In this document: one piece after another, positions 1-64,000 of the stretch | Position numbering within the stretch: position 1 is the first letter of the stretch | Layout of the letters: each line of letters opens with the position of its first letter | From: Actinotalea subterranea | GTDB taxonomy: Bacteria; Actinomycetota; Actinomycetes; Actinomycetales; Cellulomonadaceae | Reading direction: 5' to 3' | Assembly: GCF_008364845.1 (NCBI RefSeq) | Contig: NZ_VTTP01000003.1 | Coordinates: 310,001 to 374,000, forward strand | Length of the DNA stretch: 64,000 bases | Position numbers and translations under genes: made by a program | Notes under the pieces: model-generated | Seen by the model: only the letters and a program-made list of their open reading frames with translations | Told to the model about the DNA's origin: nothing | The model's database searches: none

Positions 1-243
1 CGCGGTGGCGACCGCCTCGTCGGCCACGACCATGACCTCGGCGGACACGGCCCCGACGAAGGACGCGCGCACGACGAGCGCGTCGGGCGAGGGCCCGGCG
101 GACGGGTCGAACGACGCGACGGTCAGGGGCACGGTCGAGGGCAGGAGCCGCGTGAGCTCCTCGGCTGCGGCCCGGGCGATGGTCATCGCCTCGGCCGAGC
201 CGGCGACGGGCGCCGTCGCGGTGGACATGCTGCGGGGACTCAT
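1..243 (-). CDS. fliN: flagellar motor switch protein FliN, N-terminal part (cut by window edge)
   Basis: Only the first 81 codons are present and the reading frame runs off the left edge. The ATG overlaps the fliM stop by one base (TGATG), so the two are translationally coupled. The visible part is the Ala-rich N-terminal region (begins MSPRSMSTAT). The C-terminal SpoA domain that would prove FliN lies outside. The call rests on position after fliM and on the expected FliN/FliY place in the operon. FliN forms the base of the cytoplasmic C-ring and takes part in rotation switching and export-apparatus docking. No CheY-binding EIDALL-like peptide is seen in the visible N-terminus. Confidence 0.75.
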   Translation of the reverse strand, partial: MSPRSMSTATAPVAGSAEAMTIARAAAEELTRLLPSTVPLTVASFDPSAGPSPDALVVRASFVGAVSAEVMVVADEAVATA

Positions 244-1175
244 CAGGACTTCTCCTCGGAGGTGACGACCAGGCAGGCCAGGCGGGAGCCGTTGCTCCCG
301 ATCGCGGCGCGGGCCAGCACGACGTCGCCGACGACGACGTCGAGCGGGGTGTCCGCGCTGTGGTTGAGGGACACGACGTCGCCGACGGCGAGCCGCCCGA
401 TGCTGCCGGGCGTGACCGTGAGCGGCTTGAACCGGACGGAGACGCCGACGGGCACGCCCCGCACCTGGTCGGAGAGCAGGTCGGTCGCGAGCCGGTGCTC
501 GCGGAGCTCGTCGGCCGAGCGCTTGTCGCTGGTCTCGCCGTCGCGCAGGGACGCGAGCAGGATGTCGGCGGGGATCATCATGGTCGCGGTCGAGACCCGC
601 TCCCCCGCGGTGAGCTCGAACGTCGCGACGATCACGGGCTCGGAGGCGGCGACGGCCTGGACGAACTGGGGGTTGTACTGCACGGACTTCACGACGACGT
701 CGAGCGGGTGGACCGCCGCGAGCGCGTACGTGAGGTCCTTCGAGGCCTGCTGGAGCAGGTCGCGCATGAGGAACCACTCGATCTCGGTGAGCTCGCGCTC
801 CGGCACGTCGAGCACGATGCCCGGGCCGCCGAGGAGGTAGTCGATCCACAGCATCGTGGTGTCCATGGGCAGCTGGATGACTGCCGTCGAGCGGTTCTGC
901 TCGATGCCGCACAGGACCATCACGGCGGTGGGCGGCAGGGACCGGATGTACTCGTCGTAGGAGCGCATCTCGACGCGCTCGAGGGTTGCGGCGCCGACGA
1001 CGCGCAGGCGCGAGGTCAGCAGGGTGCCCCACTGGCGCGAGAACGTCTCGAACGCCATCTCGAGGATGCGCCCGTGCTCCCGCGCGAGCGTCATGGGTCG
1101 CCGGAAGTCGTAGGGCTCGGGAGCCGCCGAGCGCTTGCGGCGCGTCGTGGCATTCAGCGTGTCCTGGACCGTCAC
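243..1175 (-). CDS. fliM: flagellar motor switch protein FliM
   Basis: A 310-residue protein of the C-ring that joins FliG to FliN. The middle domain (about residues 40-230) holds the CheC-like core around YDEYIRSLPPTAVMVLC, and the C-terminal SpoA domain follows (LAVGDVVSLNHSADTPLDV). The start chosen is GTG at 1175 (VTVQDTLNATTRRKR), because the frame further upstream is Pro/Arg-rich filler. A sigma-28-type promoter lies 7 bases upstream of this GTG and there is no clear ribosome binding site, so the mRNA may be leaderless. The N-terminus lacks the usual LSQxEIDALL CheY-binding peptide. It is separated from fliL by 290 bp and coupled to fliN. Confidence 0.92.
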   Translation of the reverse strand: MTVQDTLNATTRRKRSAAPEPYDFRRPMTLAREHGRILEMAFETFSRQWGTLLTSRLRVVGAATLERVEMRSYDEYIRSLPPTAVMVLCGIEQNRSTAVIQLPMDTTMLWIDYLLGGPGIVLDVPERELTEIEWFLMRDLLQQASKDLTYALAAVHPLDVVVKSVQYNPQFVQAVAASEPVIVATFELTAGERVSTATMMIPADILLASLRDGETSDKRSADELREHRLATDLLSDQVRGVPVGVSVRFKPLTVTPGSIGRLAVGDVVSLNHSADTPLDVVVGDVVLARAAIGSNGSRLACLVVTSEEKS

Positions 1176-1182
1176 GGCCAGC

Positions 1183-1209
1183 ACATCGGCACACCGCCGG
1201 GGGTGATGA
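1183..1209 (-). promoter_or_regulatory. predicted FliA (sigma-28) promoter of fliM-fliN
   Basis: On the minus strand, TCAT at 1209-1206, a 15-bp spacer and GCCGATGT at 1190-1183. The end of the -10 element is only 7 bases before the fliM GTG, so transcription would begin at or next to the start codon. An inverted repeat GGGTGAT (1201-1207) / ATCACCC (1245-1251) overlaps the -35 side. The rest of the 1176-1465 gap shows no convincing gene; a 64-codon Pro/Arg-rich frame there looks like non-coding GC-rich DNA. Confidence 0.6.
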
Positions 1210-1465
1210 GGCAAAGCCGGGAACCAGATGCGCGGGTGCGTGGAATCACCCGGATCGGCGCCGCGCGTCGCGGCGGGCCTGCCGGCCGTGGCATGCACGG
1301 TCCGGCTCCCCGGGCTCCTGGGACCCCGGGGCGAGGTGGCGCCCTCCATGGCGCCGTGAAAGACAACCGGCTTCCGTGCCGGTCTGCTGCGTCAGCGCAC
1401 CTCGGCCCGGGCGGGCCGCGTTCGGCCCTGCGGGTCGGTGCGCCGGGGACGACGTCCCCCAGTGG

Positions 1466-1996
1466 TCACTGGGTCACGTAGTCGGTCAGGTAGACGTCGA
1501 TCACCTCGCCCTCGTAGGCCTCCTCGAGCTGGTGGGCGAGCTCGGTCTTGAGGGCCTCGCGCCCCTCGGGGCTCGACACCTCCTCGACCGTGCGTCCCGA
1601 GAACAGGGCGATGGCCAGGTCGAGCGCGCGCGCGGCGTCGGGCTCCTCCGTGACCTCGGCCGTGAGCTGAAGGCCCATGCCCAGGCGCAGGTAGTGCCCG
1701 CCCGCGAGGTTGATGCTCACGGCCTCGATGACGAACACCTCGCCCTTCTCGGGCTCCGGCTCGGGCTCGGGGGCCGCCTCGGTCGCGGACGCGCCGGGGC
1801 CCATGAGGAACCAGTAGGCCGCGCCGCCGCCGAGGACGAGGACCACCGCCAGGACGATGATCATCAGCTTCTTCTTGGAGCCGCCGCCCTCGCCCTTGCC
1901 CTTCGACTCCGGCTCCGGCTCCGGGGCGCCCGACGTGGGCCTGGCGCCGATCTTCGGCTTGCTCGCGATCACGCGCTGCTCGGTCATGGCGGTCAT
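1466..1996 (-). CDS. fliL: flagellar basal body-associated protein FliL
   Basis: A 176-residue single-pass inner-membrane protein. A charged cytoplasmic N-terminus of about 45 residues is followed by a transmembrane helix (LMIIVLAVVLVLGGGAAYWF, about residues 44-63), an acidic Glu/Pro linker, and the FliL domain with a typical hydrophobic end (EVIDVYLTDYVTQ). FliL surrounds the stator and supports torque. The ATG at 1996 overlaps the motB stop (ATGA), so it is coupled to motB; a second ATG lies three codons in. It is last in the flbD-motA-motB-fliL group. Confidence 0.9.
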   Translation of the reverse strand: MTAMTEQRVIASKPKIGARPTSGAPEPEPESKGKGEGGGSKKKLMIIVLAVVLVLGGGAAYWFLMGPGASATEAAPEPEPEPEKGEVFVIEAVSINLAGGHYLRLGMGLQLTAEVTEEPDAARALDLAIALFSGRTVEEVSSPEGREALKTELAHQLEEAYEGEVIDVYLTDYVTQ

Positions 1997-2880
1997 CCCT
2001 GGTGTGCGTTCTCGATGGACGGGAGGAGGACGCGGGCGTCCTCGGAGATGCCGCTGAGGACCACGAGGTCCACGCGGCGGTTGGCCTCGAGCGGGTCGAC
2101 CCCGGGGTCGTCGATCGGGCGAGCCTCACCGAAGCCGACGGCCGCGACCCGGCCCGCGGGCAGGCCACCGACCTCGACCATGCGGCGCAGCACCTGCGTG
2201 GCGCGGTCCGAGGACAGCTCCCAGTTGGTGGGGTACCGGCTGCTGGGCAGCACGTTGGCGTGCCCCTCGATGGACACCTGGTCGGGCAGCCCGACCAGGA
2301 CCGGCGCCGTGGTGTCGAGCACCCTCAGCGCGGTCTCGGTGAGCGTGGCCGTGTCAGGGCTGAAGAACACGTCGTCCGCGACCATGCCGATGACGAGCCC
2401 GCGCTCGGTCACGCGGAACCGCACCCGGTCGCCCAGTCCCTGCGCGTTCAGCGCCTGGCTGATCTGGTCGCGGATCTGGGCGAGGCGGTCGTACTCGGCG
2501 GCGGCGAGCTGCATGGTGCGCTCCTCCTCGGTGATCTCCACCTCGGGGGTCTGCACCTGCTCGGTCTCGATGCCCGTCTCGCCGGCGAGGTCGGGGACGA
2601 TCTGGAAGTCCTCGACGCCGGAGAGCGCGCCCGTGCTGCCCTGGAGCATCGACGGGGCGCGGTGGCCGAACCCGGCGGCGAGGGACTCCCGCAGGGCCTC
2701 GAACTTCGCCTGGTCCACCTGGCTCATCGAGTACAGGACGATGAAGAGGCCGACGAGCACGGTCATCATGTCGGCGTAGCTCACGGCCCACCGCTCGTGG
2801 TTCTCGTGCTCCTCGTGGTGCTCGGCCTTCTTGCGACGCGGGCGCTGCCCGTGCCCGCCGGAGCCGTGGCCCGAGCTCAC
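1993..2880 (-). CDS. motB: flagellar motor stator protein MotB
   Basis: A 295-residue stator subunit. After a His/Glu-rich N-terminus comes WAVSYADMMTVLVGLFIVLY, the MotB transmembrane helix with the conserved proton-accepting Asp in YAD. The C-terminal half is an OmpA-like peptidoglycan-binding domain (VSIEGHANVLPSS, then SSDRATQVLRRMV and ANRRVDLVV). The GTG at 2880 overlaps the motA stop (GTGA). MotB anchors the MotA channel to the wall. The gene looks intact although its partner motA is frameshifted. Confidence 0.95.
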   Translation of the reverse strand: MSSGHGSGGHGQRPRRKKAEHHEEHENHERWAVSYADMMTVLVGLFIVLYSMSQVDQAKFEALRESLAAGFGHRAPSMLQGSTGALSGVEDFQIVPDLAGETGIETEQVQTPEVEITEEERTMQLAAAEYDRLAQIRDQISQALNAQGLGDRVRFRVTERGLVIGMVADDVFFSPDTATLTETALRVLDTTAPVLVGLPDQVSIEGHANVLPSSRYPTNWELSSDRATQVLRRMVEVGGLPAGRVAAVGFGEARPIDDPGVDPLEANRRVDLVVLSGISEDARVLLPSIENAHQG

Positions 2881-3666
2881 GCCGCCTCCTTCTTCGCGGC
2901 CTTGCCGTCCTTCTTGACGGCGTCGGGCGGCATGAGGCTGCGCAGCCGCTGGCCCACGAGGCGCGGGTTCGCGCCGGACTGGATCGCGAGGAGGCCCTCG
3001 ACCGCCATCTCCATGTGCGCGCACTCGAGCTCGGAGGCGCGGGTCACGCGTGCGCCGAGGGGCAGCCAGATGAGGTTCGCGGAGAGCAGGCCCCAGAGGG
3101 TCGCGACGAACGCGGCGGCGATCATGTGACCGAGCTCGGCCGGCTCCGCGAGGTTCTCGAGGACGTGCACGAGGGACACGACGGTGCCGATGATGCCGAT
3201 GGTCGGCGCGTACCCGCCCATGTTGTTGAAGTACTTCGCGGTGGTGCGGTCGAGCGCACGCTTGCTCGCGATCTTGTCCTCGAGCATCTCGCGGAGGTCG
3301 TCGGGGTCGGTGCCGTCGATCGCGGCCTGGAGGCCCGCGCGCAAGAACTCGTTGTCGACCGTCCGGGCCGCGTCCTCGAGCGAGAGGAGGCCCTCACGCC
3401 GGGCCCGGTCCGCGAGACCGACGACCACCTCGACCGTCGAGTCGAGGTCCGGCTGCTTGAAAGGTCATCCAGCGACCAAGGGTCCCGAAGGCGCGCTTGG
3501 CGTCGCGCAGCGTGCTGCTCGCGAGGCCCGCGCCGAGGGTTCCGCCGATCACCAGGATCATGGGCGCCGGCAGGATGACCGACATCGGGCTCGAGCCCTC
3601 GAGGAAGATCGAGAGGAGGACGGCCCCGAACGCCAGGGCCATCCCCGCCATGGTTGCCGGATCCAT
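2877..3666 (-). pseudogene. motA: flagellar motor stator protein MotA, interrupted by a one-base frameshift
   Basis: The N-terminal 69 residues (MDPATMAGMALAFG to GRWMTF) read from ATG 3666; the remaining 193 residues (KQPDLDSTVEVVVGLADRARR onward) lie in another frame. Both halves match MotA, including YAPTIGIIGTVVSLVHVL and the second-half membrane helices, and together give the usual 262 residues. The break is at A-run 3460-3462 (TTT on the coding strand): removing one base restores ACC TTC AAG CAG. Downstream codons still look constrained. It may be a sequencing error, a recent loss-of-function mutation, or a +1 recoding site (UUU C followed by a rare CAA). The ATG overlaps the flbD stop and the stop overlaps motB. 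Confidence 0.85.
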
Positions 3667-3971
3667 CAGTCGGCCTCCGGGACTGAGCTGAGGTTGCGGA
3701 CCGGCGCGGGGCGCAGCTCGGTCACGGCAGCCACGGTGGTGTCACCGGCGAGGGGGTCGCCGGCGCCGTCGGCGCTCAGCGCGAGGGTCGCGGCGGCGAC
3801 ACGCGCCCGGTACGCGACCACGAGCGCGGTGACCTCGTCGAGCGACTCGGCCACGATGTACTTGGTGCCGTCGATCAGGGTCAGGATCGTGTCCGGGGTG
3901 CTCTCGATGCGCTGGAGCAGGTCCGGGTTCACCGCGAAGCGCGGTCCGTTCAGACGCGTGACGACGATCAT
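3666..3971 (-). CDS. flbD: flagellar FlbD family protein
   Basis: A 101-residue protein starting MIVVTRLNGPRFAVNPDLLQRIES, which matches the small FlbD family found before motA in Gram-positive flagellar operons. The FlbD core covers about the first 60 residues (TPDTILTLIDGTKYIVAESLDEV); the last 40 are variable. ATG 3971 was chosen because FlbD proteins begin with MI-LTRLNG, although an upstream in-frame ATG exists. The molecular role is unclear. It is the first gene of flbD-motA-motB-fliL and has a sigma-28-type promoter about 50 bp upstream. Confidence 0.88.
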   Translation of the reverse strand: MIVVTRLNGPRFAVNPDLLQRIESTPDTILTLIDGTKYIVAESLDEVTALVVAYRARVAAATLALSADGAGDPLAGDTTVAAVTELRPAPVRNLSSVPEAD

Positions 3972-4024
3972 GGTGGTCCGTCCCTGGAGTTCCTTCGGGC
4001 CCATCCGTGAGCCCTGCCCCTACC

Positions 4025-4051
4025 TGATCGGCCGGGGTGGCGGCGGTGTGA
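4025..4051 (-). promoter_or_regulatory. predicted FliA (sigma-28) promoter of flbD-motA-motB-fliL
   Basis: On the minus strand TCAC (4051-4048), a 15-bp spacer and GCCGATCA (4032-4025). This is the same pattern as in front of flgB, flgN, fliC and others in this window. Transcription would start near 4018, about 45 bases before the flbD ATG. Confidence 0.65.
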
Positions 4052-4189
4052 GGCTTCGGCGCCGGTTCGGGTGGGTCCCGTGGCGTTCGGTGGCGACCTG
4101 CCGACGTGCGGCGCCGTGCGGCGACGTGCGGCGGTCGAGCGGGCCCGCGGGCGGGCCGGGGACGTCCAGCAGCCGGGGCCGTGGACGCG

Positions 4190-4238
4190 GCGAGCGTGCG
4201 ACCCCACGCCGGCGGGGCCGTGGGGGTCGCACGCTCGC
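4190..4238 (-). terminator. strong hairpin terminator after flgE
   Basis: The 19-nt arm at 4190-4208 pairs with 4219-4238 (one bulged G) around a short GC loop. It lies just after the flgE stop and before the flbD promoter, so it should separate the flgB-to-flgE operon from the motor operon. There is no U-tract, as is common in high-GC actinobacteria. Confidence 0.7.
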
Positions 4239-4250
4239 GGTGCGCCGGGG

Positions 4251-5441
4251 TCAGCGCTTGAGGTTCACGAGCTCCTGGAGCAGCTCGTCCGAGGTCGTGA
4301 TGACCCGGGAGTTCGCCTGGAAGCCACGCTGGGCGATGATCAGGTTGGTGAACTCGGCCGAGAGGTCGACGTTCGACATCTCGAGCGCGCCGCCCGTGAG
4401 GTCGCCGCGGCCGCCCGTGCCGGCCTCGCCGACCTGCGGGTCACCGGAGTTGACGGTCGTGCGGTACAACGAACCGCCCGCCTTCTCGAGGCCCGCGGGG
4501 TTGGTGAACGTCGCGAGCGAGACACGGCCGAGCGCCTGCTTGAGGCCGTTGCTGAACGAGCCGAGCAGCGTGCCGTCCGCGTTGATCGTGAACGACTGGA
4601 GCGTGCCGGCCGCGCGGCCGTTCTGCGACAGCGCCTCGACGGTGCTCAGGCCCGCGTACCCGGTGATCGTGCCGAGCTGCACGTCGACCACGCCGGCGTC
4701 GAGCACCGCGGGGGTCGTCGTGAGCTTGCCGTCCGCGCCGAACGCCAGGTTGAGGGACGTGCCGACGGGCGCGCCGTCCTGCGTGGCCGCGACGGTCCAG
4801 CCGGTGCCCGTCTTGGTGAACGCCAGCGAGAGCGAGTGCATGGTGCCGTCGGCGTCGTAGACGTCGACCTCACGGTTGAGGATGGTCGCCGGCGTGACGG
4901 TCGCGTCGGCGGGCAGGTTGCCCTCGAACGTGGCCGACGTCGTGCCCGCCGCGCCCATGAGCGTCGCGATGGGCAGGCGCATGTCCGTGAGCGTGCCGTT
5001 GGTGTCGATCGCGCCCGCGTCGTCGGCCGCCCAGCCCTGCACGAGGCCGCCGTCGGGCGTCACGAGCTGGCCCGTCGCGTCGAAGTCGAACGCCCCGGCC
5101 CGCGTGTAGAACTGCTCGGAGCCCTTGCGGACCATGAAGAAGCCGTCGCCGGAGATCATCATGTCCGTCGAGCGGTTGGTGAGCTGGGCGGCGCCCTGCT
5201 GGAAGTTCGTCGTGATGCCCGCGACGCGCACGCCGAGGCCGACCTGCGCGGGGTTCGTGCCGCCGACGCCGTCCTGGCCGCCGCCCGCGTTCGTCAGGAC
5301 CTGGGACAGCGTGTCCTGGAACTGGGACTGGGACGCCTTGAAACCCGTCGTGTTGACGTTGGCGATGTTGTTGCCGGTCACGTCGAGCATGGTCTGGTGG
5401 GCACGCAGACCGCTGATGCCGGAGAAGAGCGAGCGAAGCAT
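4251..5441 (-). CDS. flgE: flagellar hook protein FlgE
   Basis: A 396-residue axial protein of the hook. It has the N-terminal rod/hook signature LDVTGNNIANVNTTGFKAS near residue 20, an FlgE/F/G-type core (SGDGFFMVRKGSEQFYTRAGAF), a variable D2 region, and the conserved C-terminus LSAEFTNLIIAQRGFQANSR ending in ELVNLKR. The N-terminal MLRSLFSGISGLRAHQ is typical. It follows flgD by 32 bp and is the last gene before a strong hairpin. Subunits are exported by the type III apparatus and assembled by FlgD. Confidence 0.96.
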   Translation of the reverse strand: MLRSLFSGISGLRAHQTMLDVTGNNIANVNTTGFKASQSQFQDTLSQVLTNAGGGQDGVGGTNPAQVGLGVRVAGITTNFQQGAAQLTNRSTDMMISGDGFFMVRKGSEQFYTRAGAFDFDATGQLVTPDGGLVQGWAADDAGAIDTNGTLTDMRLPIATLMGAAGTTSATFEGNLPADATVTPATILNREVDVYDADGTMHSLSLAFTKTGTGWTVAATQDGAPVGTSLNLAFGADGKLTTTPAVLDAGVVDVQLGTITGYAGLSTVEALSQNGRAAGTLQSFTINADGTLLGSFSNGLKQALGRVSLATFTNPAGLEKAGGSLYRTTVNSGDPQVGEAGTGGRGDLTGGALEMSNVDLSAEFTNLIIAQRGFQANSRVITTSDELLQELVNLKR

Positions 5442-5473
5442 GGGAGTTTCCCTTCGGTGGTGTCGCGGCCTGG

Positions 5474-5980
5474 TCAGGCAGCGGTTCCGGCGGAACCGGC
5501 GGAGTCGGTGGTGTCGGTCGTGGTCGCGGGCGGGGTGGTGGTCGGGGGCGGGGTCACGGCGGCGGGCGCCGTGATCGCGGAGACGTGGTCGATCGGGACC
5601 TTGACCTTGCCCACGGTCACCGTGGGCACCTCGTCGTCGAAGGACACGCCGGAGACGACGCCGGTCTGGACCTTGTCCTTGTCGTCGACGTAGCTGACGG
5701 TCTGGCCGACCATGCCGCTCGCCGCGATGCGCATCTGGAGCGCGAAGCTCTCGCGGGAGGTGTCCGAGAGCGCGGTGAGCTGCTCCATGGACGCGAGCTG
5801 GGTGGACTGCGCCATCATCTCGTTGGTGTCCATGGGGGACGTGGGGTCCTGGTTGCGGAGCTGAGCGACGAGCAGGGCCAGGAAGACCTCCTGGTCCATC
5901 TCCTTCTTCGCGTCGGTCGCGGGCGTGTTCGTCGTGTACAGGCTTGGCGGCGGCGCGGACGCCGTGGGTGTGACGGTCAT
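5474..5980 (-). CDS. flgD: flagellar hook assembly scaffold FlgD
   Basis: A 168-residue hook-capping protein. The conserved N-terminal FlgD motif is clear (MDQEVFLALLVAQLRNQDPTSP, about residues 28-49, then MAQSTQLASMEQL). The C-terminus is a short Thr/Pro/Ala-rich tail, and the usual Ig-like domain is reduced to a small beta segment (GQTVSYVDDKDKVQTGVVSG). It lies between fliK and flgE, the expected place for hook assembly. Confidence 0.93.
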   Translation of the reverse strand: MTVTPTASAPPPSLYTTNTPATDAKKEMDQEVFLALLVAQLRNQDPTSPMDTNEMMAQSTQLASMEQLTALSDTSRESFALQMRIAASGMVGQTVSYVDDKDKVQTGVVSGVSFDDEVPTVTVGKVKVPIDHVSAITAPAAVTPPPTTTPPATTTDTTDSAGSAGTAA

Positions 5981-5989
5981 GGTTCCCTC

Positions 5990-7480
5990 TCAGACGATCA
6001 GGTCGAGGCCGGTGCGGCGCGAGCCAGCGTGGGTCGAGGTGCGGGTGCCGTCGCCGGCGAGGCCCGCGTCGGTCGGCGACTCGCGTGAGCCGCGGCCGTC
6101 GGAGCCCGTCGTCGAGCCGTCGGGGCTCGCGCCGGTCCCGTTGCCGCCCGGGCCGCCCGTCGCGGGACCCTGACCGCGGGCACCGTTCTGGCTGCCGGTG
6201 CCGAGGCCGAGCTCCGCGGGGAGCCCGGCCGCGACGAGGTCACGGCGCAGGTCGGGCAGCGCGGCGCGCAGGGCGTCACGTGCCTGGTCGGTCGCGCCGA
6301 GGAGCTCGATCCGCACACCCTCGGCGCCGATGTGCGCGACGACGCGGACCTGGCCGATCGCCTCGGGCTCGACCCGCATGACGAGCACGTGCTGGCCGGC
6401 GCCCGCACCGCGGAGGCCGACGAGGCGCGCGGCGAGCTGGTCGGCCACCTGGCGGGGCTCGGGAGCCGGGGCGGGAGCCGACGGTGCGGCGACCTCCGCG
6501 GCGGGTGCCGCGGACTGCGTCGGCCCGACGACCGCGACGTTCGCCGGTCCGGTCGGGGCGGTCGTCGTCGCGGTGGAGGTGGTCGGTGCCACGTCGGAGG
6601 CGAGCGCCGCGCGGGCGGCCGCAACCGCGGCGTCGGCGGGTGCCTGGGCCGTGGCCGCGGGGTCGGTGGTCGCCTCGGCGGCCGGTGCGGCCTGCGCACC
6701 GGACCGCGAGCCGTTCCCGGCCTGCGGGTCGCCACCGTCGGTGGTCGACGGCGCGAGCGCGGTCGGCGCGGTGGCGGTCCCGGTCGCGGTCGTGCCGGCC
6801 GCCGAGTCGGGGGTGCCAGGCGTCGCCGTGGCGGCGTCGGCGACCCCGCGCTGCGTGGGCACCCCGCCCTGGACGGCGGCGCCCGCGGCACCGGCGGCAC
6901 GACCAGCCGCCGCACGACGCCGCGCGTCGAGGTCGACGACGTCGGCGAGGGGTGCGTCGGCGCTCTCGACGGCGACGCCCTGGGCCGCCGCGGCCTCGTC
7001 CGCGGCGAGGGCCTGCCCGGCGGCGGCCACGAGCTGGCCGATCGTCAGGAGGACCGCGCCGACGTCGCCCGGGACGGGCTGGGCCGCACCGTCCGCCGGG
7101 GCCGTGGGGCCCGTGGCGGGCGCGGAGCCGGCGGCCGTGCCCGGTCCCGCCTGCGCGGTGTCGTCCTGGGCGCCGTGCTGGGACCGGTCGGTCGCGGTGT
7201 CCGTGCGCTCGCCGTCGGCCCGCCCGGCCGTCCGGTCGGTGCGGACCGGACGGTCCGTGCGCTCGGAACGCTCGGCGGAGCCGGTGCCGGCGTCGCGGCG
7301 GTCGGCGTCGCGCCGGCGGTCGGCGCGCTCGGCCCGCTCGGCCCGGTCGGCCTCGCGGCCCACCTTGTCCATGGTCGACGCGAAGTCGTCACCGCCGTTC
7401 CCGCGCGAGCCGGCCGACGTGCGGTCCGCACCGCGCGAACCGGACGGCGGAGGTGCGGGGAGCATGATGATCGTGGTCAT
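5990..7480 (-). CDS. fliK: flagellar hook-length control protein FliK
   Basis: A 496-residue protein. Residues 1 to about 370 are low-complexity Ala/Thr/Asp/Pro sequence with an Arg/Asp/Glu-rich stretch near residues 40-90, as usual for the FliK ruler. The C-terminal Flg_hook domain is recognisable (QHVLVMRVEPEAIGQVRVVAHI, then a Leu-rich RIELLGATDQARDAL). ATG 7480 overlaps the fliJ stop (ATGA). FliK measures hook length and switches export from hook to filament subunits. Identification relies on the C-terminal domain and position. Confidence 0.88.
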   Translation of the reverse strand: MTTIIMLPAPPPSGSRGADRTSAGSRGNGGDDFASTMDKVGREADRAERAERADRRRDADRRDAGTGSAERSERTDRPVRTDRTAGRADGERTDTATDRSQHGAQDDTAQAGPGTAAGSAPATGPTAPADGAAQPVPGDVGAVLLTIGQLVAAAGQALAADEAAAAQGVAVESADAPLADVVDLDARRRAAAGRAAGAAGAAVQGGVPTQRGVADAATATPGTPDSAAGTTATGTATAPTALAPSTTDGGDPQAGNGSRSGAQAAPAAEATTDPAATAQAPADAAVAAARAALASDVAPTTSTATTTAPTGPANVAVVGPTQSAAPAAEVAAPSAPAPAPEPRQVADQLAARLVGLRGAGAGQHVLVMRVEPEAIGQVRVVAHIGAEGVRIELLGATDQARDALRAALPDLRRDLVAAGLPAELGLGTGSQNGARGQGPATGGPGGNGTGASPDGSTTGSDGRGSRESPTDAGLAGDGTRTSTHAGSRRTGLDLIV

Positions 7481-8007
7481 CGGTCCTCCTTGGGGGTTGC
7501 GGTGCGTGGGCTCTCGACGACGTCGTCGGCGCTGGAACGGTGGGCGTCGGCCGGGGCACCCGGCTCGGCCACGTCCGCGGCGTCGGCGAGGTCCGCCGCA
7601 CGCTGCCGGGACGCGGCCTCGTCGAGGACGAGCTGCTCGGCGCGCAGCTCCTCGGCGCGCTCGAGCACCTCGTGGCGGTCCTCGAGCTTCTCGAGCGTCG
7701 CGGCCTTGGTGCGGGCGGCCGACCACTCGTGGGTCGCGGCGTCGACGCGCACCTCGACGACCTCGAGCGCGGCACGCGCCTCACCCAGCAGGCCGTTGAC
7801 CGCGGCCCGGCCGGCGATCGCGGCCTGCCACGTGAGGTGGTCGGCGCGCTCGGGCAGGCCCGTGCCGCTCAGCATCTCGGCCGTCTCGTCACGACGCTTC
7901 TGAGCCGCACGGCGCTCGGCGTGCGCGAGGGCGAGCGCGGCAGCGGCCTGCTCCTCCTGGAGGTTGCGCAGGCGCAGGAGCCCCGCGAGGCGGAACCGGC
8001 CGGCCAT
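7477..8007 (-). CDS. fliJ: flagellar export protein FliJ
   Basis: A 176-residue, Ala/Glu/Arg-rich, largely helical coiled-coil protein starting MAGRFRLAGLLRLRNLQEEQA. FliJ is the central stalk that links the FliI ATPase ring to FlhA. It is poorly conserved, and the call rests on coiled-coil character, length and position directly after fliI (ATG overlaps the fliI stop by one base). The last 40 residues are a loose acidic tail. Confidence 0.82.
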   Translation of the reverse strand: MAGRFRLAGLLRLRNLQEEQAAAALALAHAERRAAQKRRDETAEMLSGTGLPERADHLTWQAAIAGRAAVNGLLGEARAALEVVEVRVDAATHEWSAARTKAATLEKLEDRHEVLERAEELRAEQLVLDEAASRQRAADLADAADVAEPGAPADAHRSSADDVVESPRTATPKEDR

Positions 8008-9401
8008 CAGCGCACCCCCATCGCGTTCACGAGGCGGGCGAGCTGCTGCCAGGACGCGTCCGCGGCGGCGACCTCGTCCATGCCCTGGCGCAGGAAGGCG
8101 TCGATCCCGTCGGCGTTCGCGACGGCGGCGTCGACGAGCGCGTTGCTGCCCGCCACGTACGCGCCGACGTCGAGCAGGTCCTGGGCCCGGCGCCGGGCCG
8201 CCATCACCTGACGCAGGCCCGTCGCGGCGGCGCGCTGCTCGGGCGACGTGACGCGGCCCGCGACACGCGAGATCGAGCCGAGCACGTCGATGCTCGGGAA
8301 GTGCCCGGCGACGGCGAGCTCACGCGTGAGGACGACGTGCCCGTCGAGGATCGACCGGGCGGCGTCGGCGATCGGCTCGTTGTGGTCGTCGCCGTCCACG
8401 AGCACGGTGTAGATGCCGGTAACGGAGCCGCGCTCGTCGGTGCCTGCACGCTCGAGGAGCTGCGCGAGCAGCGAGAAGGTCGACGGCGGGTAGCCGCGCG
8501 TCGCGGGCGGCTCGCCCACGGACAGGCCGATCTCACGCTGGGCCATGGCCACACGCGTGAGGGAGTCCATCATGAGGACGACGTCACGCCCCTCGGCCCG
8601 GAACGCCTCGGCGATGCGCGTCGCGACGAACGCCGACTGGCGGCGCACGAGCGGCGGCTCGTCGGACGTCGCGACGACGACGACGCTGCGGGCCAGGCCC
8701 TCGGGCCCCAGGTCGTCCTCGAGGAACTCGCGCACCTCACGCCCGCGCTCCCCGACGAGGGCGATCACGGAGACCTCGGCCTCCGTGCCGCGGGCGATCA
8801 TCGAGAGCAGGGAGGACTTGCCGACGCCCGAGCCGGCGAACAGGCCGATGCGCTGACCGCGGCCGACGGTCGCGAGGGTGTCGAGGGCGCGCACGCCCAG
8901 GGTCAGCGGGGTGTCGACCCGGGACCGGCCGAGCGCCGAGGGTGCCGACGCGTCGACCGGGACGCGGTGCGCGCCGAGGAGCGGGCCCTTGCCGTCGATC
9001 GGGCGGCCGAGGCCGTCCAGCACGCGGCCGAGGAGGGCGTTGCCCGTCGGGGCGGTCAGGGGCCGGCCGGTGCTGCGCGCCGGCATGCCCGTGCGGAGCC
9101 CGCTCACGGTGCCGAGCGGCATGCAGCGGAGCGTCTTCGCGGTGGCCGCGACGATCTGCGCGGGCACGGGCGGGGCGACGTCGGCCGGGTCGCCGAGGAG
9201 CACGAGGTCCCCGACGGCGCCGCTGAGCCCCGACACGTCGATCGAGAGCCCGACGACCGCCGACACGGACCCGACGCGCTCGGGGGCCGCGCCGGCCAGC
9301 GCGCGCGCCAGCCGGTCGTCGGCCGGGCCCAGGGGCGCGTCGGCGCGGGACGGCGCGGCGCCGGGCCGGCTCGTCCGCGGCGCGGAGGTCGTCGTGGTCA
9401 T
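8007..9401 (-). CDS. fliI: flagellum-specific ATP synthase FliI
   Basis: A 464-residue export ATPase related to the F1 beta subunit. The Walker A motif is GLFAGSGVGKSSLL near residue 190, Walker B is DVVLMMDSLTR, and LSVGEPPATRGYPPS is the family signature for FliI/YscN. It energises the flagellar type III export apparatus with FliH and FliJ at the cytoplasmic face. ATG 9401 overlaps the fliH stop (ATGA). Confidence 0.97.
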   Translation of the reverse strand: MTTTTSAPRTSRPGAAPSRADAPLGPADDRLARALAGAAPERVGSVSAVVGLSIDVSGLSGAVGDLVLLGDPADVAPPVPAQIVAATAKTLRCMPLGTVSGLRTGMPARSTGRPLTAPTGNALLGRVLDGLGRPIDGKGPLLGAHRVPVDASAPSALGRSRVDTPLTLGVRALDTLATVGRGQRIGLFAGSGVGKSSLLSMIARGTEAEVSVIALVGERGREVREFLEDDLGPEGLARSVVVVATSDEPPLVRRQSAFVATRIAEAFRAEGRDVVLMMDSLTRVAMAQREIGLSVGEPPATRGYPPSTFSLLAQLLERAGTDERGSVTGIYTVLVDGDDHNEPIADAARSILDGHVVLTRELAVAGHFPSIDVLGSISRVAGRVTSPEQRAAATGLRQVMAARRRAQDLLDVGAYVAGSNALVDAAVANADGIDAFLRQGMDEVAAADASWQQLARLVNAMGVR

Positions 9402-10042
9402 GCCTGGTCCTCGAGCAGCGCGCGACGGGCGCGGTCGAGCGCGGCGGCCACCTGGCCGTCGAGGAACCCGCCCGGGTACTCGCTGATGACGTCGCCGGGC
9501 GCGAGGCGCGGGTCGGCGACGAGGGACACCCCGGTGGGCAGCGGCACGCCGTCGCCCGTGGCCACGGCGTCCTGGACGCGGGCGAGGTCGGTCGGGTTCA
9601 GCCGGATGGTGTGCACGCCGACCTCGGCGGGCACGGCGAGGGCACGCGCGAGGAGGTCACGCACGGACCCCGCGCCGTCGGCGAGCTCGCGCTGGAGCAC
9701 GACGGCGGCGAGCTCGAGCGCCGCGTCGTACATCGCGCGGCGCGCGTCGTCGACGACGGGCACGACCCGGGCCGAGGTGGCCTGGACCGCGCGCTCGAGC
9801 ACGAGCATCGCGTCCGCGAGCGCAGCCTGACGTGAGGCCTCGGCGCGCTCGTTCTGCTCGGCGAGGCGTCGCTGCTGCGTGACCGCGGCGTCCGCGGCCG
9901 CCCGCGCACCGGCCGACCAGCCGGCGGCGTAGCCGGCTGCGCGGGCGCGGTTCTCGGTCTCCCCGGCGGCGGCGGTCGTCGTGGTCGGCGCGAGCTGGGC
10001 GGGCCGGAACGCGACGACGGCGGGCGTGGGCTCAGGCGACAT
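9398..10042 (-). CDS. fliH: flagellar assembly protein FliH
   Basis: A 214-residue stator-like regulator of FliI. It has an Ala-rich N-terminus with a GxxxG-like run (AAGYAAGWSAGARAA, about residues 35-50), a long helix, and a C-terminal FliH/YscL domain (HTIRLNPTDLARVQDA, LVADPRLAPGDVISEYPGG). The gene overlaps the 3' end of fliG by 11 bp and the start of fliI by 4 bp. Confidence 0.9.
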   Translation of the reverse strand: MSPEPTPAVVAFRPAQLAPTTTTAAAGETENRARAAGYAAGWSAGARAAADAAVTQQRRLAEQNERAEASRQAALADAMLVLERAVQATSARVVPVVDDARRAMYDAALELAAVVLQRELADGAGSVRDLLARALAVPAEVGVHTIRLNPTDLARVQDAVATGDGVPLPTGVSLVADPRLAPGDVISEYPGGFLDGQVAAALDRARRALLEDQA

Positions 10043-11045
10043 ACTCGTCCTCGCCCTCGCGGCGGATGACGATCTGGCCGCTCTCCTCGAGGCGACGGAT
10101 GACCTGGACGACTGCCGCCCGGGCCTCCTCGACCATGGACAGGCGCACCGGCCCGAGCAGCTCGATCTCCTCGAGCAGGTTCTCGCGGGCGCGCTCCGAC
10201 AGGTTGCGCAGGATCTTGTCGCGGACCTCGTCGGCCACGCCCTTGAGGGCGGTCGCGAGCGAGGACATCTCGACGCCGCGCAGCACGAGCTGGATCGCGC
10301 GGTCCTCGAGCAGCACGATGTCGCCGAAGACGAACATGCGGCTGCGGACCTCTTCCGCGAGCGCCTGGTCGCGTGCCTCGAGGCCCTCGAGGATGAGCTT
10401 CTCCGTCGTCGGGTCGGCGCGGTTGATGATCTCGACGAGGGGCTGGACGCCGCCGACCGCGGACATCTCCTGGGGTGTCAGGACGGCCGACGCCTTGCGC
10501 TGCATGCTCTCGGCGACGAGCGCGACGACGTCGGGCGAGGCACGCTCCATGAGCGCGATGCGGTGCGCGACCTCACCCTGGGTGGCGTGCGGCAGGCCCG
10601 TCATGATCGCGGAGGCGTGCTCGGCGCGCAGGTGGGCCAGGACGAGCGCGATCGTCTGGGGGTGCTCGCCGTTGAGGAGCGAGACCACCTGGCGGGCGTC
10701 GGCGTACTGGAGGAACTCGAACGGCTGTCCCTGCAGGGACGACGCGAGGCGCTCGAGCATGCCCGCGGCGCGGTCCCGGCCGACGGACGCCTCGAGGAGC
10801 GCCTGCGCGAGGCCGAGGCCGCCGCGGCCGCTGTAGCCCGCGCCCCCGAGCGAGACCTCGTAGAACTCGTCGAGCACGTCGTCGGCGAGCTTGCCGTCGA
10901 CCCGCTCGAGGCGCGCGATCTCGGTGGTGAGCTCCTCGATCTCGCTCTCTTCGAGCTGGGCCATGACGCGCCCGGCCTGCTCGCGGCCGAGCTGGATGAG
11001 CAGCAGTGCGGCCTTCTGGGTGCCCGTGAGCATCGCGGTGGACAT
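10032..11045 (-). CDS. fliG: flagellar motor switch protein FliG
   Basis: A 337-residue rotor protein. Clear FliG features are TGTQKAALLLIQLGREQAG at the N-terminus, the middle-domain EHPQTIALVLAHL motif (EHPQ near residue 123) and the C-terminal charged torque helix region with RGVEMSSLATALKG and KILRNLSERARENLLEEIE. FliG couples FliF to FliM and contacts MotA. ATG 11045 overlaps the fliF stop by one base. Confidence 0.97.
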   Translation of the reverse strand: MSTAMLTGTQKAALLLIQLGREQAGRVMAQLEESEIEELTTEIARLERVDGKLADDVLDEFYEVSLGGAGYSGRGGLGLAQALLEASVGRDRAAGMLERLASSLQGQPFEFLQYADARQVVSLLNGEHPQTIALVLAHLRAEHASAIMTGLPHATQGEVAHRIALMERASPDVVALVAESMQRKASAVLTPQEMSAVGGVQPLVEIINRADPTTEKLILEGLEARDQALAEEVRSRMFVFGDIVLLEDRAIQLVLRGVEMSSLATALKGVADEVRDKILRNLSERARENLLEEIELLGPVRLSMVEEARAAVVQVIRRLEESGQIVIRREGEDEYVA

Positions 11046-12619
11046 CAGCGCCGCCCGCCCACGAGCCAGCCGCGCAGGACCTCGGCCACCTCGGCCGGCT
11101 GCTCCGCGGCGAGCGCGATGACGTCGTCACGCTTGCTCTGCATCTCGTCGGACAGGGGCTCGACCGGGGCGGGGAGCGCGAGCGTCGGCTCGGGCTGCTC
11201 GAGGATCTCGGCCTTGCGGGACTCGATGAGCTCGATCGCGCCCAGGTCGATCGCCTCGCGGCGGGCCCGGCGGCTGCGGCGTGCACCCATGACGATCGCG
11301 AGGATCAGGGCGAGGAGGACGACGCCGCCGATGCCGGCCGTCGTGATGAGCTGCTTGGACTCCTCGGCTGCGGCGGCCTTCTCGGCCTCCGCGAACGCGG
11401 CCTCGGCGGCCTCGGCGCTGCTCGTGTCGAACTCCATGCGGGACACGGACACGACGTCGCCGCGTGCCTCGTCGATGCCCGCCGCGGCGACCACCGTCTC
11501 CTGGAGGTCGGCCATGTCGAGGTTGCCACCGGCGTCCTGCGAGACGACGACGGAGACGGACTGGCGGCGGACGGCACCGGGGGTCGTCGTGACCTCCTCG
11601 ACCGTCTTGTTGACGGTGTTGTTGAGGGTCTCGCTCTCCTTGCGGTACGAGCCGTCCGCGTCGTCACCCGTGGTCGTGTTGCCGTCCGGGCCGAGGACCC
11701 CGCCGACGGCCTGCCCGGAGCCCGTGTACTCCTCGAGCGTGCTGGTCTCCGAGATGGGGGGCGCGTTCTCGGCGGGCGTGTACGTCTCGGTGACGCGGGC
11801 GGCCTGGTCGTAGTCCAGGTCGGCGGTCACGGTCACGACGGCGTTGCCGGCGCCGACGATGCGCTCGAGCATCTGCTGGACGTTCGAGGCGACGCGCGCC
11901 TCGTACTCCGCGGTCTGGTTGCCCTGGAGGCCGTTGCCCGAGGTCCCGCCGATCGCGGAGAGGACCTTGCCGTCGGCGTCGATCACCGCGACGTCGGTGG
12001 GCGACATGCCCTCGATGCCCGCGGACACGAGGTGCACGATCGACTCGACCTTGTCGGACTCGAGCGCGACGCCCGGGGCGGTCTTGACGAAGACCGACGC
12101 GGTGGGTGCGCCCTTCTCGTCGACGAAGACGCTGTCCTCGGGGAGCGCGAGCTTCACGGTCGCGGCCTCGACGCCGTTGATCGCGCCGATGGTCTTGGCC
12201 AGCTCGCCCTCGAGGGCCCGCTGGTAGGTGACCTCCTGCTGGAACTCCGAGGAGGTCATGCCCATGTCGTCGAGCAGCGAGTAGCCGCCGCCGTCGGACG
12301 ACGCGGGCAGGCCGGCCGAGGCGACGGCGATGCGCATCGGGTAGACCTTGTCGTTCGGGACCATGATCGTCGAGCCGCCGTCGGTGAGCTCGTACGCGAC
12401 CGCCTCGGACTCGAGGTGGTCGACGATCGCGCTCGCGTCGGTCGCGGACAGGCCCGTGAACAGCGGCGTCATCGTGGGCTTCGCGAGCCACGAGGAGAGC
12501 GCGACCGCGCCGAGCACGAGCACCGCGACACCGATGACGACGAGGGTGCGCTGCGCGAGCGTGAACTGGCGGATCGACTGCTGGAGGCGGCCCAGCAGGC
12601 CGCTGATCTGAGCGGGCAT
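11045..12619 (-). CDS. fliF: flagellar MS-ring protein FliF
   Basis: A 524-residue membrane ring protein. The N-terminal transmembrane helix (TLVVIGVAVLVLGAVALSSWL, about residues 25-45) is followed by the YscJ/FliF domain (ALEGELAKTIGAINGVEAATVKLALPE), the FliF C domain, a second transmembrane helix near residue 435 (IGGVVLLALILAIVMGARR) and a cytoplasmic FliG-binding tail. It is the base on which the export gate and C-ring assemble. Its ATG overlaps the fliE stop. Confidence 0.97.
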   Translation of the reverse strand: MPAQISGLLGRLQQSIRQFTLAQRTLVVIGVAVLVLGAVALSSWLAKPTMTPLFTGLSATDASAIVDHLESEAVAYELTDGGSTIMVPNDKVYPMRIAVASAGLPASSDGGGYSLLDDMGMTSSEFQQEVTYQRALEGELAKTIGAINGVEAATVKLALPEDSVFVDEKGAPTASVFVKTAPGVALESDKVESIVHLVSAGIEGMSPTDVAVIDADGKVLSAIGGTSGNGLQGNQTAEYEARVASNVQQMLERIVGAGNAVVTVTADLDYDQAARVTETYTPAENAPPISETSTLEEYTGSGQAVGGVLGPDGNTTTGDDADGSYRKESETLNNTVNKTVEEVTTTPGAVRRQSVSVVVSQDAGGNLDMADLQETVVAAAGIDEARGDVVSVSRMEFDTSSAEAAEAAFAEAEKAAAAEESKQLITTAGIGGVVLLALILAIVMGARRSRRARREAIDLGAIELIESRKAEILEQPEPTLALPAPVEPLSDEMQSKRDDVIALAAEQPAEVAEVLRGWLVGGRR

Positions 12620-12954
12620 CAGGCCTGCATCCTCATGATCTCGGTGAACGCCTCGACGGCCTTGTTGCGCAGGGCCGCGGTGAGCTCGAGGGTCACGGCG
12701 GCCTGGCTGCTGGCGATCGTGTAGTCGTGGACGTCGTCGAGGTCACCCGTGACGGCCTTGACCGCGAGGGCGTCCGACGTCGACTGCATGGCCTGGAGCT
12801 GGTCGATCGAGCCGGCGAGGTCGGCACCGAAGACCGCGGCCGTGGGGGACGTGCCGGCCGTCGCGGCGACGGGGCTCGTCTGCCCGACGGCGCCGACGCC
12901 GGTCAGGGAGTCGAGCAGCCCCGCCGTCACGCCGGAGATGGGTTGGATGCTCAT
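12619..12954 (-). CDS. fliE: flagellar hook-basal body complex protein FliE
   Basis: A 111-residue rod adapter joining the MS ring to the rod. The C-terminal half matches FliE (ASSQAAVTLELTAALRNKAV, then EAFTEIMRMQA at the end), while the N-terminal 50 residues are variable. It overlaps its neighbours by one base on both sides in the flgB-flgC-fliE-fliF run. Confidence 0.92.
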   Translation of the reverse strand: MSIQPISGVTAGLLDSLTGVGAVGQTSPVAATAGTSPTAAVFGADLAGSIDQLQAMQSTSDALAVKAVTGDLDDVHDYTIASSQAAVTLELTAALRNKAVEAFTEIMRMQA

Positions 12955-13355
12955 CAGCTACGTCCGATCTGGAGTGCGGCCTGGTAGGTCTCCTTGGCGC
13001 GGTCGACGACCGCGGCGTTCGCCTGGTACCCGCGCTGGGCCATGATCAGCTGGGTCATCTGGCTGGACATGTCGATGTCCGGGTACTTCACGTAGCCGTC
13101 CGCGTCGGCCAGCGGGTGGTCGGGCTCGTAGACGAGCCGCCCCTCGGCGCTGCCGAACTCGACGCCCGCGACCTCGGCGCCGCCCTGGCCCCCGTAGTCA
13201 CGGGCCTGCGCGATGACGTAGCGCGCCTGGAAGGCGTCCTCGTCGGTCGACTTCACCGTGCTCATGTTCGAGAGGTTGTCGCTGATCGCGTCGAGCCAGG
13301 TGCGGTAGACGGTCATGCCGCTCCCGGCGACGCCGATGGCCCCGAAGATGCTCAT
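12954..13355 (-). CDS. flgC: flagellar basal-body rod protein FlgC
   Basis: A 133-residue proximal rod protein. The rod signature is near residue 22 (WLDAISDNLSNMSTVKS) and the C-terminal signature is DMSSQMTQLIMAQRGYQANA. The segment VYEPDHPLADADGYVKYPDI is diagnostic of FlgC. Translationally coupled to flgB and fliE by one-base overlaps. Confidence 0.96.
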   Translation of the reverse strand: MSIFGAIGVAGSGMTVYRTWLDAISDNLSNMSTVKSTDEDAFQARYVIAQARDYGGQGGAEVAGVEFGSAEGRLVYEPDHPLADADGYVKYPDIDMSSQMTQLIMAQRGYQANAAVVDRAKETYQAALQIGRS

Positions 13356-13696
13356 CAGCTCATCCTCATCGCGGTGCGGAGCTTGCTGAACGTGCCGTCG
13401 ACGGCCTGCGTCGCGAGCTGGTAGCGCAGGTTCGTCTCGACGTTGAGGAGGGTCTCCTCGTCGAGGTTCACGTTGTTGCCGTCCTCACGCGTCGCGGCGA
13501 GCGAGCGGGACGTGGCGGGTGTGGTGGCGCCGGTGCCGTCGGACACGGCCGCGGCGAGCGACTCCTCGAAGGAGACGCGCCCGGCGAGGAAGCCGGGGGT
13601 CTGGATGTTCGCGACGTTGTCGGCGATGACGCGCTGACGTAGCGCGAGACCGTCCAGAGCACTGTTGATCGCGACGAAGGACACGGAGTCGAACAC
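13355..13696 (-). CDS. flgB: flagellar basal-body rod protein FlgB
   Basis: A 113-residue proximal rod protein, first gene of the long hook-basal-body operon. The motif ALRQRVIADNVANIQTPGFLA near residue 18 and VETNLRYQLATQAVDGTFSK at the C-terminus identify FlgB. GTG 13696 was chosen because it begins VFDSVSFVAINSALDGLALR and has GGTGAGGTG about 8 bases upstream; the longer upstream frame is not FlgB-like. Confidence 0.93.
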   Translation of the reverse strand: MFDSVSFVAINSALDGLALRQRVIADNVANIQTPGFLAGRVSFEESLAAAVSDGTGATTPATSRSLAATREDGNNVNLDEETLLNVETNLRYQLATQAVDGTFSKLRTAMRMS

Positions 13697-13779
13697 GGCC
13701 GGATACACCTCACCCAGTCGAGGCCTAGCAATGCGGCCGATCCATGGCCTTCGGGGTGAGCGATCCCTGCTCGGCGTGC

Positions 13780-13806
13780 CCATCGGCCGGGGCCCTGGGC
13801 GTGTGA
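13780..13806 (-). promoter_or_regulatory. predicted FliA (sigma-28) promoter of the flgB-to-flgE operon
   Basis: On the minus strand TCAC (13806-13803), 15 bp, GCCGATGG (13787-13780). Both boxes are identical to those before flgN. The start of transcription would be near 13773, giving a leader of about 75 nt. Confidence 0.65.
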
Positions 13807-13843
13807 GGGATTCCGGGCCCGGTGATCTTCGCCGGGACGGAAG

Positions 13844-13859
13844 TCACCCGTACGGGTGA
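13844..13859. promoter_or_regulatory. perfect 16-bp palindrome upstream of the flgB promoter
   Basis: TCACCCGTACGGGTGA is a perfect palindrome 38 bp upstream of the -35 box of the flgB promoter and 17 bp beyond the end of the FliT-like gene. It could be an operator for a dimeric regulator or a short terminator stem; the sequence alone does not decide. Confidence 0.4.
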
Positions 13860-13875
13860 GCGACCGTGTGCCGGG

Positions 13876-14211
13876 TCAGGCAGGCAGGTCGACGTACACG
13901 GGGACGGACGGCGCCCCGGAGCGCAGCGCCTGCGCGGCGCGGCCGTGCCGGCGGCTCAGGTCGGCGGCCTCCGCCATGCGGCGGCCCACCTCGATCTGGC
14001 GGTCGAGCAGCGCGAGCGCCCGGTCGCCGAGCGCGGCGGGCAGCGGGCCCAGGCCGACGGGCGGGGCCCACGGGTCGCGCGGCGGGGTGTCAGCGATGTG
14101 GTCGAGCGCGAGCATGCGCTCGGCGGCCTCGACGTCGAGCTCGAGGGCGGTGAGAGCTGCCTCCCACGCGCTCCCCCACGTGGTCGACGACGACGCCGTG
14201 ACGGCAGCCAC
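13876..14211 (-). CDS. hypothetical flagellar protein, possible FliT-type chaperone
   Basis: A 111-residue helical, Ala/Leu-rich protein encoded 3 bp after fliS. No strong family signature is visible. The pattern (an N-terminal helix with WEAALTALELDVEAAERMLA, then RALALLDRQIEVGRRMAEAADL) and the fliD-fliS-X order fit FliT, the FliD export chaperone, but similarity is by context only. The C-terminus (VPVYVDLPA) is extended. Start ATG 14211. Confidence 0.5.
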   Translation of the reverse strand: MAAVTASSSTTWGSAWEAALTALELDVEAAERMLALDHIADTPPRDPWAPPVGLGPLPAALGDRALALLDRQIEVGRRMAEAADLSRRHGRAAQALRSGAPSVPVYVDLPA

Positions 14212-14214
14212 GGT

Positions 14215-14667
14215 CTAGCCCACGCCGAGGACGCCGAGGGAGCGCGGCGTCGTCGCCGCACCGGCGGTCGTGACGGGCTCGAGCGTCGCCGCTCCGGACA
14301 CGGTCGCGGCGGCCTCGTGCCACGCGTCGCGCAGCGGCTCGACGAGCTCGCGGCAGGACGCGGTGCGGTCGGCGTCGCCGGCGACGTTCGCACCGACGAG
14401 CTCCGTGAGGAGGAACGTGTAGACGCTCATGAGCTGCTTGGCGCCGTCCCACGCGTCGACGTCGAGGGTCTCGAGGAGCTCGGAGACGATGTCCTGCGCG
14501 TGCGTGAGCTGGGCTCCCGCACCGGCGCGGTCGCCGGCACGCTGGGCGTCCTCGGCACGCTTGAGGTCGAGCACGAGGCGGTCGTAGAGCATCGTGAGGA
14601 GCTTGGCGGGGCTCGCGGTCGCGACCGTGTCGTCGAGGTACCGCGTGCGCACTGCGGAGTAGTTCAT
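14215..14667 (-). CDS. fliS: flagellin export chaperone FliS
   Basis: A 150-residue cytosolic chaperone that binds the flagellin C-terminus. Recognised by RTRYLDDTVATASPAKLLTM near the start, LYDRLVLDLKRAEDA, and the MSVYTFLLTELVGANV region. The last 30 residues are a Thr/Ala-rich extension. It is 34 bp after fliD. Confidence 0.92.
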   Translation of the reverse strand: MNYSAVRTRYLDDTVATASPAKLLTMLYDRLVLDLKRAEDAQRAGDRAGAGAQLTHAQDIVSELLETLDVDAWDGAKQLMSVYTFLLTELVGANVAGDADRTASCRELVEPLRDAWHEAAATVSGAATLEPVTTAGAATTPRSLGVLGVG

Positions 14668-14701
14668 CGCGTTCCCCAGGTGAGGTTCGGTCGGTGCGTG
14701 G

Positions 14702-16063
14702 TCATGAGCCCGAGTTGGCGTTGAGCTGCTCGATCTGAGCGGAGAGCCACGCCTGCTGCGAGGTGAGCGTGCTGAGCGCGACCTCCATCGCCGTGTACGT
14801 GCGCTCGAGCGTCGCCTGGCGCATCGCGAGCCGGTCGTCCCAGTCGGCGATCCGGTCCGCGAGGTCCTTGACGATGCCCTGGTGGCTGTTCACCTGCGCG
14901 GTGATCGAGCCCTTGTCCTTGTCGGACGCGGACTTCGCGACCTCGGCGACGCGTGAGGCGACGGTGCTGACGATCTTCTCGACCTTGGCGGGGTCCGCGG
15001 CAAGGGCGGCCGTGTACTTCGCCGAGTCGAACGTGAAGGTGCCGTCACGGTTGAGCACGAGGCCGATGTCCGACGGCGACGTGCCGTCGACCGGCTGGGA
15101 CGCGACCGCGAGCAGGTTCTGCTGGAGCCCGCGCGTCGTGCTGTTCCCCGCGAAGAGCCCGCCCGTGACGATCGTGCCGCCGTCCTCTGCGGTGCTCGTG
15201 GACGTCTTGGTGCGGGACGCGATCTCGCTGAGCACCGTGTTGAGGTTCGTCACGAGGCTCGAGGCAAGCGTGGTCTGCGCGGCGGTGCTGGGTGCGACCG
15301 TGAGCGTGACGGGGTCCGTCTCGGCCTTGCTGAGGGTCACGTCGACCCCGCCGAGCAGACCCGAGAAGGTGTTGGTCGCGGACGTGACGGCCTGCTCCGC
15401 GGGCGTACCGGCCCAGAGCGTGATCGACGCGTCCACGGCCGCGCGGATCTGTGCGACACCGGGCTGGTCGGCCGAGTCGTTCGACGCGACCGAGAACGTG
15501 GCGGCGGCGCCCGTCTTGGTGCCCGTGAGCTGGATGCGGTAGTCGGGGACGGCCGTGGTGCCGAGGTTCACGACGGCGGCCGTGACGCCCGTGTCGGCCT
15601 TGTTGAACGCGGCCGCGACGTCGGCGGCCGACGTGCTCGCGGCGGTGACGGTGACCGTCGTCGCGTCCGGGCCGGTCCCGTGCGTCAGCGTGAACGACGG
15701 GGTCGTGGAGGTGAAGCTGCTCGGGAGCGTCACGAGCGAGGACTGCGAGGCCGCGAGGTTCTCGATGTCGAAGGTCACCGAGGAGGGCTGGGCCGTCGAG
15801 CCGACCGTCGTGGTGACCGACGTGGCGCTCGAGGTCGCGGTCACGGTCTTCCAGGACTCGGTCTTCGCGGCGGTCTGGGCGGCGGTCAGGAGCGACGCGG
15901 CCTTCGTGTTCAGGGACTGGAGGGCCGTGACGAGCGAGGACGCGTTCGCCTTCTTGTTGACGAGCTGCGCCTGCGGGATCGCCTCGACCTGCATCAGGGC
16001 CTTGATCATGCCGGTCGAGTCGAAGCCGCTGACGGCGCCCGAGATCGCGAACGAGCTCGCCAT
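14702..16063 (-). CDS. fliD: flagellar filament capping protein FliD
   Basis: A 453-residue filament cap. N-terminal FliD signature SGAVSGFDSTGMIKALMQVE (residues 9-28), followed by a coiled coil, the Ser/Thr-rich D2-D3 region and a C-terminal coiled coil (DWDDRLAMRQATLERTYTAM, then LSTLTSQQAWLSAQIEQL). No sigma-28-type promoter was found directly upstream; it sits behind a hairpin after fliC and may depend on read-through. Confidence 0.95.
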   Translation of the reverse strand: MASSFAISGAVSGFDSTGMIKALMQVEAIPQAQLVNKKANASSLVTALQSLNTKAASLLTAAQTAAKTESWKTVTATSSATSVTTTVGSTAQPSSVTFDIENLAASQSSLVTLPSSFTSTTPSFTLTHGTGPDATTVTVTAASTSAADVAAAFNKADTGVTAAVVNLGTTAVPDYRIQLTGTKTGAAATFSVASNDSADQPGVAQIRAAVDASITLWAGTPAEQAVTSATNTFSGLLGGVDVTLSKAETDPVTLTVAPSTAAQTTLASSLVTNLNTVLSEIASRTKTSTSTAEDGGTIVTGGLFAGNSTTRGLQQNLLAVASQPVDGTSPSDIGLVLNRDGTFTFDSAKYTAALAADPAKVEKIVSTVASRVAEVAKSASDKDKGSITAQVNSHQGIVKDLADRIADWDDRLAMRQATLERTYTAMEVALSTLTSQQAWLSAQIEQLNANSGS

Positions 16064-16091
16064 GGGTGTCCTCCAGAGTCGGGAATGCCGA

Positions 16092-16129
16092 ACCGGCGGT
16101 GGGCGGACGGTCGTCCACCCACCGCCGGT
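16092..16129 (-). terminator. hairpin between fliC and fliD
   Basis: Arms 16092-16107 and 16114-16129 pair at 15 of 16 positions with a 6-nt loop. It lies 92 bp after the fliC stop and only 29 bp before fliD. It could end most fliC transcripts, letting a minority continue into fliD-fliS. No U-run follows. Confidence 0.65.
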
Positions 16130-16140
16130 CGGATGTTGCG

Positions 16141-16194
16141 GGTACTGCTGGTGATACCGGTGCTGCTGGTGATACGGGTGCTGCAGGTCAAGCG
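16141..16194. repeat. three 18-bp tandem units between fliC and fliD
   Basis: Units at 16141-16158, 16159-16176 and 16177-16194. The first two match at 16 of 18 bases (GGTACTGCTGGTGATACC type) and the third is more diverged. They lie in the 3' untranslated part of the fliC transcript, beside the hairpin. Confidence 0.7.
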
Positions 16195-16221
16195 GCGGTC
16201 ACCTCGAGGGCGACCCCAGGC

Positions 16222-17409
16222 TCACTGGAGGAGCTGGAGCACGCTCTGCGGCAGCGACTTGGCCTGGGCGAGCATCGCGGTGCCGGCCTGGGACAGGATC
16301 TGCGCGCGGGTGAACGACACCATCTCCTCGGCCATGTCCGTGTCACGGATCCGGCTCTCCGACGCGGACAGGTTCTCCACGGCGACGTTGAGGTTGTTGA
16401 TGGTGTGGTCGAAGCGGTTCTGCACAGCACCGAGCTGCGAACGAACCGAGGAGACCTCGGTGATCGCGTCGTCGATGAGGTCGATCGCCTCGGTGGCGCC
16501 GCTGGCAGCGGCGAACGTGGGCGTCTTCGCAGCGAGCTGCTCGATCGTGTCGGTGCCCGAGAACGCCGGGCCCGAGATCGTCAGCACGCCGGTCGCGATG
16601 GCGGCCGAGCCGGTGCCGAGCGCGGCGTCGATCGCCGTGGTCAGCTTGGTGCCGCGAGCCGCGGCGTCCTCACCGGCCGTGTAGGTCACCGAGGAGAAGT
16701 CGAAGCTCTTGGAGCCGATGGTGACGGTGCCGTTGAGCTTCTCGAAGTTCGCCGCGGTGGCGAGGTCGGCGAACGCCGTCTCGGTCGCGATGGTGCCGAC
16801 GGCCGTGGTCGACGCGTTGGTGATCGTGACGTCCGAGACCTTCATGGCGTTGCTGGCCGTGGTGGTCACGTCGACACCGGAGATCCCGAGGCCCGAGGCG
16901 CTCATCGCACCCGTGCTGTTGAGGTCGACCGTGATCTTGTCCTGGGCGGAGGTGTTGGCCCCGACCTGGAACGTGCCGCTGTAGTTGCCGTCGAGCAGCT
17001 TCGCGCCGTTGAACTGCGTGGTGTCGGCGATGCGGGTCAGCTCGGTCTTGAGCTGGTCCATCTCGTCCTGGATGTTCGTCTTCGCCTCGGAGGAGAGACT
17101 GCCCTCGTTGGACGCCTGGACGGCCAGGGTGCGCATGCGCTGGAGGATCGAGTGCGTCTCGGTCAGCGCGCCTTCAGCGGTCTGGACGACGCTGATGCCG
17201 TCCTGGGCGTTGCGGACAGCCTGCTTGGTGCCACCGATCTGGGCGCGGAGGCCCTCGGAGATGGCCAGACCGGCCGCGTCGTCCGCCGCACGGTTGATCC
17301 GCAGACCGGACGACAGCTTCTCCAGCGAGGAGTTGAGGTCGTTCTGCGTGTTGGACAGGTTGCGGTACGAGTTCATCGCCGCGATGTTGGTGTTGATCGA
17401 GAGACCCAT
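16222..17409 (-). CDS. fliC: flagellin FliC
   Basis: A 395-residue filament subunit. The N-terminal flagellin domain begins MGLSINTNIAAMNSYRNLS and has LEKLSSGLRINRAADDAAGL near residue 30. The C-terminal domain has ISEVSSVRSQLGAVQNRFDH and ends with LPQSVLQLLQ. The central variable region is of moderate size (about residues 140-300), rich in Thr/Ala, and could be a glycosylation target. ATG 17409 has AAGGAGGA upstream. It has its own sigma-28-type promoter and a downstream hairpin, so it is probably a monocistronic, highly expressed gene. Confidence 0.97.
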   Translation of the reverse strand: MGLSINTNIAAMNSYRNLSNTQNDLNSSLEKLSSGLRINRAADDAAGLAISEGLRAQIGGTKQAVRNAQDGISVVQTAEGALTETHSILQRMRTLAVQASNEGSLSSEAKTNIQDEMDQLKTELTRIADTTQFNGAKLLDGNYSGTFQVGANTSAQDKITVDLNSTGAMSASGLGISGVDVTTTASNAMKVSDVTITNASTTAVGTIATETAFADLATAANFEKLNGTVTIGSKSFDFSSVTYTAGEDAAARGTKLTTAIDAALGTGSAAIATGVLTISGPAFSGTDTIEQLAAKTPTFAAASGATEAIDLIDDAITEVSSVRSQLGAVQNRFDHTINNLNVAVENLSASESRIRDTDMAEEMVSFTRAQILSQAGTAMLAQAKSLPQSVLQLLQ

Positions 17410-17468
17410 GGGGAACTCCTCCTTGATTCGGGTCGGAACTGCCGCCCCTCCATGGGCGAGCACTTGTC

Positions 17469-17495
17469 TGATCGGTCGGCGCCCCCGGACCTTGA
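17469..17495 (-). promoter_or_regulatory. predicted FliA (sigma-28) promoter of fliC
   Basis: On the minus strand TCAA (17495-17492), 15 bp, ACCGATCA (17476-17469). Start of transcription near 17462, giving a leader of about 53 nt with a strong ribosome binding site. Confidence 0.65.
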
Positions 17496-17527
17496 GCGTT
17501 TTCCGGAGAACTTTCTTGCGACGTCCG

Positions 17528-19102
17528 TCAGCCGTCGGCCGCGGGCGTCACGAGGCCGGGGGCGAGCACGTCGAGCTCGGCGAGCAGCGCGGCCTCCTCG
17601 GCGGCCGGGACGAGGGCGAGCGCGGCCTCGAGGCCCGCGAGCGCACGCTCGTCGCCGTAGACGCTGAACGCCAGCGCGCCCGCGAGCGCCCGGCCCCGCG
17701 CGTCGACGCGCTCGTCGAGGGCGATCCGCACGAGCGGGCACTGCTCGGCCGCCCCGTACCTGCGGAGCTCGATCGCCCAGGCTGCGGCCTCCTCGAGCGG
17801 GAAGGCGAGCGCTGCGGTCGCGACGGCACCGAGCACGGTCGGGTCGCCGGGCCGCGCGTCGTGCATCCACCGCAGGAAGGTGCGCGCGTCGGCGTCGGGC
17901 TCCATGAGGCACGCGGTCACGTACTCGCGCCACAGCGCGTCGCCGAGCACCTCGATCACGCGCGTCGTGCGCTCGCGCCCGAGCAGGCTCACCAGGCCGC
18001 CGGGTGCGCCGGGCGCGACGCCCTTGCGGGCGGCGGCGACCGCGACCTGGGTAGCCTGCCGGCCGCGGCCGAGCGTCGCGAGGGCCCAGACCTCGATCCG
18101 CACGTAGCTGATCCGGTCGAGCCGCTCGCCCTCTCCGTTGAGCGTCGTGGTGGGCATGGCCTCGAGCGCGGCGAGCGCGACGTCGGCCTGACCCCGCTCG
18201 GCGGCGACCCGCGCACGCGCGGCACGGGCGAACGCCGGGTTGTCGTCCGACTGCTCCCACAGGTCGAGCCAGCGGTCCGTCGCCTCGGCGTCGCCGAGGA
18301 GGTGCGTGACCCCGACCATCGAGGTCGCGAGCAGGCGAGCCCGGCGCGGCAGGCTGAGTCCCGCGGAGCGCAGCTCTTCGCCGAGGGCGGCGGCCTCCAC
18401 GAAGCGGCCCGCGGCGGCGAGCGACCGGGCGAGCTGGATCCGTGAGCTCTCGAGCTCCTCCGCGGGCACGCCCGCGCGTCGGCCCGCCTCGATCTCCGCC
18501 TCGGCGAGGGCGACGTTGCGCTCCCCCTTGGCCTTCCCCTGGCGCACCTCGGTGGCGTAGCCGGTGTGGCGCAGCACGACGTCGGGCAGGGGGACGAGGT
18601 GCGCCGGCACGGGTGCGTCGACGCGCCGGGTGAGCTGCTCGTGCAGGCTCCCGGTCCACACGTGGACGTCGCGCCGGAAGACACGGTGCACCGAGACGCG
18701 CGCGCTGACCGAACGGGTCGGCGGAGCGAGCGGGAGCGTCGCGGCCTCGTCGACGTTGTGCTGGATGACGGAGTGCGCCGTCGCGCCGTCGCGGCCCAGG
18801 TTCTTGCGGAGCTGCGCGGGTACGCCCTCGAACACCTCGTCGGCGTCGATGGACAGCACCCAGTCCGCCGTCACGTGCTCGAGCGCACGGTTGCGCGCGG
18901 CCCCGAAGTCGTCGTCCCAGTAGCCCTCGACGACGCGGTCCGTGAACTGCCGCGCGACGTCGCGCGTGGTGTCCGTGGAGCCGGTGTCGTAGACCACGAC
19001 CTCGTCGGCCCACTGCACGGACGCGAGGCACTGCGCGAGGACGGCCTCCTCGTCCTTGACGATCAGGACGGCGGCGACGGTCGGCGTGCGCCTGGTCGAC
19101 AT
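17528..19102 (-). CDS. family 2 glycosyltransferase, probable flagellin glycosyltransferase
   Basis: A 524-residue protein with an N-terminal GT-A domain: VAAVLIVKDEEAVLAQCLAS at residues 9-28, then VYDTGSTDTT and LSIDADEVF, whose DAD is the metal and sugar-nucleotide binding motif. The C-terminal 280 residues are Ala/Arg/Leu-rich helical repeats of TPR type. It lies between fliA and fliC and has its own sigma-28-type promoter, so flagellin or another filament protein is the likely acceptor. The sugar is unknown. The start ATG 19102 has GAGGGGG upstream. Confidence 0.82.
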   Translation of the reverse strand: MSTRRTPTVAAVLIVKDEEAVLAQCLASVQWADEVVVYDTGSTDTTRDVARQFTDRVVEGYWDDDFGAARNRALEHVTADWVLSIDADEVFEGVPAQLRKNLGRDGATAHSVIQHNVDEAATLPLAPPTRSVSARVSVHRVFRRDVHVWTGSLHEQLTRRVDAPVPAHLVPLPDVVLRHTGYATEVRQGKAKGERNVALAEAEIEAGRRAGVPAEELESSRIQLARSLAAAGRFVEAAALGEELRSAGLSLPRRARLLATSMVGVTHLLGDAEATDRWLDLWEQSDDNPAFARAARARVAAERGQADVALAALEAMPTTTLNGEGERLDRISYVRIEVWALATLGRGRQATQVAVAAARKGVAPGAPGGLVSLLGRERTTRVIEVLGDALWREYVTACLMEPDADARTFLRWMHDARPGDPTVLGAVATAALAFPLEEAAAWAIELRRYGAAEQCPLVRIALDERVDARGRALAGALAFSVYGDERALAGLEAALALVPAAEEAALLAELDVLAPGLVTPAADG

Positions 19103-19147
19103 GGATCCCCCTCGTTACCCGGGCGCGCAGACGCGCGCACGCGGGTC

Positions 19148-19174
19148 ACATCGGCAGGACGGGTCGAGCGGTGA
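19148..19174 (-). promoter_or_regulatory. predicted FliA (sigma-28) promoter of the glycosyltransferase gene
   Basis: On the minus strand TCAC (19174-19171), 15 bp, GCCGATGT (19155-19148). It begins 5 bp after the fliA stop codon; the leader would be about 38 nt. Confidence 0.65.
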
Positions 19175-19178
19175 GGGG

Positions 19179-20060
19179 TCAGACCGCCCACTCGAGGCCG
19201 CCGCCGACCAGCTCGGCGTCGTCGTGCGTCCCCGGCCGCTGCTGCGGGACGGCCGCTGCCGTGCTCGCGTGGGCGCCGGCCGCGGCGCGTGCCGCGACGC
19301 TGGCGAAGTAGGCGCGGCGGCGACGCTCGGCGACACCGTCGGGGCGGTCGGCGGTCTGCACGAGCTCGGGGTCGAGGCTCGCGTTCATGCCGTCGCGCAG
19401 GAGGCCGAGGGCCTCGGTGCGGAGCTGGCTGATGCGGGACTGGGTGACGCCCATCTCGGCGGCGAGCTCGACGACCGGACGGTCGTGGAAGAAGAGCTGC
19501 TCGACGACGTGGCGCATGCGCTCGGGCAGGCTCTCGACGCCGGCGCGCAGGTACTGCAGGCGCTCGCCCACGAGGAGGCTCTCCTCCGGGCCCATGCCCG
19601 CGGAGACCACGGTGTCGGCGATCGAGCCGTCGAAGGCCTCGATGGACAGGACGCGCACGTCGGCGTCGCCGCGGGCGGCGTCGATCTCGTCGACACCCAT
19701 GCCCGTGGCCTCGGCGAGCTCGCTGCGCGAGGGCACGCGGCCCAGGGCGCCGGTCAGCTCGTCGGCGACCTCGGTCAGCTGGCGGGCCCGGCGGCGGGCG
19801 CCGCGGGAGACCCAGTCCATGCCGCGGAGCTCGTCGATGAGAGCACCCTTGATGCGCAGCGACGCGTAGCGGGCGAACGGGACGCCCGTCTCGGCGTCGT
19901 ACGCCCGGGCCGCCTTGACGAGCGCGAGCGACCCGGCGGAGGCCAGGTCGGAGCGCGAGACGTAGGACGGCACGCGGGACAGCATCGCGTTGACGTGGTA
20001 GCCGACGAGCGGGAGGTGCTCGACGACCAGCGCGTTCGTGGAGTGCTCTGTTGCGGTCAC
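19179..20060 (-). CDS. fliA: flagellar RNA polymerase sigma factor FliA (sigma-28/WhiG family)
   Basis: A 293-residue sigma-70 family factor with region 2 (SRSDLASAGSLALVKAARAY, FARYASLRIKGALIDELRGM), region 3 (SRSELAEATGMGVDEIDAAR) and region 4 (LFFHDRPVVELAAEMGVTQSRISQLRTEAL). The RIKGALIDELR-DW pattern is typical of FliA/WhiG. The C-terminal 60 residues are an extra low-complexity tail. Start GTG 20060 follows a sigma-28-like promoter by 8 bases, so the transcript may be leaderless and the gene autoregulated. No flgM anti-sigma gene is visible in the window. Confidence 0.95.
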   Translation of the reverse strand: MTATEHSTNALVVEHLPLVGYHVNAMLSRVPSYVSRSDLASAGSLALVKAARAYDAETGVPFARYASLRIKGALIDELRGMDWVSRGARRRARQLTEVADELTGALGRVPSRSELAEATGMGVDEIDAARGDADVRVLSIEAFDGSIADTVVSAGMGPEESLLVGERLQYLRAGVESLPERMRHVVEQLFFHDRPVVELAAEMGVTQSRISQLRTEALGLLRDGMNASLDPELVQTADRPDGVAERRRRAYFASVAARAAAGAHASTAAAVPQQRPGTHDDAELVGGGLEWAV

Positions 20061-20068
20061 AAGAAGGG

Positions 20069-20096
20069 CTTTCGGAGCCCGTGGCGGATGACTTGA
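20069..20096 (-). promoter_or_regulatory. predicted autoregulatory sigma-28 promoter of fliA
   Basis: On the minus strand TCAA (20096-20093), 16 bp, TCCGAAAG (20076-20069). The match is weaker than the others (CCGA core, one-base longer spacer). The -10 ends 8 bases before the GTG start codon. Confidence 0.45.
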
Positions 20097-20224
20097 GCGG
20101 GCCGAGCGGGTGAAAGGATGTGGTACCGGCGCGTCGCTGCACGGCGGGCCCCTCCCGGCGGTACGAGTTGCGCAGTTGCGTCCGATTCACATCCGGTGAA
20201 CACGTGCCAACTCGGACATCCTCC

Positions 20225-20240
20225 TGTGATCTACGTCACA
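20225..20240. promoter_or_regulatory. perfect Crp/GlxR-type operator between fliA and flgN
   Basis: TGTGATCTACGTCACA matches TGTGA-N6-TCACA and the actinobacterial GlxR form TGTGANNTANNTCACA at every fixed position. It lies in the 315-bp divergent region 20061-20375. A second perfect inverted repeat, TTCAC-N5-GTGAA, is at 20186-20200. The rest of the gap holds the two sigma-28-type promoters and no gene. Confidence 0.65.
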
Positions 20241-20297
20241 TTCAGATCAAGAAGCCGCAGGTCAGGGGCCTCCCCGGAACTTCGTGCCAGGGATCGG

Positions 20298-20324
20298 TCA
20301 CAATGACGAGGCGCCTGCCGATGG
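20298..20324 (+). promoter_or_regulatory. predicted FliA (sigma-28) promoter of flgN-flgK-flgL-fliW
   Basis: TCAC (20298-20301), 15 bp, GCCGATGG (20317-20324). Boxes and spacing are identical to the flgB promoter. The leader would be about 45 nt. Confidence 0.65.
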
Positions 20325-20375
20325 GCTGGGCTGGAACGCGCGAACGCAGATACCTAGACCCAAGGGGACGTCACG

Positions 20376-20855
20376 ATGGGTTTGAACGAGCTCTCCGGGG
20401 TGCTCTGGCACGAACGCCAGCTCCTCGAGCTCCTGCTCTTCAAGCTGGAGGAGGAGCAGCTGATCCTCTCCAGCGGACGCACCCAGTGGCTCGGCCACGC
20501 GACGCGTGAGGTCGAGACCGTCCTCGACCAGATCCGCGGCGCCGAGCTGGGCCGCTCCATGGAGGCCGACGAGGCCGCCCGTGAGCTCCGGATCTCCAGC
20601 GGCGCCAGCCTCCTCGAGCTCGCGAAGCACGCGCCCGCACCCTGGGACGAGCTGCTCACCGAGCACCACGCGGCGTTCGTCTCCCTCACCGACCAGATCA
20701 ACGGCCTCGCCGAGAGCAACCGCGACCTGCTCGCGACCTCGCACCGGGCCACCCAGGAGACCCTCATGAGCCTGCAGGAGAGCGTGCAGACGTACGACCC
20801 GCGCGGCGGTGCCGCGTCGGCGTCGGGCAGCATGCTCCTCGACCAGGCCCTGTGA
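20376..20855 (+). CDS. flgN: flagellar protein FlgN (FlgK/FlgL chaperone)
   Basis: A 159-residue helical protein. The start LNELSGVLWHERQLLELLLFKLEEEQLIL is typical of FlgN (long N-terminal helix with WxER-LLxxLxFKLxxE). It keeps hook-filament junction proteins soluble before export. It lies 7 bp before flgK. The ATG at 20376 follows AAGGGGA. Confidence 0.9.
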   Translation: MGLNELSGVLWHERQLLELLLFKLEEEQLILSSGRTQWLGHATREVETVLDQIRGAELGRSMEADEAARELRISSGASLLELAKHAPAPWDELLTEHHAAFVSLTDQINGLAESNRDLLATSHRATQETLMSLQESVQTYDPRGGAASASGSMLLDQAL

Positions 20856-20862
20856 GGGACGC

Positions 20863-22281
20863 ATGAGCACCTTCTCCGGACTGAGCGGCGCCCTGTCGTC
20901 CCTCATCGCGCAGCGCCAGGCCCTCGAGGTCTCCGGCCAGAACGTCGCGAACGCCAAGACCGCCGGCTACACCCGCCAGCGCGCCGACATGACGTCGGTC
21001 CAGGCGCTCACGACGCCGTCGATGTTCTCCGCGGCGAACGGCGCCGGCAACGGCGTCCGGGTCAGCGGCATCACGCGCATGGGCGACGTGTTCCTCGACG
21101 CGCGCCTGCGCACCGAGACGTCCGCGGCGTCCTTCCAGGCCGCGCAGGCCAAGTCGCTCGACCGGCTCGAGACGCTCGTCACCGAGCCCTCCGACACCGG
21201 GATCACCGCGCAGCTCCAGACCTTCTGGTCCGGCTGGCAGGACGTCGGCAACGACCCCGACGACCCGGCCGCGCGGCAGACCCTCATCGGCAACGCCAAG
21301 GCGCTCATCAGCCAGATCGCGAGCGGCTACCGGGGCGTCGAGACGCAGTGGGCGCAGGCCCGCACCGAGGCCCAGTCGATCGTCACGCAGGTCAACACGA
21401 CCGCGACGGCCGTCGCCGACCTCAACGAGCAGATCCGCGCGATCCAGGTCTCCGGCGGCTCGGCCAACGAGCTCGTGGACCAGCGCAGCCTCCTCGTGAC
21501 CCAGCTCTCCTCGCTCGTCGGCGCCTCCGCCCGTGAGCGTGAGGACGGGACGATCGACGTCATGGTGGCCGGCAACGCGCTCGTCCGCGGCGTCAAGGCG
21601 ACCGCGGTCCAGCTCTCCGGCCCCAGCTCGATGGCCGAGCTCGTCGCGACGCCCTCGGTGCCCGTGTCGCTCTCCTGGGGCACGACCCCGCCCACGCCGC
21701 TGTCGCTCCAGGGCGGCACGCTCGCGAGCCACATCTCGGTCCTCAGCCCCACGGGCTCGCTCATGAGCGCGGCCGACTCCTTCAACGACCTCGCGACGTC
21801 CCTCGAGACGTCCGTCAACGCGGTCCACCAGACCGGGACGACCCTCACCGGGGCCACGGGTGTCGACTTCTTCGTCGTCAACCCGGACGCGAGCCTGCCC
21901 AAGGCGCTGCGGCTCTCGACCATCAGCGACCCGGCCCAGGTGGCCGCCGCGGACGGCACCAAGGGAACCCTCGACGGGTCCATCGCCGACAAGGTGTCCC
22001 AGATCGTCAGCAAGGCCGGCGGACCGGACTCCGTGTGGCGCAGCTTCGTCGTCGACCTCGGCGTCCAGACGCAGGCCGCGACCCAGCGCGCCAAGGTCAC
22101 CGAGGTCGCCCGGGCGACCGCCGAGAACCTTCAACTCTCCCAGGCGAGTGTCGATCTGGATGAGGAGTCGGTGAACATGCTCGCCTACCAGCGGGCCTAC
22201 GAGGGCGCAGCACGTGTCCTGACCGCCATCGACGAGATGCTCGACGTGCTCATCAACCGCACCGGCGTGGTGGGGAGGTAA
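20863..22281 (+). CDS. flgK: flagellar hook-associated protein FlgK (HAP1)
   Basis: A 472-residue hook-filament junction protein. The N-terminal rod/hook signature is EVSGQNVANAKTAGYTRQRA near residue 25; the C-terminal end has SVDLDEESVNMLAYQRAYEG and ends in LDVLINRTGVVGR. The middle contains the FlgK helical domain (LQTFWSGWQDVGNDPDDPAA). ATG 20863 was chosen because it begins MSTFSGLSGALS and has GAGGGA upstream. Confidence 0.96.
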   Translation: MSTFSGLSGALSSLIAQRQALEVSGQNVANAKTAGYTRQRADMTSVQALTTPSMFSAANGAGNGVRVSGITRMGDVFLDARLRTETSAASFQAAQAKSLDRLETLVTEPSDTGITAQLQTFWSGWQDVGNDPDDPAARQTLIGNAKALISQIASGYRGVETQWAQARTEAQSIVTQVNTTATAVADLNEQIRAIQVSGGSANELVDQRSLLVTQLSSLVGASAREREDGTIDVMVAGNALVRGVKATAVQLSGPSSMAELVATPSVPVSLSWGTTPPTPLSLQGGTLASHISVLSPTGSLMSAADSFNDLATSLETSVNAVHQTGTTLTGATGVDFFVVNPDASLPKALRLSTISDPAQVAAADGTKGTLDGSIADKVSQIVSKAGGPDSVWRSFVVDLGVQTQAATQRAKVTEVARATAENLQLSQASVDLDEESVNMLAYQRAYEGAARVLTAIDEMLDVLINRTGVVGR

Positions 22282-22284
22282 CCC

Positions 22285-23223
22285 GTGATCAACCGCGTGA
22301 CCCACCAGACGGTCCAGCGCTCGACCCTGGCCAACCTGCAGCTCAACCTCAGCAAGATGGCCGACCTGCAGTCGCGGATGTCCGGCGGCAAGATCATCAC
22401 CAAGCCGTCCGACGACCCCGCCGGCACCGCCCAGGCGATGGCCCTGCGCACCGAGAAGCGCGCCGCGGAGCAGTTCACGCGCAACGCGGACAACGGTGCG
22501 ACGTGGCTCAACACGATCGACACGGCGCTGTCGTCGTCGACGGCGCTGCTGCTCAAGGCCCGCAACCTCACCGTCCAGGGTGCCAACTCCGGCGCCATGG
22601 GCCCGGCCGCCCGCGAGGCGATCGCCAAGGAGCTCGACGGCCTGCGTGACGCGCTGCTCGACCAGGCGAACACCGACCTGCTCGGCCGCTCCGTCTTCGC
22701 CGGCACGTCGAACGCCGGGGTCGCCTACACCGTGACCCCCGCCGTGCCCGAGCAGCCCGGCCCGCCCGTGGTCCCCGCCGTCCCCGCGCAGTACACGTGG
22801 ACGGGCTCGGCCAACGGGAGCGTCGAGCGTCGCCTCGCCCAGGACACCACGGTCCGCGTCGACGCCGACGGCAAGGCCGCGTTCGGCGACGGCGCCACCT
22901 CGGTGTTCGCGCTCATCGACACGATCGCCGCGGACCTGCGCGCCGGCACCGACGTCAGCGTCCACCTCGACACGATCGACGCGCGTCGCGACGCGATGCT
23001 CGGCGAAGCCGCCTCCGTCGGCACCCGGTACAACCAGATCGCGACCGCGAAGTCCAACCTCTCGAGCGACGTGCTCGCCCTCAAGACGCAGCTCTCCGCG
23101 GTCGAGGACATCGACCTCGCCGCGATCATCGTCGAGATCCAGGCCCAGGAGGTCGCCTACAAGGGCGCCCTCGGAGCCACCGCACGTGTCCTGCAGCCGA
23201 CCCTGATGGACTTCCTCCGATGA
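22285..23223 (+). CDS. flgL: flagellar hook-associated protein FlgL (HAP3)
   Basis: A 312-residue junction protein with a flagellin-like N-terminus (MINRVTHQTVQRSTLANLQL, then SGGKIITKPSDDPAGTAQAM) and a flagellin-like C-terminus (SAVEDIDLAAIIVEIQAQEV ending MDFLR). The central region is Ala/Pro-rich (residues 150-180). GTG 22285 is 3 bp after the flgK stop with GGGGAGG upstream; the stop overlaps fliW. Confidence 0.95.
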   Translation: MINRVTHQTVQRSTLANLQLNLSKMADLQSRMSGGKIITKPSDDPAGTAQAMALRTEKRAAEQFTRNADNGATWLNTIDTALSSSTALLLKARNLTVQGANSGAMGPAAREAIAKELDGLRDALLDQANTDLLGRSVFAGTSNAGVAYTVTPAVPEQPGPPVVPAVPAQYTWTGSANGSVERRLAQDTTVRVDADGKAAFGDGATSVFALIDTIAADLRAGTDVSVHLDTIDARRDAMLGEAASVGTRYNQIATAKSNLSSDVLALKTQLSAVEDIDLAAIIVEIQAQEVAYKGALGATARVLQPTLMDFLR

Positions 23224-23657
23224 GCGTGATGGTGGCCGACGGGCCGGCCGAGACCCACGACGTCCACGACGTCCTCGAGTTCCTCAGCCCGCCCCCGGGC
23301 CTGCGGGACCTGCGCCGCTTCACCCTCACCGCGCTCGACGAGCTCGGTCTGCTGTTCGCCCTGCGCGCCGTCGACGAGCCCGAGACGCGGCTCTTCCTCG
23401 TGCCGCCGCGCATCTACTTCCCCGACTACGAGCCGCACCTGGACCCGAGCGTCCGCGCGGACCTCGAGGTCGCCGACGGCGCGGACACCGTGCTCCTCGT
23501 CGTCGTGCACCCCGGCCAGGACGGCCGCCCGCCGACGGCGAACCTGCTCGCACCCGTCGTCGTCGACCCCGCCTCCGGGCGCGCCGTTCAGGTCGTGCTC
23601 GACGGCGACGAGTGGCCGCTGCGCGCACCCCTGTCCGCCGAGGGCTCCGCGGCCTGA
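23220..23657 (+). CDS. fliW: flagellar assembly factor FliW
   Basis: A 145-residue protein. FliW features are LEFLSPPPGLRDLRRFTLTA (the FxxPLxGLxxxxxF element), then RLFLVPPRIYFPDYEPHLDP and TANLLAPVVVDPASGRAVQV. FliW normally binds CsrA and relieves repression of flagellin mRNA, and also binds flagellin. It overlaps flgL by 4 bp. csrA, which often follows, is not next to it here. Confidence 0.92.
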   Translation: MSVMVADGPAETHDVHDVLEFLSPPPGLRDLRRFTLTALDELGLLFALRAVDEPETRLFLVPPRIYFPDYEPHLDPSVRADLEVADGADTVLLVVVHPGQDGRPPTANLLAPVVVDPASGRAVQVVLDGDEWPLRAPLSAEGSAA

Positions 23658-23721
23658 GCCGCAGCCGGCGGCCCGGCGCGGGTGAACTCGCCCGTCCACG
23701 CGTTCCCGCGTGCCGAAACGG

Positions 23722-23748
23722 TCATGCGGGGCGCCGTTCCGCCGATGG
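23722..23748 (+). promoter_or_regulatory. predicted FliA (sigma-28) promoter of the EAL-like/HDOD gene
   Basis: TCAT (23722-23725), 15 bp, GCCGATGG (23741-23748). The -10 box is identical to that of flgB and flgN. The gene start is 32 bp downstream. Confidence 0.6.
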
Positions 23749-23780
23749 TTCGACGACAACGACCAGGCCGAGGAGCGACC

Positions 23781-25205
23781 GTGCCGACTGTGCCCACCGT
23801 CCCGCCGCCCGCTGACCCCGCCGCCGTCGCGGCGCCGCAGGGTGTGCCTGCCGCGCCCGTGGCCGTGGCGCCCGTGCCCGCCGCGCCCGCGCCGGCTCCC
23901 GCCGCGCCCGTCGCGCCCGTGGCACCCGCCGCCGCGCACGTCGCCCCCACAGGTTCGACCACGGGACCCGTCGCCCTCCCGGGTGCGACCGTGCACCGGG
24001 ACCCCGTGACGACGCTCGACGGCCACGTCGTCGGGTACTGCATCTCCGTCAGCATCCAGGCCGCCACGCCCGGCCGGCACGACGCCGCGCACCCCGCGGC
24101 CGCACCGGCGCCCGCGGACCTGCTGCACGCGCACTACATGGCTCTCGACCTGCCCAACCTCGTCGCCGACCGCTACGCGTTCCTGCCCGCGACCCAGCGC
24201 ATGCTCGACGGGTTCGTGCCCGCGCCCGTCGTGCCCGGCCGCCTCGTCCTCGAGCTGCCCCTCGGGTTCGAGCACACGCCCGACGCCGTCCAGCGCGCCG
24301 CGGCGCTCCGTGCGCTCGGCATGGAGCTCGCGCTCCTCGACTACCGCGGGGGTGCCGAGCAGGAGGGCCTGCTCCCCCACCTCGGCTTCGTCGTCATCGA
24401 CCCCGCGCCCCCTGGCCTGCCGCTGTCCGCGCTCGTGCACCACGTGCACGCCGCCGGCGCCCGGGTCCTCGCGGCCGACGTGCGCGACCCGCGCCTTCAG
24501 GACGAGTGCCGGGCCGCGGGCGTCGACGGGCTGCGCGGCGGCTACGGCGCGCGCGTCGAGGCACCCGACGGCCAGGTGCCCGCGGGCGGCTCCCGGGTGC
24601 TCCGTGCCGGCGAGCTCCAGTGCCTCGCGCTCATGCACCTGCTCGCGCAGCCGGACGTCGACTTCTCCGAGGTCGCCCAGGTGGTCGACACCGACCCCGT
24701 CCTGACGCTGCGCGTGCTGCACCTGGTCAACAGCGGAGCGTTCGGGCTCGCCCGCGAGGTCGACACCGTGCACCAGGCCGTCGTGCTGCTCGGCGTGCGC
24801 GAGGTCATCACGCTCGTGGCGGCGCTCATGCTCGACGCCCGCCCGGACGCCATGGACAGCCTGTGGTTCATCCTCGCAAGGTCCCTCACGTGCGAGGCGC
24901 TCGCCGACGACTCCACCGGCTACACGGTCGGCATGCTCTCGGCCCTGGCCCACCAGCTCGGGGTGCCCGCGGACGTGATCCTCGACAAGGTCGGTGTCTC
25001 CGCCGCCGTCGCCGAGGCCGTCCGCTCCGAGGCCGGTCCGCTCGGTGCGGTCCTCGCGGCCGTCCGCGCGCACGAGGACAAGGACACCGCCGGGGTGCTC
25101 GCCGCGGGGATGCTCCCCGCCGAGGTCTCCGCCGTGTACGTCCGCTGCGTCCGCGACGCGCTCGCCACGGCCCGCACCGTCACCCGCGCCCCCGCAACCT
25201 TCTGA
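23781..25205 (+). CDS. signalling protein with degenerate EAL and HDOD domains
   Basis: A 474-residue cytoplasmic protein. Residues 1-65 are a Pro/Ala/Val-rich linker. Residues 70-260 resemble a reduced EAL domain of the YuxH type (VHRDPVTTLDGHVVGYCISV, LVLELPLGFEH where the EAL triad is replaced by LEL, VVIDPAP). Residues 280-470 form an HDOD domain (LLAQPDVDFSEVAQVVDTDP, LRVLHLVNSGAFGLAREV, AVVLLGVREVITLVAALML). The missing catalytic residues suggest no phosphodiesterase activity; c-di-GMP binding or protein interaction is possible. The sigma-28-type promoter ties it to motility. GTG 23781 follows GAGGA. Confidence 0.78.
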   Translation: MPTVPTVPPPADPAAVAAPQGVPAAPVAVAPVPAAPAPAPAAPVAPVAPAAAHVAPTGSTTGPVALPGATVHRDPVTTLDGHVVGYCISVSIQAATPGRHDAAHPAAAPAPADLLHAHYMALDLPNLVADRYAFLPATQRMLDGFVPAPVVPGRLVLELPLGFEHTPDAVQRAAALRALGMELALLDYRGGAEQEGLLPHLGFVVIDPAPPGLPLSALVHHVHAAGARVLAADVRDPRLQDECRAAGVDGLRGGYGARVEAPDGQVPAGGSRVLRAGELQCLALMHLLAQPDVDFSEVAQVVDTDPVLTLRVLHLVNSGAFGLAREVDTVHQAVVLLGVREVITLVAALMLDARPDAMDSLWFILARSLTCEALADDSTGYTVGMLSALAHQLGVPADVILDKVGVSAAVAEAVRSEAGPLGAVLAAVRAHEDKDTAGVLAAGMLPAEVSAVYVRCVRDALATARTVTRAPATF

Positions 25206-25231
25206 CACCCCCCGCCCCCGCCCCCCGACGC

Positions 25232-25299
25232 CGAGGTCGCACATCTGCAGCGAGCCCGCACATGCGCGAGTACGACCTCGGTGCGAACGTGCGACCTCG
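25232..25299. repeat. 68-bp palindromic dispersed repeat, copy 1
   Basis: One of three copies, each exactly 68 bp (others at 32235-32302 and 41377-41444). The consensus has two 27-bp arms that are perfect inverted copies around a 14-bp centre, and each arm holds a repeated GAGGTCGC(ACAT). This copy lies between the converging HDOD and dsbA units and could act as a bidirectional terminator. Confidence 0.85.
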
Positions 25300-25346
25300 C
25301 GCGGTGCGGGGCGGTCAGGCCTGGGTCGCGTGTCGTACGGGTCCGG

Positions 25347-25514
25347 TCAGGCCGGCAGGGCGCACGCATCTCCCTCGCACGCGGCCGCCGAGGGGTCGCC
25401 CAGGGGGACGAGCGTGAGAGGGGCCGGCACGGCGCCCGTGTTGCTCGACGCCCCGGCGTCGGCCACCCCGGCCGTCGTCCCGTGGAGCGCGGTCGTCCCG
25501 ACCGGCCCGGTCAT
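25347..25514 (-). CDS. small ORF coupled to dsbA (55 residues, C-terminal Cys pair)
   Basis: The ATG overlaps the stop of the DsbA-like gene (ATGA), which suggests translational coupling. The 55-residue product is Ala/Gly/Thr-rich and ends with a Cys motif, CEGDACALPA. No domain is recognised with certainty. The adjacency to a thiol oxidoreductase makes a role as redox partner, substrate or metal-binding peptide conceivable, but this is inference; it may also be non-coding. Confidence 0.45.
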   Translation of the reverse strand: MTGPVGTTALHGTTAGVADAGASSNTGAVPAPLTLVPLGDPSAAACEGDACALPA

Positions 25515-26176
25515 GCGCCCACCCGGTCGCCCGCGGCCTGGCGCAGGCCCTGCTCGAACACCGTCGGGTCCTGCGCTCCGGAGACCCCGTAGCGACCGTC
25601 GATGACGTAGAACGGCACGCCGTTGATGCCGTACGCGCGGGCCTGCTCGAGGTCGGCGTCGACGGCGTCCGCGTACGTCCCCGCACGCAGGGCGGCGAGC
25701 ACCTCCTCGCGGTCGAGGCCGACGTCGGCGGCGAGGTCGGCCAGGTCGGCGTCGTGCCCGACGTGGCGCCCCTCCTCGAAGTACGCGTGGAAGAGGCGCT
25801 CGGCCATGTCCAGCTGGAGCCCGTGCGCCTTGGCGAGGTGCAGCACCTGGTGGGCCTTGAGGGTCTTGGTGTGGCGCAGCGCGTCGAAGTCGTACGCCAG
25901 GCCCACGCTCTGCGCGATCGCGGTGACGCGCTCGAGCATCTGGCCGACCTGGTCGGCGGGGAGCCCCTTGTGCCCGGCGAGGAAGTCGACCTCGCTGCCC
26001 TCGAAGTCCACGGGCGTGTCGGGGGCGAGCTCGAACGAGTGGTACTCGACGTCGACGGGCAGGGCGTCGTCCGCCGCCGCGTAGCGCCGCAGGCCCTCCT
26101 CGAACTTCCGCTTGCCGATGAAGCACCACGGGCAGGCGATGTCGGACCAGATGTCGACGCGCAGGGATTCGCTCAC
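25511..26176 (-). CDS. DsbA family oxidoreductase (FrnE-like)
   Basis: A 221-residue thioredoxin-fold protein without a signal peptide, so cytoplasmic. It starts with SLRVDIWSDIACPWCFIGKR, holding the CPWC active site at about residues 15-18. The helical insert (FDALRHTKTLKAHQVLHLAK) and the cis-Pro loop INGVPFYVIDGRYGVSGAQ match the FrnE/2-hydroxychromene-2-carboxylate isomerase-like DsbA group. It probably handles disulfide or glutathione-type chemistry; the substrate is unknown. The start is GTG 26176. Confidence 0.9.
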   Translation of the reverse strand: MSESLRVDIWSDIACPWCFIGKRKFEEGLRRYAAADDALPVDVEYHSFELAPDTPVDFEGSEVDFLAGHKGLPADQVGQMLERVTAIAQSVGLAYDFDALRHTKTLKAHQVLHLAKAHGLQLDMAERLFHAYFEEGRHVGHDADLADLAADVGLDREEVLAALRAGTYADAVDADLEQARAYGINGVPFYVIDGRYGVSGAQDPTVFEQGLRQAAGDRVGA

Positions 26177-26231
26177 GCCACGACCAACCCCACGGCCCCC
26201 CGCGGCATTCCACCCGGCCGTTGACGCGTCA

Positions 26232-26268
26232 GGCTATTGGCATTAGCCTCATCGCTATTGCTACTAGC
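26232..26268. promoter_or_regulatory. AT-rich inverted repeats before the hydrolase-TetR operon
   Basis: Two imperfect inverted repeats in an unusually AT-rich 40 bp: GGCTATTGGCATTAGCC (26232-26248) and GCTATTGCTACTAGC (26254-26268). They lie directly before the hydrolase ribosome binding site and are the natural target of the TetR regulator encoded as second gene. Confidence 0.55.
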
Positions 26269-26281
26269 CCAGGAGGCTCGC

Positions 26282-27118
26282 GTGACGACGTTCCTTGAGG
26301 TCGACGGGGGGCGGCTCGCCTACGACGTCGTCGGCGACGGCCCCCTGGTGGTGCTCGCCCACGGCATGGGCGACAACCGTGGGGTGTACCGGGAGCTGGC
26401 CGGGCTGCTGGCGGAGGGCGGGTACCGGGTCGCGAGCGTCGACCAGCGCGGCCACGGCGAGTCGAGCACCGGCTGGCCGTCCTACACGCGCACCGACTCG
26501 GCCGCCGACCTGCTCGCCGTCGTGCGGCACCTCGGCGGCCCAGCCGTGCTCGTCGGGCACTCGTTCACCGGCGGCTCCGTGACGATCGCGGCCGCCCAGG
26601 CGCCCGAGCTGGTGCGCGCGGTGGTCGAGATCGCCCCGTTCACGCGCGCCCAGAAGCCCGACCTGCGCGGCCTCCTGACGCACGCGCGCTACCGCAGGGG
26701 CATGCTGCTGCTCCTCGGGGCCGGCACGTTCCGCAGCGTGGGGCTGTGGACGCGGTACCTCGAGCACGCCTACCCGGGTGCGAGGCAGCCCGGCTTCGAC
26801 GAGCACCTCGCCGCGCTCGACGCGGACCTGCGACGACCGGGGCGGATGGCCGTCGTCGGCCGCATGGGCATGTCGGCGCCCACCGACGCGGGCGCCCACC
26901 TGGGCGACGTCCGCAGCCCCGTGCTCGTCCTGGAGGGTTCGCTGGACCCCGACTGGGTGGACCCGCGCGCCGAGGGTGAGGGAGTCGTCGCCGCGATGCC
27001 GGCGGGCGTCGGCCGCGTCGAGGTGATCGAGGGCGCCGGCCACTACCCGCACGCCCAGCGCCCCACCGAGGTGGCCGCCCACGTCCTCGCGTTCCTCGAG
27101 GAGACCGCCCGTGCCTAG
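26282..27118 (+). CDS. alpha/beta hydrolase
   Basis: A 278-residue serine hydrolase fold. Visible elements are LVVLAHGMGDNRG (oxyanion HG), the nucleophile elbow LVGHSFTGGS (Ser in GHSFTG), a late acid region (PVLVLEGSLDPDW, Asp) and GAGHYPHAQRP with the catalytic His. The substrate is unknown. GTG 26282 follows a perfect AGGAGG; the upstream in-frame ATG lies inside the presumed operator. It overlaps the TetR gene by 8 bp and is probably repressed by it. Confidence 0.9.
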   Translation: MTTFLEVDGGRLAYDVVGDGPLVVLAHGMGDNRGVYRELAGLLAEGGYRVASVDQRGHGESSTGWPSYTRTDSAADLLAVVRHLGGPAVLVGHSFTGGSVTIAAAQAPELVRAVVEIAPFTRAQKPDLRGLLTHARYRRGMLLLLGAGTFRSVGLWTRYLEHAYPGARQPGFDEHLAALDADLRRPGRMAVVGRMGMSAPTDAGAHLGDVRSPVLVLEGSLDPDWVDPRAEGEGVVAAMPAGVGRVEVIEGAGHYPHAQRPTEVAAHVLAFLEETARA

Positions 27119-27671
27119 GGCTGCGCTCTCGACGGACGCGGTGGTCGACGTCGCGATGCGCCTGGTCGACGAGGAGGGCCCGGCCGCGCTGACCCTCGCG
27201 GCGGTGGCGACCCGCGCGGGCGTGGCGACGCCGTCGCTCTACAAGCACGTGCGCAGCCTCGCCGAGGTCCGTGCGCTCGTGTCCGTGCGGATCATGGACG
27301 AGCTCGCCGAGCGCATCGGGGAGGCCGTGCTGGGACGCTCGGCCGACGACGCGATCCGTGCGCTCATGGCGGCGTGGCGCGCGTACGTCGTCGAGCACCC
27401 ACGCCGCTACACGGCGCTCGTCCAGGCGCCCGAGCCGGCCGTCGCGGAGGCCGGCGAGCGCGTCGTCGGCGTGCTGCTCGCCGCGCTGCGCGCGTACGGC
27501 CTGGAGGACGCCGACGCGGTCCACGCCGCCCGCTGCGTGCGCGCGGCCGTGCACGGGTTCGCGCTCCTGGAGGCCGAGCGCGCGTTCCAGCGGCCCGAGC
27601 GGCTCGACGAGTCGTACGCCCTGCTCGTCCACATGGTCGTGGCGGGGCTGCGCACCCCGGCCCACCCCTGA
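27111..27671 (+). CDS. TetR/AcrR family transcriptional regulator
   Basis: A 186-residue repressor. The N-terminal HTH is LTLAAVATRAGVATPSLYKHVRSLAEVRAL (about residues 24-53), with SLYKHV as recognition helix. The C-terminal ligand domain contains WRAYVVEHPRRYTALVQAPE, typical of the WHG/TetR_C subgroup. Start GTG 27111 overlaps the hydrolase stop, so they form one operon. It likely binds the inverted repeats upstream of the hydrolase. Confidence 0.9.
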   Translation: MPRAALSTDAVVDVAMRLVDEEGPAALTLAAVATRAGVATPSLYKHVRSLAEVRALVSVRIMDELAERIGEAVLGRSADDAIRALMAAWRAYVVEHPRRYTALVQAPEPAVAEAGERVVGVLLAALRAYGLEDADAVHAARCVRAAVHGFALLEAERAFQRPERLDESYALLVHMVVAGLRTPAHP

Positions 27672-27696
27672 GCGCACCGCAGGTACAGTCCCGACA

Positions 27697-28017
27697 ATGG
27701 CGACCATGACCTCCGACGTCGTCGAGCAGCCCGACGCCAGCCGCGGCTGGACGTTCCTGACGAACCACGCGCACGTGCTGGTGGCGATCGGCCGCGACCC
27801 GCACGTGCGGCTGCGTGACGTGGCCGAGCAGGTCGGCATCACGGAGCGCGCGGCGCAGAAGATCGTCGCGGACCTCGTCGACGCGGGGTACGTGAGCCGG
27901 GCCCGTGAGGGGCGCCGGAACACGTACACGGTGGCGCGTGACCGGCCGTTCAGGCACCCGCTCGAGGCTGGGCACCAGCTCGACGAGCTGCTCGCGGTGC
28001 TGGTGCCCCGCCGGTAG
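27697..28017 (+). CDS. winged helix-turn-helix transcriptional regulator
   Basis: A 106-residue single-domain regulator. The winged helix covers residues 20-80 (FLTNHAHVLVAIGRDPHVRL, DVAEQVGITERAAQKIVADL, SRAREGRRNTYTV as wing). It resembles the MarR/ArsR-like proteins common in actinobacteria. ATG 27697 follows TACAGT (27684-27689) by 7 bases and has no clear Shine-Dalgarno, so it may be leaderless. The target is unknown. Confidence 0.85.
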   Translation: MATMTSDVVEQPDASRGWTFLTNHAHVLVAIGRDPHVRLRDVAEQVGITERAAQKIVADLVDAGYVSRAREGRRNTYTVARDRPFRHPLEAGHQLDELLAVLVPRR

Positions 28018-28043
28018 ACATGCGAACTGTGGTTCGCTAATCT
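28015..28043 (+). promoter_or_regulatory. housekeeping-type promoter of the riboswitch-terC unit
   Basis: TAGACA (28015-28020), 17-bp spacer, TAATCT (28038-28043). The -35 overlaps the stop codon of the preceding regulator. Transcription should start near 28050, directly before the riboswitch. Confidence 0.65.
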
Positions 28044-28053
28044 GGCTTCGCAC

Positions 28054-28165
28054 GTTGAGGGGAGTACCTCACCTCGCCGCGTCGTCAGTACGGCCTCCCC
28101 AGCGGGGCCCGGCGCGGCGGAGCCGTCCGACGGCTCGAGGGAGACCTCGTCGCTCCTCGCCGAAG
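28054..28165 (+). promoter_or_regulatory. yybP-ykoY (manganese) riboswitch
   Basis: The conserved cores occur in order: GGGGAGTA at 28059-28066, CGTCAGTACGG at 28083-28093, and GGGAGACCTCG around 28139-28149, separated by GC-rich stems. This matches the yybP-ykoY family, whose members sense Mn2+ and often precede TerC/Alx or MntP exporters, as here. A 16-bp perfect palindrome at 28222-28237 may belong to the expression platform. The region 28018-28313 contains no protein gene. Confidence 0.85.
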
Positions 28166-28313
28166 GACCCTCACTCGTGGCACCAGCACCGCTCGACCTG
28201 CGTCGACCCCCGCTCCCCCCTGCCGCACGCGTGCGGCGTCGTGCACCGCGGCCGTCGCCCCCGCCGGCCGCCCCTGCGCCCCGCACGCGGACCGCGCGTG
28301 AGGGGGCGGCCCG

Positions 28314-29378
28314 ATGAACGTCCCCCTGTGGGGCTGGCTCGCCGTCCTGGGCGTCATCCTCCTCATGCTCGCGCTCGACCTCCTCGCCCACCGGCGCGCG
28401 CACGTGATCGGCGTGCGCGAGGCCGCCGGGTGGTCGGTGCTGTGGGTCACGTTCGGCGTCGCCTTCGGGGCGCTCATCTGGCAGGTGTACGGCGCGGACC
28501 TCGGCCAGCAGTACTTCGCGGGCTACCTGATCGAGAAGTCGCTGGCCGTGGACAACGTGTTCGTCTGGGCGATCATCTTCAGCCACTTCGCGGTCCCGCC
28601 GGCCTTCCAGCACCGCGTCCTGTTCCTCGGCGTGCTGGGCGCGCTCGTGTTCCGCGGCGCCTTCATCGCAGCCGGCTCCGTCCTCATCGCCAGCTTCTCC
28701 TGGGTGCTCTACCTGTTCGCGGCGTTCCTCGTCTACACCGGCATCAGCATGCTGCGGCGCCGCAACGAGCACCTGGACCCCGAGGCCTCGCGCACGCTCC
28801 GCCTGTTCCGCCGGTACGTGCCGATGACCGACGCCTACCACGGGCAGCACATGCTCATCCGGAAGGGCGGCGTCGTGCTGGCCACGCCCCTCCTCGCCGT
28901 CCTCGTCCTCATCGAGGTCACCGACATCGTCTTCGCGGTCGACTCGATCCCGGCGATCTTCGCCGTCACGGACGAGACGTTCCTCGTGTTCACGGCCAAC
29001 GCCTTCGCGATCCTGGGCCTGCGCGCCATGTACTTCCTGCTCGCCGACCTCATCCACCGGTTCGTGTACCTCAAGATCGGCCTGGCGCTCGTGCTCATCT
29101 GGGTCGGCATCAAGATGCTGCTCAAGGTCGACGTCCTCTACGTGCCCACCACGATCTCCCTCGCCGTGATCGTGACGCTCCTCGCCGGCTCCGTCGGCGC
29201 AAGCCTGTGGGCGACGCGCGGTCAGGAGCGGCGCGGCCCGGAGTCCCCCGTCGACCCGCCGTTCGGCACCGCCACGGACGAGGAGGTCGCCTCGCTCGAG
29301 CCGCTGTGGCGCCGACGCCGGGAGGCGCGCAGCCAGGAGCCGGTCGGGACGCGCCGCGACGGCCCGGACGCCGGATGA
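28314..29378 (+). CDS. TerC/Alx family integral membrane protein, probable Mn2+ exporter
   Basis: A 354-residue membrane protein with about nine hydrophobic helices. Family hallmarks are EKSLAVDNVFVWAIIFSHFA (residues 74-93), RRYVPMTDAYHGQHMLIRKG in the loop, and EVTDIVFAVDSIPAIFAVT with acidic residues in the membrane. Alx/TerC proteins export manganese and help metalate exported proteins. The upstream manganese riboswitch supports this. The C-terminal 55 residues are a charged tail that ends in a duplicated 15-bp segment. Confidence 0.92.
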   Translation: MNVPLWGWLAVLGVILLMLALDLLAHRRAHVIGVREAAGWSVLWVTFGVAFGALIWQVYGADLGQQYFAGYLIEKSLAVDNVFVWAIIFSHFAVPPAFQHRVLFLGVLGALVFRGAFIAAGSVLIASFSWVLYLFAAFLVYTGISMLRRRNEHLDPEASRTLRLFRRYVPMTDAYHGQHMLIRKGGVVLATPLLAVLVLIEVTDIVFAVDSIPAIFAVTDETFLVFTANAFAILGLRAMYFLLADLIHRFVYLKIGLALVLIWVGIKMLLKVDVLYVPTTISLAVIVTLLAGSVGASLWATRGQERRGPESPVDPPFGTATDEEVASLEPLWRRRREARSQEPVGTRRDGPDAG

Positions 29379-29399
29379 CGCGCAGGACGCCGGATGACG
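29366..29399 (+). repeat. 15-bp direct repeat across the terC stop codon
   Basis: GGACGCCGGATGACG occurs at 29366-29380 and 29385-29399. The first copy contains the terC stop codon and the second contains an ATG in frame with the next gene. It looks like a local duplication. Confidence 0.8.
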
Positions 29400-29444
29400 A
29401 GCTCGGTGGTGCGCGGTGTCGGTGCCGTCTGGCACCGTCGAGCC

Positions 29445-30518
29445 ATGCCGACGACGACCGTCCCCGACGCGCAGCGCGAGATCTCCCTGCTGCGCCTGGT
29501 CGCGCAGGGGGTCGTCGGGCGGCGCGAGACCCCGCGGGAGGTCGTCGCGCGCCTCACCGCGGTCCAGGCGCAGGACGAGGCGGGCGCCCAGCTCTCGATC
29601 GCGCTGCGGGCCGGGGTGCCCCGGTCCGCAGTGGTGGCGGAGTACGACGCCGGCACCGTCGTCCGCTCCTGGACGCAGCGCGGGACGCTGCACGCGGTGC
29701 TCGCCGAGGACCTCCCGTGGATGGCGGAGCTGATGAACGTGCGGCCCATGGCCGCGCAGGCGAAGCGGCGACCCCAGCTCGACCTGGACGCGTCGCACGT
29801 GGCGCGCGCGAACGACGCGACCGTCGCGGCCCTGCGCGGGGGCGGCCGCCTGGCACGGGCGGAGCTCATGGCGGCGTGGGCGGACGCCGGGCTCGAGACG
29901 TCCGGGGGCCGCGGCTACCACCTGCTCTCCACCCTCGGCCACGCGGGCCTCGTGTGCTTCGGCCCGACCCGGGACGGCGAGCAGCTCATCGTGCTCGTCG
30001 AGGAATGGGTGCCCGCGCCCCGCACGCCCACGCGTGAGGAGGCGCTGCGTGAGCTCGCGCTGCGCTACTTCCTGGGCCACGGCCCGGCGACCGTGCCAGA
30101 CCTGGTCCGCTGGACGGGCCTCACGGCCAAAGACGCCCGCGCCGGGTTGGCGCTCGCTCTCGACAAGCTCGCGACGCTCGAGGTCGACGGCGTGACGTAC
30201 TACCTCGATCGCACGATCCCGGCGTTGCTCGAGAAGCACCGCGCCGCCGCCGAGGCCACGCTCCTGCTGCCCGGCTTCGACGAGATGGTGCTGGGCTACG
30301 CCGACCGGACGGCAACGGTCCCGGCGCCCTACGCCGACCTCATCGTCCCCGGACGGAACGGGGTGTTCCGGCACACGGTCGTCGACCGCGGGGTCGTGGT
30401 CGGTGCCTGGCGCGCCGTCGGCTCCGGCCGCAACCGACGCGTCGAGGTCGAGGCGTTCGAGGACCTCACCCCGGCGGTGACCGAGGCGGTGCCGGCGCTC
30501 TTCGCGGCGCTCCCCTGA
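29445..30518 (+). CDS. winged helix DNA-binding domain protein (HTH_42 family)
   Basis: A 357-residue protein of the HTH_42/DUF1006 family, whose better-known members include AlkX/AlkZ-type DNA glycosylase-like proteins. Visible elements: LTAVQAQDEAGAQLSIALRA, VRSWTQRGTLHAVLAEDLPW with the QRGTLH core, GRGYHLLSTLGHAGLVCFGP and LLPGFDEMVLGYADRT. The QR-GTLH/DE-YD pattern suggests a DNA-related role but no activity can be assigned. ATG 29445 was preferred over 29394 because the latter lies in a local duplication and adds 17 unlikely residues. Confidence 0.8.
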   Translation: MPTTTVPDAQREISLLRLVAQGVVGRRETPREVVARLTAVQAQDEAGAQLSIALRAGVPRSAVVAEYDAGTVVRSWTQRGTLHAVLAEDLPWMAELMNVRPMAAQAKRRPQLDLDASHVARANDATVAALRGGGRLARAELMAAWADAGLETSGGRGYHLLSTLGHAGLVCFGPTRDGEQLIVLVEEWVPAPRTPTREEALRELALRYFLGHGPATVPDLVRWTGLTAKDARAGLALALDKLATLEVDGVTYYLDRTIPALLEKHRAAAEATLLLPGFDEMVLGYADRTATVPAPYADLIVPGRNGVFRHTVVDRGVVVGAWRAVGSGRNRRVEVEAFEDLTPAVTEAVPALFAALP

Positions 30519-30542
30519 CGTCGCCGCGGCACGCCGCACGAC

Positions 30543-30584
30543 CTCGCCCTCGCCCTCGCCCTCGCCCTCGCCCTCGCCCTCGCC
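30543..30584. repeat. seven CTCGCC hexamers touching the transporter stop codon
   Basis: Exactly seven units of CTCGCC (42 bp), one base beyond the stop codon of the minus-strand transporter gene and 25 bp after the HTH_42 gene. On the transporter mRNA it reads (GGCGAG)7 directly after the stop. No other content is seen in 30519-30585. Confidence 0.9.
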
Positions 30585-30585
30585 T

Positions 30586-32154
30586 TCAGAGCGTGACGAG
30601 CACCTGCACCAGCAGGATCTTGACGATGATCCCGAGCGCGAACAGCGCGGCGTAGCCCGCCTCGACACGCTCGTCGACGACCCGGCTGCTCGCATACGCG
30701 AGGATCGCGGGCTGGCCGATCAGGCCCGCGAGCGCCCCCGCCGCCCGCGGTGCGCTGACGCCGACCACCCGCGCTCCCACGAGGAACAGGCCGCACGTGA
30801 CCCCCACAACGACCGCCGCGACGAGCACGACCCGCAGGCCCGTGGCCGTCAGCGCCTCCGCCGCGAACGCCTGCCCCGACGCCAGGCCGACCGCGGCGAG
30901 GAACAGCAGGAGCCCGAGCTGCCGGATCGTCAGGTTGGCGGCCTGCGGCATGCCCCACACGAGCCGCCCCGTGCGCTCGGCACGTCCCAGGACCATGCCG
31001 ACGACGAGGGGCCCGGCCGCGGCACCCAGCGCGAACGAGCCACCGCCCGGGAGCGGGATGCTCACCAGGCCCGCCAGGAGCCCGAGCGCGAGCCCGAGCC
31101 CGACCGTCACCGCGTCGATCTCGGACACGCGCCGCTCGGAGTCGCCGAACAGCGCGCGCGCCTCGTCGAGGTGCTCACGGGGCACGACGGCGAGGACGCG
31201 GTCCCCGAGCTCGAGCGTGAGGTCGTCGCGGGCGAGGAGGTCGAGGTCGCCGCGGCGCACGCGCGTGACCACGCCGTCGAACCTGCCGGGGACGTCGAGC
31301 TCCGCGACGGTGCGCCCGGCGACACGGCGGTCCGACACGACGAACCGCTGCGTCTCGACGACCGTCCGGTCGTCGGCCAGGTGCTCCTCCACGCGATGCC
31401 CGAGGTGCGCGACGGCGTCGTCGACCGCCGTGCGTGGCCCGACCACGACGACCTGGTCCCCGGGCCGCAGCTCCTCGTCGGGCCCCACCACGCGCATCCG
31501 GCCGTCCCGCGCGAGGTAGGACATGCGGACACCGCCGACGGCGAAGCCAGGGACGTCGTCGAGCCGCGTGGGCCGCTCGACCTCGGCGGTCACGGCCTCG
31601 AGCCCGACGCCGGCCGCGGGCTCCGGGTCCCGTCGCGCCGGCCAGGTGCGGCTCACCGTGAGGGCGACGAGCACGATCGCGATCGTCACGCCCACGGGGT
31701 AGGCGAGCGAGTAGCCGACGGCGGGCTCGTCGGTCCCGGTCGCGGCGGTCGCGGCCGCCAGGGCGGGCGTGGAGGTGAGCGCGCCCGTGTAGGCGCCGGC
31801 CCGGAGCGCGCCCGACAGGCCGCCGACGGCGCCGAGGACCGCGGCCGACGCACCGGCGACCGCGAGCGCCGCGACGCCCACACCCATGAGGGGCAGCTGG
31901 CGGCGCAGGTCACGGAAGAACGTGCTGCCGGCCGCGAGCCCCACCGTGTACACGAAGAGCGCGAGGCCGAGCGTCTGGACGAGCCCGAGGTTCTCGCCGA
32001 GCCGCGCGTCGGCGGCCCCCAGCGCGAGGCCAACGAAGAGCGCGCCGGCCGCGCCGAAGCGGATGGGCCCGAAGGGCACGGCGCCGAGCAGGGTCCCGAG
32101 CGCGACGACGAGGAACAGGGTGAGGAGCGGGGAGGAGGCGAGCACGTCGAGCAC
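30586..32154 (-). CDS. AspT/YidE-type transporter with two TrkA-C domains
   Basis: A 522-residue membrane protein. Two five-helix bundles (residues 1-170 and 345-522) each carry the AspT/YidE duplication motif (GPIRFGAAGALFVGLALGA and GSFALGAAAGPLVVGMVLG). Between them are two RCK-C/TrkA-C domains (GRMRVVGPDEELRPGDQVVV; DDLTLELGDRVLAVVPREHL). Members include aspartate:alanine exchangers, but the substrate here is unknown. Possible gating by a cytosolic ligand is inferred from the RCK-C domains. It ends next to a hexamer array and is preceded by a repeat-rich gap. Confidence 0.88.
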   Translation of the reverse strand: MLDVLASSPLLTLFLVVALGTLLGAVPFGPIRFGAAGALFVGLALGAADARLGENLGLVQTLGLALFVYTVGLAAGSTFFRDLRRQLPLMGVGVAALAVAGASAAVLGAVGGLSGALRAGAYTGALTSTPALAAATAATGTDEPAVGYSLAYPVGVTIAIVLVALTVSRTWPARRDPEPAAGVGLEAVTAEVERPTRLDDVPGFAVGGVRMSYLARDGRMRVVGPDEELRPGDQVVVVGPRTAVDDAVAHLGHRVEEHLADDRTVVETQRFVVSDRRVAGRTVAELDVPGRFDGVVTRVRRGDLDLLARDDLTLELGDRVLAVVPREHLDEARALFGDSERRVSEIDAVTVGLGLALGLLAGLVSIPLPGGGSFALGAAAGPLVVGMVLGRAERTGRLVWGMPQAANLTIRQLGLLLFLAAVGLASGQAFAAEALTATGLRVVLVAAVVVGVTCGLFLVGARVVGVSAPRAAGALAGLIGQPAILAYASSRVVDERVEAGYAALFALGIIVKILLVQVLVTL

Positions 32155-32234
32155 ACCCCGACGTTAGGCCCTGTGCGTGCGGCCGGGCGCCGGCGCTTCT
32201 GCGTCATCCGTCACAGGGCCGCCGCACCGCCCCG

Positions 32235-32302
32235 CGAGATCGCACACCCGCACCGAGGTCGCACTCGCGCCAGTGCGACCTCGGTGCAGATGTGCGGGTT
32301 CG
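32235..32302. repeat. 68-bp palindromic dispersed repeat, copy 2
   Basis: Same length and arrangement as the copies at 25232 and 41377, with scattered substitutions. Here it lies upstream of the AspT-type transporter (minus strand), so it is not confined to convergent gaps. It is followed at 32334 by a GC-rich tandem array. The gap 32155-32475 holds only these two repeats. Confidence 0.85.
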
Positions 32303-32333
32303 CGCTCAGACGAGCCCTGAGGTGGGCGCTCAG

Positions 32334-32487
32334 GCGGGCCGGGTCAGCGGGCCGGGTCGGGTCAGCGGGCCGGGTCGGGCCGGGTCAGCGGGCCGGGTCG
32401 GGCGGGTCAGCGGGCCGGGTCGGGCCGGGTCAGCGGGCCGGGTCGGGCCGGGTCAGCGGGCCGGGTCGGGCCGGGTCAGCGGGCCGT
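32334..32487. repeat. GC-rich tandem array (13-23 bp units)
   Basis: About eight units built from GCGGGCCGGGTC(GGGCCGGGT)CA, of 13, 18, 22 and mainly 23 bp. The last unit runs into the end of the small membrane protein gene and supplies its stop codon (minus strand), so the array marks its 3' end. Confidence 0.85.
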
Positions 32488-32682
32488 GTCACGCATGGGG
32501 ATCCCGAACGCGATGCCGCTGACCAGGAGGCCGCCGGCGAAGACGAGGCCGTTGCCGTTGGTCACCCCGGAGCCCATGAGCCAGAAGCCCGCGAGCAGGG
32601 CCGCGAGGCACACCAGGAACATCACGACCCGGGTGGGCTCGGGGTGGGTCGTGTACGCGTCGTCGTCCTCGTAGTCGTTCAT
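32476..32682 (-). CDS. small two-helix membrane protein
   Basis: A 68-residue protein with an acidic N-terminus (MNDYEDDDAYTTHPEPTR) and two transmembrane segments (VVMFLVCLAALLAGFWLMGS and GLVFAGGLLVSGIAFGIPM). No family is recognised. ATG 32682 follows GAGGAG; a longer frame to 32838 is unlikely because it overlaps the MFS gene with Arg/Pro/Thr-rich sequence. The last codons and the stop lie in the tandem array. It is 31 bp after the MFS gene and possibly co-transcribed. Confidence 0.78.
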   Translation of the reverse strand: MNDYEDDDAYTTHPEPTRVVMFLVCLAALLAGFWLMGSGVTNGNGLVFAGGLLVSGIAFGIPMRDTAR

Positions 32683-32713
32683 GCGGGCTCCTCGGGTGCG
32701 GGTAGCGACGACG

Positions 32714-34057
32714 CTACGGACCCTCCTGCGGGCGCGCACCTCGGGCGGCGGCGTCGGACGCGGGGCCGTCGTCGTCCGGCCCCTCGTCGCCTGATCCGTC
32801 GTCCTCGGCGAGGGTGTCACCGTCCGCAGGGTCCTCATCGGCGTGCGCGATGTGCCGCAGCTGCCGCCAGATCAGCACGACGAACACGGCGGACCCGACG
32901 AACGCGAACCAGAAGGGCGCGGTCACACCCCAGCGCTCGGCGAGCACCCCGCCGACACCGGAGCCGACGACGAGCCCGCCGAACACACCGACCATGTTCA
33001 CGCTGCCGACCCGCCCTTGGAGCGGTGCGGGGACCGCGCGCTGGCGCACGGTGATCGACGTCGTGCCCCACACGAACGCGTGCGCCCCGAAGACGAAGAA
33101 GATGGCCATCGCGACCCACGGCCGCGTGGTCAGGGCGAGACCGAGGTGCGTGAACGTCTCGATGACGAGGCCGATGCGCATGAGGTTGCCGAGGGTCACG
33201 CGGCGGGTGATCCACCCGTAGGCGGCAGTGCCCACGAGGCCGCCGACGGCGCTGACGGTCGTCAGGAGCCCGTAGCCGATCTCGCCCATCCCCAGGCGTC
33301 GGGTCGCGTAGAGCACGAGCACCGACCACGCGGCCCCGAACGTGATGTTGAACGTGAAGATGGTCAGGACGAGGGTGCGCACGGCCGCGTGGTGCCGCAC
33401 CCAGCGGAAGCCCTCGGCGATGTCGTGCCGGATGTGCGTGCGCTCGGCATGCTCGCGCCGGTGCCGCGGCAGGCCGATGCGGGCGACGAGCACCGCCCCG
33501 AGCCCGACGACGACGCCCTGGGTCGCGAACGGCCAGACGGTCCCGAGGGCGAACAGCGCGGCGCCGATCGGCGGGCCCGCGAGCTGGTTGACGGTGATGA
33601 ATCCCGTCTGCAGCCGCGCGTTGGCGACCGCGAGGTCCTCACGCCGCACGAGCATCGGCAGCAGCGTCTGCGAGGAGTTGTCCGCGAACACCTCGGCGGT
33701 GCCGAGCACGAAGAGGGTCGCGAGCACGAGGACGATCGAGACGTGGCCGGTCGCGACGGTCACCGCGAGGACGGCGAGCACCACGGCCCGCAGCACGTCG
33801 ACGGTGACGACGATGAGCCGACGGTCGAGCCGGTCGGCCAGCGCGCCCGCGAACAGTCCGAACAGGAGCGGCGGCAACCACTGCAGGGTCGCGGCGAGGG
33901 CGACGAGGCGCGCGTCCTGAGTGAGCGAGGCGACGAGGAGCGGGCCGGCGGCGATCGCGATCCCGTCGCCCAGGTTGCTGACCCACGACGACGCGAGGAG
34001 CCAGCGGAACCCGACGCCCAGGCGGGCGGGCACCACGGTCTCCACGAGTCGGCTCAC
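32714..34057 (-). CDS. MFS transporter (EntS-like exporter)
   Basis: A 447-residue protein with about twelve transmembrane helices. MFS features are SWVSNLGDGIAIAAGPLL at the start, the loop motif GALADRLDRR (residues 71-80) and the second-half GWITRRVTLGNLMRIGLV. The overall look is that of the MFS_3/enterobactin-exporter group, which includes multidrug and siderophore exporters. The C-terminal 50 residues are a highly acidic Asp/Glu tail. Substrate unknown. Confidence 0.88.
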   Translation of the reverse strand: MSRLVETVVPARLGVGFRWLLASSWVSNLGDGIAIAAGPLLVASLTQDARLVALAATLQWLPPLLFGLFAGALADRLDRRLIVVTVDVLRAVVLAVLAVTVATGHVSIVLVLATLFVLGTAEVFADNSSQTLLPMLVRREDLAVANARLQTGFITVNQLAGPPIGAALFALGTVWPFATQGVVVGLGAVLVARIGLPRHRREHAERTHIRHDIAEGFRWVRHHAAVRTLVLTIFTFNITFGAAWSVLVLYATRRLGMGEIGYGLLTTVSAVGGLVGTAAYGWITRRVTLGNLMRIGLVIETFTHLGLALTTRPWVAMAIFFVFGAHAFVWGTTSITVRQRAVPAPLQGRVGSVNMVGVFGGLVVGSGVGGVLAERWGVTAPFWFAFVGSAVFVVLIWRQLRHIAHADEDPADGDTLAEDDGSGDEGPDDDGPASDAAARGARPQEGP

Positions 34058-34128
34058 AAGCGCGTGATGCTAGTCCCGGCCGCGGTCCAGGGGCCCCGGA
34101 GAATCCGGTGGCCGTGGCCGCTCGCGTC

Positions 34129-34161
34129 GGCCGGGACCCCCCGGGGGGGCGGGTCCCGGCC
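34129..34161 (-). terminator. hairpin after the lipoprotein gene
   Basis: GGCCGGGACCC (34129-34139) pairs perfectly with GGGTCCCGGCC (34151-34161) around a GC loop. It is just downstream of the lipoprotein stop on the minus strand. Confidence 0.65.
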
Positions 34162-34174
34162 GAACGCCGACCGG

Positions 34175-35182
34175 TCAGGAGGTGAAGATGGCGTGCCCCC
34201 GCGTGCCGAGCGGGTTGATGTCGTACGTGAGCTCGCTCGGGTCGGTCAGGACGAGGAGGACGTCACCGGTCCAGGTCCCGCCGTTCGGGATGTGCCCGAT
34301 GCCGAAGTAGCCGCCCTCCTTGCCCTTCTTCCAGTCGTTCGCGAAGCCCGTGAGCTTGCTCACGTCCTCGCCACCGACGGCGAACGTCCCCGGGGAGTTC
34401 ACGTCGATGCGGTTTCCGCTCTCGTTGGTCACGACGATGGTGACCTCGTAGATCTCCCCCTCGGAGCCGATCTCCGTCGTCACTGTGTCCGAGCTGTAGG
34501 GCTTCGGCTCGCTCGCCGTGACGCTGATCCCGTCGGACCACGTGTGCGTCTCGCCGAAGGCGAGCGTCACGTCCTCCTCGTCGGCCTCGCCCGGGCCCGA
34601 GGGCTCACCCGTGTTGTTGAGCTGGTTGGCCGTGGCGAACGCGATCGGGGCACCGAGGTCGATGCTGAGCTCGACCGACACGTCGTCCGTGTCGCTCAAC
34701 CACGCGTTGACGTCGCCCTCGAAGGTCTGCCCGGGCTCGAGCACGCCGAAGTCGACGTTGCTCGGGTAGTCGATGAAGCGAGCCGACCGCCCTGCGGCGA
34801 CGACGTTCGTGCCGGGCTTCATCGCCGCCTCGTAGACCTCCGTGCCCGTGTTCGTGATGCTGACGGCGAACGCGTAGGGCTTGGTGCCCTCCGGGCCGGT
34901 CTCGGTCGTCTGCGTCGGCTCCGGTGCCTCGATGACGATCTCGAGGCCGCGGTCGTCGAGATAGGGCTCACCGAACTCCGTCTCCGGGACGATGTCGTTG
35001 GGGTCCCCGTCGAACTCCGCGGGCTCCTCGTCCGGGGTCGCCTCGGCCGTGTCGGAGGACTCGTCCGCGGTCGGCGCCTCTGCGTCACCACCACCGCACG
35101 CGGCGAGCGAGAGCGCGAGGGCGCCGGTCGCGGAGAGGACGAGCACGGACCTGGGACGGCGCATGGTGGAGGTACGGCGCAT
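34175..35182 (-). CDS. putative secreted lipoprotein
   Basis: A 335-residue protein with an N-terminal lipoprotein signal (MRRTSTMRRPRSVLVLSATG, then LSLAAC as lipobox, Cys near residue 29). An acidic low-complexity linker (about residues 35-60) follows. Two beta-rich domains with VSITNTGTEVYEAAMKPGTN and VTIVVTNESGNRIDVNSPGT look like DUF4352/Telomeric-type immunoglobulin-like domains of actinobacterial lipoproteins. Function unknown. Starts at 35182 or 35164 are both possible; 35182 has GGGGTG upstream. Confidence 0.8.
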   Translation of the reverse strand: MRRTSTMRRPRSVLVLSATGALALSLAACGGGDAEAPTADESSDTAEATPDEEPAEFDGDPNDIVPETEFGEPYLDDRGLEIVIEAPEPTQTTETGPEGTKPYAFAVSITNTGTEVYEAAMKPGTNVVAAGRSARFIDYPSNVDFGVLEPGQTFEGDVNAWLSDTDDVSVELSIDLGAPIAFATANQLNNTGEPSGPGEADEEDVTLAFGETHTWSDGISVTASEPKPYSSDTVTTEIGSEGEIYEVTIVVTNESGNRIDVNSPGTFAVGGEDVSKLTGFANDWKKGKEGGYFGIGHIPNGGTWTGDVLLVLTDPSELTYDINPLGTRGHAIFTS

Positions 35183-35416
35183 GAGGAAGGGACACCCCTG
35201 AGGTTGGGTCGCTGCCGGCCCCGGTCCGCTCCCGTGCGGCACGGGTGGTCCAGGCGTCGTTCAGGAACGTGCTGGCCCCCGTGCCGGCTGCGTGTGGTCG
35301 TCGGGGGCCGCGGTCAGGGTAGCGGTGCCGCGCACCGCACGCGCAGGTCAGGACGACGGGCCCGCGCCCCCTCGGTGACCGCTCGGTACCCTTCGTGCGG
35401 CGTGAAGGAGGCCACG

Positions 35417-36013
35417 ATGCACGGGGACCCGACGGTGGGCGGGCGGTCCGAGCCGCCCACCCGCGCGTTCAGCGAGCGCCTGGCCCCGCTCGGCAGCTAC
35501 ATCGCCTTCGAGCAGCAGGCCGTCGTGGGCCTGCGCGACGTGCCCGTGGGCGAGCCGCCGTGGCCGGCGCCAGGGAACCCGATGCTCGCGTGGTTCGTCG
35601 GCGGCGCGGTCGACCGCGCCGCGGCCGAAGGACCGGGCGCCGCGATCCTCGACCTCGTGGTGCACGCGTGGCGCGAGGGCGGCATCGACTGGGAGCGCCG
35701 GGTCGTGGACGGCGAGCAGGCCGGTCCGGCCACCGCGTGGCCCGGCGAACCGCTCGCGGACGTCGAGCGGCACGCCCGAGCGCACCTGGCTCAGGAGCCC
35801 CCCGGCGCACGCGCGCTGCGTGCGTTCCCGGCCGGTGCCTCACCCTGGCCGCAGGACGGCGTCGTCATGCTCGAGTACCTCGTCGCTGCGGCCGTCGAGG
35901 CGCTGCAGGACGGTGACGGCCTCCCGGACGTGCTGCTCAACCTCGGCACGCAGGCGTGGCGCGAGGGCGGGACTGCGCGCGCGGCACACCTTGCGGGTCC
36001 GCCGGCGCCCTGA
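35417..36013 (+). CDS. hypothetical protein with an internal duplication
   Basis: A 198-residue soluble protein, start ATG 35417 after GAAGGAGG. Two halves resemble each other: PMLAWFVGGAVDRAAAEGPG plus DLVVHAWREGGID (about residues 56-95) and VMLEYLVAAAVEALQDGDGL plus NLGTQAWREGGTA (about residues 153-190). Both halves share ML-x(2)-V-x(2)-AV and the end AWREGG. No family is recognised. The 234-bp gap upstream shows no clear site. Confidence 0.75.
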   Translation: MHGDPTVGGRSEPPTRAFSERLAPLGSYIAFEQQAVVGLRDVPVGEPPWPAPGNPMLAWFVGGAVDRAAAEGPGAAILDLVVHAWREGGIDWERRVVDGEQAGPATAWPGEPLADVERHARAHLAQEPPGARALRAFPAGASPWPQDGVVMLEYLVAAAVEALQDGDGLPDVLLNLGTQAWREGGTARAAHLAGPPAP

Positions 36014-36025
36014 TCGGGCCGACCG

Positions 36026-36433
36026 TCACGTGGGCTGTGGCGCTGGCTCCCGCTCCACCGGCGCCCCTGCCCTGATCGCGCGGGGGATCTCGGCGACACG
36101 GTCGACCACCTCGAGAAGATGCTCGACGTCGTCGGCCGAGGCTGAGGTCTCGACCGCGACCGTGTACGTGATCCCCGTGGACGCCCAGGCGTCGTCGAAG
36201 CCCCCACGCGCAGTGACACGGGCGCCGCGGAGCTCGATGCCCAGCGCCTGGGCCTCCCGGTAGAGGTCGTTCAGCACGCAACCGGCAGCGGCGACGTGCA
36301 GCAGGTGCGCTCCCGCGAACGGTGCCTCGACGGTGACGCCCTCGGCGCTCCAGCGATGCGGGGCCGACCATGCCTCAGGTGCCGAGGAGCGCAGGTCCCC
36401 GGCCCCCACCACGACGGCGTACGTCTCCGACAT
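36026..36433 (-). CDS. OsmC family protein
   Basis: A 135-residue protein matching the OsmC/Ohr fold: N-terminal beta strands, then FAGAHLLHVAAAGCVLNDLYREAQALGIEL with the first conserved Cys, and a C-terminal TYTVAVETSASADDVEHLLE. The second Cys of peroxide-reducing OsmC/Ohr proteins is absent, so a peroxidase function is doubtful. ATG 36433 was preferred to the upstream frame, which is Arg-rich. It converges with the duplicated hypothetical gene. Confidence 0.8.
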   Translation of the reverse strand: MSETYAVVVGAGDLRSSAPEAWSAPHRWSAEGVTVEAPFAGAHLLHVAAAGCVLNDLYREAQALGIELRGARVTARGGFDDAWASTGITYTVAVETSASADDVEHLLEVVDRVAEIPRAIRAGAPVEREPAPQPT

Positions 36434-36539
36434 GCGCCTCCGCCTCTCGCCATGTGCGACGACCCACGGGCCCGTTGCTCGCCGACGGTACCGACCACGC
36501 ACCGCCACCGGAAGACCGTCGAGCCCCGCGCCCTGCCGC

Positions 36540-37298
36540 TCAGAGCACCGGCACCGCCACGGGCCGGCCGTCGAGGTGGTGCACCGTGAGCTCGAGGTCG
36601 TAGACGTCCCGCAGCACGTCGGTCCGCATGAGCTGCGACGGTGGGCCCTGGTGGACCACGACGCCGTCGCGCATCGCGACCACGACGTCGCTGTACGCGG
36701 CGGCCACGTTGACGTCGTGCAGCACGACGACGACGGTGCGGCCGAGCTCGTCCGCGGCCCGCCGGAGCAGGCGCATCATGGCGACGGCGTGGCGCAGGTC
36801 CAGGTTGTTCAGGGGCTCGTCGAGGAGCACGTAGTCGGTGCCCTGGCACAGCACCATCGCGACGAACGCGCGCTGCCGCTGCCCGCCGGAGAGCTCGTCG
36901 AGGTAGCGGTCGGCGAACGCCTCGAGCTCGAGGAAGGCGAGCGCCTCGACCACGTGGCGCTCGTCGTCGGGCGTGGGGCGGCCCTTGCTCCACGGGTAGC
37001 GGCCGAACCCGACGAGGTCGCGCACCGTCAGACGCGCCGTGAGGTGGTTGTCCTGCCTGAGCACGGACAGGCGCCGGGCGAGCACGTCGCCGGGGGTGCG
37101 GTGCACGTCGAGTCCGTCGACCGTGACGGTCCCGCCGTCGAGCTCGAGGAGCCGGGCCACGCAGGAGAGCAGCGTGGACTTGCCCGCGCCGTTCGGCCCG
37201 ATGATCGAGGTGACGCCCCCGGGCGCGAGCTCGAGGTCGACCCCGTCGACGACGCGCGTGGCCCCGTACGCCTTGACGGCGCCGCTGACCCGGATCAT
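36540..37298 (-). CDS. iron-siderophore ABC transporter ATP-binding protein (FepC type)
   Basis: A 252-residue ATPase. Walker A is IIGPNGAGKSTLL, the signature is ELSGGQRQRAFVAMVL, Walker B is YVLLDEPLNNLDLRH, and the H-loop is VVLHDVNVAA. The DEPLNNLD form and YPWSKGRPTPDD are typical of catecholate/petrobactin-type importers (YclP/FatE). It overlaps the permease by 4 bp and is last of the four-gene operon. Confidence 0.93.
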   Translation of the reverse strand: MIRVSGAVKAYGATRVVDGVDLELAPGGVTSIIGPNGAGKSTLLSCVARLLELDGGTVTVDGLDVHRTPGDVLARRLSVLRQDNHLTARLTVRDLVGFGRYPWSKGRPTPDDERHVVEALAFLELEAFADRYLDELSGGQRQRAFVAMVLCQGTDYVLLDEPLNNLDLRHAVAMMRLLRRAADELGRTVVVVLHDVNVAAAYSDVVVAMRDGVVVHQGPPSQLMRTDVLRDVYDLELTVHHLDGRPVAVPVL

Positions 37299-38368
37299 CG
37301 GCGGCCCTCGCGGACCAGCAGGGACAGGAGCACAAGACCTCCGAGGAGCTCGACGACGACGCTCAGCGCGGTGTCCAGCCCGAGCATGTGCTCGAGCACC
37401 GCCTGACCGCCGACGAGGGTGATCGCCGCGACCATCGCCGCGGCGGGGAGCACGTGCCGGTGCCGGTGGCTGCCGACGACCCGGTACGCGAGGTGCGCGA
37501 CGAGCAGCCCGAAGAACGTGACGGGCCCGACGAGCGCGGTCGAGACCGACACGAGCACGGCGACGACCACGAGGACCCGTGTGACGGCCCGCTGGTGTTC
37601 GACGCCGAGGGCCGTCGCCGTCGGACGGCCGAGCAGGAGCACGTCGTAGGCGTGCCGCCCTCGCCACGCGACCACCGACGCAGCCCCGACGAGCACCGCG
37701 GCGACGCCGAGCAGCTCGGTGTCCACGGCGTTGAAGCTCGCGAACAGCGCGTCCTGGAGCACCGCGAACTCGTTGGGGTCGATGAGGCGCTGAAGGAACG
37801 AGGAGACGCTGCGGAACAGCACGCCGAGCACGATCCCGGCGAGCAGCAGCAGGTGCAGGCTGCGGCGCGCGCCGGTGAACAGCCAGCGGAACAGCACCCC
37901 GGCGAAGCCGACCATCAGGAGCACCTCGACGCCGAACCGCAGGTGCGGGTCCACCGCCGCGAGCCGCGCCGAGCCGATCGTGAACACCAGCGTCGTCTGG
38001 AGCACCACGTACAGCGCGTCGAACCCCATGATCGACGGGGTCAGGATGCGGTTCTCGGTGACCGTCTGGAACAGCACGGTGGACACACCGATCGCGTACG
38101 CGACGAGCAGGAGCGCGAGCACCTTGACCCCGCGGAACGGGAGCACGAACGCCCACGCGCCCCGGGCGTCGACCGTCATGAACGCGGCGACCGCGACGGC
38201 CAGGAGCACGCCGAGCCCCACCAGGACGCGCCCCGGGCGGCGGTCACGGGCCGCTGTTGCATCGGCGGGCCGGGCGGGACCGCTGTCCGACGACGACGAC
38301 GACGACGGTCGAGGCGTGGCGGTCACGGTCCCGCGGCCGGCGCCGCCCAGGTCAGGCGACACGGGCAT
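37295..38368 (-). CDS. iron-siderophore ABC transporter permease (second)
   Basis: A 357-residue FecCD-type permease with about nine helices. Hallmarks are GVSTVLFQTVTENRILTPSIMGFDALYVVLQ (substrate-channel region) and VGPVTFFGLLVAHLAYRVVG near residue 280. The first 45 residues are a Ser/Pro/Ala-rich extension; a start at GTG 38326 is possible. Overlaps the first permease by 17 bp. Confidence 0.9.
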   Translation of the reverse strand: MPVSPDLGGAGRGTVTATPRPSSSSSSDSGPARPADATAARDRRPGRVLVGLGVLLAVAVAAFMTVDARGAWAFVLPFRGVKVLALLLVAYAIGVSTVLFQTVTENRILTPSIMGFDALYVVLQTTLVFTIGSARLAAVDPHLRFGVEVLLMVGFAGVLFRWLFTGARRSLHLLLLAGIVLGVLFRSVSSFLQRLIDPNEFAVLQDALFASFNAVDTELLGVAAVLVGAASVVAWRGRHAYDVLLLGRPTATALGVEHQRAVTRVLVVVAVLVSVSTALVGPVTFFGLLVAHLAYRVVGSHRHRHVLPAAAMVAAITLVGGQAVLEHMLGLDTALSVVVELLGGLVLLSLLVREGRR

Positions 38369-39407
38369 CCCTGCGCAGCAGGAGGTGCAGCAGCGCCACG
38401 CTCCCGACGACGCCCACCACGACCCCGACCGGCACCTCGTACGGGTACCGCACGACGCGCCCGACGAGGTCGCACACGAGCACGAGGCCGGCGCCGAGCA
38501 CGGCGACCCACGGCGCGGTCCGCCGCACGTCGTCCCCGAGCAGCCGCGAGACCACGTTGGGCACGACGAGCCCGAGGAACGGCACGATGCCGACGGTGAC
38601 CACGACGACGGCGCTCACGAGCGACACGAGGACGAGCCCGAGGTTCATCACGGCCCGATAGCTGAGCCCGAGCGTCGTCGCGACGTCGCGCCCCATGCCC
38701 GCGACGGTGAAACGGTCGGCGGCGAGGTAGGCGACGAGAGTGAGCGCGAAGGCGACCCACAGCAGCTCGTAGCGGCCGCGCAGCACTCCCGAGAAGTCGC
38801 CGGTCGTCCAGGCGCCGAGGGACTGCAGCAGGTCGGTGCGGTACGCGACGAACGTGGTCGCGGCGCTGATCACCCCTCCGAGCATGAGCCCGACGAGCGG
38901 CACCACGAGCACGGACCGCAGCGGCACGGCGCGCAGCACGCGCAGGAAGAGGGCGGTGCCCGCGAGCGCGAACGCCGCAGCGACGCCCATCTTCGCCATG
39001 AGGGGTGCGCCGGGTGCGACGAGCGTGACGACGAGGATGCCGAGCACAGCGGACTCGACGGTCCCGGCCGTGGACGGCTCGACGAACCGGTTCCGCACGA
39101 GCACCTGCATGAGCATCCCCGCGACGGCCATGCCCGTTCCCGCGAGGAGCACCGCGACGGTACGCGGGACCCGCGAGACGAGCAGCACGACGAGGTCGTC
39201 GCGGCCCGCGGCGCCCGACGCCCCGGTGAGCGCCGCGAGCACGTCGCCCGGGGAGAGCGCCGACACCCCGACGAACAGGCTGACGACCGAGAGCGCGACG
39301 ACGCAGGCCACCGCCCACCCGAACGCGACCCGACGGCCGCCCCGCGTGGGGGTGGCCGTCGGGGCGGGTGCCGTCGGCGTGACGGGCCGTGCAGGTGCGA
39401 GCGTCAC
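38352..39407 (-). CDS. iron-siderophore ABC transporter permease (first)
   Basis: A 351-residue FecCD-type permease. It has VLLAGTGMAVAGMLMQVLVRNRFVEP near residue 105 and TVGIVPFLGLVVPNVVSRLLGDD near residue 285, both family signatures. GTG 39407 lies one base after the binding-protein stop; the residues upstream in frame belong to that gene's shadow. It forms a heterodimeric channel with the following permease. Confidence 0.92.
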   Translation of the reverse strand: MTLAPARPVTPTAPAPTATPTRGGRRVAFGWAVACVVALSVVSLFVGVSALSPGDVLAALTGASGAAGRDDLVVLLVSRVPRTVAVLLAGTGMAVAGMLMQVLVRNRFVEPSTAGTVESAVLGILVVTLVAPGAPLMAKMGVAAAFALAGTALFLRVLRAVPLRSVLVVPLVGLMLGGVISAATTFVAYRTDLLQSLGAWTTGDFSGVLRGRYELLWVAFALTLVAYLAADRFTVAGMGRDVATTLGLSYRAVMNLGLVLVSLVSAVVVVTVGIVPFLGLVVPNVVSRLLGDDVRRTAPWVAVLGAGLVLVCDLVGRVVRYPYEVPVGVVVGVVGSVALLHLLLRRDARVA

Positions 39408-39408
39408 G

Positions 39409-40386
39409 TCAGCCGAGGGCCGTCGTGATCTCGTCGACCATGCGCGAGAGCGTGCCGAGGCCGCCGTTGACGATGTACCAGTCGACGGAGTCGACGTAGA
39501 CGACCTGGTCGCTGGACCAGGCGGTGGTGCCCGCGACGAGCTCGTTCTCGAGCACCTGGGCGGCGGCCGCACCGGACTCCCCCACGGCGACGTCGCGGTC
39601 GACGACGACGAGCCAGTCCGGGTTCGCCTCGGCGATGAACTCGAAGCTCACGGCCTCGCCGTGCGTCGCGGCCTCCACGTCCTCGATGGCGGGGGTGAGG
39701 CCGAGCTCGTCGTGGACGAACCCGAAGCGGGACCCCGGCCCGTAGGCGGTGACCTCGCCGCCGGCGGTCATGACGACGAGGCCGGTCCCGGCGTCGGCGG
39801 TGATCTCCTTCGCGGCCTCGATGTCGGCGCCGAGCTGGGCGACGATCTCGGCGACCTCGTCCTCCTTGTCGAAGATCTGGCCGAGGATCGCGGCGTTCGC
39901 CTCGACGCTGCCCCGGAAGTCGGCCCAGTCGTTGGAGAGGTCGATCGTGGGGGCGATCTTCTCGAGCTCGGGCAGGGCCTCGGCCGAGCGGCCCGCGACG
40001 ATGATCAGGTCGGGCGCCGCAGCGTTGACCGCCTCGTAGTCGGGCTCGAACAGCGTGCCGACGTCGAGCATGTCGGGCGTGTCGAAGTCGGCGAGGTGGC
40101 CGGGGAGGTTGGACTTCGGCAGGCCGTCGACCTCGACGCCGAGCTCGGTCAGGGTGTCGAGGGTCGCGAGGTCGAACGTGAGGACCGTCTCGGGGTTCAC
40201 GGGGACCGTGGTCTCCCCCTGCGCGTGGGTCACGCTGATCTCGGTGGGCACCTCCTGCGCCGTCACCTCGGCCTCGCCCGCGGGCTCGACCTCCTCGGGC
40301 GTGGAGGCGCAGGCGGTGAGCGCGAGGGTGGACAGGACGACTGCGGCGAGGCCGCGGCCGGTCGCCTGCGGGCGGTGCGTGGACAT
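39409..40386 (-). CDS. iron-siderophore ABC transporter substrate-binding lipoprotein
   Basis: A 325-residue periplasmic-type binding protein anchored by lipid (LSTLALTAC, Cys about residue 26). The fold elements are TTVPVNPETVLTFDLATLDT, LPELEKIAPTIDLSNDWADF and DWLVVVDRDVAVGESGAAAA, as in FatB/YclQ (petrobactin-type) proteins. It is first in the operon with two permeases and an ATPase. A DtxR/IdeR box lies 65 bp upstream. Confidence 0.9.
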   Translation of the reverse strand: MSTHRPQATGRGLAAVVLSTLALTACASTPEEVEPAGEAEVTAQEVPTEISVTHAQGETTVPVNPETVLTFDLATLDTLTELGVEVDGLPKSNLPGHLADFDTPDMLDVGTLFEPDYEAVNAAAPDLIIVAGRSAEALPELEKIAPTIDLSNDWADFRGSVEANAAILGQIFDKEDEVAEIVAQLGADIEAAKEITADAGTGLVVMTAGGEVTAYGPGSRFGFVHDELGLTPAIEDVEAATHGEAVSFEFIAEANPDWLVVVDRDVAVGESGAAAAQVLENELVAGTTAWSSDQVVYVDSVDWYIVNGGLGTLSRMVDEITTALG

Positions 40387-40450
40387 GGGGCTCCGTTCGG
40401 GCGGGACTGTGGACGGGTGTCGAGACGAGGAGACCCTGGACGGGTCGAGG

Positions 40451-40469
40451 TGAGGGTAGCCTAACCTTT
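40451..40469. promoter_or_regulatory. DtxR/IdeR iron box between the siderophore operon and the SIP gene
   Basis: TGAGGGTAGCCTAACCTTT agrees at 15 of 19 positions with the DtxR/IdeR consensus (TTAGGTTAGCCTAACCTAA). It lies in the divergent promoter region, so one site could repress both units when iron is plentiful. Confidence 0.8.
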
Positions 40470-40504
40470 GTTCGACGCCGCAACCCCGTCCGGACGGAGC
40501 CCCC

Positions 40505-41332
40505 ATGACCACGACCAGCGCCGACGTCGTGCGCCGCGTGCCCCTGCCCCTCGTCGCACGCCGCCTCACGGTGCACCGCGTCGAGGAGCTCAGCCCGACC
40601 ATGCGCCGCGTCGCGCTGGGCGGCCCCGACCTCGCGGGCTTCGAGGCCCACGGCCCGGCCGACCACGTCAAGGTCTTCTTCCCGCACGACGACGGCGACG
40701 GCGACGGCGTGACTATGCCCGTGCTCGAGGACGGCCGCTGGGTCAACCGCGCCGACCCGTCGCTGGTCTACCGCGACTACACGGTGCGGACGTTCGACCC
40801 GGCGGCCGGCGAGCTCGTGATCGACATGGTGGTGCACGCCCACGGACCGGCGGGTCGCTGGGCGGCGCAGGCCCGGCCCGGCCTGGTGCTGGGCACGCTC
40901 GGCCCGCGGGGCTCGATGCTCGTCCCCCTCGACCGTGACGCGTATCTCCTCGCGGCCGACGAGACCGGCCTGCCCGCGCTCCTCAACTGGCTCGACCGCC
41001 TGCCGACGCAGACGTGCGTGCGGGCCCTCGTCGAGGTCGGCGCCCCGGGCGAGGAGATCGACCTGCCGGGCGCCGCGCGGACGGATGTGACCTGGCTGTA
41101 CCGCAACGGCGCAGCCCCGGGCACGACGACCCTGCTCCAGGACGCCGTCCGCGACGCCCTCCCGACCCTGCCGACGTCGTCGCTGTGGGCCTGGGCCGCG
41201 GGCGAGGCCGCCGCCGTCCGAGGCATCCGCGCGCACCTCGCAGGTGCGGGCATCGGCCGCGAGGCCTTCGCGATGACGGGGTACTGGCGCGTCGGCGTCG
41301 CGAACTTCGACCACCACTCCCCCGACGCCTGA
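40505..41332 (+). CDS. siderophore-interacting protein (FAD-dependent ferric reductase)
   Basis: A 275-residue protein of the SIP/ViuB family. N-terminal FAD-binding domain: VARRLTVHRVEELSPTMRRV, DHVKVFFPHDD, and YRDYTVRTFDPAAGELVIDM with the RxYT motif (residues 95-98). C-terminal NAD(P)-like domain: LLAADETGLPALLNWLDRLP and WAAGEAAAVRGIRAHL. It releases iron from imported ferric siderophore in the cytoplasm. Shares the iron box with the divergent transporter. Confidence 0.93.
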   Translation: MTTTSADVVRRVPLPLVARRLTVHRVEELSPTMRRVALGGPDLAGFEAHGPADHVKVFFPHDDGDGDGVTMPVLEDGRWVNRADPSLVYRDYTVRTFDPAAGELVIDMVVHAHGPAGRWAAQARPGLVLGTLGPRGSMLVPLDRDAYLLAADETGLPALLNWLDRLPTQTCVRALVEVGAPGEEIDLPGAARTDVTWLYRNGAAPGTTTLLQDAVRDALPTLPTSSLWAWAAGEAAAVRGIRAHLAGAGIGREAFAMTGYWRVGVANFDHHSPDA

Positions 41333-41376
41333 CCCCTGCCGCTCCTCTGTCCCCCACTCCCCCTCCCCACTTCTCC

Positions 41377-41444
41377 CGAGCTCGCACATCCGCACCCAGA
41401 TCACACATGCGCGCGTACGACCTCGATGCGGATGTGCGACCTCG
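41377..41444. repeat. 68-bp palindromic dispersed repeat, copy 3
   Basis: Closest of the three copies to the consensus; same length and symmetry as the copies at 25232 and 32235. It lies between the converging SIP and ECF sigma genes and could serve as terminator for both. It is followed by a 15-bp tandem array. Confidence 0.85.
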
Positions 41445-41460
41445 GCGGTTACGGGACTGG

Positions 41461-41505
41461 GGGGGCCGGACGAGTGGGGGCCGGACGAGTGGGGGCCGGA
41501 CTGGT
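41461..41505. repeat. three 15-bp tandem units
   Basis: GGGGGCCGGACGAGT twice exactly (41461-41475, 41476-41490) and once with two changes (41491-41505), with G-rich flanks on both sides. It ends 30 bp before the stop codon of the sigma factor gene. Confidence 0.85.
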
Positions 41506-41534
41506 GGGGGGGCGGGACTCGCGAGGTCGCGACG

Positions 41535-42821
41535 TCAGAGGGCGGCGGACTTGCGGAGGAGGACGGCCTTCTCGCGCTCGTTGCCGCACAGGCGCGCGGC
41601 GAGCTCGAGCTCGGCCCGCGCCTCGGCAGACCGTCCGAGCTGTGCGAGGAGCTCGCCGCGCACGCTCGGCACGAGGTACGTGCCGGCCAGCGAGCCGGAG
41701 GCGACGAGGGCGTCGACCAGCGGCAGCGCGGCGTCGGGCCCCGCGGCCATGGACACGGCCACGGCGCGGTTGAGGTCGACGACGGGCGACGGCGCGACCC
41801 GTCCGAGCGCCTCGAACAGCACCACGATGCGGTCCCAGTCGGTGGCCTCGATCGACGCCGCGAGCGCGTGCTGCTCGGCGATGGCGGCCTGGAGCCCGTA
41901 CGGCCCGAGCCCGCGACCTGTCGAGACGGCCCGCGCGAGCGCCGCACGGCCCCGCCGGATCGCCGAACGGTCCCACCGCCGTCGGTCCTGGTCGGCGAGG
42001 AGCACCGGGTCGCCGTCGGGCCGCGTGCGCGCCGGGAAGCGCGCGGCCGTGAGCTCGAGCAGCGCGAGCAGGCCCTGCACCTCCGGCTCGTCCGGGAGCA
42101 GCCCGACGAGCACGCGCGCGAGCCGTACGGCCTCGTGAGCCAGGTCGGTGCGCAGCCACGAGTCGCCGGTGGACGCCGAGGAGCCCTCGGTGAACAGCAC
42201 GTAGATCACGGACAGCACGGACCCGAGGCGCTCGGCACGCTCGGCGGCGGGCGGGACCTCGAACGGCACGCGCGCCGCGGCCAGGGTCTTCTTGGCGCGG
42301 GTGATCCGCGCCTGGACGGTCGGCACGGGCACGAGGAGCGACGCGGCGACCTGCTCGCTCGTCAGACCGCCGACGACGCGCAGCGTCAGGGCCAGGCGCG
42401 CCTCCCGGGACAGCACGGGGTGGCAGGCGATGAACAGGAGCGCGAGCCTGTCGTCGTCGATCCGGTCCGGGTCCCACAGCAGGTCCGGCTCCTGCGCCCG
42501 CGCGGGGGCACCGCCGGCGTGCGCGCCGCCCTCGACGAGCTCGCGTCCCAGCGTCGCGTACCGCTCGTCCCGCCCGGCGCGACGTCGGAACGCGTCGATC
42601 GCCCGACGCCGGCCCACCGTGAGCAGCCACGCGACCGGGTCACGGGGCACGCCGTCGCGGGGCCAGGCCGCGAGCGCCTCCGTCAGGGCCTCCGACGCGA
42701 GGTCCTCGGCGAGCGAGAAGTCACCGGTGTACCGGGCGAGCGCGCCGACGATCCGTGCGGACTCGATCCGCCACACGGCCTCGACGGCGCGCCGCCCGGC
42801 TTCGGTGGCCGGAGCGCTCAG
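41535..42821 (-). CDS. ECF sigma factor, ECF42-like, with C-terminal TPR-type extension
   Basis: A protein of about 428 residues. Region 2 is IVGALARYTGDFSLAEDLASEALTEA with AWPRDGVPRDPVAWLLTVGRRRAID, region 4 is LRVVGGLTSEQVAASLLVPVPTVQARITRAK. The 200-residue C-terminal part (DLNRAVAVSMAAGPDAALPL) is a helical repeat domain. Sigma plus a DGPF/YCII gene identifies the ECF42 type, which has no anti-sigma factor. The start is uncertain: CTG 42821 overlaps the YCII stop (CTGA), GTG 42776 is the first normal start, and the ATG at 42953 overlaps YCII too far. Confidence 0.85.
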   Translation of the reverse strand: MSAPATEAGRRAVEAVWRIESARIVGALARYTGDFSLAEDLASEALTEALAAWPRDGVPRDPVAWLLTVGRRRAIDAFRRRAGRDERYATLGRELVEGGAHAGGAPARAQEPDLLWDPDRIDDDRLALLFIACHPVLSREARLALTLRVVGGLTSEQVAASLLVPVPTVQARITRAKKTLAAARVPFEVPPAAERAERLGSVLSVIYVLFTEGSSASTGDSWLRTDLAHEAVRLARVLVGLLPDEPEVQGLLALLELTAARFPARTRPDGDPVLLADQDRRRWDRSAIRRGRAALARAVSTGRGLGPYGLQAAIAEQHALAASIEATDWDRIVVLFEALGRVAPSPVVDLNRAVAVSMAAGPDAALPLVDALVASGSLAGTYLVPSVRGELLAQLGRSAEARAELELAARLCGNEREKAVLLRKSAAL

Positions 42822-43237
42822 TTCGTCCCGAGCTGCTCGCGCCACCCGGCCTCCTTCTCCGCCCACTCGTCCTTCGGGAAGTCGTCGGGCCCGGTGACCC
42901 GGCGCACCTCGACCTTGTTGCCCGGGCCGTGCAGCGGTGCGCGCTTCGCCCACTCGACGGCCTCCTCCTTCGTGGCGACGTCGAGGATCCAGAAGCCGTT
43001 GAACAGCTCCTTGGTCTCGCCGTAGGGCCCGTCCGTCACGACGGGCGTCTCGGCGGTGAAGTCGACGACGGCGCCCTCGTCGGCGCCCGACAGCCCCTCA
43101 CCGGCGACGAGGACGCCGGCCTGCATCATCGCCTCGTTGTACCGCCCCATCGCGGCGATGATCTCGCTGAAGTCCTTCTGCACGTACTCCGCGTAGCCCT
43201 CGTCGGTGTTCCGCATGATGAGCATGTACTTCGACAT
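42818..43237 (-). CDS. DGPF/YCII family protein
   Basis: A 139-residue protein beginning MSKYMLIMRNTDEGYAEYVQ, with the family motif VTDGPYGETKELFNGFWILD at about residues 67-86 (DGPY in place of DGPF). Such proteins are encoded with ECF42 sigma factors and belong to its regulon; their biochemical role is unclear. ATG 43237 follows GGGAGGCAGGA. It forms an operon with the sigma factor. Confidence 0.92.
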   Translation of the reverse strand: MSKYMLIMRNTDEGYAEYVQKDFSEIIAAMGRYNEAMMQAGVLVAGEGLSGADEGAVVDFTAETPVVTDGPYGETKELFNGFWILDVATKEEAVEWAKRAPLHGPGNKVEVRRVTGPDDFPKDEWAEKEAGWREQLGTN

Positions 43238-43291
43238 CGTCCTGCCTCCCAGGTGTCGTCGGCCCGTGGTCTCGGACCTTCTCATCCCCAG

Positions 43292-43318
43292 GTCGAACGA
43301 GGAAGGCCCGGATCGACA
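43292..43318 (-). promoter_or_regulatory. predicted ECF42-dependent promoter of the YCII-sigma operon
   Basis: On the minus strand TGTCGA (43318-43313), 17-bp spacer, CGAC (43295-43292). TGTCGA and CGA/TC are the elements known for ECF42 promoters, so the operon is probably autoregulated. Confidence 0.65.
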
Positions 43319-43388
43319 CGGCCGTGCGACGGGTCTTTTCGGTTCCGATGGGCAGCACGGTCATTCCGCTCGGCTGTCTTGCCAGGCT

Positions 43389-43426
43389 GAGATACTATCT
43401 CTGGTGTAACTAACAACAGAGATACT
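43389..43426. promoter_or_regulatory. AT-rich operator-like palindromes before the AAA ATPase gene
   Basis: A perfect palindrome GAGATACTATCTC (43389-43401), the direct repeat GAGATACT at 43389 and 43419, and CTCTG-N13-CAGAG lie in one AT-rich patch (43388-43432) directly upstream of the gene. Its base composition differs sharply from its surroundings. Confidence 0.55.
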
Positions 43427-43455
43427 TACTGGTCGGGCGAGGTAGGGAGGCGCGC

Positions 43456-44880
43456 ATGACGTCGTTCATCGGCCGCACGCGCGAGCTGGCGCTCCTCGAC
43501 GACCAGCTCGACATCGTCCGCCGCGGCGGTCGCGATGCCCGTGGGGTCGCGGTCCTCGTCCGCGGACGTCGCCGCATCGGCAAGAGCCGCCTCGCCGAGG
43601 TGTTCGCCGAACGGGCCGACGTCCCCTACATCGTGTTCCAGGCGGCACGCCGGTCCACACCCGAGCGCGCGTACGCGGACCTCGCCGCCGCGATCGCGGC
43701 GTCGAGCCTCCCGAACGCCGCCGTCGCAGCAGGGAACGAACCTCGGTCGCTGACCGCCGCGCTCACGCTGCTCGCCGCAGCCCTGCCCACCGACGGGCCG
43801 TCGGTCGTCATCCTCGACGAGCTCCCCTGGCTCCTCGAGGTGCTGCCCGGGGGAGCCGGGGAGCTCCAGCGGGTGTGGGACCAACAGCTGTCCCGTCGCC
43901 CCGTGCTCCTCCTGCTCCTCGGGTCGGACCTCGCGATGATGGAGCACCTGACCAAGCCCGACCAGCCGTTCCACGGGCGCGGCGCCGAGCTGGTCCTGCG
44001 GGCCCTCACGCCGGCAGACATCGCCACCATGACCGGTCTGCGCGGGATGGATGCGTTCGACGCGTACCTGATCACCGGTGGGCAGCCCCAGATCGCCGAG
44101 ACCTGGCGGACCGGCGAGTCCCGCGAGTCCTTCCTCGAGCGATCGTTCGCCACGTCCCTGTCCGCGCTGGTCGCCTCCGGGACCCGCGTCCTCGACGGGG
44201 AGCTCCCCGAGGGCGTTCAGGCCCGGACCGTCCTGACCGCCATCGGGGGATACGGGGAGCGGACGTTCTCAGGCATCCAGCAGGCGGCGGGCAGCCTGCA
44301 GTCGACCTCCCTGTCCCGGTCCCTCGGCCTGCTCACCACCAAACGGATCGTGGCCGTCGACCAGCCGCTCAGCACCCGGACCCAGAAGGAGCCGCGGTAC
44401 CGGATCGACGACCCGGCGCTCCGCTTCTGGCTGCCGTTCGTCGAGCCGGCGCTCCCCGAGGTCGACCGCGGCCGCGGTGACCTTGCCCTGGCCCGTGTCA
44501 ACGACGCCGCGTACGGGTCGTGGCGCGGGCGGGCGATCGAGCCTGTCGTCCGCGCCTCGATGTCGCGCCTGCTCGCGGACACCCCGTGGGCGCACGTCCG
44601 GGAGATCGGCGGCTGGTGGCCGAGGTCGAACGTCCCCGAGATCGACCTCGTGGGCGCCGCGCGTCGGCCCGCGCAGGAGCTCGCGTTCGTCGGCACGATC
44701 AAGTGGCGTCCCCAGCCCGTCACCGCCACCGACATCCGCAAGCTCTCGACCGACGCCGCCGCCGTCCCCGGCTACCAGAACAGCACGCCCCTGGTCGCCG
44801 TGTGCCCCGGCGGCGTGACCCCGACGGCCGGCGCCGCCCAGGCATGGACCGCTGACGATCTCCTGGCGGCGTGGGCCTGA
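43456..44880 (+). CDS. AAA ATPase with DUF234 nuclease-like domain
   Basis: A 474-residue protein. N-terminal P-loop: VAVLVRGRRRIGKSRLAEVF (Walker A-like, GRRRIGKS), Walker B PSVVILDELPWLL, sensor LLLLGSDLAMM. The C-terminal DUF234 segment has DPALRFWLPFVEPALPE and NVPEIDLVGAARRPAQELAF followed by IKW, similar to a PD-(D/E)xK core. This architecture is frequent in archaea and some actinobacteria; its function is not established. It is a single gene with an AT-rich upstream region, and it stands next to tRNA-Leu, which hints at horizontal gain. Confidence 0.85.
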   Translation: MTSFIGRTRELALLDDQLDIVRRGGRDARGVAVLVRGRRRIGKSRLAEVFAERADVPYIVFQAARRSTPERAYADLAAAIAASSLPNAAVAAGNEPRSLTAALTLLAAALPTDGPSVVILDELPWLLEVLPGGAGELQRVWDQQLSRRPVLLLLLGSDLAMMEHLTKPDQPFHGRGAELVLRALTPADIATMTGLRGMDAFDAYLITGGQPQIAETWRTGESRESFLERSFATSLSALVASGTRVLDGELPEGVQARTVLTAIGGYGERTFSGIQQAAGSLQSTSLSRSLGLLTTKRIVAVDQPLSTRTQKEPRYRIDDPALRFWLPFVEPALPEVDRGRGDLALARVNDAAYGSWRGRAIEPVVRASMSRLLADTPWAHVREIGGWWPRSNVPEIDLVGAARRPAQELAFVGTIKWRPQPVTATDIRKLSTDAAAVPGYQNSTPLVAVCPGGVTPTAGAAQAWTADDLLAAWA

Positions 44881-44970
44881 CGCAGCAGAGCACGCGCCTG
44901 TCCACGACTCGCCGCAGCGTCCCGGCCGGGTCGCCCGCCAGCAGATTCCCCGGCCCCGAGGGCAGCAAGA

Positions 44971-45008
44971 AGGGCCGCTGACCGGTGTTACCCGAGGTCA
45001 GCGGCCCT
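44971..45008. terminator. bidirectional hairpin between AAA ATPase and tRNA-Leu
   Basis: AGGGCCGCTGACC (44971-44983) pairs perfectly with 44996-45008 over 13 bp with a 12-nt loop. In the minus direction it is followed by a T-rich stretch, suiting it to end the tRNA-Leu transcript. Confidence 0.75.
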
Positions 45009-45016
45009 TCATCCTG

Positions 45017-45099
45017 TGCGCGAGGGGGGACTTGAACCCCCACGTCCTTTCGGACACTGGCACCTGAAGCCAGCGCGTCTGCCATTTCGCCACTCGCGC
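45017..45099 (-). tRNA. tRNA-Leu (CAG)
   Basis: An 83-nt cloverleaf: acceptor GCGCGAG/CTCGCGC with discriminator A, D-arm GGCGAAATGGCAGACGC, anticodon loop TTCAGGT (anticodon CAG), variable arm with TGTCCGAAAGGACG, T-arm GGGGGTTCAAGTCCCCC. CCA is not encoded. Confidence 0.97.
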
Positions 45100-45295
45100 G
45101 CGCCGCAGAAGGCTAGCACGGTTCGCGGGGCCACCCCCTGCGCGCGTTCGCGGCCGATCGTGGCTGCGGCGGATACGATCAGGCAGGACCTCTGGGCGGT
45201 CCACGCGCCCGCCGGGCGTCGCACCACCCAGCAACGATGCCGTCAGCGGGCCCCGCACCCGCCTCGAGCGGGAGCAGGAGACGGGAGGAGGTGGC

Positions 45296-46000
45296 ATGGG
45301 AGTCCTCGACAAGTTCGAGAAGGGCGTCGAGCGCGTCGTGAGCACGGCGTTCGCGAAGGCGTTCCGCAGCGAGGTCAAGCCGGTCGAGCTCGCGAGCGCG
45401 CTGCGCCGTGAGGTCGACGACCGTGCCGCCGTCGTCGGCCGCGACAGAACTGTCGTGCCCAACGAGTTCACGATCGAGCTCTCTTCTGCCGATCTCCAGC
45501 AGGTGGAGGACTGGGGTGCGGAGCCGTTGGCGGACGAGCTCGCGGCGAACGTCACGGACCACTCGACGCAGCAGCGCTACGCGTTCGTCGGGCCGGTGAC
45601 CGTCGCGTTCGTGGAGAACGAGGAGCTCGAGACCGGGCGCTTCCAGGTGCGCAGCGCCACCGTGCGCGGTGCCGTGGCCCCCGCCACCAGCGTCGCCGCC
45701 ACCCCGCGCCACCCGCTCGTCGACATCGACGGCCAGCGCTACCTGCTCACGGGGCCCGTCACGGTCATCGGCCGCGGCAGCGAGGCGGACATCATCGTGG
45801 ACGACCCGGGCATCTCCCGGCGCCACCTCGAGATCCGCGTGACGCCCGACGGCGTCATCGCGAGCGACCTCGGCTCGACCAACGGCACGTTCGTCGAGGG
45901 CCACCAGGTGCCCGCGGCCACGCTCGTCGACGGGAACACGATCACGATCGGCCGCACCCGGATCCTGTTCTGGACCGGCACGGACGACGAGGACCGGTGA
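45296..46000 (+). CDS. fhaA: FHA domain protein FhaA (DUF3662)
   Basis: A 234-residue cytoplasmic protein. The N-terminal DUF3662 domain (GVLDKFEKGVERVVSTAFAK, VPNEFTIELSSADLQQVEDW) is joined by a short linker to a C-terminal FHA domain (TVIGRGSEADIIVDDPGISRRHLEI, DLGSTNGTFVEGH). FhaA binds phosphorylated partners of PknA/PknB and regulates wall synthesis. A possible -10 element TACGAT lies at 45174-45179; the leader is about 110 nt and ends in GGAGGAGG. First gene of the fhaA-fhaB-pstP-rodA-pbpA-pknA-pknB cluster. Confidence 0.95.
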   Translation: MGVLDKFEKGVERVVSTAFAKAFRSEVKPVELASALRREVDDRAAVVGRDRTVVPNEFTIELSSADLQQVEDWGAEPLADELAANVTDHSTQQRYAFVGPVTVAFVENEELETGRFQVRSATVRGAVAPATSVAATPRHPLVDIDGQRYLLTGPVTVIGRGSEADIIVDDPGISRRHLEIRVTPDGVIASDLGSTNGTFVEGHQVPAATLVDGNTITIGRTRILFWTGTDDEDR

Positions 46001-46009
46001 GCGCCCGGC

Positions 46010-46519
46010 ATGAGTGAGCTCACGATCACCCTGCTGCGGCTGGGCTACCTGGTGCTGCTCTGGGTGTTCGTGCTCGCGGCCATCGGCGTGCTGCGCCGGG
46101 ACCTGTACGGCACCAAGATCGTCGAGCGTCGTCTGCGTCGCAGCGGGGGAGCGGCCGCACCCGTGGCCCCCAAGGCCGCCCCGCCCGCGCCCGCCGCCGG
46201 CTCGGCCCCGTTCCCCAAGCGTGAGGTCGCCCCGCGCCGCCTCGTCGTCACGGCCGGCCCGTTGCGGGGCACGACGCTGCCGCTCACGTCGTCGGCGATC
46301 CTCATCGGCCGCGCACCCTCGTGCACCCTCGTGCTCGACGACGACTACTCGTCGTCACGGCACGCGCGGATCTTCCCGCAGGACGGCCAGTGGTTCGTCG
46401 AGGACCTGGGCTCGACCAACGGCACGTTCGTCGGCCGCGAGCGCGTGACGGAGCCGACCGCGCTGCGGACGGGCGCCCAGGTCAAGGTGGGCCAGAGCAT
46501 CCTCGAGCTGCAGAGGTAG
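46010..46519 (+). CDS. fhaB: FHA domain protein FhaB
   Basis: A 169-residue membrane-anchored protein. A transmembrane helix (LRLGYLVLLWVFVLAAIGVL, about residues 9-28), an Ala/Pro linker, and a C-terminal FHA domain (AILIGRAPSCTLVLDDDYSS-SRHARIF, DLGSTNGTFVGRE). It reads phosphothreonine marks made by the linked kinases. ATG 46010 lies 9 bp after fhaA. Confidence 0.95.
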   Translation: MSELTITLLRLGYLVLLWVFVLAAIGVLRRDLYGTKIVERRLRRSGGAAAPVAPKAAPPAPAAGSAPFPKREVAPRRLVVTAGPLRGTTLPLTSSAILIGRAPSCTLVLDDDYSSSRHARIFPQDGQWFVEDLGSTNGTFVGRERVTEPTALRTGAQVKVGQSILELQR

Positions 46520-46529
46520 GGGGACCGGT

Positions 46530-47795
<1,266 letters not shown>

Positions 47796-47841
47796 GGTCG
47801 TCCCCACCGGTGAGGACCCGCACCGGGCGGGGGGGCCGCTG

Positions 47842-49332
47842 ATGGCCACCGTCGCTCCCCATCGCGTACGCCCGGGCCGGACCCTCGAGCTCGGCCTGCT
47901 CGTGATCGCGCTGGTCATCGGCGTCGGCGCGTACGCGCTCGTCGGCCTGGCGACGTCCGGCACGCTGCCCGTCGACATCCTCGGGTACGGCGCGGGCCTG
48001 GTCGCCCTGACCGTCGGGCTGCACCTCGTGCTCCGGTGGCGTGCGCCCTACGCAGACCCGGTGATCCTGCCCGTCGTGACCGCGCTCAACGGCATCGGCC
48101 TCGCGATGATCTACCGGATCGACATCGCGTACGCCGCGCGTGACCGGGTCAGCACGTTCGCGGAGCGGCAGCTCGGCTGGACGGCCCTCGGCGTCGTGCT
48201 CGCCGGCGTCGTGCTCGTCCTCCTGCGTGACCACCGGACGCTGCGGCGCTACACGTACACGGCGATGGTCGTGGGCCTCGGGCTCATCGTGCTGCCCCTG
48301 GTCCCGGGCCTCGGCACCGAGATCAACGGGGCGCGCATCTGGATCCGCTTCGCCGGCAACTCGTTCCAGCCGGCCGAGCTCGGCAAGATCGCCCTCGCCG
48401 TGTTCTTCGCGGGGTACCTCGTCACGACGCGCGACACCCTGGCCCTGGCCGGCCCGAAGGTCCTCGGGCTCCAGCTCCCCCGTCCCCGCGACCTGGGGCC
48501 GATCCTCCTCGCGTGGGCCGTGTCCCTCGGCGTCCTCGTGTTCGAGCGCGACCTCGGGACGTCGCTCCTGTTCTTCGGCCTCTTCGTCGGGATGCTCTAC
48601 CTCGCGACCGAACGCCTGAGCTGGGTCGTCCTGGGCCTCGTGCTGTTCGTCGGCGGAGCCGCGGTCGCGTCCCAGGTGTTCAGCCACGTGGGTGCGCGCT
48701 TCGACGCCTGGCTCCACGCGTTCGACGACGACGTGTTCAACGCGTCCCCGGGCGGCTCGGGCCAGCTGGTGCGCGGCCTCTTCGGCATGGCGAGCGGAGG
48801 CCTGTTCGGCACGGGCTGGGGTGAGGGCCGCCCCGACCTCGTCCCGTACGCGGAGTCCGACTTCATCGTCGCGTCGCTCGGCGAGGAGCTTGGCCTGACG
48901 GGCCTCCTCGCGATCCTCGTGATGTACGTGGTGCTCGCCCAGCGCGGCCTGCGCACCGCCATCGGCGTGCGCGACGGCTTCGGCAAGCTCTTCGCGGGCG
49001 GCATGGCGTTCGTCGTCGCGTTCCAGTGCTTCGTGGTCGTCGGGGGAGTGACCCGGCTCATCCCGCTGACCGGCCTGACCATGCCGTTCGTCGCGTACGG
49101 CGGCTCCTCGTTGCTCGCGAACTGGGTCATCGTCGCGCTCCTGCTCCGCATCTCCGACAGCGCGCGACGGCCCGCCGGTGCGCCCCTGCCGGGTGGTGGC
49201 GCGGGCGGCGGACCCGCACCGGAGCCGGATCCCGAGCCGCCGTACGACGCCGACGACGTGCCCACGACGGGCCCGACGGGTGACGACGTCCACGAGACCG
49301 AGATCATCGACGTGCGGGAGGTGCGCCGGTGA
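47842..49332 (+). CDS. SEDS family glycosyltransferase (FtsW/RodA)
   Basis: A 496-residue polytopic membrane protein. SEDS motifs are NGARIWIRFAGNSFQPAELGKI (residues about 163-184), FERDLGTSLLFFG, and GLTMPFVAYGGSSLLANW near the C-terminus. SEDS proteins polymerise lipid II together with a class B PBP, here pbpA next door. The 55-residue C-terminal tail is Pro/Gly-rich and cytoplasmic. RodA is the usual name for this position in the kinase cluster. Confidence 0.94.
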   Translation: MATVAPHRVRPGRTLELGLLVIALVIGVGAYALVGLATSGTLPVDILGYGAGLVALTVGLHLVLRWRAPYADPVILPVVTALNGIGLAMIYRIDIAYAARDRVSTFAERQLGWTALGVVLAGVVLVLLRDHRTLRRYTYTAMVVGLGLIVLPLVPGLGTEINGARIWIRFAGNSFQPAELGKIALAVFFAGYLVTTRDTLALAGPKVLGLQLPRPRDLGPILLAWAVSLGVLVFERDLGTSLLFFGLFVGMLYLATERLSWVVLGLVLFVGGAAVASQVFSHVGARFDAWLHAFDDDVFNASPGGSGQLVRGLFGMASGGLFGTGWGEGRPDLVPYAESDFIVASLGEELGLTGLLAILVMYVVLAQRGLRTAIGVRDGFGKLFAGGMAFVVAFQCFVVVGGVTRLIPLTGLTMPFVAYGGSSLLANWVIVALLLRISDSARRPAGAPLPGGGAGGGPAPEPDPEPPYDADDVPTTGPTGDDVHETEIIDVREVRR

Positions 49333-50783
49333 ACACGCCCCTGCGCCGCCTCGCGTCCGTCGTCGTCGTCATGTTCCTCGTCCTCATGGGCGGCAGCACC
49401 TGGGTCCAGTACGCCCAGTCCGACCGGCTCAACAACGACCCGCGCAACGTCCGCACCCTGTACCGCGAGTACGGCAATGCACGCGGCCCCATCGTCGTGG
49501 CGGGCAACGCCATCGCGTCCTCGACACCCGTGGACGACGCGTTCGGCTACCAGCGCGCGTACACGTCCCCGGACCTGTACGCGCACGTCACCGGCTACTA
49601 CTCCGTCGTGTACGGCCCCTCGGCCGTCGAGCGTGCGATGAACACCGAGCTCAACGGCTCGGCCGACTCGCTGTTCTACTCGCGCCTCGAGGACCTCGTC
49701 ACGGGCCGGCAGACGCAGGGCGCGTCCGTCGAGCTCACGATCAACCCGAACGCGCAGCAGGCCGCCTGGGACGCCCTGGGCGACCAGCGCGGCGCCGTCG
49801 TCGCCCTCGACCCGACCACCGGGGCGATCCTCGCGATGGTCTCCAAGCCGAGCTACGACCCGAACGCCCTCGCGAGCCACGACACCGCAGCCGTGAACGC
49901 CGCGTGGCAGGCGCTCGAGGACGACCCGACGGATCCCCTCGCGAACCGTGCCATCGCGGGGGACACCTACCCGCCGGGCTCGACGTTCAAGCTCGTGACC
50001 GCGGCGGCCGCGCTCGAGTCGGGCCTCACGCCCGAGAGCCAGGTCCCCGCGCCCGACGTGCTCGACCTCCCCCAGACGTCCGCGACCCTCAGCAACTTCG
50101 GCGGGTCCTCGTGCAGCGGCACGGGCACGACGACGCTCGCCGACGCCCTGCGCATCTCCTGCAACACGGCCTTCGGGCAGCTCGGCATGGACCTCGGCGA
50201 CCAGGCCCTGCGCGAGCAGGCCGAGGCGTTCGGGTTCGACACGCCCCTGAACGTGCCCATGAAGGTCACGGAGAGCCGGTTCCCGGCCGGCGACCTCGAC
50301 GAGCCGACCACCGCCATGTCGGCGATCGGCCAGCGCGACGTCCGCGTCACCCCGCTCCAGATGGCGATGGTCTCCGCGGCCATCGCCAACGGCGGCACCC
50401 AGATGCGCCCGTACCTCGTCGCCGCCGTGCGCAGCCAGGACCTCACGGTCGTCAGCGAGGCCGACCCGGCGGAGATCGGTCAGCCCGTCTCCCCGGCTAC
50501 CGCCGCGGCCCTGCGGGACATGATGGTCGGCGTCGTCGCGAACGGCAGCGGCCGCGCCGCGCAGATCTCGGGCGTCCAGGTCGCTGGCAAGACCGGCACC
50601 GCGCAGACCACCGACGACGTCGCCCCGCACGCCTGGTTCACGGCCTTCGCGCCCGCCGACGCACCGCGCGTCGCCGTCGCGGTCGTCGTCGAGAACGGCG
50701 GCAACATGGGCAACGAGGCCACGGGCGGGCAGGTCGCAGCGCCGATCGCCAAGGCCGTCATCGAGGCGGTGCTCGGCTCGTGA
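49329..50783 (+). CDS. pbpA: class B penicillin-binding protein PbpA
   Basis: A 484-residue transpeptidase with an N-terminal membrane anchor (LASVVVVMFLVLMGGSTWVQ) and the catalytic motifs GSTFKLVTAA (SxxK), SCNTAFGQ (SxN) and VAGKTGTAQT (KTG). It cross-links peptidoglycan made by the adjacent SEDS protein. Overlaps rodA and pknA by 4 bp each. Confidence 0.96.
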   Translation: MNTPLRRLASVVVVMFLVLMGGSTWVQYAQSDRLNNDPRNVRTLYREYGNARGPIVVAGNAIASSTPVDDAFGYQRAYTSPDLYAHVTGYYSVVYGPSAVERAMNTELNGSADSLFYSRLEDLVTGRQTQGASVELTINPNAQQAAWDALGDQRGAVVALDPTTGAILAMVSKPSYDPNALASHDTAAVNAAWQALEDDPTDPLANRAIAGDTYPPGSTFKLVTAAAALESGLTPESQVPAPDVLDLPQTSATLSNFGGSSCSGTGTTTLADALRISCNTAFGQLGMDLGDQALREQAEAFGFDTPLNVPMKVTESRFPAGDLDEPTTAMSAIGQRDVRVTPLQMAMVSAAIANGGTQMRPYLVAAVRSQDLTVVSEADPAEIGQPVSPATAAALRDMMVGVVANGSGRAAQISGVQVAGKTGTAQTTDDVAPHAWFTAFAPADAPRVAVAVVVENGGNMGNEATGGQVAAPIAKAVIEAVLGS

Positions 50784-52603
50784 AGCCCGACACCGACGTC
50801 GCCCTCGGCGGCCGCTACCGCCTCGCCTCCCGCATCGCCGTCGGCGGCATGGGGGAGGTGTGGGTCGCGCACGACATGGCCCTCGCGCGCGACGTCGCCG
50901 TCAAGGTGCTGCGCGAGGAGTTCGCGGGCGACGCCGGGTTCCTCGAGCGGTTCCGCACCGAGGCGCGCAACAGCGCCCAGCTCTCGCACCCGAACATCGC
51001 CCAGCTCTACGACTACGGCGAGCAGGAGGGCTCGGGGTTCCTCGTCATGGAGCTCGTCCTCGGCGAGCCCATGTCCGACCTCCTCGACCGGCAGCCCGTG
51101 CTCCCGACGCGCCGCCTCCTGCCGATCCTCGCCCAGACCGCGCGCGCCCTGCACGCCGCGCACGTGGCCGGCGTGGTGCACCGGGACGTCAAGCCCGGCA
51201 ACATCCTGCTGGCCCGCTCGGGTCGCGTGAAGATCACCGACTTCGGCATCTCCATGGCCAGCAACCAGATCCCGATGACCGCGTCCGGGATGGTCATGGG
51301 CACCGCGCAGTACCTGTCGCCCGAGCAGGCGATCGGCCGCGCGGCGACCCCGGCGTCGGACATCTACTCGCTCGGGATCGTCGCGTACGAAGGACTCGTG
51401 GGAAACCGCCCCTTCACGGGCCCGACGGCGGTGGACATCGCCGTCGCGCACGTGAACACGCCCGTGCCCCCGCTGCCCTCCGACATCGAGCCGCACCTCG
51501 CAGCGCTCGTCATGCGCATGCTCGCCAAGGAGCCCGAGGAACGGCCCCGGTCCGCGGCGTCGCTCGCGCGCACGCTCGACGGGATGCTCGACCGCACACC
51601 GCCCGGTGGCCTGCCCATGCCCTACGGCCGCCACGCCCGCACGGCCGACATCATCGACGCCGCCGAGATGAGCGACCGCGAGGCCGAGCAGGCGCGCCGA
51701 CCCGCGACGCAGGGCCTGCCCACCACGGGTGTCGCGCCCGCCGTCGTCCCCCCCGCCGAGCCACCGGCCTGGCCGGTCCCGCTGCCACCGGGCGAGGCCC
51801 CCGCCGGCGGTCCCGGGCCTGGTTCGGGGCCCGTCGCTGCAGCGGGCACCACGTCCACGGGGTCGCCCGGGTCGGGTCGCGAGGCGGGTGGCGACGCTGC
51901 CGAGCGACGAGGTCCCGAGGAGCCGCACGGGGCGTCCCCGAGCAGCGCCGACGCCGGCGCAGGTGCCCGAGGCGCCCTCGCCGCACCCGTCGCGACGGTC
52001 GTGCCCGGCCGCGCGCTCCAGGACGCGACGGCCGTCACTCCCCCCGAGCCGCCGCCCACGTACGTGCCCCGACCGGAGCCGCACGCCGCCGGAGCCGCGG
52101 GCCAGGCGGCGCCACCGACCCTCCAGCCCTCCGCCGGAGCGGGCCGACCCGGCTCGGGCACCGACGGGGGAGCGGCACGGTCGATCGGCCGCCGCCGCGC
52201 CCGCGAGACCGAGGTCCGGCGCACGTCGACGACCACCGGCCTGCGGTGGGGCACCGTGTCCCGGCCGCTCGTCGTCCTGGTGCTCATGGTGCTCTTCGCT
52301 CTTCTCGGCGCCGCGTTCGCGGATAGGGTCTGGGGATCGGCCCGTGCGATCGGCGCGCCTGACGAGCACGGCAGCGTCCGAGCGGTCGTGGCCTCCCCCG
52401 GGGACGGCCCCGCACGTGGGAGGATCGGCGCGAGCGTCGACGGCGTCGGGCCCGGCCCGACGGTCGGAGGCCCGGTGGCCATGACCGCAGCGGCAGCAGG
52501 ACACGTCGCAGCGTCCGGGACGCCGGCGGGGCAGGGCACCACAGCACAGGGCATGAGAGTGCAGGCGACAGGCCTGGACATGACGACAGCGAGGGACCAG
52601 TAG
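50780..52603 (+). CDS. pknA: Ser/Thr protein kinase PknA
   Basis: A 607-residue kinase. Kinase domain residues 10-270: VGGMGEVWVAHD (Gly loop), AVKVL (Lys), VVHRDVKPGNILLA (catalytic Asp), TDFGIS (DFG). A long Pro/Ala/Gly-rich juxtamembrane region (about 280-490) precedes one transmembrane helix (PLVVLVLMVLFALLGAAFAD) and a 95-residue external tail without PASTA repeats. GTG 50780 overlaps pbpA. It regulates growth and division proteins. Confidence 0.94.
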   Translation: MKPDTDVALGGRYRLASRIAVGGMGEVWVAHDMALARDVAVKVLREEFAGDAGFLERFRTEARNSAQLSHPNIAQLYDYGEQEGSGFLVMELVLGEPMSDLLDRQPVLPTRRLLPILAQTARALHAAHVAGVVHRDVKPGNILLARSGRVKITDFGISMASNQIPMTASGMVMGTAQYLSPEQAIGRAATPASDIYSLGIVAYEGLVGNRPFTGPTAVDIAVAHVNTPVPPLPSDIEPHLAALVMRMLAKEPEERPRSAASLARTLDGMLDRTPPGGLPMPYGRHARTADIIDAAEMSDREAEQARRPATQGLPTTGVAPAVVPPAEPPAWPVPLPPGEAPAGGPGPGSGPVAAAGTTSTGSPGSGREAGGDAAERRGPEEPHGASPSSADAGAGARGALAAPVATVVPGRALQDATAVTPPEPPPTYVPRPEPHAAGAAGQAAPPTLQPSAGAGRPGSGTDGGAARSIGRRRARETEVRRTSTTTGLRWGTVSRPLVVLVLMVLFALLGAAFADRVWGSARAIGAPDEHGSVRAVVASPGDGPARGRIGASVDGVGPGPTVGGPVAMTAAAAGHVAASGTPAGQGTTAQGMRVQATGLDMTTARDQ

Positions 52604-54657
52604 TGGTGGACGACGCACCTCGGATCCTCGGCGGCCGCTACGAGGTCGGCGAGCTCATCGGGCGCGGCGGGATGGCCGAGGTCCACATCGGGCACGACAC
52701 CCGCCTCGGCCGCACCGTGGCGATCAAGATCCTGCGCTCGGACCTCGCCCGCGACCCGTCCTTCCAGGCGCGCTTCCGCCGCGAGGCCCAGGCCGCGGCG
52801 TCGCTCAACCACCCGGCGATCGTCGCCGTCTACGACACGGGCGAGGACGTGTTCACCGAGCACGGCGGTGGCGTCGCGCACGTGCCCTTCATCGTCATGG
52901 AGTACGTCGAGGGCCACACGGTCCGCGACATCCTCCGGGACGGCTCGGCGGTGCCGATCGAGGAGGCCGTCGAGATCACGGCGGGCGTCCTCTCGGCGCT
53001 CGAGTACTCCCACCACGCCGGCATCGTGCACCGCGACATCAAGCCCGCGAACGTCATGCTGACCCCCACGGGCGCCGTCAAGGTCATGGACTTCGGCATC
53101 GCGCGGGCCATGGCCGACTCGGCCGGCACCATGACGCAGACCCAGGCCGTCATCGGCACCGCGCAGTACCTCTCGCCCGAGCAGGCCCGGGGCGAGGCGG
53201 TCGACTCGCGCAGCGACCTGTACTCGACGGGCTGCCTCCTCTTCGAGCTGCTGACCGGGCGCCCGCCGTTCATCGGCGACTCGCCCGTCGCCGTCGCGTA
53301 CCAGCACGCCCGCGAGGAGGCCCAGGCACCGAGCGCGTTCGCGTCCGACGTGCCCGAGAGCCTCGACCGCATCACCATGAAGGCGCTCGCCAAGGACCGC
53401 GAGTCCCGGTACAGCACAGCCGCGGAGTTCCGCTCCGACCTCGAGGCCGCGATCCGTGGCGGGCGCGTGAGCGCCCCCGCCGTCGGTGCGCTCGGTGCCG
53501 CCGCCCTCGGCGGTGCCGCCGCCGCGGCGTACGACCCGGGCCCCGCCACTGCGGCGACCCAGGTGATCGGCGGCGTGCCGAACGCCACGCAGGTCGCTCC
53601 CGCCGCGGCGCCCTGGTCGCAGACCGGGGTGGGTGCCGGCGCGGGGACGGGTGGCTACGAACCGTCCCGTCGTGACGTGCCGCCCGAGCCCGAGGAGGAG
53701 CCCAGCCGACGGTGGATCCTGTGGGCGCTCGTCGCGGTCGCGCTGATCGCGGTCGCCGGCATCATCTTCCTGCTCAACAGGAACGGCACCCAGGAACCTG
53801 AGACCACCGCCGTCGCCGTGCCGGACGTCGTCAACATGGCCGATGCCGCCGCGCGCGAGCTCATCGAGGACGCCGGGCTCGTCTACACCCCGGTGACCGA
53901 GCCCAGCACCGAGGTCGCCGAGGGCAACGTCATCAGGACCGACCCCGAGGCGGAGGTCGAGGTGGAGCCCGGCGAGGAGGTCACCGCCTACATCTCGTCC
54001 GGACCCGACGCGGTGGTGATCCCTGAGCTCAAGAACTTCTCGGAGGCCGACGCGCGGCGTGAGCTGAACGACCTCGGCATCGAGGACATCAGCATCCAGA
54101 CCGAGGCGAGCCCTGACGTCACCAAGGACGCGGTCACGCGCACGGAACCCGTCGCGGGCACGTCGGTGGACCCCGGCCAGCCCGTCAAGGTGTACCTCTC
54201 GACGGGCCAGGTCGACCTCATCGACCTCACCGGGGCGGCCGAGGCCGACGCGAGCGCCGCGCTCGTGGCCCTGCGCCTGACGCCCATCATCAAGTACGAG
54301 GAGAGCGAGACGGTCGCACCCGGCCTCGTCATCCGGCAGAGCCGGAGCCCGGGCCCGGTCCCGCAGGGCTCGTCGGTCGAGCTGACCATCGCGACGGAGC
54401 CCACCATCGAGACGGTGCGGGTGCCCGTCAACCTCATCGGTGAGACGTGCGCCGACGCCAAGGACATCCTGGGCGCCTCGAACCTCAACGGGGTGTGCCA
54501 GTACGCCGACGGCAAGGCCGCCGAGAACACCGACGTCGTCACCAACAGCAACCCGGCTCCGGGCGCGGAGGTCGAGGTCGGCTCTCAGGTCGTCCTCATC
54601 GTCACCAAGGCGACGCCCCCGGGCAACGGCACCGGCACCGGCACCACCAACCCCTGA
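52603..54657 (+). CDS. pknB: Ser/Thr protein kinase PknB with four PASTA domains
   Basis: A 684-residue membrane kinase. Kinase domain residues 10-275: IGRGGMAEVHIGHD, VAIKIL, IVHRDIKPANVMLT, VMDFGIARAM. The transmembrane helix is about residues 371-389 (ILWALVAVALIAVAGIIFLL). Four PASTA domains follow (starts near residues 406, 470, 540 and 606), which bind muropeptides. The last PASTA holds two Cys residues (ETCADAK and NGVCQYA) that could form a disulfide. GTG 52603 overlaps the pknA stop. Confidence 0.96.
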   Translation: MVDDAPRILGGRYEVGELIGRGGMAEVHIGHDTRLGRTVAIKILRSDLARDPSFQARFRREAQAAASLNHPAIVAVYDTGEDVFTEHGGGVAHVPFIVMEYVEGHTVRDILRDGSAVPIEEAVEITAGVLSALEYSHHAGIVHRDIKPANVMLTPTGAVKVMDFGIARAMADSAGTMTQTQAVIGTAQYLSPEQARGEAVDSRSDLYSTGCLLFELLTGRPPFIGDSPVAVAYQHAREEAQAPSAFASDVPESLDRITMKALAKDRESRYSTAAEFRSDLEAAIRGGRVSAPAVGALGAAALGGAAAAAYDPGPATAATQVIGGVPNATQVAPAAAPWSQTGVGAGAGTGGYEPSRRDVPPEPEEEPSRRWILWALVAVALIAVAGIIFLLNRNGTQEPETTAVAVPDVVNMADAAARELIEDAGLVYTPVTEPSTEVAEGNVIRTDPEAEVEVEPGEEVTAYISSGPDAVVIPELKNFSEADARRELNDLGIEDISIQTEASPDVTKDAVTRTEPVAGTSVDPGQPVKVYLSTGQVDLIDLTGAAEADASAALVALRLTPIIKYEESETVAPGLVIRQSRSPGPVPQGSSVELTIATEPTIETVRVPVNLIGETCADAKDILGASNLNGVCQYADGKAAENTDVVTNSNPAPGAEVEVGSQVVLIVTKATPPGNGTGTGTTNP

Positions 54658-54665
54658 CGGCCCGC

Positions 54666-54710
54666 GCGACGAGGCCGGCGGACCCGCACGGGTCGCGCCG
54701 GCCTCGTCGC
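54666..54710. terminator. bidirectional hairpin between pknB and the trpG-like gene
   Basis: A perfect 15-bp stem (54666-54680 with 54696-54710) around a loop that itself holds GACCC-GCAC-GGGTC. It separates converging pknB and trpG. Confidence 0.8.
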
Positions 54711-54731
54711 GAGCGGCTCAGCGAGGCGGGC

Positions 54732-55391
54732 TCAGCCCCGCGCGCCCTCGCGGACGAGCGGGTGCATGCCGGCCGACGCCTCGACGGCGCCCTCGAGCCC
54801 GCACAGCTCGAGCCAGTTGGCGAGGAGCCGGTGGCCGCCCTCGGTGAGCACCGACTCGGGGTGGAACTGCACGCCGTGCAGCGGGAGCTCGCGGTGCTGC
54901 AGGCCCATGATCACGCCGTGGCCGTCCTCGGTGCGCGTGCGCGCCGTGACGACGAGCTCGTCGGGCACCGTGCCGTCGACGACCGCGAGGGAGTGGTACC
55001 GGGTCGCCGTGAACGGCGTGTCGAGCCCTGACAGCACCCCGGCGCCCTCGTGGACGACCTCGCTCGTCTTGCCGTGCATGAGCTCGGGGGCGTGCGTGAC
55101 CGTCGCGCCGAACACCTCGCCGAGGGCCTGGTGACCGAGGCACACGCCGAGCATGGGTGTGCCGGCGTCGGCGCAGTCGCGGATCACGTCCATGCTCGCG
55201 CCGGCGGCACGCGGCGTGCCCGGGCCGGGGGAGATGAGCACGCCGTCGTACGTGGCGCGCTCCTGCGCCGACGGCACAGCGTCGTTGCGCACCACGACGG
55301 TCTGCGCCCCGAGCTGGTCGAGGTAGCCGACGATCGTGTAGACGAACGAGTCGTAGTTGTCCACGACGAGGATCCGGGTCATCTCACTCAT
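54732..55391 (-). CDS. anthranilate/aminodeoxychorismate synthase component II (TrpG/PabA type)
   Basis: A 219-residue class I glutamine amidotransferase. RILVVDNYDSFVYTIVGYL at the start, ISPGPGTP, the nucleophile LGVCLGHQALGE and the C-terminal GVQFHPESVLTEGG provide Cys, His and Glu. It produces ammonia for TrpE or PabB. ATG 55391 overlaps the upstream small gene by 8 bp; ATG 55382 is also possible. This gene is found next to pknB in actinobacteria. Confidence 0.93.
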   Translation of the reverse strand: MSEMTRILVVDNYDSFVYTIVGYLDQLGAQTVVVRNDAVPSAQERATYDGVLISPGPGTPRAAGASMDVIRDCADAGTPMLGVCLGHQALGEVFGATVTHAPELMHGKTSEVVHEGAGVLSGLDTPFTATRYHSLAVVDGTVPDELVVTARTRTEDGHGVIMGLQHRELPLHGVQFHPESVLTEGGHRLLANWLELCGLEGAVEASAGMHPLVREGARG

Positions 55392-55545
55392 CCACCGTGA
55401 TGTCGTTGAAGGGCATGTACGGGGCGATCGCCGGGAACACCCAGGTGAAGCAGGCGGCCACGACGGCGACCGCGAGGGCGAGCAGGAGCAGGAGCCGGAG
55501 CCACCGGGGGCCGGGCAGCGCCCGCCACAACCACGCGTACATCAT
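55384..55545 (-). CDS. small conserved membrane protein between sortase and trpG
   Basis: A 53-residue protein: MMYAWLWRALPGPRWLRL, then a single transmembrane stretch (LLLLALAVAVVAACFTWVFP) and a short tail (AIAPYMPFNDITVDE). Its ATG overlaps the sortase stop (ATGA), and its 3' end overlaps the trpG start by 8 bp. Similar short proteins stand at this place in many actinobacteria. Function unknown. Confidence 0.8.
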   Translation of the reverse strand: MMYAWLWRALPGPRWLRLLLLLALAVAVVAACFTWVFPAIAPYMPFNDITVDE

Positions 55546-56333
55546 GCGCCTCCGGTGAGCTCGGCCGGTGTGCCGTCCGCGACCGGCATCCAGTACTTGA
55601 GGTCCGCGTGCACGATGAAGCGCTCCCGGGCCGAGTACATGGGGTGGCAGGTGGTCAGCGTCATCACGGCGCCGGTGGGCACGGCGCCGGGCTGGCCGGG
55701 CACGGGCGCGATCACCTGGACGTCACGCGGTGTGACGACCTCGGTGGAGCTCACCGTGTACACGTACCAGGTCTCGGGCGTCTGGACGACGAGCGCGTCA
55801 CCGACCTGGAGCTCCTCGACCCGGTTGAGCGGCTTGCCGTAGGTGGTGCGGTGCCCGGCGACCGCGAAGTTGCCGACCTGCCCCGGCATCGCGGTGCCCT
55901 CGTAGTGGCCGAGGCCCAGCACGTCCAGGATCTCTCGCCGCGTGGTCCCCTGGCTGATCATCTGGAGGTAGTCGGGACCCCAGCGGGGCACCTGGAGGGA
56001 CGCGAACGTGGTCGCGAACGCGGGCTCGTCGATCACCGGTGGGGGGTCGGTGGGGTCCCGCGGGCCGGTCGGCTCGGCGCTCGGGGCGGGCGTCGGGGCG
56101 GGCTGCGCCTCGGAGCGGACCCAGTCCATGCTGCTCACGAGCTCGGCCTGGCGCTGCCCGGCGACGACGTCCGTCCACCAGAGCTGCCACACCACGAAGA
56201 GCCCCAGGAGCACGCCGAGCGTCACGAGCAGCTCGCCCAGCACGCCGACGACGGCGGCACCGACCGACCGACGGCGTACCGCCCTGGGGCGTGCGGGCGT
56301 CGTGCCCGGCCCGGGCCCGTCCGGTCCGCTCAC
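55542..56333 (-). CDS. class E sortase
   Basis: A 263-residue transpeptidase. N-terminal transmembrane helix (GELLVTLGVLLGLFVVWQLW), Pro-rich linker, and the sortase barrel. Catalytic residues: His in NFAVAGHRTTYG, Cys in MTLTTCHPMYS, Arg in SARERFIV. Sortases anchor secreted proteins to the wall; class E usually recognises LAXTG-type signals. No substrate is encoded in this window. GTG 56333 overlaps the DUF881 stop. Confidence 0.93.
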   Translation of the reverse strand: MSGPDGPGPGTTPARPRAVRRRSVGAAVVGVLGELLVTLGVLLGLFVVWQLWWTDVVAGQRQAELVSSMDWVRSEAQPAPTPAPSAEPTGPRDPTDPPPVIDEPAFATTFASLQVPRWGPDYLQMISQGTTRREILDVLGLGHYEGTAMPGQVGNFAVAGHRTTYGKPLNRVEELQVGDALVVQTPETWYVYTVSSTEVVTPRDVQVIAPVPGQPGAVPTGAVMTLTTCHPMYSARERFIVHADLKYWMPVADGTPAELTGGA

Positions 56334-57097
56334 GACTCGGCGTCGGCGTCGGCCTCGACGCCCTCGGGGAGGGCCGCGTACTTGAGGTCGACGCTGCCCT
56401 CGTAGGCAGGGAGCTCGAGCTGGGCCTCGCGTGTGACCGACCACCCGAGGCCGAGCTGCTCGACGTAGTCGAGGTAGATCTCGATCGCGTCGTCCTCCCG
56501 CAGGGCCGCGCGCAGCGCGTCGGGGTCGCCGATCGCCTGGACCGTGTACGGCGGGGAGTAGTGCTGGCCGTGCAGGAGGAGCACGTTGCCGACGCACCGG
56601 AACGCCGACGTCGCGACGACCCGCTGGCCCTGGAGCGTCATGGCCTCCGCACCGCCCGCCCACAGGGCGTTGATGACCGCCTGGAGGTCCTGCTGGTGGA
56701 CGACCAGCATGTCGTTGGTGACCTCGTCCGAGTACGTCCTGTTGGTGGGGGCGTCGTCGAGCTGGACCGTCAGTCCTGGGCCCGTGACGGCCACGCGGCC
56801 GGCGACGAGCGCCTCCTCGGCGACCGCGCCCGCCTCGTCGACCGACGGTTCCGCGGTGAGCTCCTCGGCCAGGGCGACGACCTCGCCCTCGAGGTCGTGG
56901 ACCTCGGTCTCGACCTCCTCGAGGCGGGCCATCTCGGTCTCGACCAGGCCCGCGAGGTCCTGCGGCTCACGCCCGGTGGTCCCGGCGGCGAGCCGTGCGT
57001 TGGCGGCGAAGAGGAAGCCCGCGAGCACGAGCACGAGAGTCACCCCGAGCGCGCCGGTCACGGGCACGGACCTGCGGGTGCGTGCCTTGCCCGCCAT
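56330..57097 (-). CDS. DUF881 family membrane protein
   Basis: A 255-residue protein with an N-terminal transmembrane helix (PVTGALGVTLVLVLAGFLFA), an Ala/Glu coiled coil (about residues 45-85) and the DUF881 core (GPGLTVQLDD, EVTNDMLVVHQQDLQAVINA, SAFRCVGNVLLLHGQHYSPP). The family is common beside crgA and other division genes, but its role is unknown. ATG 57097 was chosen; the upstream ATG lacks a clear ribosome binding site. Confidence 0.88.
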   Translation of the reverse strand: MAGKARTRRSVPVTGALGVTLVLVLAGFLFAANARLAAGTTGREPQDLAGLVETEMARLEEVETEVHDLEGEVVALAEELTAEPSVDEAGAVAEEALVAGRVAVTGPGLTVQLDDAPTNRTYSDEVTNDMLVVHQQDLQAVINALWAGGAEAMTLQGQRVVATSAFRCVGNVLLLHGQHYSPPYTVQAIGDPDALRAALREDDAIEIYLDYVEQLGLGWSVTREAQLELPAYEGSVDLKYAALPEGVEADADAES

Positions 57098-57209
57098 GCC
57101 GCGTCCCTCCGTCGACCGGTCCACGAGGTGTGCCGCGTGGTGCCACTACGCTAGACGACGAACCACCGGTGCCCGTGGCACCGGTCCCCGTCCGAGCAGG
57201 AGATGTGCC

Positions 57210-57455
57210 GTGCCCGAGTCGAAGTCGCGCAAGAAGCCGGCCTACGTCCCGCCGGCGGAGCGCCAGGGACCCCAGGTCAACCCTCGCTGGCTCGTCCCGA
57301 CGATGCTCACCCTGATGATCGTCGGCCTGCTGTGGGTCGTCGTGACGTACATCTCGCAGACGGACTACCCGATCCCGGGCCTGGACAACTGGAACCTCGC
57401 CGTCGGGTTCGTGCTGATCATCGCGGGCTTCGGCCTGACGACCCGCTGGCGCTGA
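57210..57455 (+). CDS. crgA: cell division protein CrgA
   Basis: An 81-residue protein with two transmembrane helices, matching CrgA: basic N-terminus PESKSRKKPAYVPPAERQGP, helix VPTMLTLMIVGLLWVVVTYI, ISQTDYPIPGLDNWNL loop, helix AVGFVLIIAGFGLTTRWR. CrgA recruits division proteins such as PBPs to the septum. GTG 57210 has GGAG about 8 bases upstream. Confidence 0.95.
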   Translation: MPESKSRKKPAYVPPAERQGPQVNPRWLVPTMLTLMIVGLLWVVVTYISQTDYPIPGLDNWNLAVGFVLIIAGFGLTTRWR

Positions 57456-57480
57456 CGCCGCACCGCACCCGCACCGCCAC

Positions 57481-57510
57481 GAAGGCCCGCCGCACCCGCG
57501 GCGGGCCTTC
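57481..57510. terminator. bidirectional hairpin after crgA
   Basis: GAAGGCCCGCCG (57481-57492) pairs with CGGCGGGCCTTC (57499-57510), a perfect 12-bp stem with a 6-nt loop, 26 bp after the crgA stop. Confidence 0.8.
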
Positions 57511-57569
57511 GTCGTCCCGGGGTCGTCCGGGTTCGTCACGGGTGGTCGCCCGTCGCCACCGAGTGTTCT

Positions 57570-57637
57570 CCCCAGGGGTGGACATCTCTGTGGATAACTA
57601 CACCGGTGTAGTTCCACAGGTGTGAGCAACCCTGGGG
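57570..57637. repeat. nested palindrome with a DnaA box between crgA and the rhomboid gene
   Basis: Three inverted repeats share nearly one axis: CCCCAGGG (57570-57577) with 57630-57637, CTGTGG (57588-57593) with CCACAG (57614-57619), and the perfect 18-bp palindrome AACTACACCGGTGTAGTT (57596-57613). TGTGGATAA at 57589-57597 is a perfect DnaA box (TTATCCACA on the other strand), and the opposite arm carries a degenerate one (TGTGGAACT). It is in a convergent gap, a few kilobases from gyrA. Confidence 0.65.
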
Positions 57638-57671
57638 ACGGCTGCCGGGGCACCGGACGTGTCGTCCGGGG

Positions 57672-58538
57672 TCACCAGGAGGCGTACTTGATCGCTGCCA
57701 TGACGACCAGGACGAGCGCCACGCCCACGGTCACCCCGATGCCCACGACGCGCCGCCTCGCCTTGGGCGCATAGGCGAACCCCACGCCGATGAGGGCGCC
57801 CGTCAGGAGGCCGCCCAGGTGCCCCTGCCACGAGATGCCGGGCACGAGGAACCCGATCACGGCGTTGATCGCGACGACCCCGAGGATGGGGCGGGCGCTG
57901 CGGCCCATCCGGCGCAGGACGACGGCGATGGCGCCGAACAGGCCGAACACCGCACCCGAGGCACCCACGGTCCCGGTGACCCACGCCGGCGAGAACGGCG
58001 ACGCGAGCAGCAGGATCATCACGTGCCCGCCGAGCGCGGAGACGAGGTAGAGCGCCAGGAACCGGGCACGGCCGAGTGCGGGCTCGAGCTCATGCCCCAG
58101 GATCCACAGGGCGTACATGTTGAACAGGATGTGGGTGATGCCGAACGTTCCGCTCGGGTAGTGCACGAAGGCCCCGGTGAGGAACCGCCACGGCTCGGCG
58201 TCGCCGATGCCCGGCGCGAACAGCAGGGAGTTCGTCCACGCGTCGCCCACCGCGAGCTGGAGCAGGTAGCTGACGACGGTCACGCCGATCAGCGTGAGCG
58301 TCACGAGCGGCCGCCCGGCCCGCAGGGGCGCGCCGAACGCGGTGCGCGCGACGGGTGCGGTCCGGTTCGCCTCGCGCACGCAGTCGACGCAGTGGATGCC
58401 GACGGCCGCCGGGCGCTGGCACTCGGTGCACGTCGGGCGCCCGCAGCGCTGGCACCGCACGTAGGAGACGCGATCAGGGTGGCGGGGGCAGACCGGCACC
58501 TGCTCAGGTGCCGGCCCGCCGCCGTACGGCGTGCTCAT
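57672..58538 (-). CDS. rhomboid family intramembrane serine protease with N-terminal zinc ribbon
   Basis: A 288-residue protein. Residues 10-55 form a B-box/zinc-ribbon-like segment with paired Cys (VRCQRCGRPTCTECQRPAAV, CVDC). The rhomboid domain has six helices, with catalytic Ser in VGASGAVFGLFG and His in SWQGHLGGLLTG, and the HILFNMYALWILGHELEP loop. Substrate unknown. ATG 58538. Confidence 0.92.
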   Translation of the reverse strand: MSTPYGGGPAPEQVPVCPRHPDRVSYVRCQRCGRPTCTECQRPAAVGIHCVDCVREANRTAPVARTAFGAPLRAGRPLVTLTLIGVTVVSYLLQLAVGDAWTNSLLFAPGIGDAEPWRFLTGAFVHYPSGTFGITHILFNMYALWILGHELEPALGRARFLALYLVSALGGHVMILLLASPFSPAWVTGTVGASGAVFGLFGAIAVVLRRMGRSARPILGVVAINAVIGFLVPGISWQGHLGGLLTGALIGVGFAYAPKARRRVVGIGVTVGVALVLVVMAAIKYASW

Positions 58539-58571
58539 CGGACGCCGCTCATGGTGCGGGGTGGGGTGCGG

Positions 58572-59111
58572 TCACTCCTCGACCGTCACCGAGGTGATGG
58601 TGATCGCCTCGACGGGTCGGTCGCCCGAGCCCGTGCGGGTCCCGGCGATCGCGTCTACGACGGCGCGGCTCTCGTCGTCCGCCACCTTGCCGAAGATCGT
58701 GTGCTTGCCCGTGAGCCAGGCGGTGGGCGCGACGGAGATGAAGAACTGCGAGCCGTTGGTGCCGCCCGGCTTGCCCGTGACGGGGTCGCGGCGCAGGCCG
58801 GCGTTCGCCATGGCGAGGAGGTAGGGCTCCGTGAAGCCGAGCTCCGGGTGGATCTCGTCGTCGAACGTGTAGCCGGGGCCGCCGGTGCCGGTGCCCAGCG
58901 GGTCGCCGCCCTGGATCATGAAGCCGGGGATGACGCGGTGGAACACGACGCCGTCGTACAGCGGGTCGGTGCGCTCGGCGCCGGTGGCCGGGTCCTTCCA
59001 CGCCTGCGTGCCCGTGGCCAGCCCGACGAAGTTGCGGACGGTCTTGGGGGCGTGGTTCGGGAGGAGCTCGAGGCGGATGTCGCCGGATGTGGTGTGCAGA
59101 GTCGCGAACAT
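58572..59111 (-). CDS. ppiA: peptidyl-prolyl cis-trans isomerase (cyclophilin)
   Basis: A 179-residue cytoplasmic cyclophilin. Active-site signature FHRVIPGFMIQGGDP, with NGSQFFISVAPTAWLTGKHT and FGKVADDES. It catalyses proline isomerisation during folding. ATG 59111 has GGAGG 9 bases upstream; a GTG six bases earlier would leave too short a spacing. Confidence 0.95.
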   Translation of the reverse strand: MFATLHTTSGDIRLELLPNHAPKTVRNFVGLATGTQAWKDPATGAERTDPLYDGVVFHRVIPGFMIQGGDPLGTGTGGPGYTFDDEIHPELGFTEPYLLAMANAGLRRDPVTGKPGGTNGSQFFISVAPTAWLTGKHTIFGKVADDESRAVVDAIAGTRTGSGDRPVEAITITSVTVEE

Positions 59112-59224
59112 GCTCACATCCTCCCACGCAGGCCGGGCGCGGGCCGTGCAAGGGTGGCAGCATGGGCAGGAGGTCCCGCACCCGGGTCAGTTCGTTGTCC
59201 GTCCGCCGACAAGGGGAGTCGACC

Positions 59225-60232
59225 ATGTTCGACCACATCCGCCGTTCCGCGCGCACCAGCGTCGACGCCGACCGTCTGAAGAGCCAGGCCGCCGAGGTCG
59301 GGGCCGTGCTGAGCGACGCATCCGTGCACGCCGGCCAGGCTGCCGCCCAGCTCGCCGAGCAGGTCGCCGAGCAGGCGAAGGTCGGGGCGCTGCACGCCAA
59401 GGACTGGGCGGCGCCGCGCGTCGAGAAGGCGCTGCGGGAGGGCGCCAAGGCCGCCGCGCCCAAGGTCGAGAAGGCCGCCGAGCGCGCCGTCCCGCTGGTG
59501 GACTCCGCACACGACCGCCTCGTCGACGACCTGCTGCCCAAGCTCGTGGCGGCCCTGACCGCCGCCGCGGGTGCCGCGGCGGTCGGTGCCGACAAGGCGC
59601 GCGACGTCACGTCGGCCAAGCTCACGGAGCTCGCGCACCTCGAGGTGCCGGAGCCCAAGAAGTCCCACAAGGGTGCGAAGGTCTTCTGGTTCTTCGCGGG
59701 GATCGCCGCGATCGGTGCCGCCGTCGCCGCGTGGCGGAGCAGCCGTCCGACGCACGACCCGTGGGCCGAGCAGCCGTGGGAGCACGAGTCCGAGCACGGG
59801 ACGGACCGCTTCAAGGCGCGGGCCGCCGAGGCCCGGGACGAGCTCGAGGGCGTGGTCTCCGACGTGCGTCACGAGCTGGGCGACGCTGCCGAGGCCGTCG
59901 GCGAGGCGGCAGGCGAGACCGTCGCGCGGACGCGGGAGGCGACCGAGAAGGCAGCCGAGCGCGCCCGTGAGGCGACGGAGCGGGCACGCGAGGCCACCGA
60001 GAAGGCAGCCGAGCGCGCGAAGGACGCCGCGAAGAAGACGACGACGCCCCGCCGCCGCACCGCGAAGGCGGCGACGGACGACGCCACGGCAGCCTCCGAC
60101 GAGGTCACCGAGGCGATCCCGACCCCTGCCGAGCTCTTCACCGAGCCGACCGATGCGCAGAAGATCCCGACCGACGTCCCCGGTCAGCCCAAGGCACCGG
60201 GCTCGACGGCGAAGGGCGCGGACGAGAGCTGA
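59225..60232 (+). CDS. helical membrane-associated protein (DUF5324-like)
   Basis: A 335-residue Ala/Glu/Lys-rich protein. An amphipathic helical N-terminal half is followed by a hydrophobic segment (VFWFFAGIAAIGAAVAAWR, about residues 157-175), and then by a coiled-coil tail with repeats of REATEKAAERA (about residues 238-275). The position next to cyclophilin and rhomboid fits the DUF5324 proteins of actinobacteria, but the assignment is by context and composition. ATG 59225 follows AGGGGAG. Confidence 0.75.
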   Translation: MFDHIRRSARTSVDADRLKSQAAEVGAVLSDASVHAGQAAAQLAEQVAEQAKVGALHAKDWAAPRVEKALREGAKAAAPKVEKAAERAVPLVDSAHDRLVDDLLPKLVAALTAAAGAAAVGADKARDVTSAKLTELAHLEVPEPKKSHKGAKVFWFFAGIAAIGAAVAAWRSSRPTHDPWAEQPWEHESEHGTDRFKARAAEARDELEGVVSDVRHELGDAAEAVGEAAGETVARTREATEKAAERAREATERAREATEKAAERAKDAAKKTTTPRRRTAKAATDDATAASDEVTEAIPTPAELFTEPTDAQKIPTDVPGQPKAPGSTAKGADES

Positions 60233-60255
60233 GCCCGCCGTCCGCACGACTGTCC

Positions 60256-60287
60256 GGGAGCCCGGTGCCGAGAGGTGCCGGGCTCCC
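60256..60287. terminator. hairpin between the DUF5324-like and sigma factor genes
   Basis: GGGAGCCCGG (60256-60265) pairs perfectly with CCGGGCTCCC (60278-60287). It lies between converging genes. Confidence 0.75.
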
Positions 60288-60299
60288 GTGCTGCCCGGC

Positions 60300-61289
60300 T
60301 CAGCCCACAGCCGGCAGCGCGGGTGGTAGCCCGGCGGCCGTGAACAGGTCCGTGTCGAACCACGCCGTCACGTGGGCGACGCCGTCGGCGGTCACCACCG
60401 GGGCGTGCAGGTTGAACGCCCGGTGCACGCCGTCCTCGCCGCGCATGTAGAGCCCGAACGCGGTACGCCCGTTGAGGGAGGTCCGCACCATCCGCATGTC
60501 ACCGGCGGCGTTCGCGGGGCAGTGGTGCGTGATGAGCCCGCCGATGTCGCTCGCGCCGCGGTACCAGTCGAGGAACGGCGGCATCTCCCACACGGCGTCC
60601 GCGGTCAGCACCTGGACGAGTCCGTCGATGTCGTACTCCTCGAACGCGCGCGCGTACCGCTCGAGGAGGGCGCGGGTCCGTGGGTCGTCCTCGGCGATCG
60701 GCACGGGCTCGTGCTCGCGCGCCCGCGCGAGGTGGGTGCGGGCGCGCTGGAGCGTGCTCGTGACGGCACCGACGCTGAGCCCGAGGGTCTCGGCGGCCTC
60801 CGCGGCACGCCAGGCGAGCACGTCGCACAGGATCACGACGGCGCGCTGCTGGGCCGTGAGGTGCTGGAGCGCCGCGACGAGGGCCAGCCGGACACTGTCG
60901 CGGGTCACGGTCTCGGCCGCCGGGTCGGGCGCGGGCGTGGCCCACAGCGCGTCGTCGGCCAGGGGCTCGAGCCACGGCACCTCACCGTCGCGGGTGAGCC
61001 CGTTCGCGGGGCTGGCGGGGGGCTGGCCCAGCCCCGTGGGCAGCGGCCGGCGGCGGCGCCCCTCGAGCGCCGTGAGGCACGTGTTGGTCGCGATGCGGTA
61101 CATCCAGGTGCGGATCGAGGAGCGCTCCTCGAAGCCGTGAAAGGCGCGCCAGGCGCGCAGGTAGGTCTCCTGGACGAGGTCCTCGGCGTCGTGCACCGAG
61201 CCTGTCATCCGGTAGCAGTGGGCGATCAGCTCGCGCCTCAGCGGCTCGACCTGGGCGAGGAAGTCCTGCTCGGTTGTGACGGTGCTCAC
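60300..61289 (-). CDS. ECF sigma factor with SnoaL-like C-terminal domain (SigG type)
   Basis: A 329-residue factor. Region 2 is ELIAHCYRMTGSVHDAEDLV-QETYLRAWRAF, followed by RTWMYRIATNTCLTALEGRR; region 4 is LTAQQRAVVILCDVLAWRAAEAAETLGLSVGAVTSTL. The C-terminal 120 residues form a SnoaL-like fold (VWEMPPFLDWYRGASDIGGL), as in SigG/SigJ-type ECFs that lack an anti-sigma factor. GTG 61289 was chosen; the longer frame is the shadow of the divergent VOC gene. Confidence 0.88.
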   Translation of the reverse strand: MSTVTTEQDFLAQVEPLRRELIAHCYRMTGSVHDAEDLVQETYLRAWRAFHGFEERSSIRTWMYRIATNTCLTALEGRRRRPLPTGLGQPPASPANGLTRDGEVPWLEPLADDALWATPAPDPAAETVTRDSVRLALVAALQHLTAQQRAVVILCDVLAWRAAEAAETLGLSVGAVTSTLQRARTHLARAREHEPVPIAEDDPRTRALLERYARAFEEYDIDGLVQVLTADAVWEMPPFLDWYRGASDIGGLITHHCPANAAGDMRMVRTSLNGRTAFGLYMRGEDGVHRAFNLHAPVVTADGVAHVTAWFDTDLFTAAGLPPALPAVG

Positions 61290-61376
61290 ACCCGCGAGGC
61301 TACCCCGATGACTTTCCCCGGCGGGAGGGGTCTTTTTTGCGTGATCGACGCCCGCCTCACCCTCCCGGAGCCCGCC

Positions 61377-61772
61377 ATGGAACGCATGATCTTCGTCAAT
61401 CTCCCGGTCCGCGACCTCGCCGTGTCGCGCCGGTTCTACACGTCTCTCGGCTTCGACGTGAACGAGCAGTTCTCCGACGACGAGGTCGTCTGCGTCACCA
61501 TCTCGGACACGATCATCGTCATGCTCCTCACCGAGCGCCGCTTCGCGACCTTCATCACGACGCAGATAGCCGACGCGCGGACCACCACGGAGGTGCTCAA
61601 CGGCCTGTCGGCCGAGACGCGCGCAGAGGTCGACGAGCTCGTCGAGCGTGCCCTGGCGGCGGGCGGGACGGCGCGCGAGCCGATCGAGGACGGCGCCATG
61701 TACGGCCGGAGCTTCACCGACCCGGACGGACACGTCTGGGAGGTCATCTACATGGACATGGGCGCCGTCTGA
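61377..61772 (+). CDS. VOC family protein (glyoxalase/bleomycin-resistance fold)
   Basis: A 131-residue protein with paired beta-alpha-beta-beta-beta modules: MIFVNLPVRDLAVSRRFYTS, FVNEQFS-type strand, and YGRSFTDPDGHVWEVIYMDM with a C-terminal Glu as metal ligand. Enzymatic role not predictable. It is divergent from the SigG-type sigma factor gene and may be its target. A CCCC-N7-GGGG stem followed by T6 (about 61313-61336) in the leader could act as an attenuator. Confidence 0.85.
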   Translation: MERMIFVNLPVRDLAVSRRFYTSLGFDVNEQFSDDEVVCVTISDTIIVMLLTERRFATFITTQIADARTTTEVLNGLSAETRAEVDELVERALAAGGTAREPIEDGAMYGRSFTDPDGHVWEVIYMDMGAV

Positions 61773-61783
61773 GGCCAGGCGCT

Positions 61784-61827
61784 CCGGCCGGCCTCCCGGG
61801 CGTCGGGTCCGCCGGGAGGCCGGCCGG
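61784..61827. terminator. bidirectional hairpin between VOC and DUF1772 genes
   Basis: CCGGCCGGCCTCCCGG (61784-61799) pairs perfectly with 61812-61827, a 16-bp stem with a 12-nt loop between converging genes. Confidence 0.8.
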
Positions 61828-61832
61828 ACCGC

Positions 61833-62294
61833 TCAACGGCCCAGGGCCACCGCGAAGCAGACCGCAGCGACCACGCAGGTGAGCGTCCGCACGTGGTTCA
61901 TCGGGTTCCACTCGGCGAGGTACACCGTCCAGTACGCAGCACCGTCGTCCGTTGCCGGGTCGGTCGCGGCGAGCCGGTTGTTGCGCGGGATGTGGAACGC
62001 GAACGTGATCGCGACAGAGGACAGGTACGCCAGCGCGCCCAGGACGAGCAGAACCCCGTCGATGCGCGGCACGTCGCGCCCGCCGGCCACCGCGAGGACG
62101 ACCGACAGCACAGCGACAGGTACGGCGACGGGCACCCACGCCTTGGGCGCGTCCTCGTTGAACCGCTGCATGGCGGCGGCCCCCGACGCACCGGGGAGCC
62201 GGCGCAAGGCGGGCATGATCACGACGGAGAACGCCAGGTAGAAGCCGGCCATGATGCCGCTGCCTGCTGCTGCGGCGATCGTCGCACCGCTCAT
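61833..62294 (-). CDS. DUF1772 family membrane protein
   Basis: A 153-residue protein with four hydrophobic helices (SGIMAGFYLAFSVVIMPALR, VAVPVAVLSVVLAVAGG, VLLVLGALAYLSSVAITFAF, LTCVVAAVCFAVALGR). FHIPRNNRLA and YLAEWNPMNHVRTL are typical of DUF1772/anthrone oxygenase-like proteins. Function unknown. Confidence 0.85.
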   Translation of the reverse strand: MSGATIAAAAGSGIMAGFYLAFSVVIMPALRRLPGASGAAAMQRFNEDAPKAWVPVAVPVAVLSVVLAVAGGRDVPRIDGVLLVLGALAYLSSVAITFAFHIPRNNRLAATDPATDDGAAYWTVYLAEWNPMNHVRTLTCVVAAVCFAVALGR

Positions 62295-62365
62295 GTGGGA
62301 CTACCCGGCCTCGTCACGCTGTGCCTCCGGTCCAGCCTCGACGCCGATGACGGTGTGAGCTTCGG

Positions 62366-62438
62366 TGGAGCCAAGGGGACTCGAACCCCTAACCCCCTGC
62401 TTGCAAAGCAGGTGCGCTACCAATTGCGCCATGGCCCC
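62366..62438 (-). tRNA. tRNA-Ala (TGC)
   Basis: A 73-nt cloverleaf: acceptor GGGGCCA/TGGCTCC with one G-U pair, D-arm GCGCAATTGGTAGCGC, anticodon loop TTTGCAA (anticodon TGC), T-arm AGGGGTTCGAGTCCCCT. It forms the usual pair with tRNA-Ile near gyrA. Confidence 0.98.
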
Positions 62439-62471
62439 GTGCACCCGCCTGGGGTGGCGGGACTGACGCGG

Positions 62472-62591
62472 TCAGTCGATCTCGTCGGTGACCTCGGTCC
62501 AGAGGTCGCGCTCGTCGCGATCCTCCGCGTACGTGCGCCAGACGACGTAGCCGGCCGCCGCTGCGAGCAGGGCGATGAGGAGCTTCTTCAT
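62472..62591 (-). CDS. DLW-39 family small protein
   Basis: A 39-residue protein: a short hydrophobic helix (KKLLIALLAAAAGYVVWRT) and an acidic tail with the DLW motif (DERDLWTEVTDEID). Length and motif match the DLW-39 family exactly. It lies between tRNA-Ile and tRNA-Ala, as in other actinobacteria. Function unknown. Confidence 0.92.
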   Translation of the reverse strand: MKKLLIALLAAAAGYVVWRTYAEDRDERDLWTEVTDEID

Positions 62592-62616
62592 CCGTCCTCC
62601 GGTGGTGCGTCTGGAG

Positions 62617-62690
62617 TGGGCCTAAGAGGACTTGAACCTCTGACCTCTTCCTTATCAGGGAAGCGCTCTAACCGTCTGAGCTATAGGCCC
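62617..62690 (-). tRNA. tRNA-Ile (GAT)
   Basis: A 74-nt cloverleaf: acceptor GGGCCTA/TAGGCCC, D-arm GCTCAGACGGTTAGAGC, anticodon loop CTGATAA (anticodon GAT), T-arm AGAGGTTCAAGTCCTCT. Confidence 0.98.
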
Positions 62691-62808
62691 GTCACGCCGG
62701 CGTGCTGCGGGCGCCGCACGAGACTACCCCAGCGGCACCGCGGCGCCCAAACGCACCCGGTGCGCGACGGGTTCGCGCGGCGGGGCGCCGGGTGCCAGTC
62801 GAGGTCGG

Positions 62809-63498
62809 TCAGTCGTCCGTGAGCGTGAGGTGCACGCCGCCGACGAGAGCCGCCACGATGTTGTAGAGGAACGCGCCGATCGTCGAGAGCGCCGTGAGCA
62901 GCACGATGTCCACGACGCCGATCATGGTCGCCAGGGAGATCGCGCGGTCGAACGCGGTGTACTCGAGCAGCGGGAAGAAGTCCTCCGAGCCCGAGAGCGT
63001 CGTGATCACGTCGTTCACGGAGACGAAGACGCCGAGGCCGTCGAGCGCGTACCAGACGACCGCGGTCGCGACCACGAGCATGATCCCGACGGCGACCGAC
63101 AGCAGGAACGACAGCTTCATGACGGACCACGGGTCGATCTTCGCCACGGCCAGGCGCACCCGCCGGGGCCCGCCGGACGAGGTGACGGGCGAGGCCGAGG
63201 GACGGGGCGACGTCGTGCGCTGACCCTCGGACTGCGTGCTGATCTCCTCGTGCTCGCGCGACGGCATCGCGTTGCGCGCCGCGCCGACGGCACCCTGCGC
63301 GGTCGCCTTGATGCGCTCGGCGAACGACGTCGAACTGCCGGTGTCCGGCTCGGAGGTCGTGGTCTGCGTCGCCGACGGCGCGCTGCCCCCCGAGCGCGGC
63401 GCGGAGGCCGGCCGGGGCTGGACGTCCGCGCTACGGGCCGGTGCCGCCGCCGGCCTCTTCGGCGCGATCGAGGGCGGCTTGGTCCCGTCGGTGCTCAT
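62809..63498 (-). CDS. DUF3566 family membrane protein
   Basis: A 229-residue protein. Residues 1-105 are a disordered Pro/Ala/Ser/Thr-rich region; residues 110-229 form the DUF3566 domain with two transmembrane helices (LSFLLSVAVGIMLVVATAVV and GVVDIVLLTALSTIGAFLYN) and VRLAVAKIDPWSVMK before the first. It always lies after gyrA in actinobacteria and may take part in envelope or division functions. ATG 63498 overlaps the gyrA stop. Confidence 0.93.
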   Translation of the reverse strand: MSTDGTKPPSIAPKRPAAAPARSADVQPRPASAPRSGGSAPSATQTTTSEPDTGSSTSFAERIKATAQGAVGAARNAMPSREHEEISTQSEGQRTTSPRPSASPVTSSGGPRRVRLAVAKIDPWSVMKLSFLLSVAVGIMLVVATAVVWYALDGLGVFVSVNDVITTLSGSEDFFPLLEYTAFDRAISLATMIGVVDIVLLTALSTIGAFLYNIVAALVGGVHLTLTDD

Positions 63499-64000
63499 CG
63501 CTCTCCCTCGGTGGATTCCGTCGTCGCGGGCTGCTCGCTCGCCGCGTCAACCGCGTCGTCGCCAGCATGGGCACTGTCATTGTCCCCGGTGCTCGCCGAG
63601 GCGGCATCGTCCTCAGGTATGGCGTCGCCCTCGTCCACGGTAGCCGCATCGGTGCCGAGGTTGCGCTCCACGTTGCGGGCGACCGCGAGGATGCGGTCCC
63701 CGGAGTCGGGCTTCGCCAGGATGACGCCGGTCGCGTCCCGCCCGTGCACCGGGATCTCACCGACCTGCGAGCGGACGACCTTGCCGCGTTCCATGACGAC
63801 GAGGACCTCGTCGCCCTCGTCGGCCATGAGCGCGCCCACGAGGCCGCCGCGGTCGTCGGGGAGGCGCGCCGCACGCACGCCCAGGCCGCCGCGCTTGGTG
63901 CGTCGGTAGTCGAGGTTGCCGTCGGAGTTGACGCGGTGCATGTCGGAGCGCTTCGCGGTCCCGCCGTCGGTCACGGTCACGAGGAAGGAGCCCTCGGTCA
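63495..64000 (-). CDS. gyrA: DNA gyrase subunit A, C-terminal part (cut by window edge)
   Basis: The last 168 or so residues. The visible part is the final blades of the GyrA C-terminal DNA-wrapping propeller (VTDGGTAKRSDMHRVNSDGN, YRRTKRGGLGVRAARL, GALMADEGDEVLVVMERGKV, DSGDRILAVARNVE), followed by an acidic tail rich in Asp/Ala/Ser/Glu of about 45 residues. Such tails modulate gyrase. The start lies beyond base 64000. Confidence 0.96.
   Translation of the reverse strand, partial: TEGSFLVTVTDGGTAKRSDMHRVNSDGNLDYRRTKRGGLGVRAARLPDDRGGLVGALMADEGDEVLVVMERGKVVRSQVGEIPVHGRDATGVILAKPDSGDRILAVARNVERNLGTDAATVDEGDAIPEDDAASASTGDNDSAHAGDDAVDAASEQPATTESTEGER

Follow-up and report, generated by a model that had tools for sequence, protein, structure and literature searches.

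Flagellar promoters read by sigma-28 carry a spacer of 15 bp between their two elements. For FliA and SigD, the consensus of these elements is TAAA and GCCGATAA, as given in the part of PMC8325347 consulted. The same part of that paper describes a search for WhiG promoters in Streptomyces and Rubrobacter, made with TAAA and up to two mismatches in all, and the WhiG targets that it names function in sporulation or in type IV pili, with genes of c-di-GMP enzymes also included. Actinoplanes missouriensis, a sporangium former, has three FliA factors according to the portions of PMC8325347 and PMC13293333 used here, and in Campylobacter jejuni the flagellin mRNA, with ANGGA loops in its leader, is controlled by CsrA and FliW (PMC4894983, in part).

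The flagellar locus of Actinotalea subterranea lies in the window, i.e. the whole stretch of 64,000 nucleotides that was analysed. Its putative promoters resemble those of FliA/SigD in the GCCGAT −10 core, the 15-bp spacer and the flagellar and chemotaxis targets, but differ in a −35 of TCA[C/T], in the lack of a fixed AA behind GCCGAT, in the inclusion of early basal-body genes and in that FlgM was not found in the genus. With the WhiG systems, as far as the consulted part of PMC8325347 describes them, they share the actinobacterial host, the sigma clade, the −10 core and c-di-GMP enzyme genes among the targets, whereas here flagella and chemotaxis take the place of sporulation or type IV pili. 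A. missouriensis likewise has actinobacterial flagellar genes under WhiG-like flagellar sigma factors in the portions covered, its box sequence lying outside the comparison. As in the part of the C. jejuni work considered, ANGGA loops occur in the flagellin leader and both FliW and CsrA are present, but here predicted hairpins recur in two further leaders, those of flbD and flgB, and also downstream of fliL. A literature search over titles and abstract openings found no work on such a promoter in Cellulomonadaceae.

Putative promoter boxes of the flagellar locus and beyond

When the sequence was re-read, all eight boxes that a first-pass annotation had placed at the heads of flagellar units were present (Table 1). 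TCA[C/T/A]-N15-[G/A]CCGAT heads seven of the eight units, with the 15-bp spacer at these seven and 16 bp at fliA as had been described, and N15 also dominates among relatives. TCA stands where TAAA is expected in a sigma-28 promoter, and the GCCGAT core is retained: the exact form TCAY-N15-GCCGAT is found at six units, one more than previously counted, with ACCGAT at fliC and CCGAA at fliA. The fliA box, recorded earlier as weaker, does exist, but it is a distinct variant and not merely a weak copy; 15 of 19 Actinotalea and Cellulomonas loci besides the window share it. The apparent absence of a conserved box at fliA was an artefact of a pattern requiring GCCGA or ACCGA; the alignment revealed the variant.

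Table 1. Features of the flagellar locus (positions in the window)
Feature	Position	Strand	Remarks
fliM, first gene of a run leaving the window	243..1175	−	Conserved GTG start at 1175
fliM-unit box, TCAT-N15-GCCGAT	1185..1209	−	TCA-N15-RCCGAT in 22/29 relatives
Twin ANGGAN CsrA-type hairpins between fliL and fliM box	1338..1382	−	
flbD	3666..3971	−	PF06289; start set to 3971 rather than 4004
CsrA-type hairpin, flbD leader, GGGCTC-ACGGAT-GGGCCC	3997..4014	−	ANGGAN hairpin in 16/17 relatives
Box of flbD-motA-motB-fliL, TCAC-N15-GCCGAT	4027..4051	−	14/17 relatives, at most one mismatch in −10
flgB	13355..13696	−	GTG start at 13696 from gene call
Two CsrA-type GGA-loop hairpins, flgB leader	13735..13772	−	At 13758-13772 and 13735-13749
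Box of flgB-to-flgE basal-body/hook run, TCAC-N15-GCCGAT	13782..13806	−	11/14 relatives
fliC	16222..17409	−	
CsrA-type hairpin, fliC leader, core GCCC-ATGGAG-GGGC	17443..17458	−	Another GGA within SD
Box of fliC-fliD-fliS, TCAA-N15-ACCGAT	17471..17495	−	16/24 relatives
Glycosyltransferase gene	17528..19102	−	PF00535
Glycosyltransferase-gene box, TCAC-N15-GCCGAT	19150..19174	−	Poorly conserved
fliA, divergent sigma-28 family factor	19179..20060	−	
fliA variant box, TCAAG-N15-TCCGAA (spacer 16 after TCAA)	20071..20096	−	15/19 family loci besides the window
CRP-like palindrome, TGTGA-N6-TCACA	20225..20240	−	Centre 172 nt before fliA
Box of flgN-flgK-flgL-fliW, TCAC-N15-GCCGAT	20298..20322	+	18/33 relatives
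flgN	20376..20855	+	PF05130
fliW	23220..23657	+	PF02623
HDOD-gene box, TCAT-N15-GCCGAT	23722..23746	+	Poorly conserved
HDOD-domain gene	23781..25205	+	PF08668

The fliM box of the window ends 9 nt upstream of its GTG, and in 15 aligned sequences the fliM start codons lie 9–10 nt downstream of the box; at fliA, the box lies 10 nt before the GTG start. From these positions, the fliM and fliA mRNAs are predicted to be leaderless. The same distance at fliM argues against the two half-sites being an activator binding site instead of a −35/−10 pair, as does the identity of GCCGATAA with the published flagellar sigma −10 in the consulted part of PMC8325347; an activator site would be compatible with the sequence alone, but is very improbable. 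A palindrome upstream of the flgB box, TCACCCGTACGGGTGA (13844-13859), was considered as a regulator site and rejected, being unconserved in 10 aligned relatives.

The first-pass annotation had regarded the TCA form as a local variant. A local origin is ruled out by the presence of the box in relatives: TCA-N15-RCCGAT occurs frequently where flagellar genes cluster in 19 Cellulomonadaceae and seven Georgenia-group records. Within 20-kb flagellar loci, TCA is placed 15 bases (plus one) before RCCGAT in 53 of 391 cases in the former and 26 of 186 in the latter, whereas TAA occupies this distance once and never, respectively. The N15 box recurs at orthologues of fliM, flgB, fliC, flgN and flbD (Table 1), compared to only 0 to 4 cases for any other single spacing from 10 to 20 at the first four; three flbD boxes of relatives have N14, as judged by eye. 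TAA forms at fliM were seen in 4 of 29 relatives, all from other genera or families. For the glycosyltransferase, the six relatives with the gene have GCCGAT (one), GTCGAT (four) or no box (one), and the HDOD box is absent in both relatives whose gene start was aligned. On this comparison, the predicted TCA-type flagellar sigma promoter, with TCA replacing TAA, is lineage-wide.

In the 64-kb window, TCA-N16-GCCGAT occurs nine times, compared to 0.52 in 100 shuffles (largest 3); six of these matches are unit heads and the other three (13313, 33567 and 41252) are intragenic. Genome-wide, TCAY-N15-GCCGAT has 75 matches, with 97 summed over N10 to N14 (20, 6, 50, 15 and 6) and 86 over N16 to N20 (17, 10, 42, 9 and 8). 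Since the mean for N12 and N18, which are in the same codon phase as N15, is 46, about 29 of the 75 matches represent an excess, and the remaining 46 or so are probably due to chance. Over 842 kb of the same genome, 23 of 40 N15 matches were at gene heads, whereas of the 53 matches with any other spacing from 10 to 21 this applied to 7 (Fisher 1.2e-5), the sample being partly picked around earlier motif matches, which inflates its N15 count. TAA-N15-RCCGAT was found once in these 842 kb, antisense within a gene. The bare motif is unspecific, and N15 is enriched at gene heads. As the bare motif is common within genes, lone sites are weak evidence, and the informative part is the placement at gene heads. 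Chance alone, in a GC-rich genome where the motif is frequent enough to give these 75 matches with about 46 expected from the same-phase spacings, has a negligible probability, as it is opposed by orthologue recurrence, spacing specificity and gene-head enrichment, and already contradicted by the conservation.

A genome scan for chemotaxis and MCP genes, as had been suggested, revealed the box at the heads of cheA, cheB and 7 of the 14 MCP genes. Outside the window, 12 of the 19 boxed head genes scanned are chemotaxis or c-di-GMP genes: six encode MCPs, one a binding protein adjoining an MCP, two GGDEF proteins and one a GGDEF-EAL protein, the other two being cheA and cheB. The seven MCP boxes are five GCCGAT, one ACCGAT and one GTCGAT, and a count of eight is reached only by including an MCP behind a boxed gene. 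An equally lenient box precedes 30 of 709 called genes (p = 6e-7 vs. the MCPs). Of the 11 MCPs in two further genomes of this genus, seven are boxed, and in G006 only one of three. The box heads flagellar and chemotaxis genes, though half of the MCPs are without it.

Candidate sigma factors and control of fliA

The FliA encoded in the locus carries sigma-70 regions 2, 3 and 4 (PF04542, PF04539 and PF04545) and matches FliA and WhiG PDB chains across these regions. Against NCBIfam TIGR02479 it scores 159.3 bits, below the cut-off of 189.6, compared to 272.2 for a second, canonical FliA/WhiG factor of the genome, the WhiG orthologue at C11:33164-34054. The latter gives 334.5 bits with chain 6pfj_A, whose entry is described just as a sigma factor and which we take to be Streptomyces WhiG.

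These scores would suit a scheme in which the WhiG orthologue reads the boxes mainly or also and the role of FliA is limited to part of them or to the fliA variant, and WhiG presence indeed tracks FliM (31 of 37 genomes with FliM vs. 6 of 22 without it; Fisher 2e-5). Nevertheless, WhiG is absent, as called at E 1e-30, from 6 of the 37 FliM genomes, two of which have TCA-N15-GCCGAT boxes (G021 at fliM and flbD, G035 at flbD), whereas the locus FliA is present in 36 of the 37, which argues against WhiG as the main reader and makes this scheme less probable, though a serious alternative. Some observations speak against FliA as the reader: at fliM, G035 lacks a TCA box and G032, another genome devoid of WhiG, carries a TAAG form; G047 has a TCA box at fliM, yet neither sigma gene was found in this genome, which is 89% complete. 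In the region-4 recognition helix of FliA, no residue distinguished TCA from TAA lineages. FlgM (PF04316) was detected in none of 19 genus genomes, whereas the profile matched 3 of 14 control genomes; a diverged anti-sigma factor might escape it.

Sequence, conservation, spacing and gene content, all directly observed, point to boxes that would act as −35/−10 elements of the sigma-28 family, most likely read by FliA, in a one-tier activation of flagellar and chemotaxis genes; this reading as a whole is held with good confidence. The proposal that sigma-28-type control extends over nearly the whole locus, including early basal-body genes, gains support from orthologue recurrence, the fixed spacing and the boxes of chemotaxis genes.

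Of 35 loci, the window among them, 27 have the CRP-like palindrome upstream of fliA with no more than one mismatch, compared to a mean of 0.18 in 300 mononucleotide shuffles. Further conserved elements are also present in this region.

Early units could be transcribed from housekeeping promoters as well, the box merely boosting them and a two-tier hierarchy being maintained. Since fliA must have another starter, the CRP-like site and the other conserved elements upstream of it speak for such an arrangement, but alignments inspected by eye contained no other conserved block in the 75–85 nt above the flgB and fliM boxes, and we consider it rather doubtful.

Leader hairpins and proposed regulation

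Both csrA and fliW are present in the genome; csrA is located at C22:302010-302165, at the end of the fliM run after a 130-nt gap, and probably belongs to the fliM operon. Hairpins of the CsrA type are predicted in three leaders and after fliL (Table 1), and at fliC the GGA-loop hairpin is accompanied by a GGA at the SD, as expected for CsrA-FliW control of flagellin. Among 28 relatives that possess both fliL and fliM, the twin hairpins after fliL occur in 13, and within the genus in 10 of 15. Covariation is modest in the fliC stem (two pairs with double changes, with L032, L035 and L038 omitted from 24 leaders) and weaker relative to shuffles when the outer pairs are included (three such pairs, reached by 26–33 of 500). 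It is also modest in the twin hairpins (two double changes, reached by 12 of 500 shuffles, with L082 omitted from 13 elements). The flgB stems are kept but almost invariant, and therefore show no covariation: no double changes appeared in the alignment, from which L032 of 21 leaders was omitted, and L037 had no flgB core under the pattern used. Rfam gave no match in positions 1-26000 of the window at E up to 1. CsrA would be expected to bind the leader hairpins, as judged from their sequence.

In the FliA-based scheme that we favour, the −35 of the lineage would have moved from TAAA to TCA[C/T], mostly after a C, with a 15-bp spacer and a GCCGAT −10. RNA polymerase with the locus-encoded FliA would most likely read these boxes. 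The flagellar units, among them those for the early basal body and export, would then be activated in a single tier along with chemotaxis genes and part of the c-di-GMP genes, no FlgM having been found in the genus to restrain the late ones. A distinct variant promoter with TCAAG, a spacer of 16 and CCGAA would drive fliA itself, where a regulator of the CRP family is the likely input. At the mRNA level, flbD, flgB and fliC are probably tuned by CsrA, itself held by FliW, through the GGA-loop hairpins of their leaders. More tentatively, and with the odds against it, flagellated Cellulomonadaceae might possess a flat, FlgM-free sigma-28 regulon with a TCA −35, whose order would be set post-transcriptionally by CsrA-FliW at the leader and fliL hairpins, with the leaderless fliM and fliA mRNAs escaping.

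For flagellated actinobacteria, these data would provide a testable regulon map, in which a sigma promoter with a lineage-specific −35 extends from the early basal body to the receptors. They also raise the question of how assembly order persists without FlgM or a class II tier, for which the CsrA-FliW hairpins are a candidate.

Candidate promoter boxes at the heads of the flagellar units

The window (G000:C22:310001-374000 in the organism's own 4.03-Mb genome, G000) has a GC content of 73%. Codon-model gene calls and family scans defined eight units: a run headed by fliM and continuing beyond the window, flbD-motA-motB-fliL, a single run from flgB to flgE with basal-body, export and hook genes, fliC-fliD-fliS, a glycosyltransferase gene, fliA, flgN-flgK-flgL-fliW and an HDOD gene. 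One gene of the flgB-flgE run gave no match in the family scan and would be fliK by its place only. Outside the window, the scan of the fliM run covered only one 463-aa gene, without family match, and csrA, which follows the run after a 130-nt gap. In this assembly motA lies in two frames, through either a sequencing error or a real frameshift.

The first-pass annotation had placed one pattern, TCA[C/T/A]-N15-[G/A]CCGAT (the box), at the head of all eight units, with a spacer of 16 once, and on re-reading it was seen at every head, the exceptional spacer being that of fliA (TCAA, TCCGAA). Exact TCA[C/T]-N15-GCCGAT had been attributed to five units; the count is six. The fliC box combines TCAA with ACCGAT.

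Nine TCA-N16-GCCGAT matches, three of them intragenic, were found in the real window versus 0.52 in shuffled windows. Genome-wide, the bare motif had 75 matches at N15, 50 at N12 and 42 at N18, both in the codon phase of N15, and 6 to 20 at each remaining spacing from 10 to 20. The proposed genome scan thus found the bare motif unspecific, although N15 sites were commoner at gene heads (23/40) than those with other spacings (7/53) in 842 kb of the genome, a sample partly picked near earlier motif matches. Likely sites are told apart by their place at gene heads, not by the bare motif. Among the 30 head sites in this sample that fit TCA-N15-[G/A]CCGAT, the base before TCA was C in 24, and the fourth -35 base was C in 18, T in 9 and A in 3.

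Chemotaxis genes, conservation and start codons

Beyond the window, 23 genes had the box at their head, and 19 of them were family-scanned. Twelve were cheA, cheB, six MCP genes, a binding protein gene overlapping an MCP gene, two GGDEF genes and one GGDEF-EAL gene; the others were two for possible peptidoglycan hydrolases (VanY, M23), whose products are possibly wall hydrolases for flagellum passage, and five more. The expectation that chemotaxis and MCP genes would carry the motif was borne out for cheA, cheB and 7 of the 14 MCP genes, these seven having the box 39-57 nt upstream of the called start (one ACCGAT and one GTCGAT included); one further MCP gene sits behind the box-headed binding protein gene. 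Because half of the MCP genes have no box, a simple MCP rule is disfavoured. In two further genomes from the genus, 7/11 MCP genes (6/8 and 1/3) had a box with at most one -10 mismatch, compared with an equally lenient box 20-130 nt upstream in 30 of 709 called genes, a set that also contains flagellar and MCP genes.

At orthologous genes with aligned starts, the N15 box was present in 22/29 fliM, 11/14 flgB, 16/24 fliC and 18/33 flgN loci, every other spacing from 10 to 20 giving at most 4. The flbD box recurred in 14/17 relatives (13 exact GCCGAT, one GCCGAA), the remaining three having, by eye, a spacer of 14. Six relatives had GCCGAT (1), GTCGAT (4) or no box (1) at the glycosyltransferase gene, and none was seen in the two with an aligned HDOD gene start. 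TAA forms preceded fliM in 4/29 loci, all of them outside the genus, either elsewhere in the family or in other families. Across 12 Actinoplanes-group loci, TCA before 409 RCCGAT occurred at N15 (9), N16 (6), N14 (2) and N17 (2); as it was rarer than GC-rich triplets, the box is not demonstrated there.

In 15 fliM sequences matching from residue 1 (out of 30 loci), conservation begins at the GTG and the box ends 9-10 nt upstream, from which we infer a transcription start at or near the start codon and a leaderless fliM mRNA. In one relative's locus (L097), the box lies 27 nt upstream of the extrapolated start. In the window and in 8/15 relatives having it, the variant box of fliA stops 10 nt short of the homology-extrapolated start; in the others this distance is 4 to 19 nt.

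Control region of fliA and leader hairpins

Positions of sequence features in the window, or in contigs of G000 where stated
Feature	Place	Position (strand)	Conservation
CRP-like palindrome	between fliA and flgN	20225-20240	conserved
TTCACCC element	just upstream of fliA variant box	20071-20130 (-)	recurs across much of genus alignment
Perfect palindrome TCACCCGTACGGGTGA (rejected)	upstream of flgB box	13844-13859	unconserved in 10 aligned relatives
GGA-loop (CsrA-type) hairpins	flgB leader	13735-13772 (-)	strongly conserved
GGA-loop (CsrA-type) hairpin	fliC leader	17443-17458 (-)	strongly conserved
GGA-loop (CsrA-type) hairpin	flbD leader	3997-4014 (-)	16/17 relatives
Twin GGA-loop (CsrA-type) hairpins	fliL to fliM box	1338-1382 (-)	13/28 relatives with both genes
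ANGGAN hairpins	before two box-less MCP genes	C22:293491-293606; C4:97663-97680	
Boxes	before VanY-type and M23 peptidase genes	C22:276724; C11:224104	
motA in two frames	flbD unit	2877-3666 (-): 3394-3666 with sub-cut-off MotA_N match, rest 2877-3428	
Putative fliK	flgB-flgE run	5990-7480	
Second FliA/WhiG-family factor		C11:33164-34054	

The CRP-like palindrome, at no more than one mismatch to TGTGA-N6-TCACA, occurred in 27/35 loci including the window (16 exact), whereas 300 mononucleotide shuffles gave a mean of 0.18 and a maximum of 3 at the same leniency. It was present in 19/19 Actinotalea/Cellulomonas and 7/8 Georgenia-group loci; the fliA variant box was found in 15/19 and 0/8, respectively. 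In the former loci the palindrome centre lies 147-191 nt from the fliA start, and in loci with an identified flgN box the palindrome is 52 to 111 nt from it; by these distances, the putative CRP-like site would more likely serve fliA than flgN.

Within the genus, the twin hairpins were present in 10/15 relatives with both fliL and fliM. Four more relatives had one of the two in this gap; the rest carried either another hairpin or no hairpin there. Since the twin element precedes the fliM promoter, it is probably part of the flbD-fliL transcript, at its 3' end. In all, 26 ANGGAN hairpins with a stem of at least 5 occurred in the 842 kb, a sample centred here on flagellar and MCP genes, and 7 of the 9 intergenic ones adjoin such genes. 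Covariation support for the hairpins was modest. In Campylobacter, CsrA binds such loops of the flagellin leader (PMC4894983), and by analogy CsrA may bind the hairpins here; csrA was found in 35/59 genomes, and fliW is inside the window.

Sigma factors that may read the boxes

The FliA encoded in the locus contains sigma regions 2, 3 and 4 and scores 159 bits, below the NCBIfam FliA/WhiG cut-off of 189.6; its named relatives come from Actinotalea first, then Cellulomonas, Georgenia, Demequina and Actinoplanes, an order that puts the window in or near Actinotalea. The second factor scores 272 bits to the same model and is surrounded by ribosomal S2, EF-Ts, tyrosine recombinase and DprA genes, which we take to be the position of whiG in Streptomyces. 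A search of 19 genomes of the genus found no FlgM. Three genus genomes (G003, G012, G016) have both factors and no FliM match; two are highly fragmented, and G016 consists of 6 contigs.

Reading of the boxes by this WhiG orthologue is a real alternative, as its presence tracks FliM: each was found in 37/59 genomes and both in 31 (own included; Fisher 2e-5), that is, in 31/37 genomes with FliM versus 6/22 without. However, six FliM genomes have no WhiG orthologue, and among the five whose boxes were examined (G052 left out), G021 has the TCA box at fliM and flbD and G035 at flbD, not at fliM; G032 has a TAAG form, G048 has none at fliM, and G047 has the TCA box although the locus FliA was not found there either. 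Given these boxes in G021 and G035, and the presence of the locus FliA in 36/37 FliM genomes, sequence comparison favours the locus FliA as the factor that would read the boxes.
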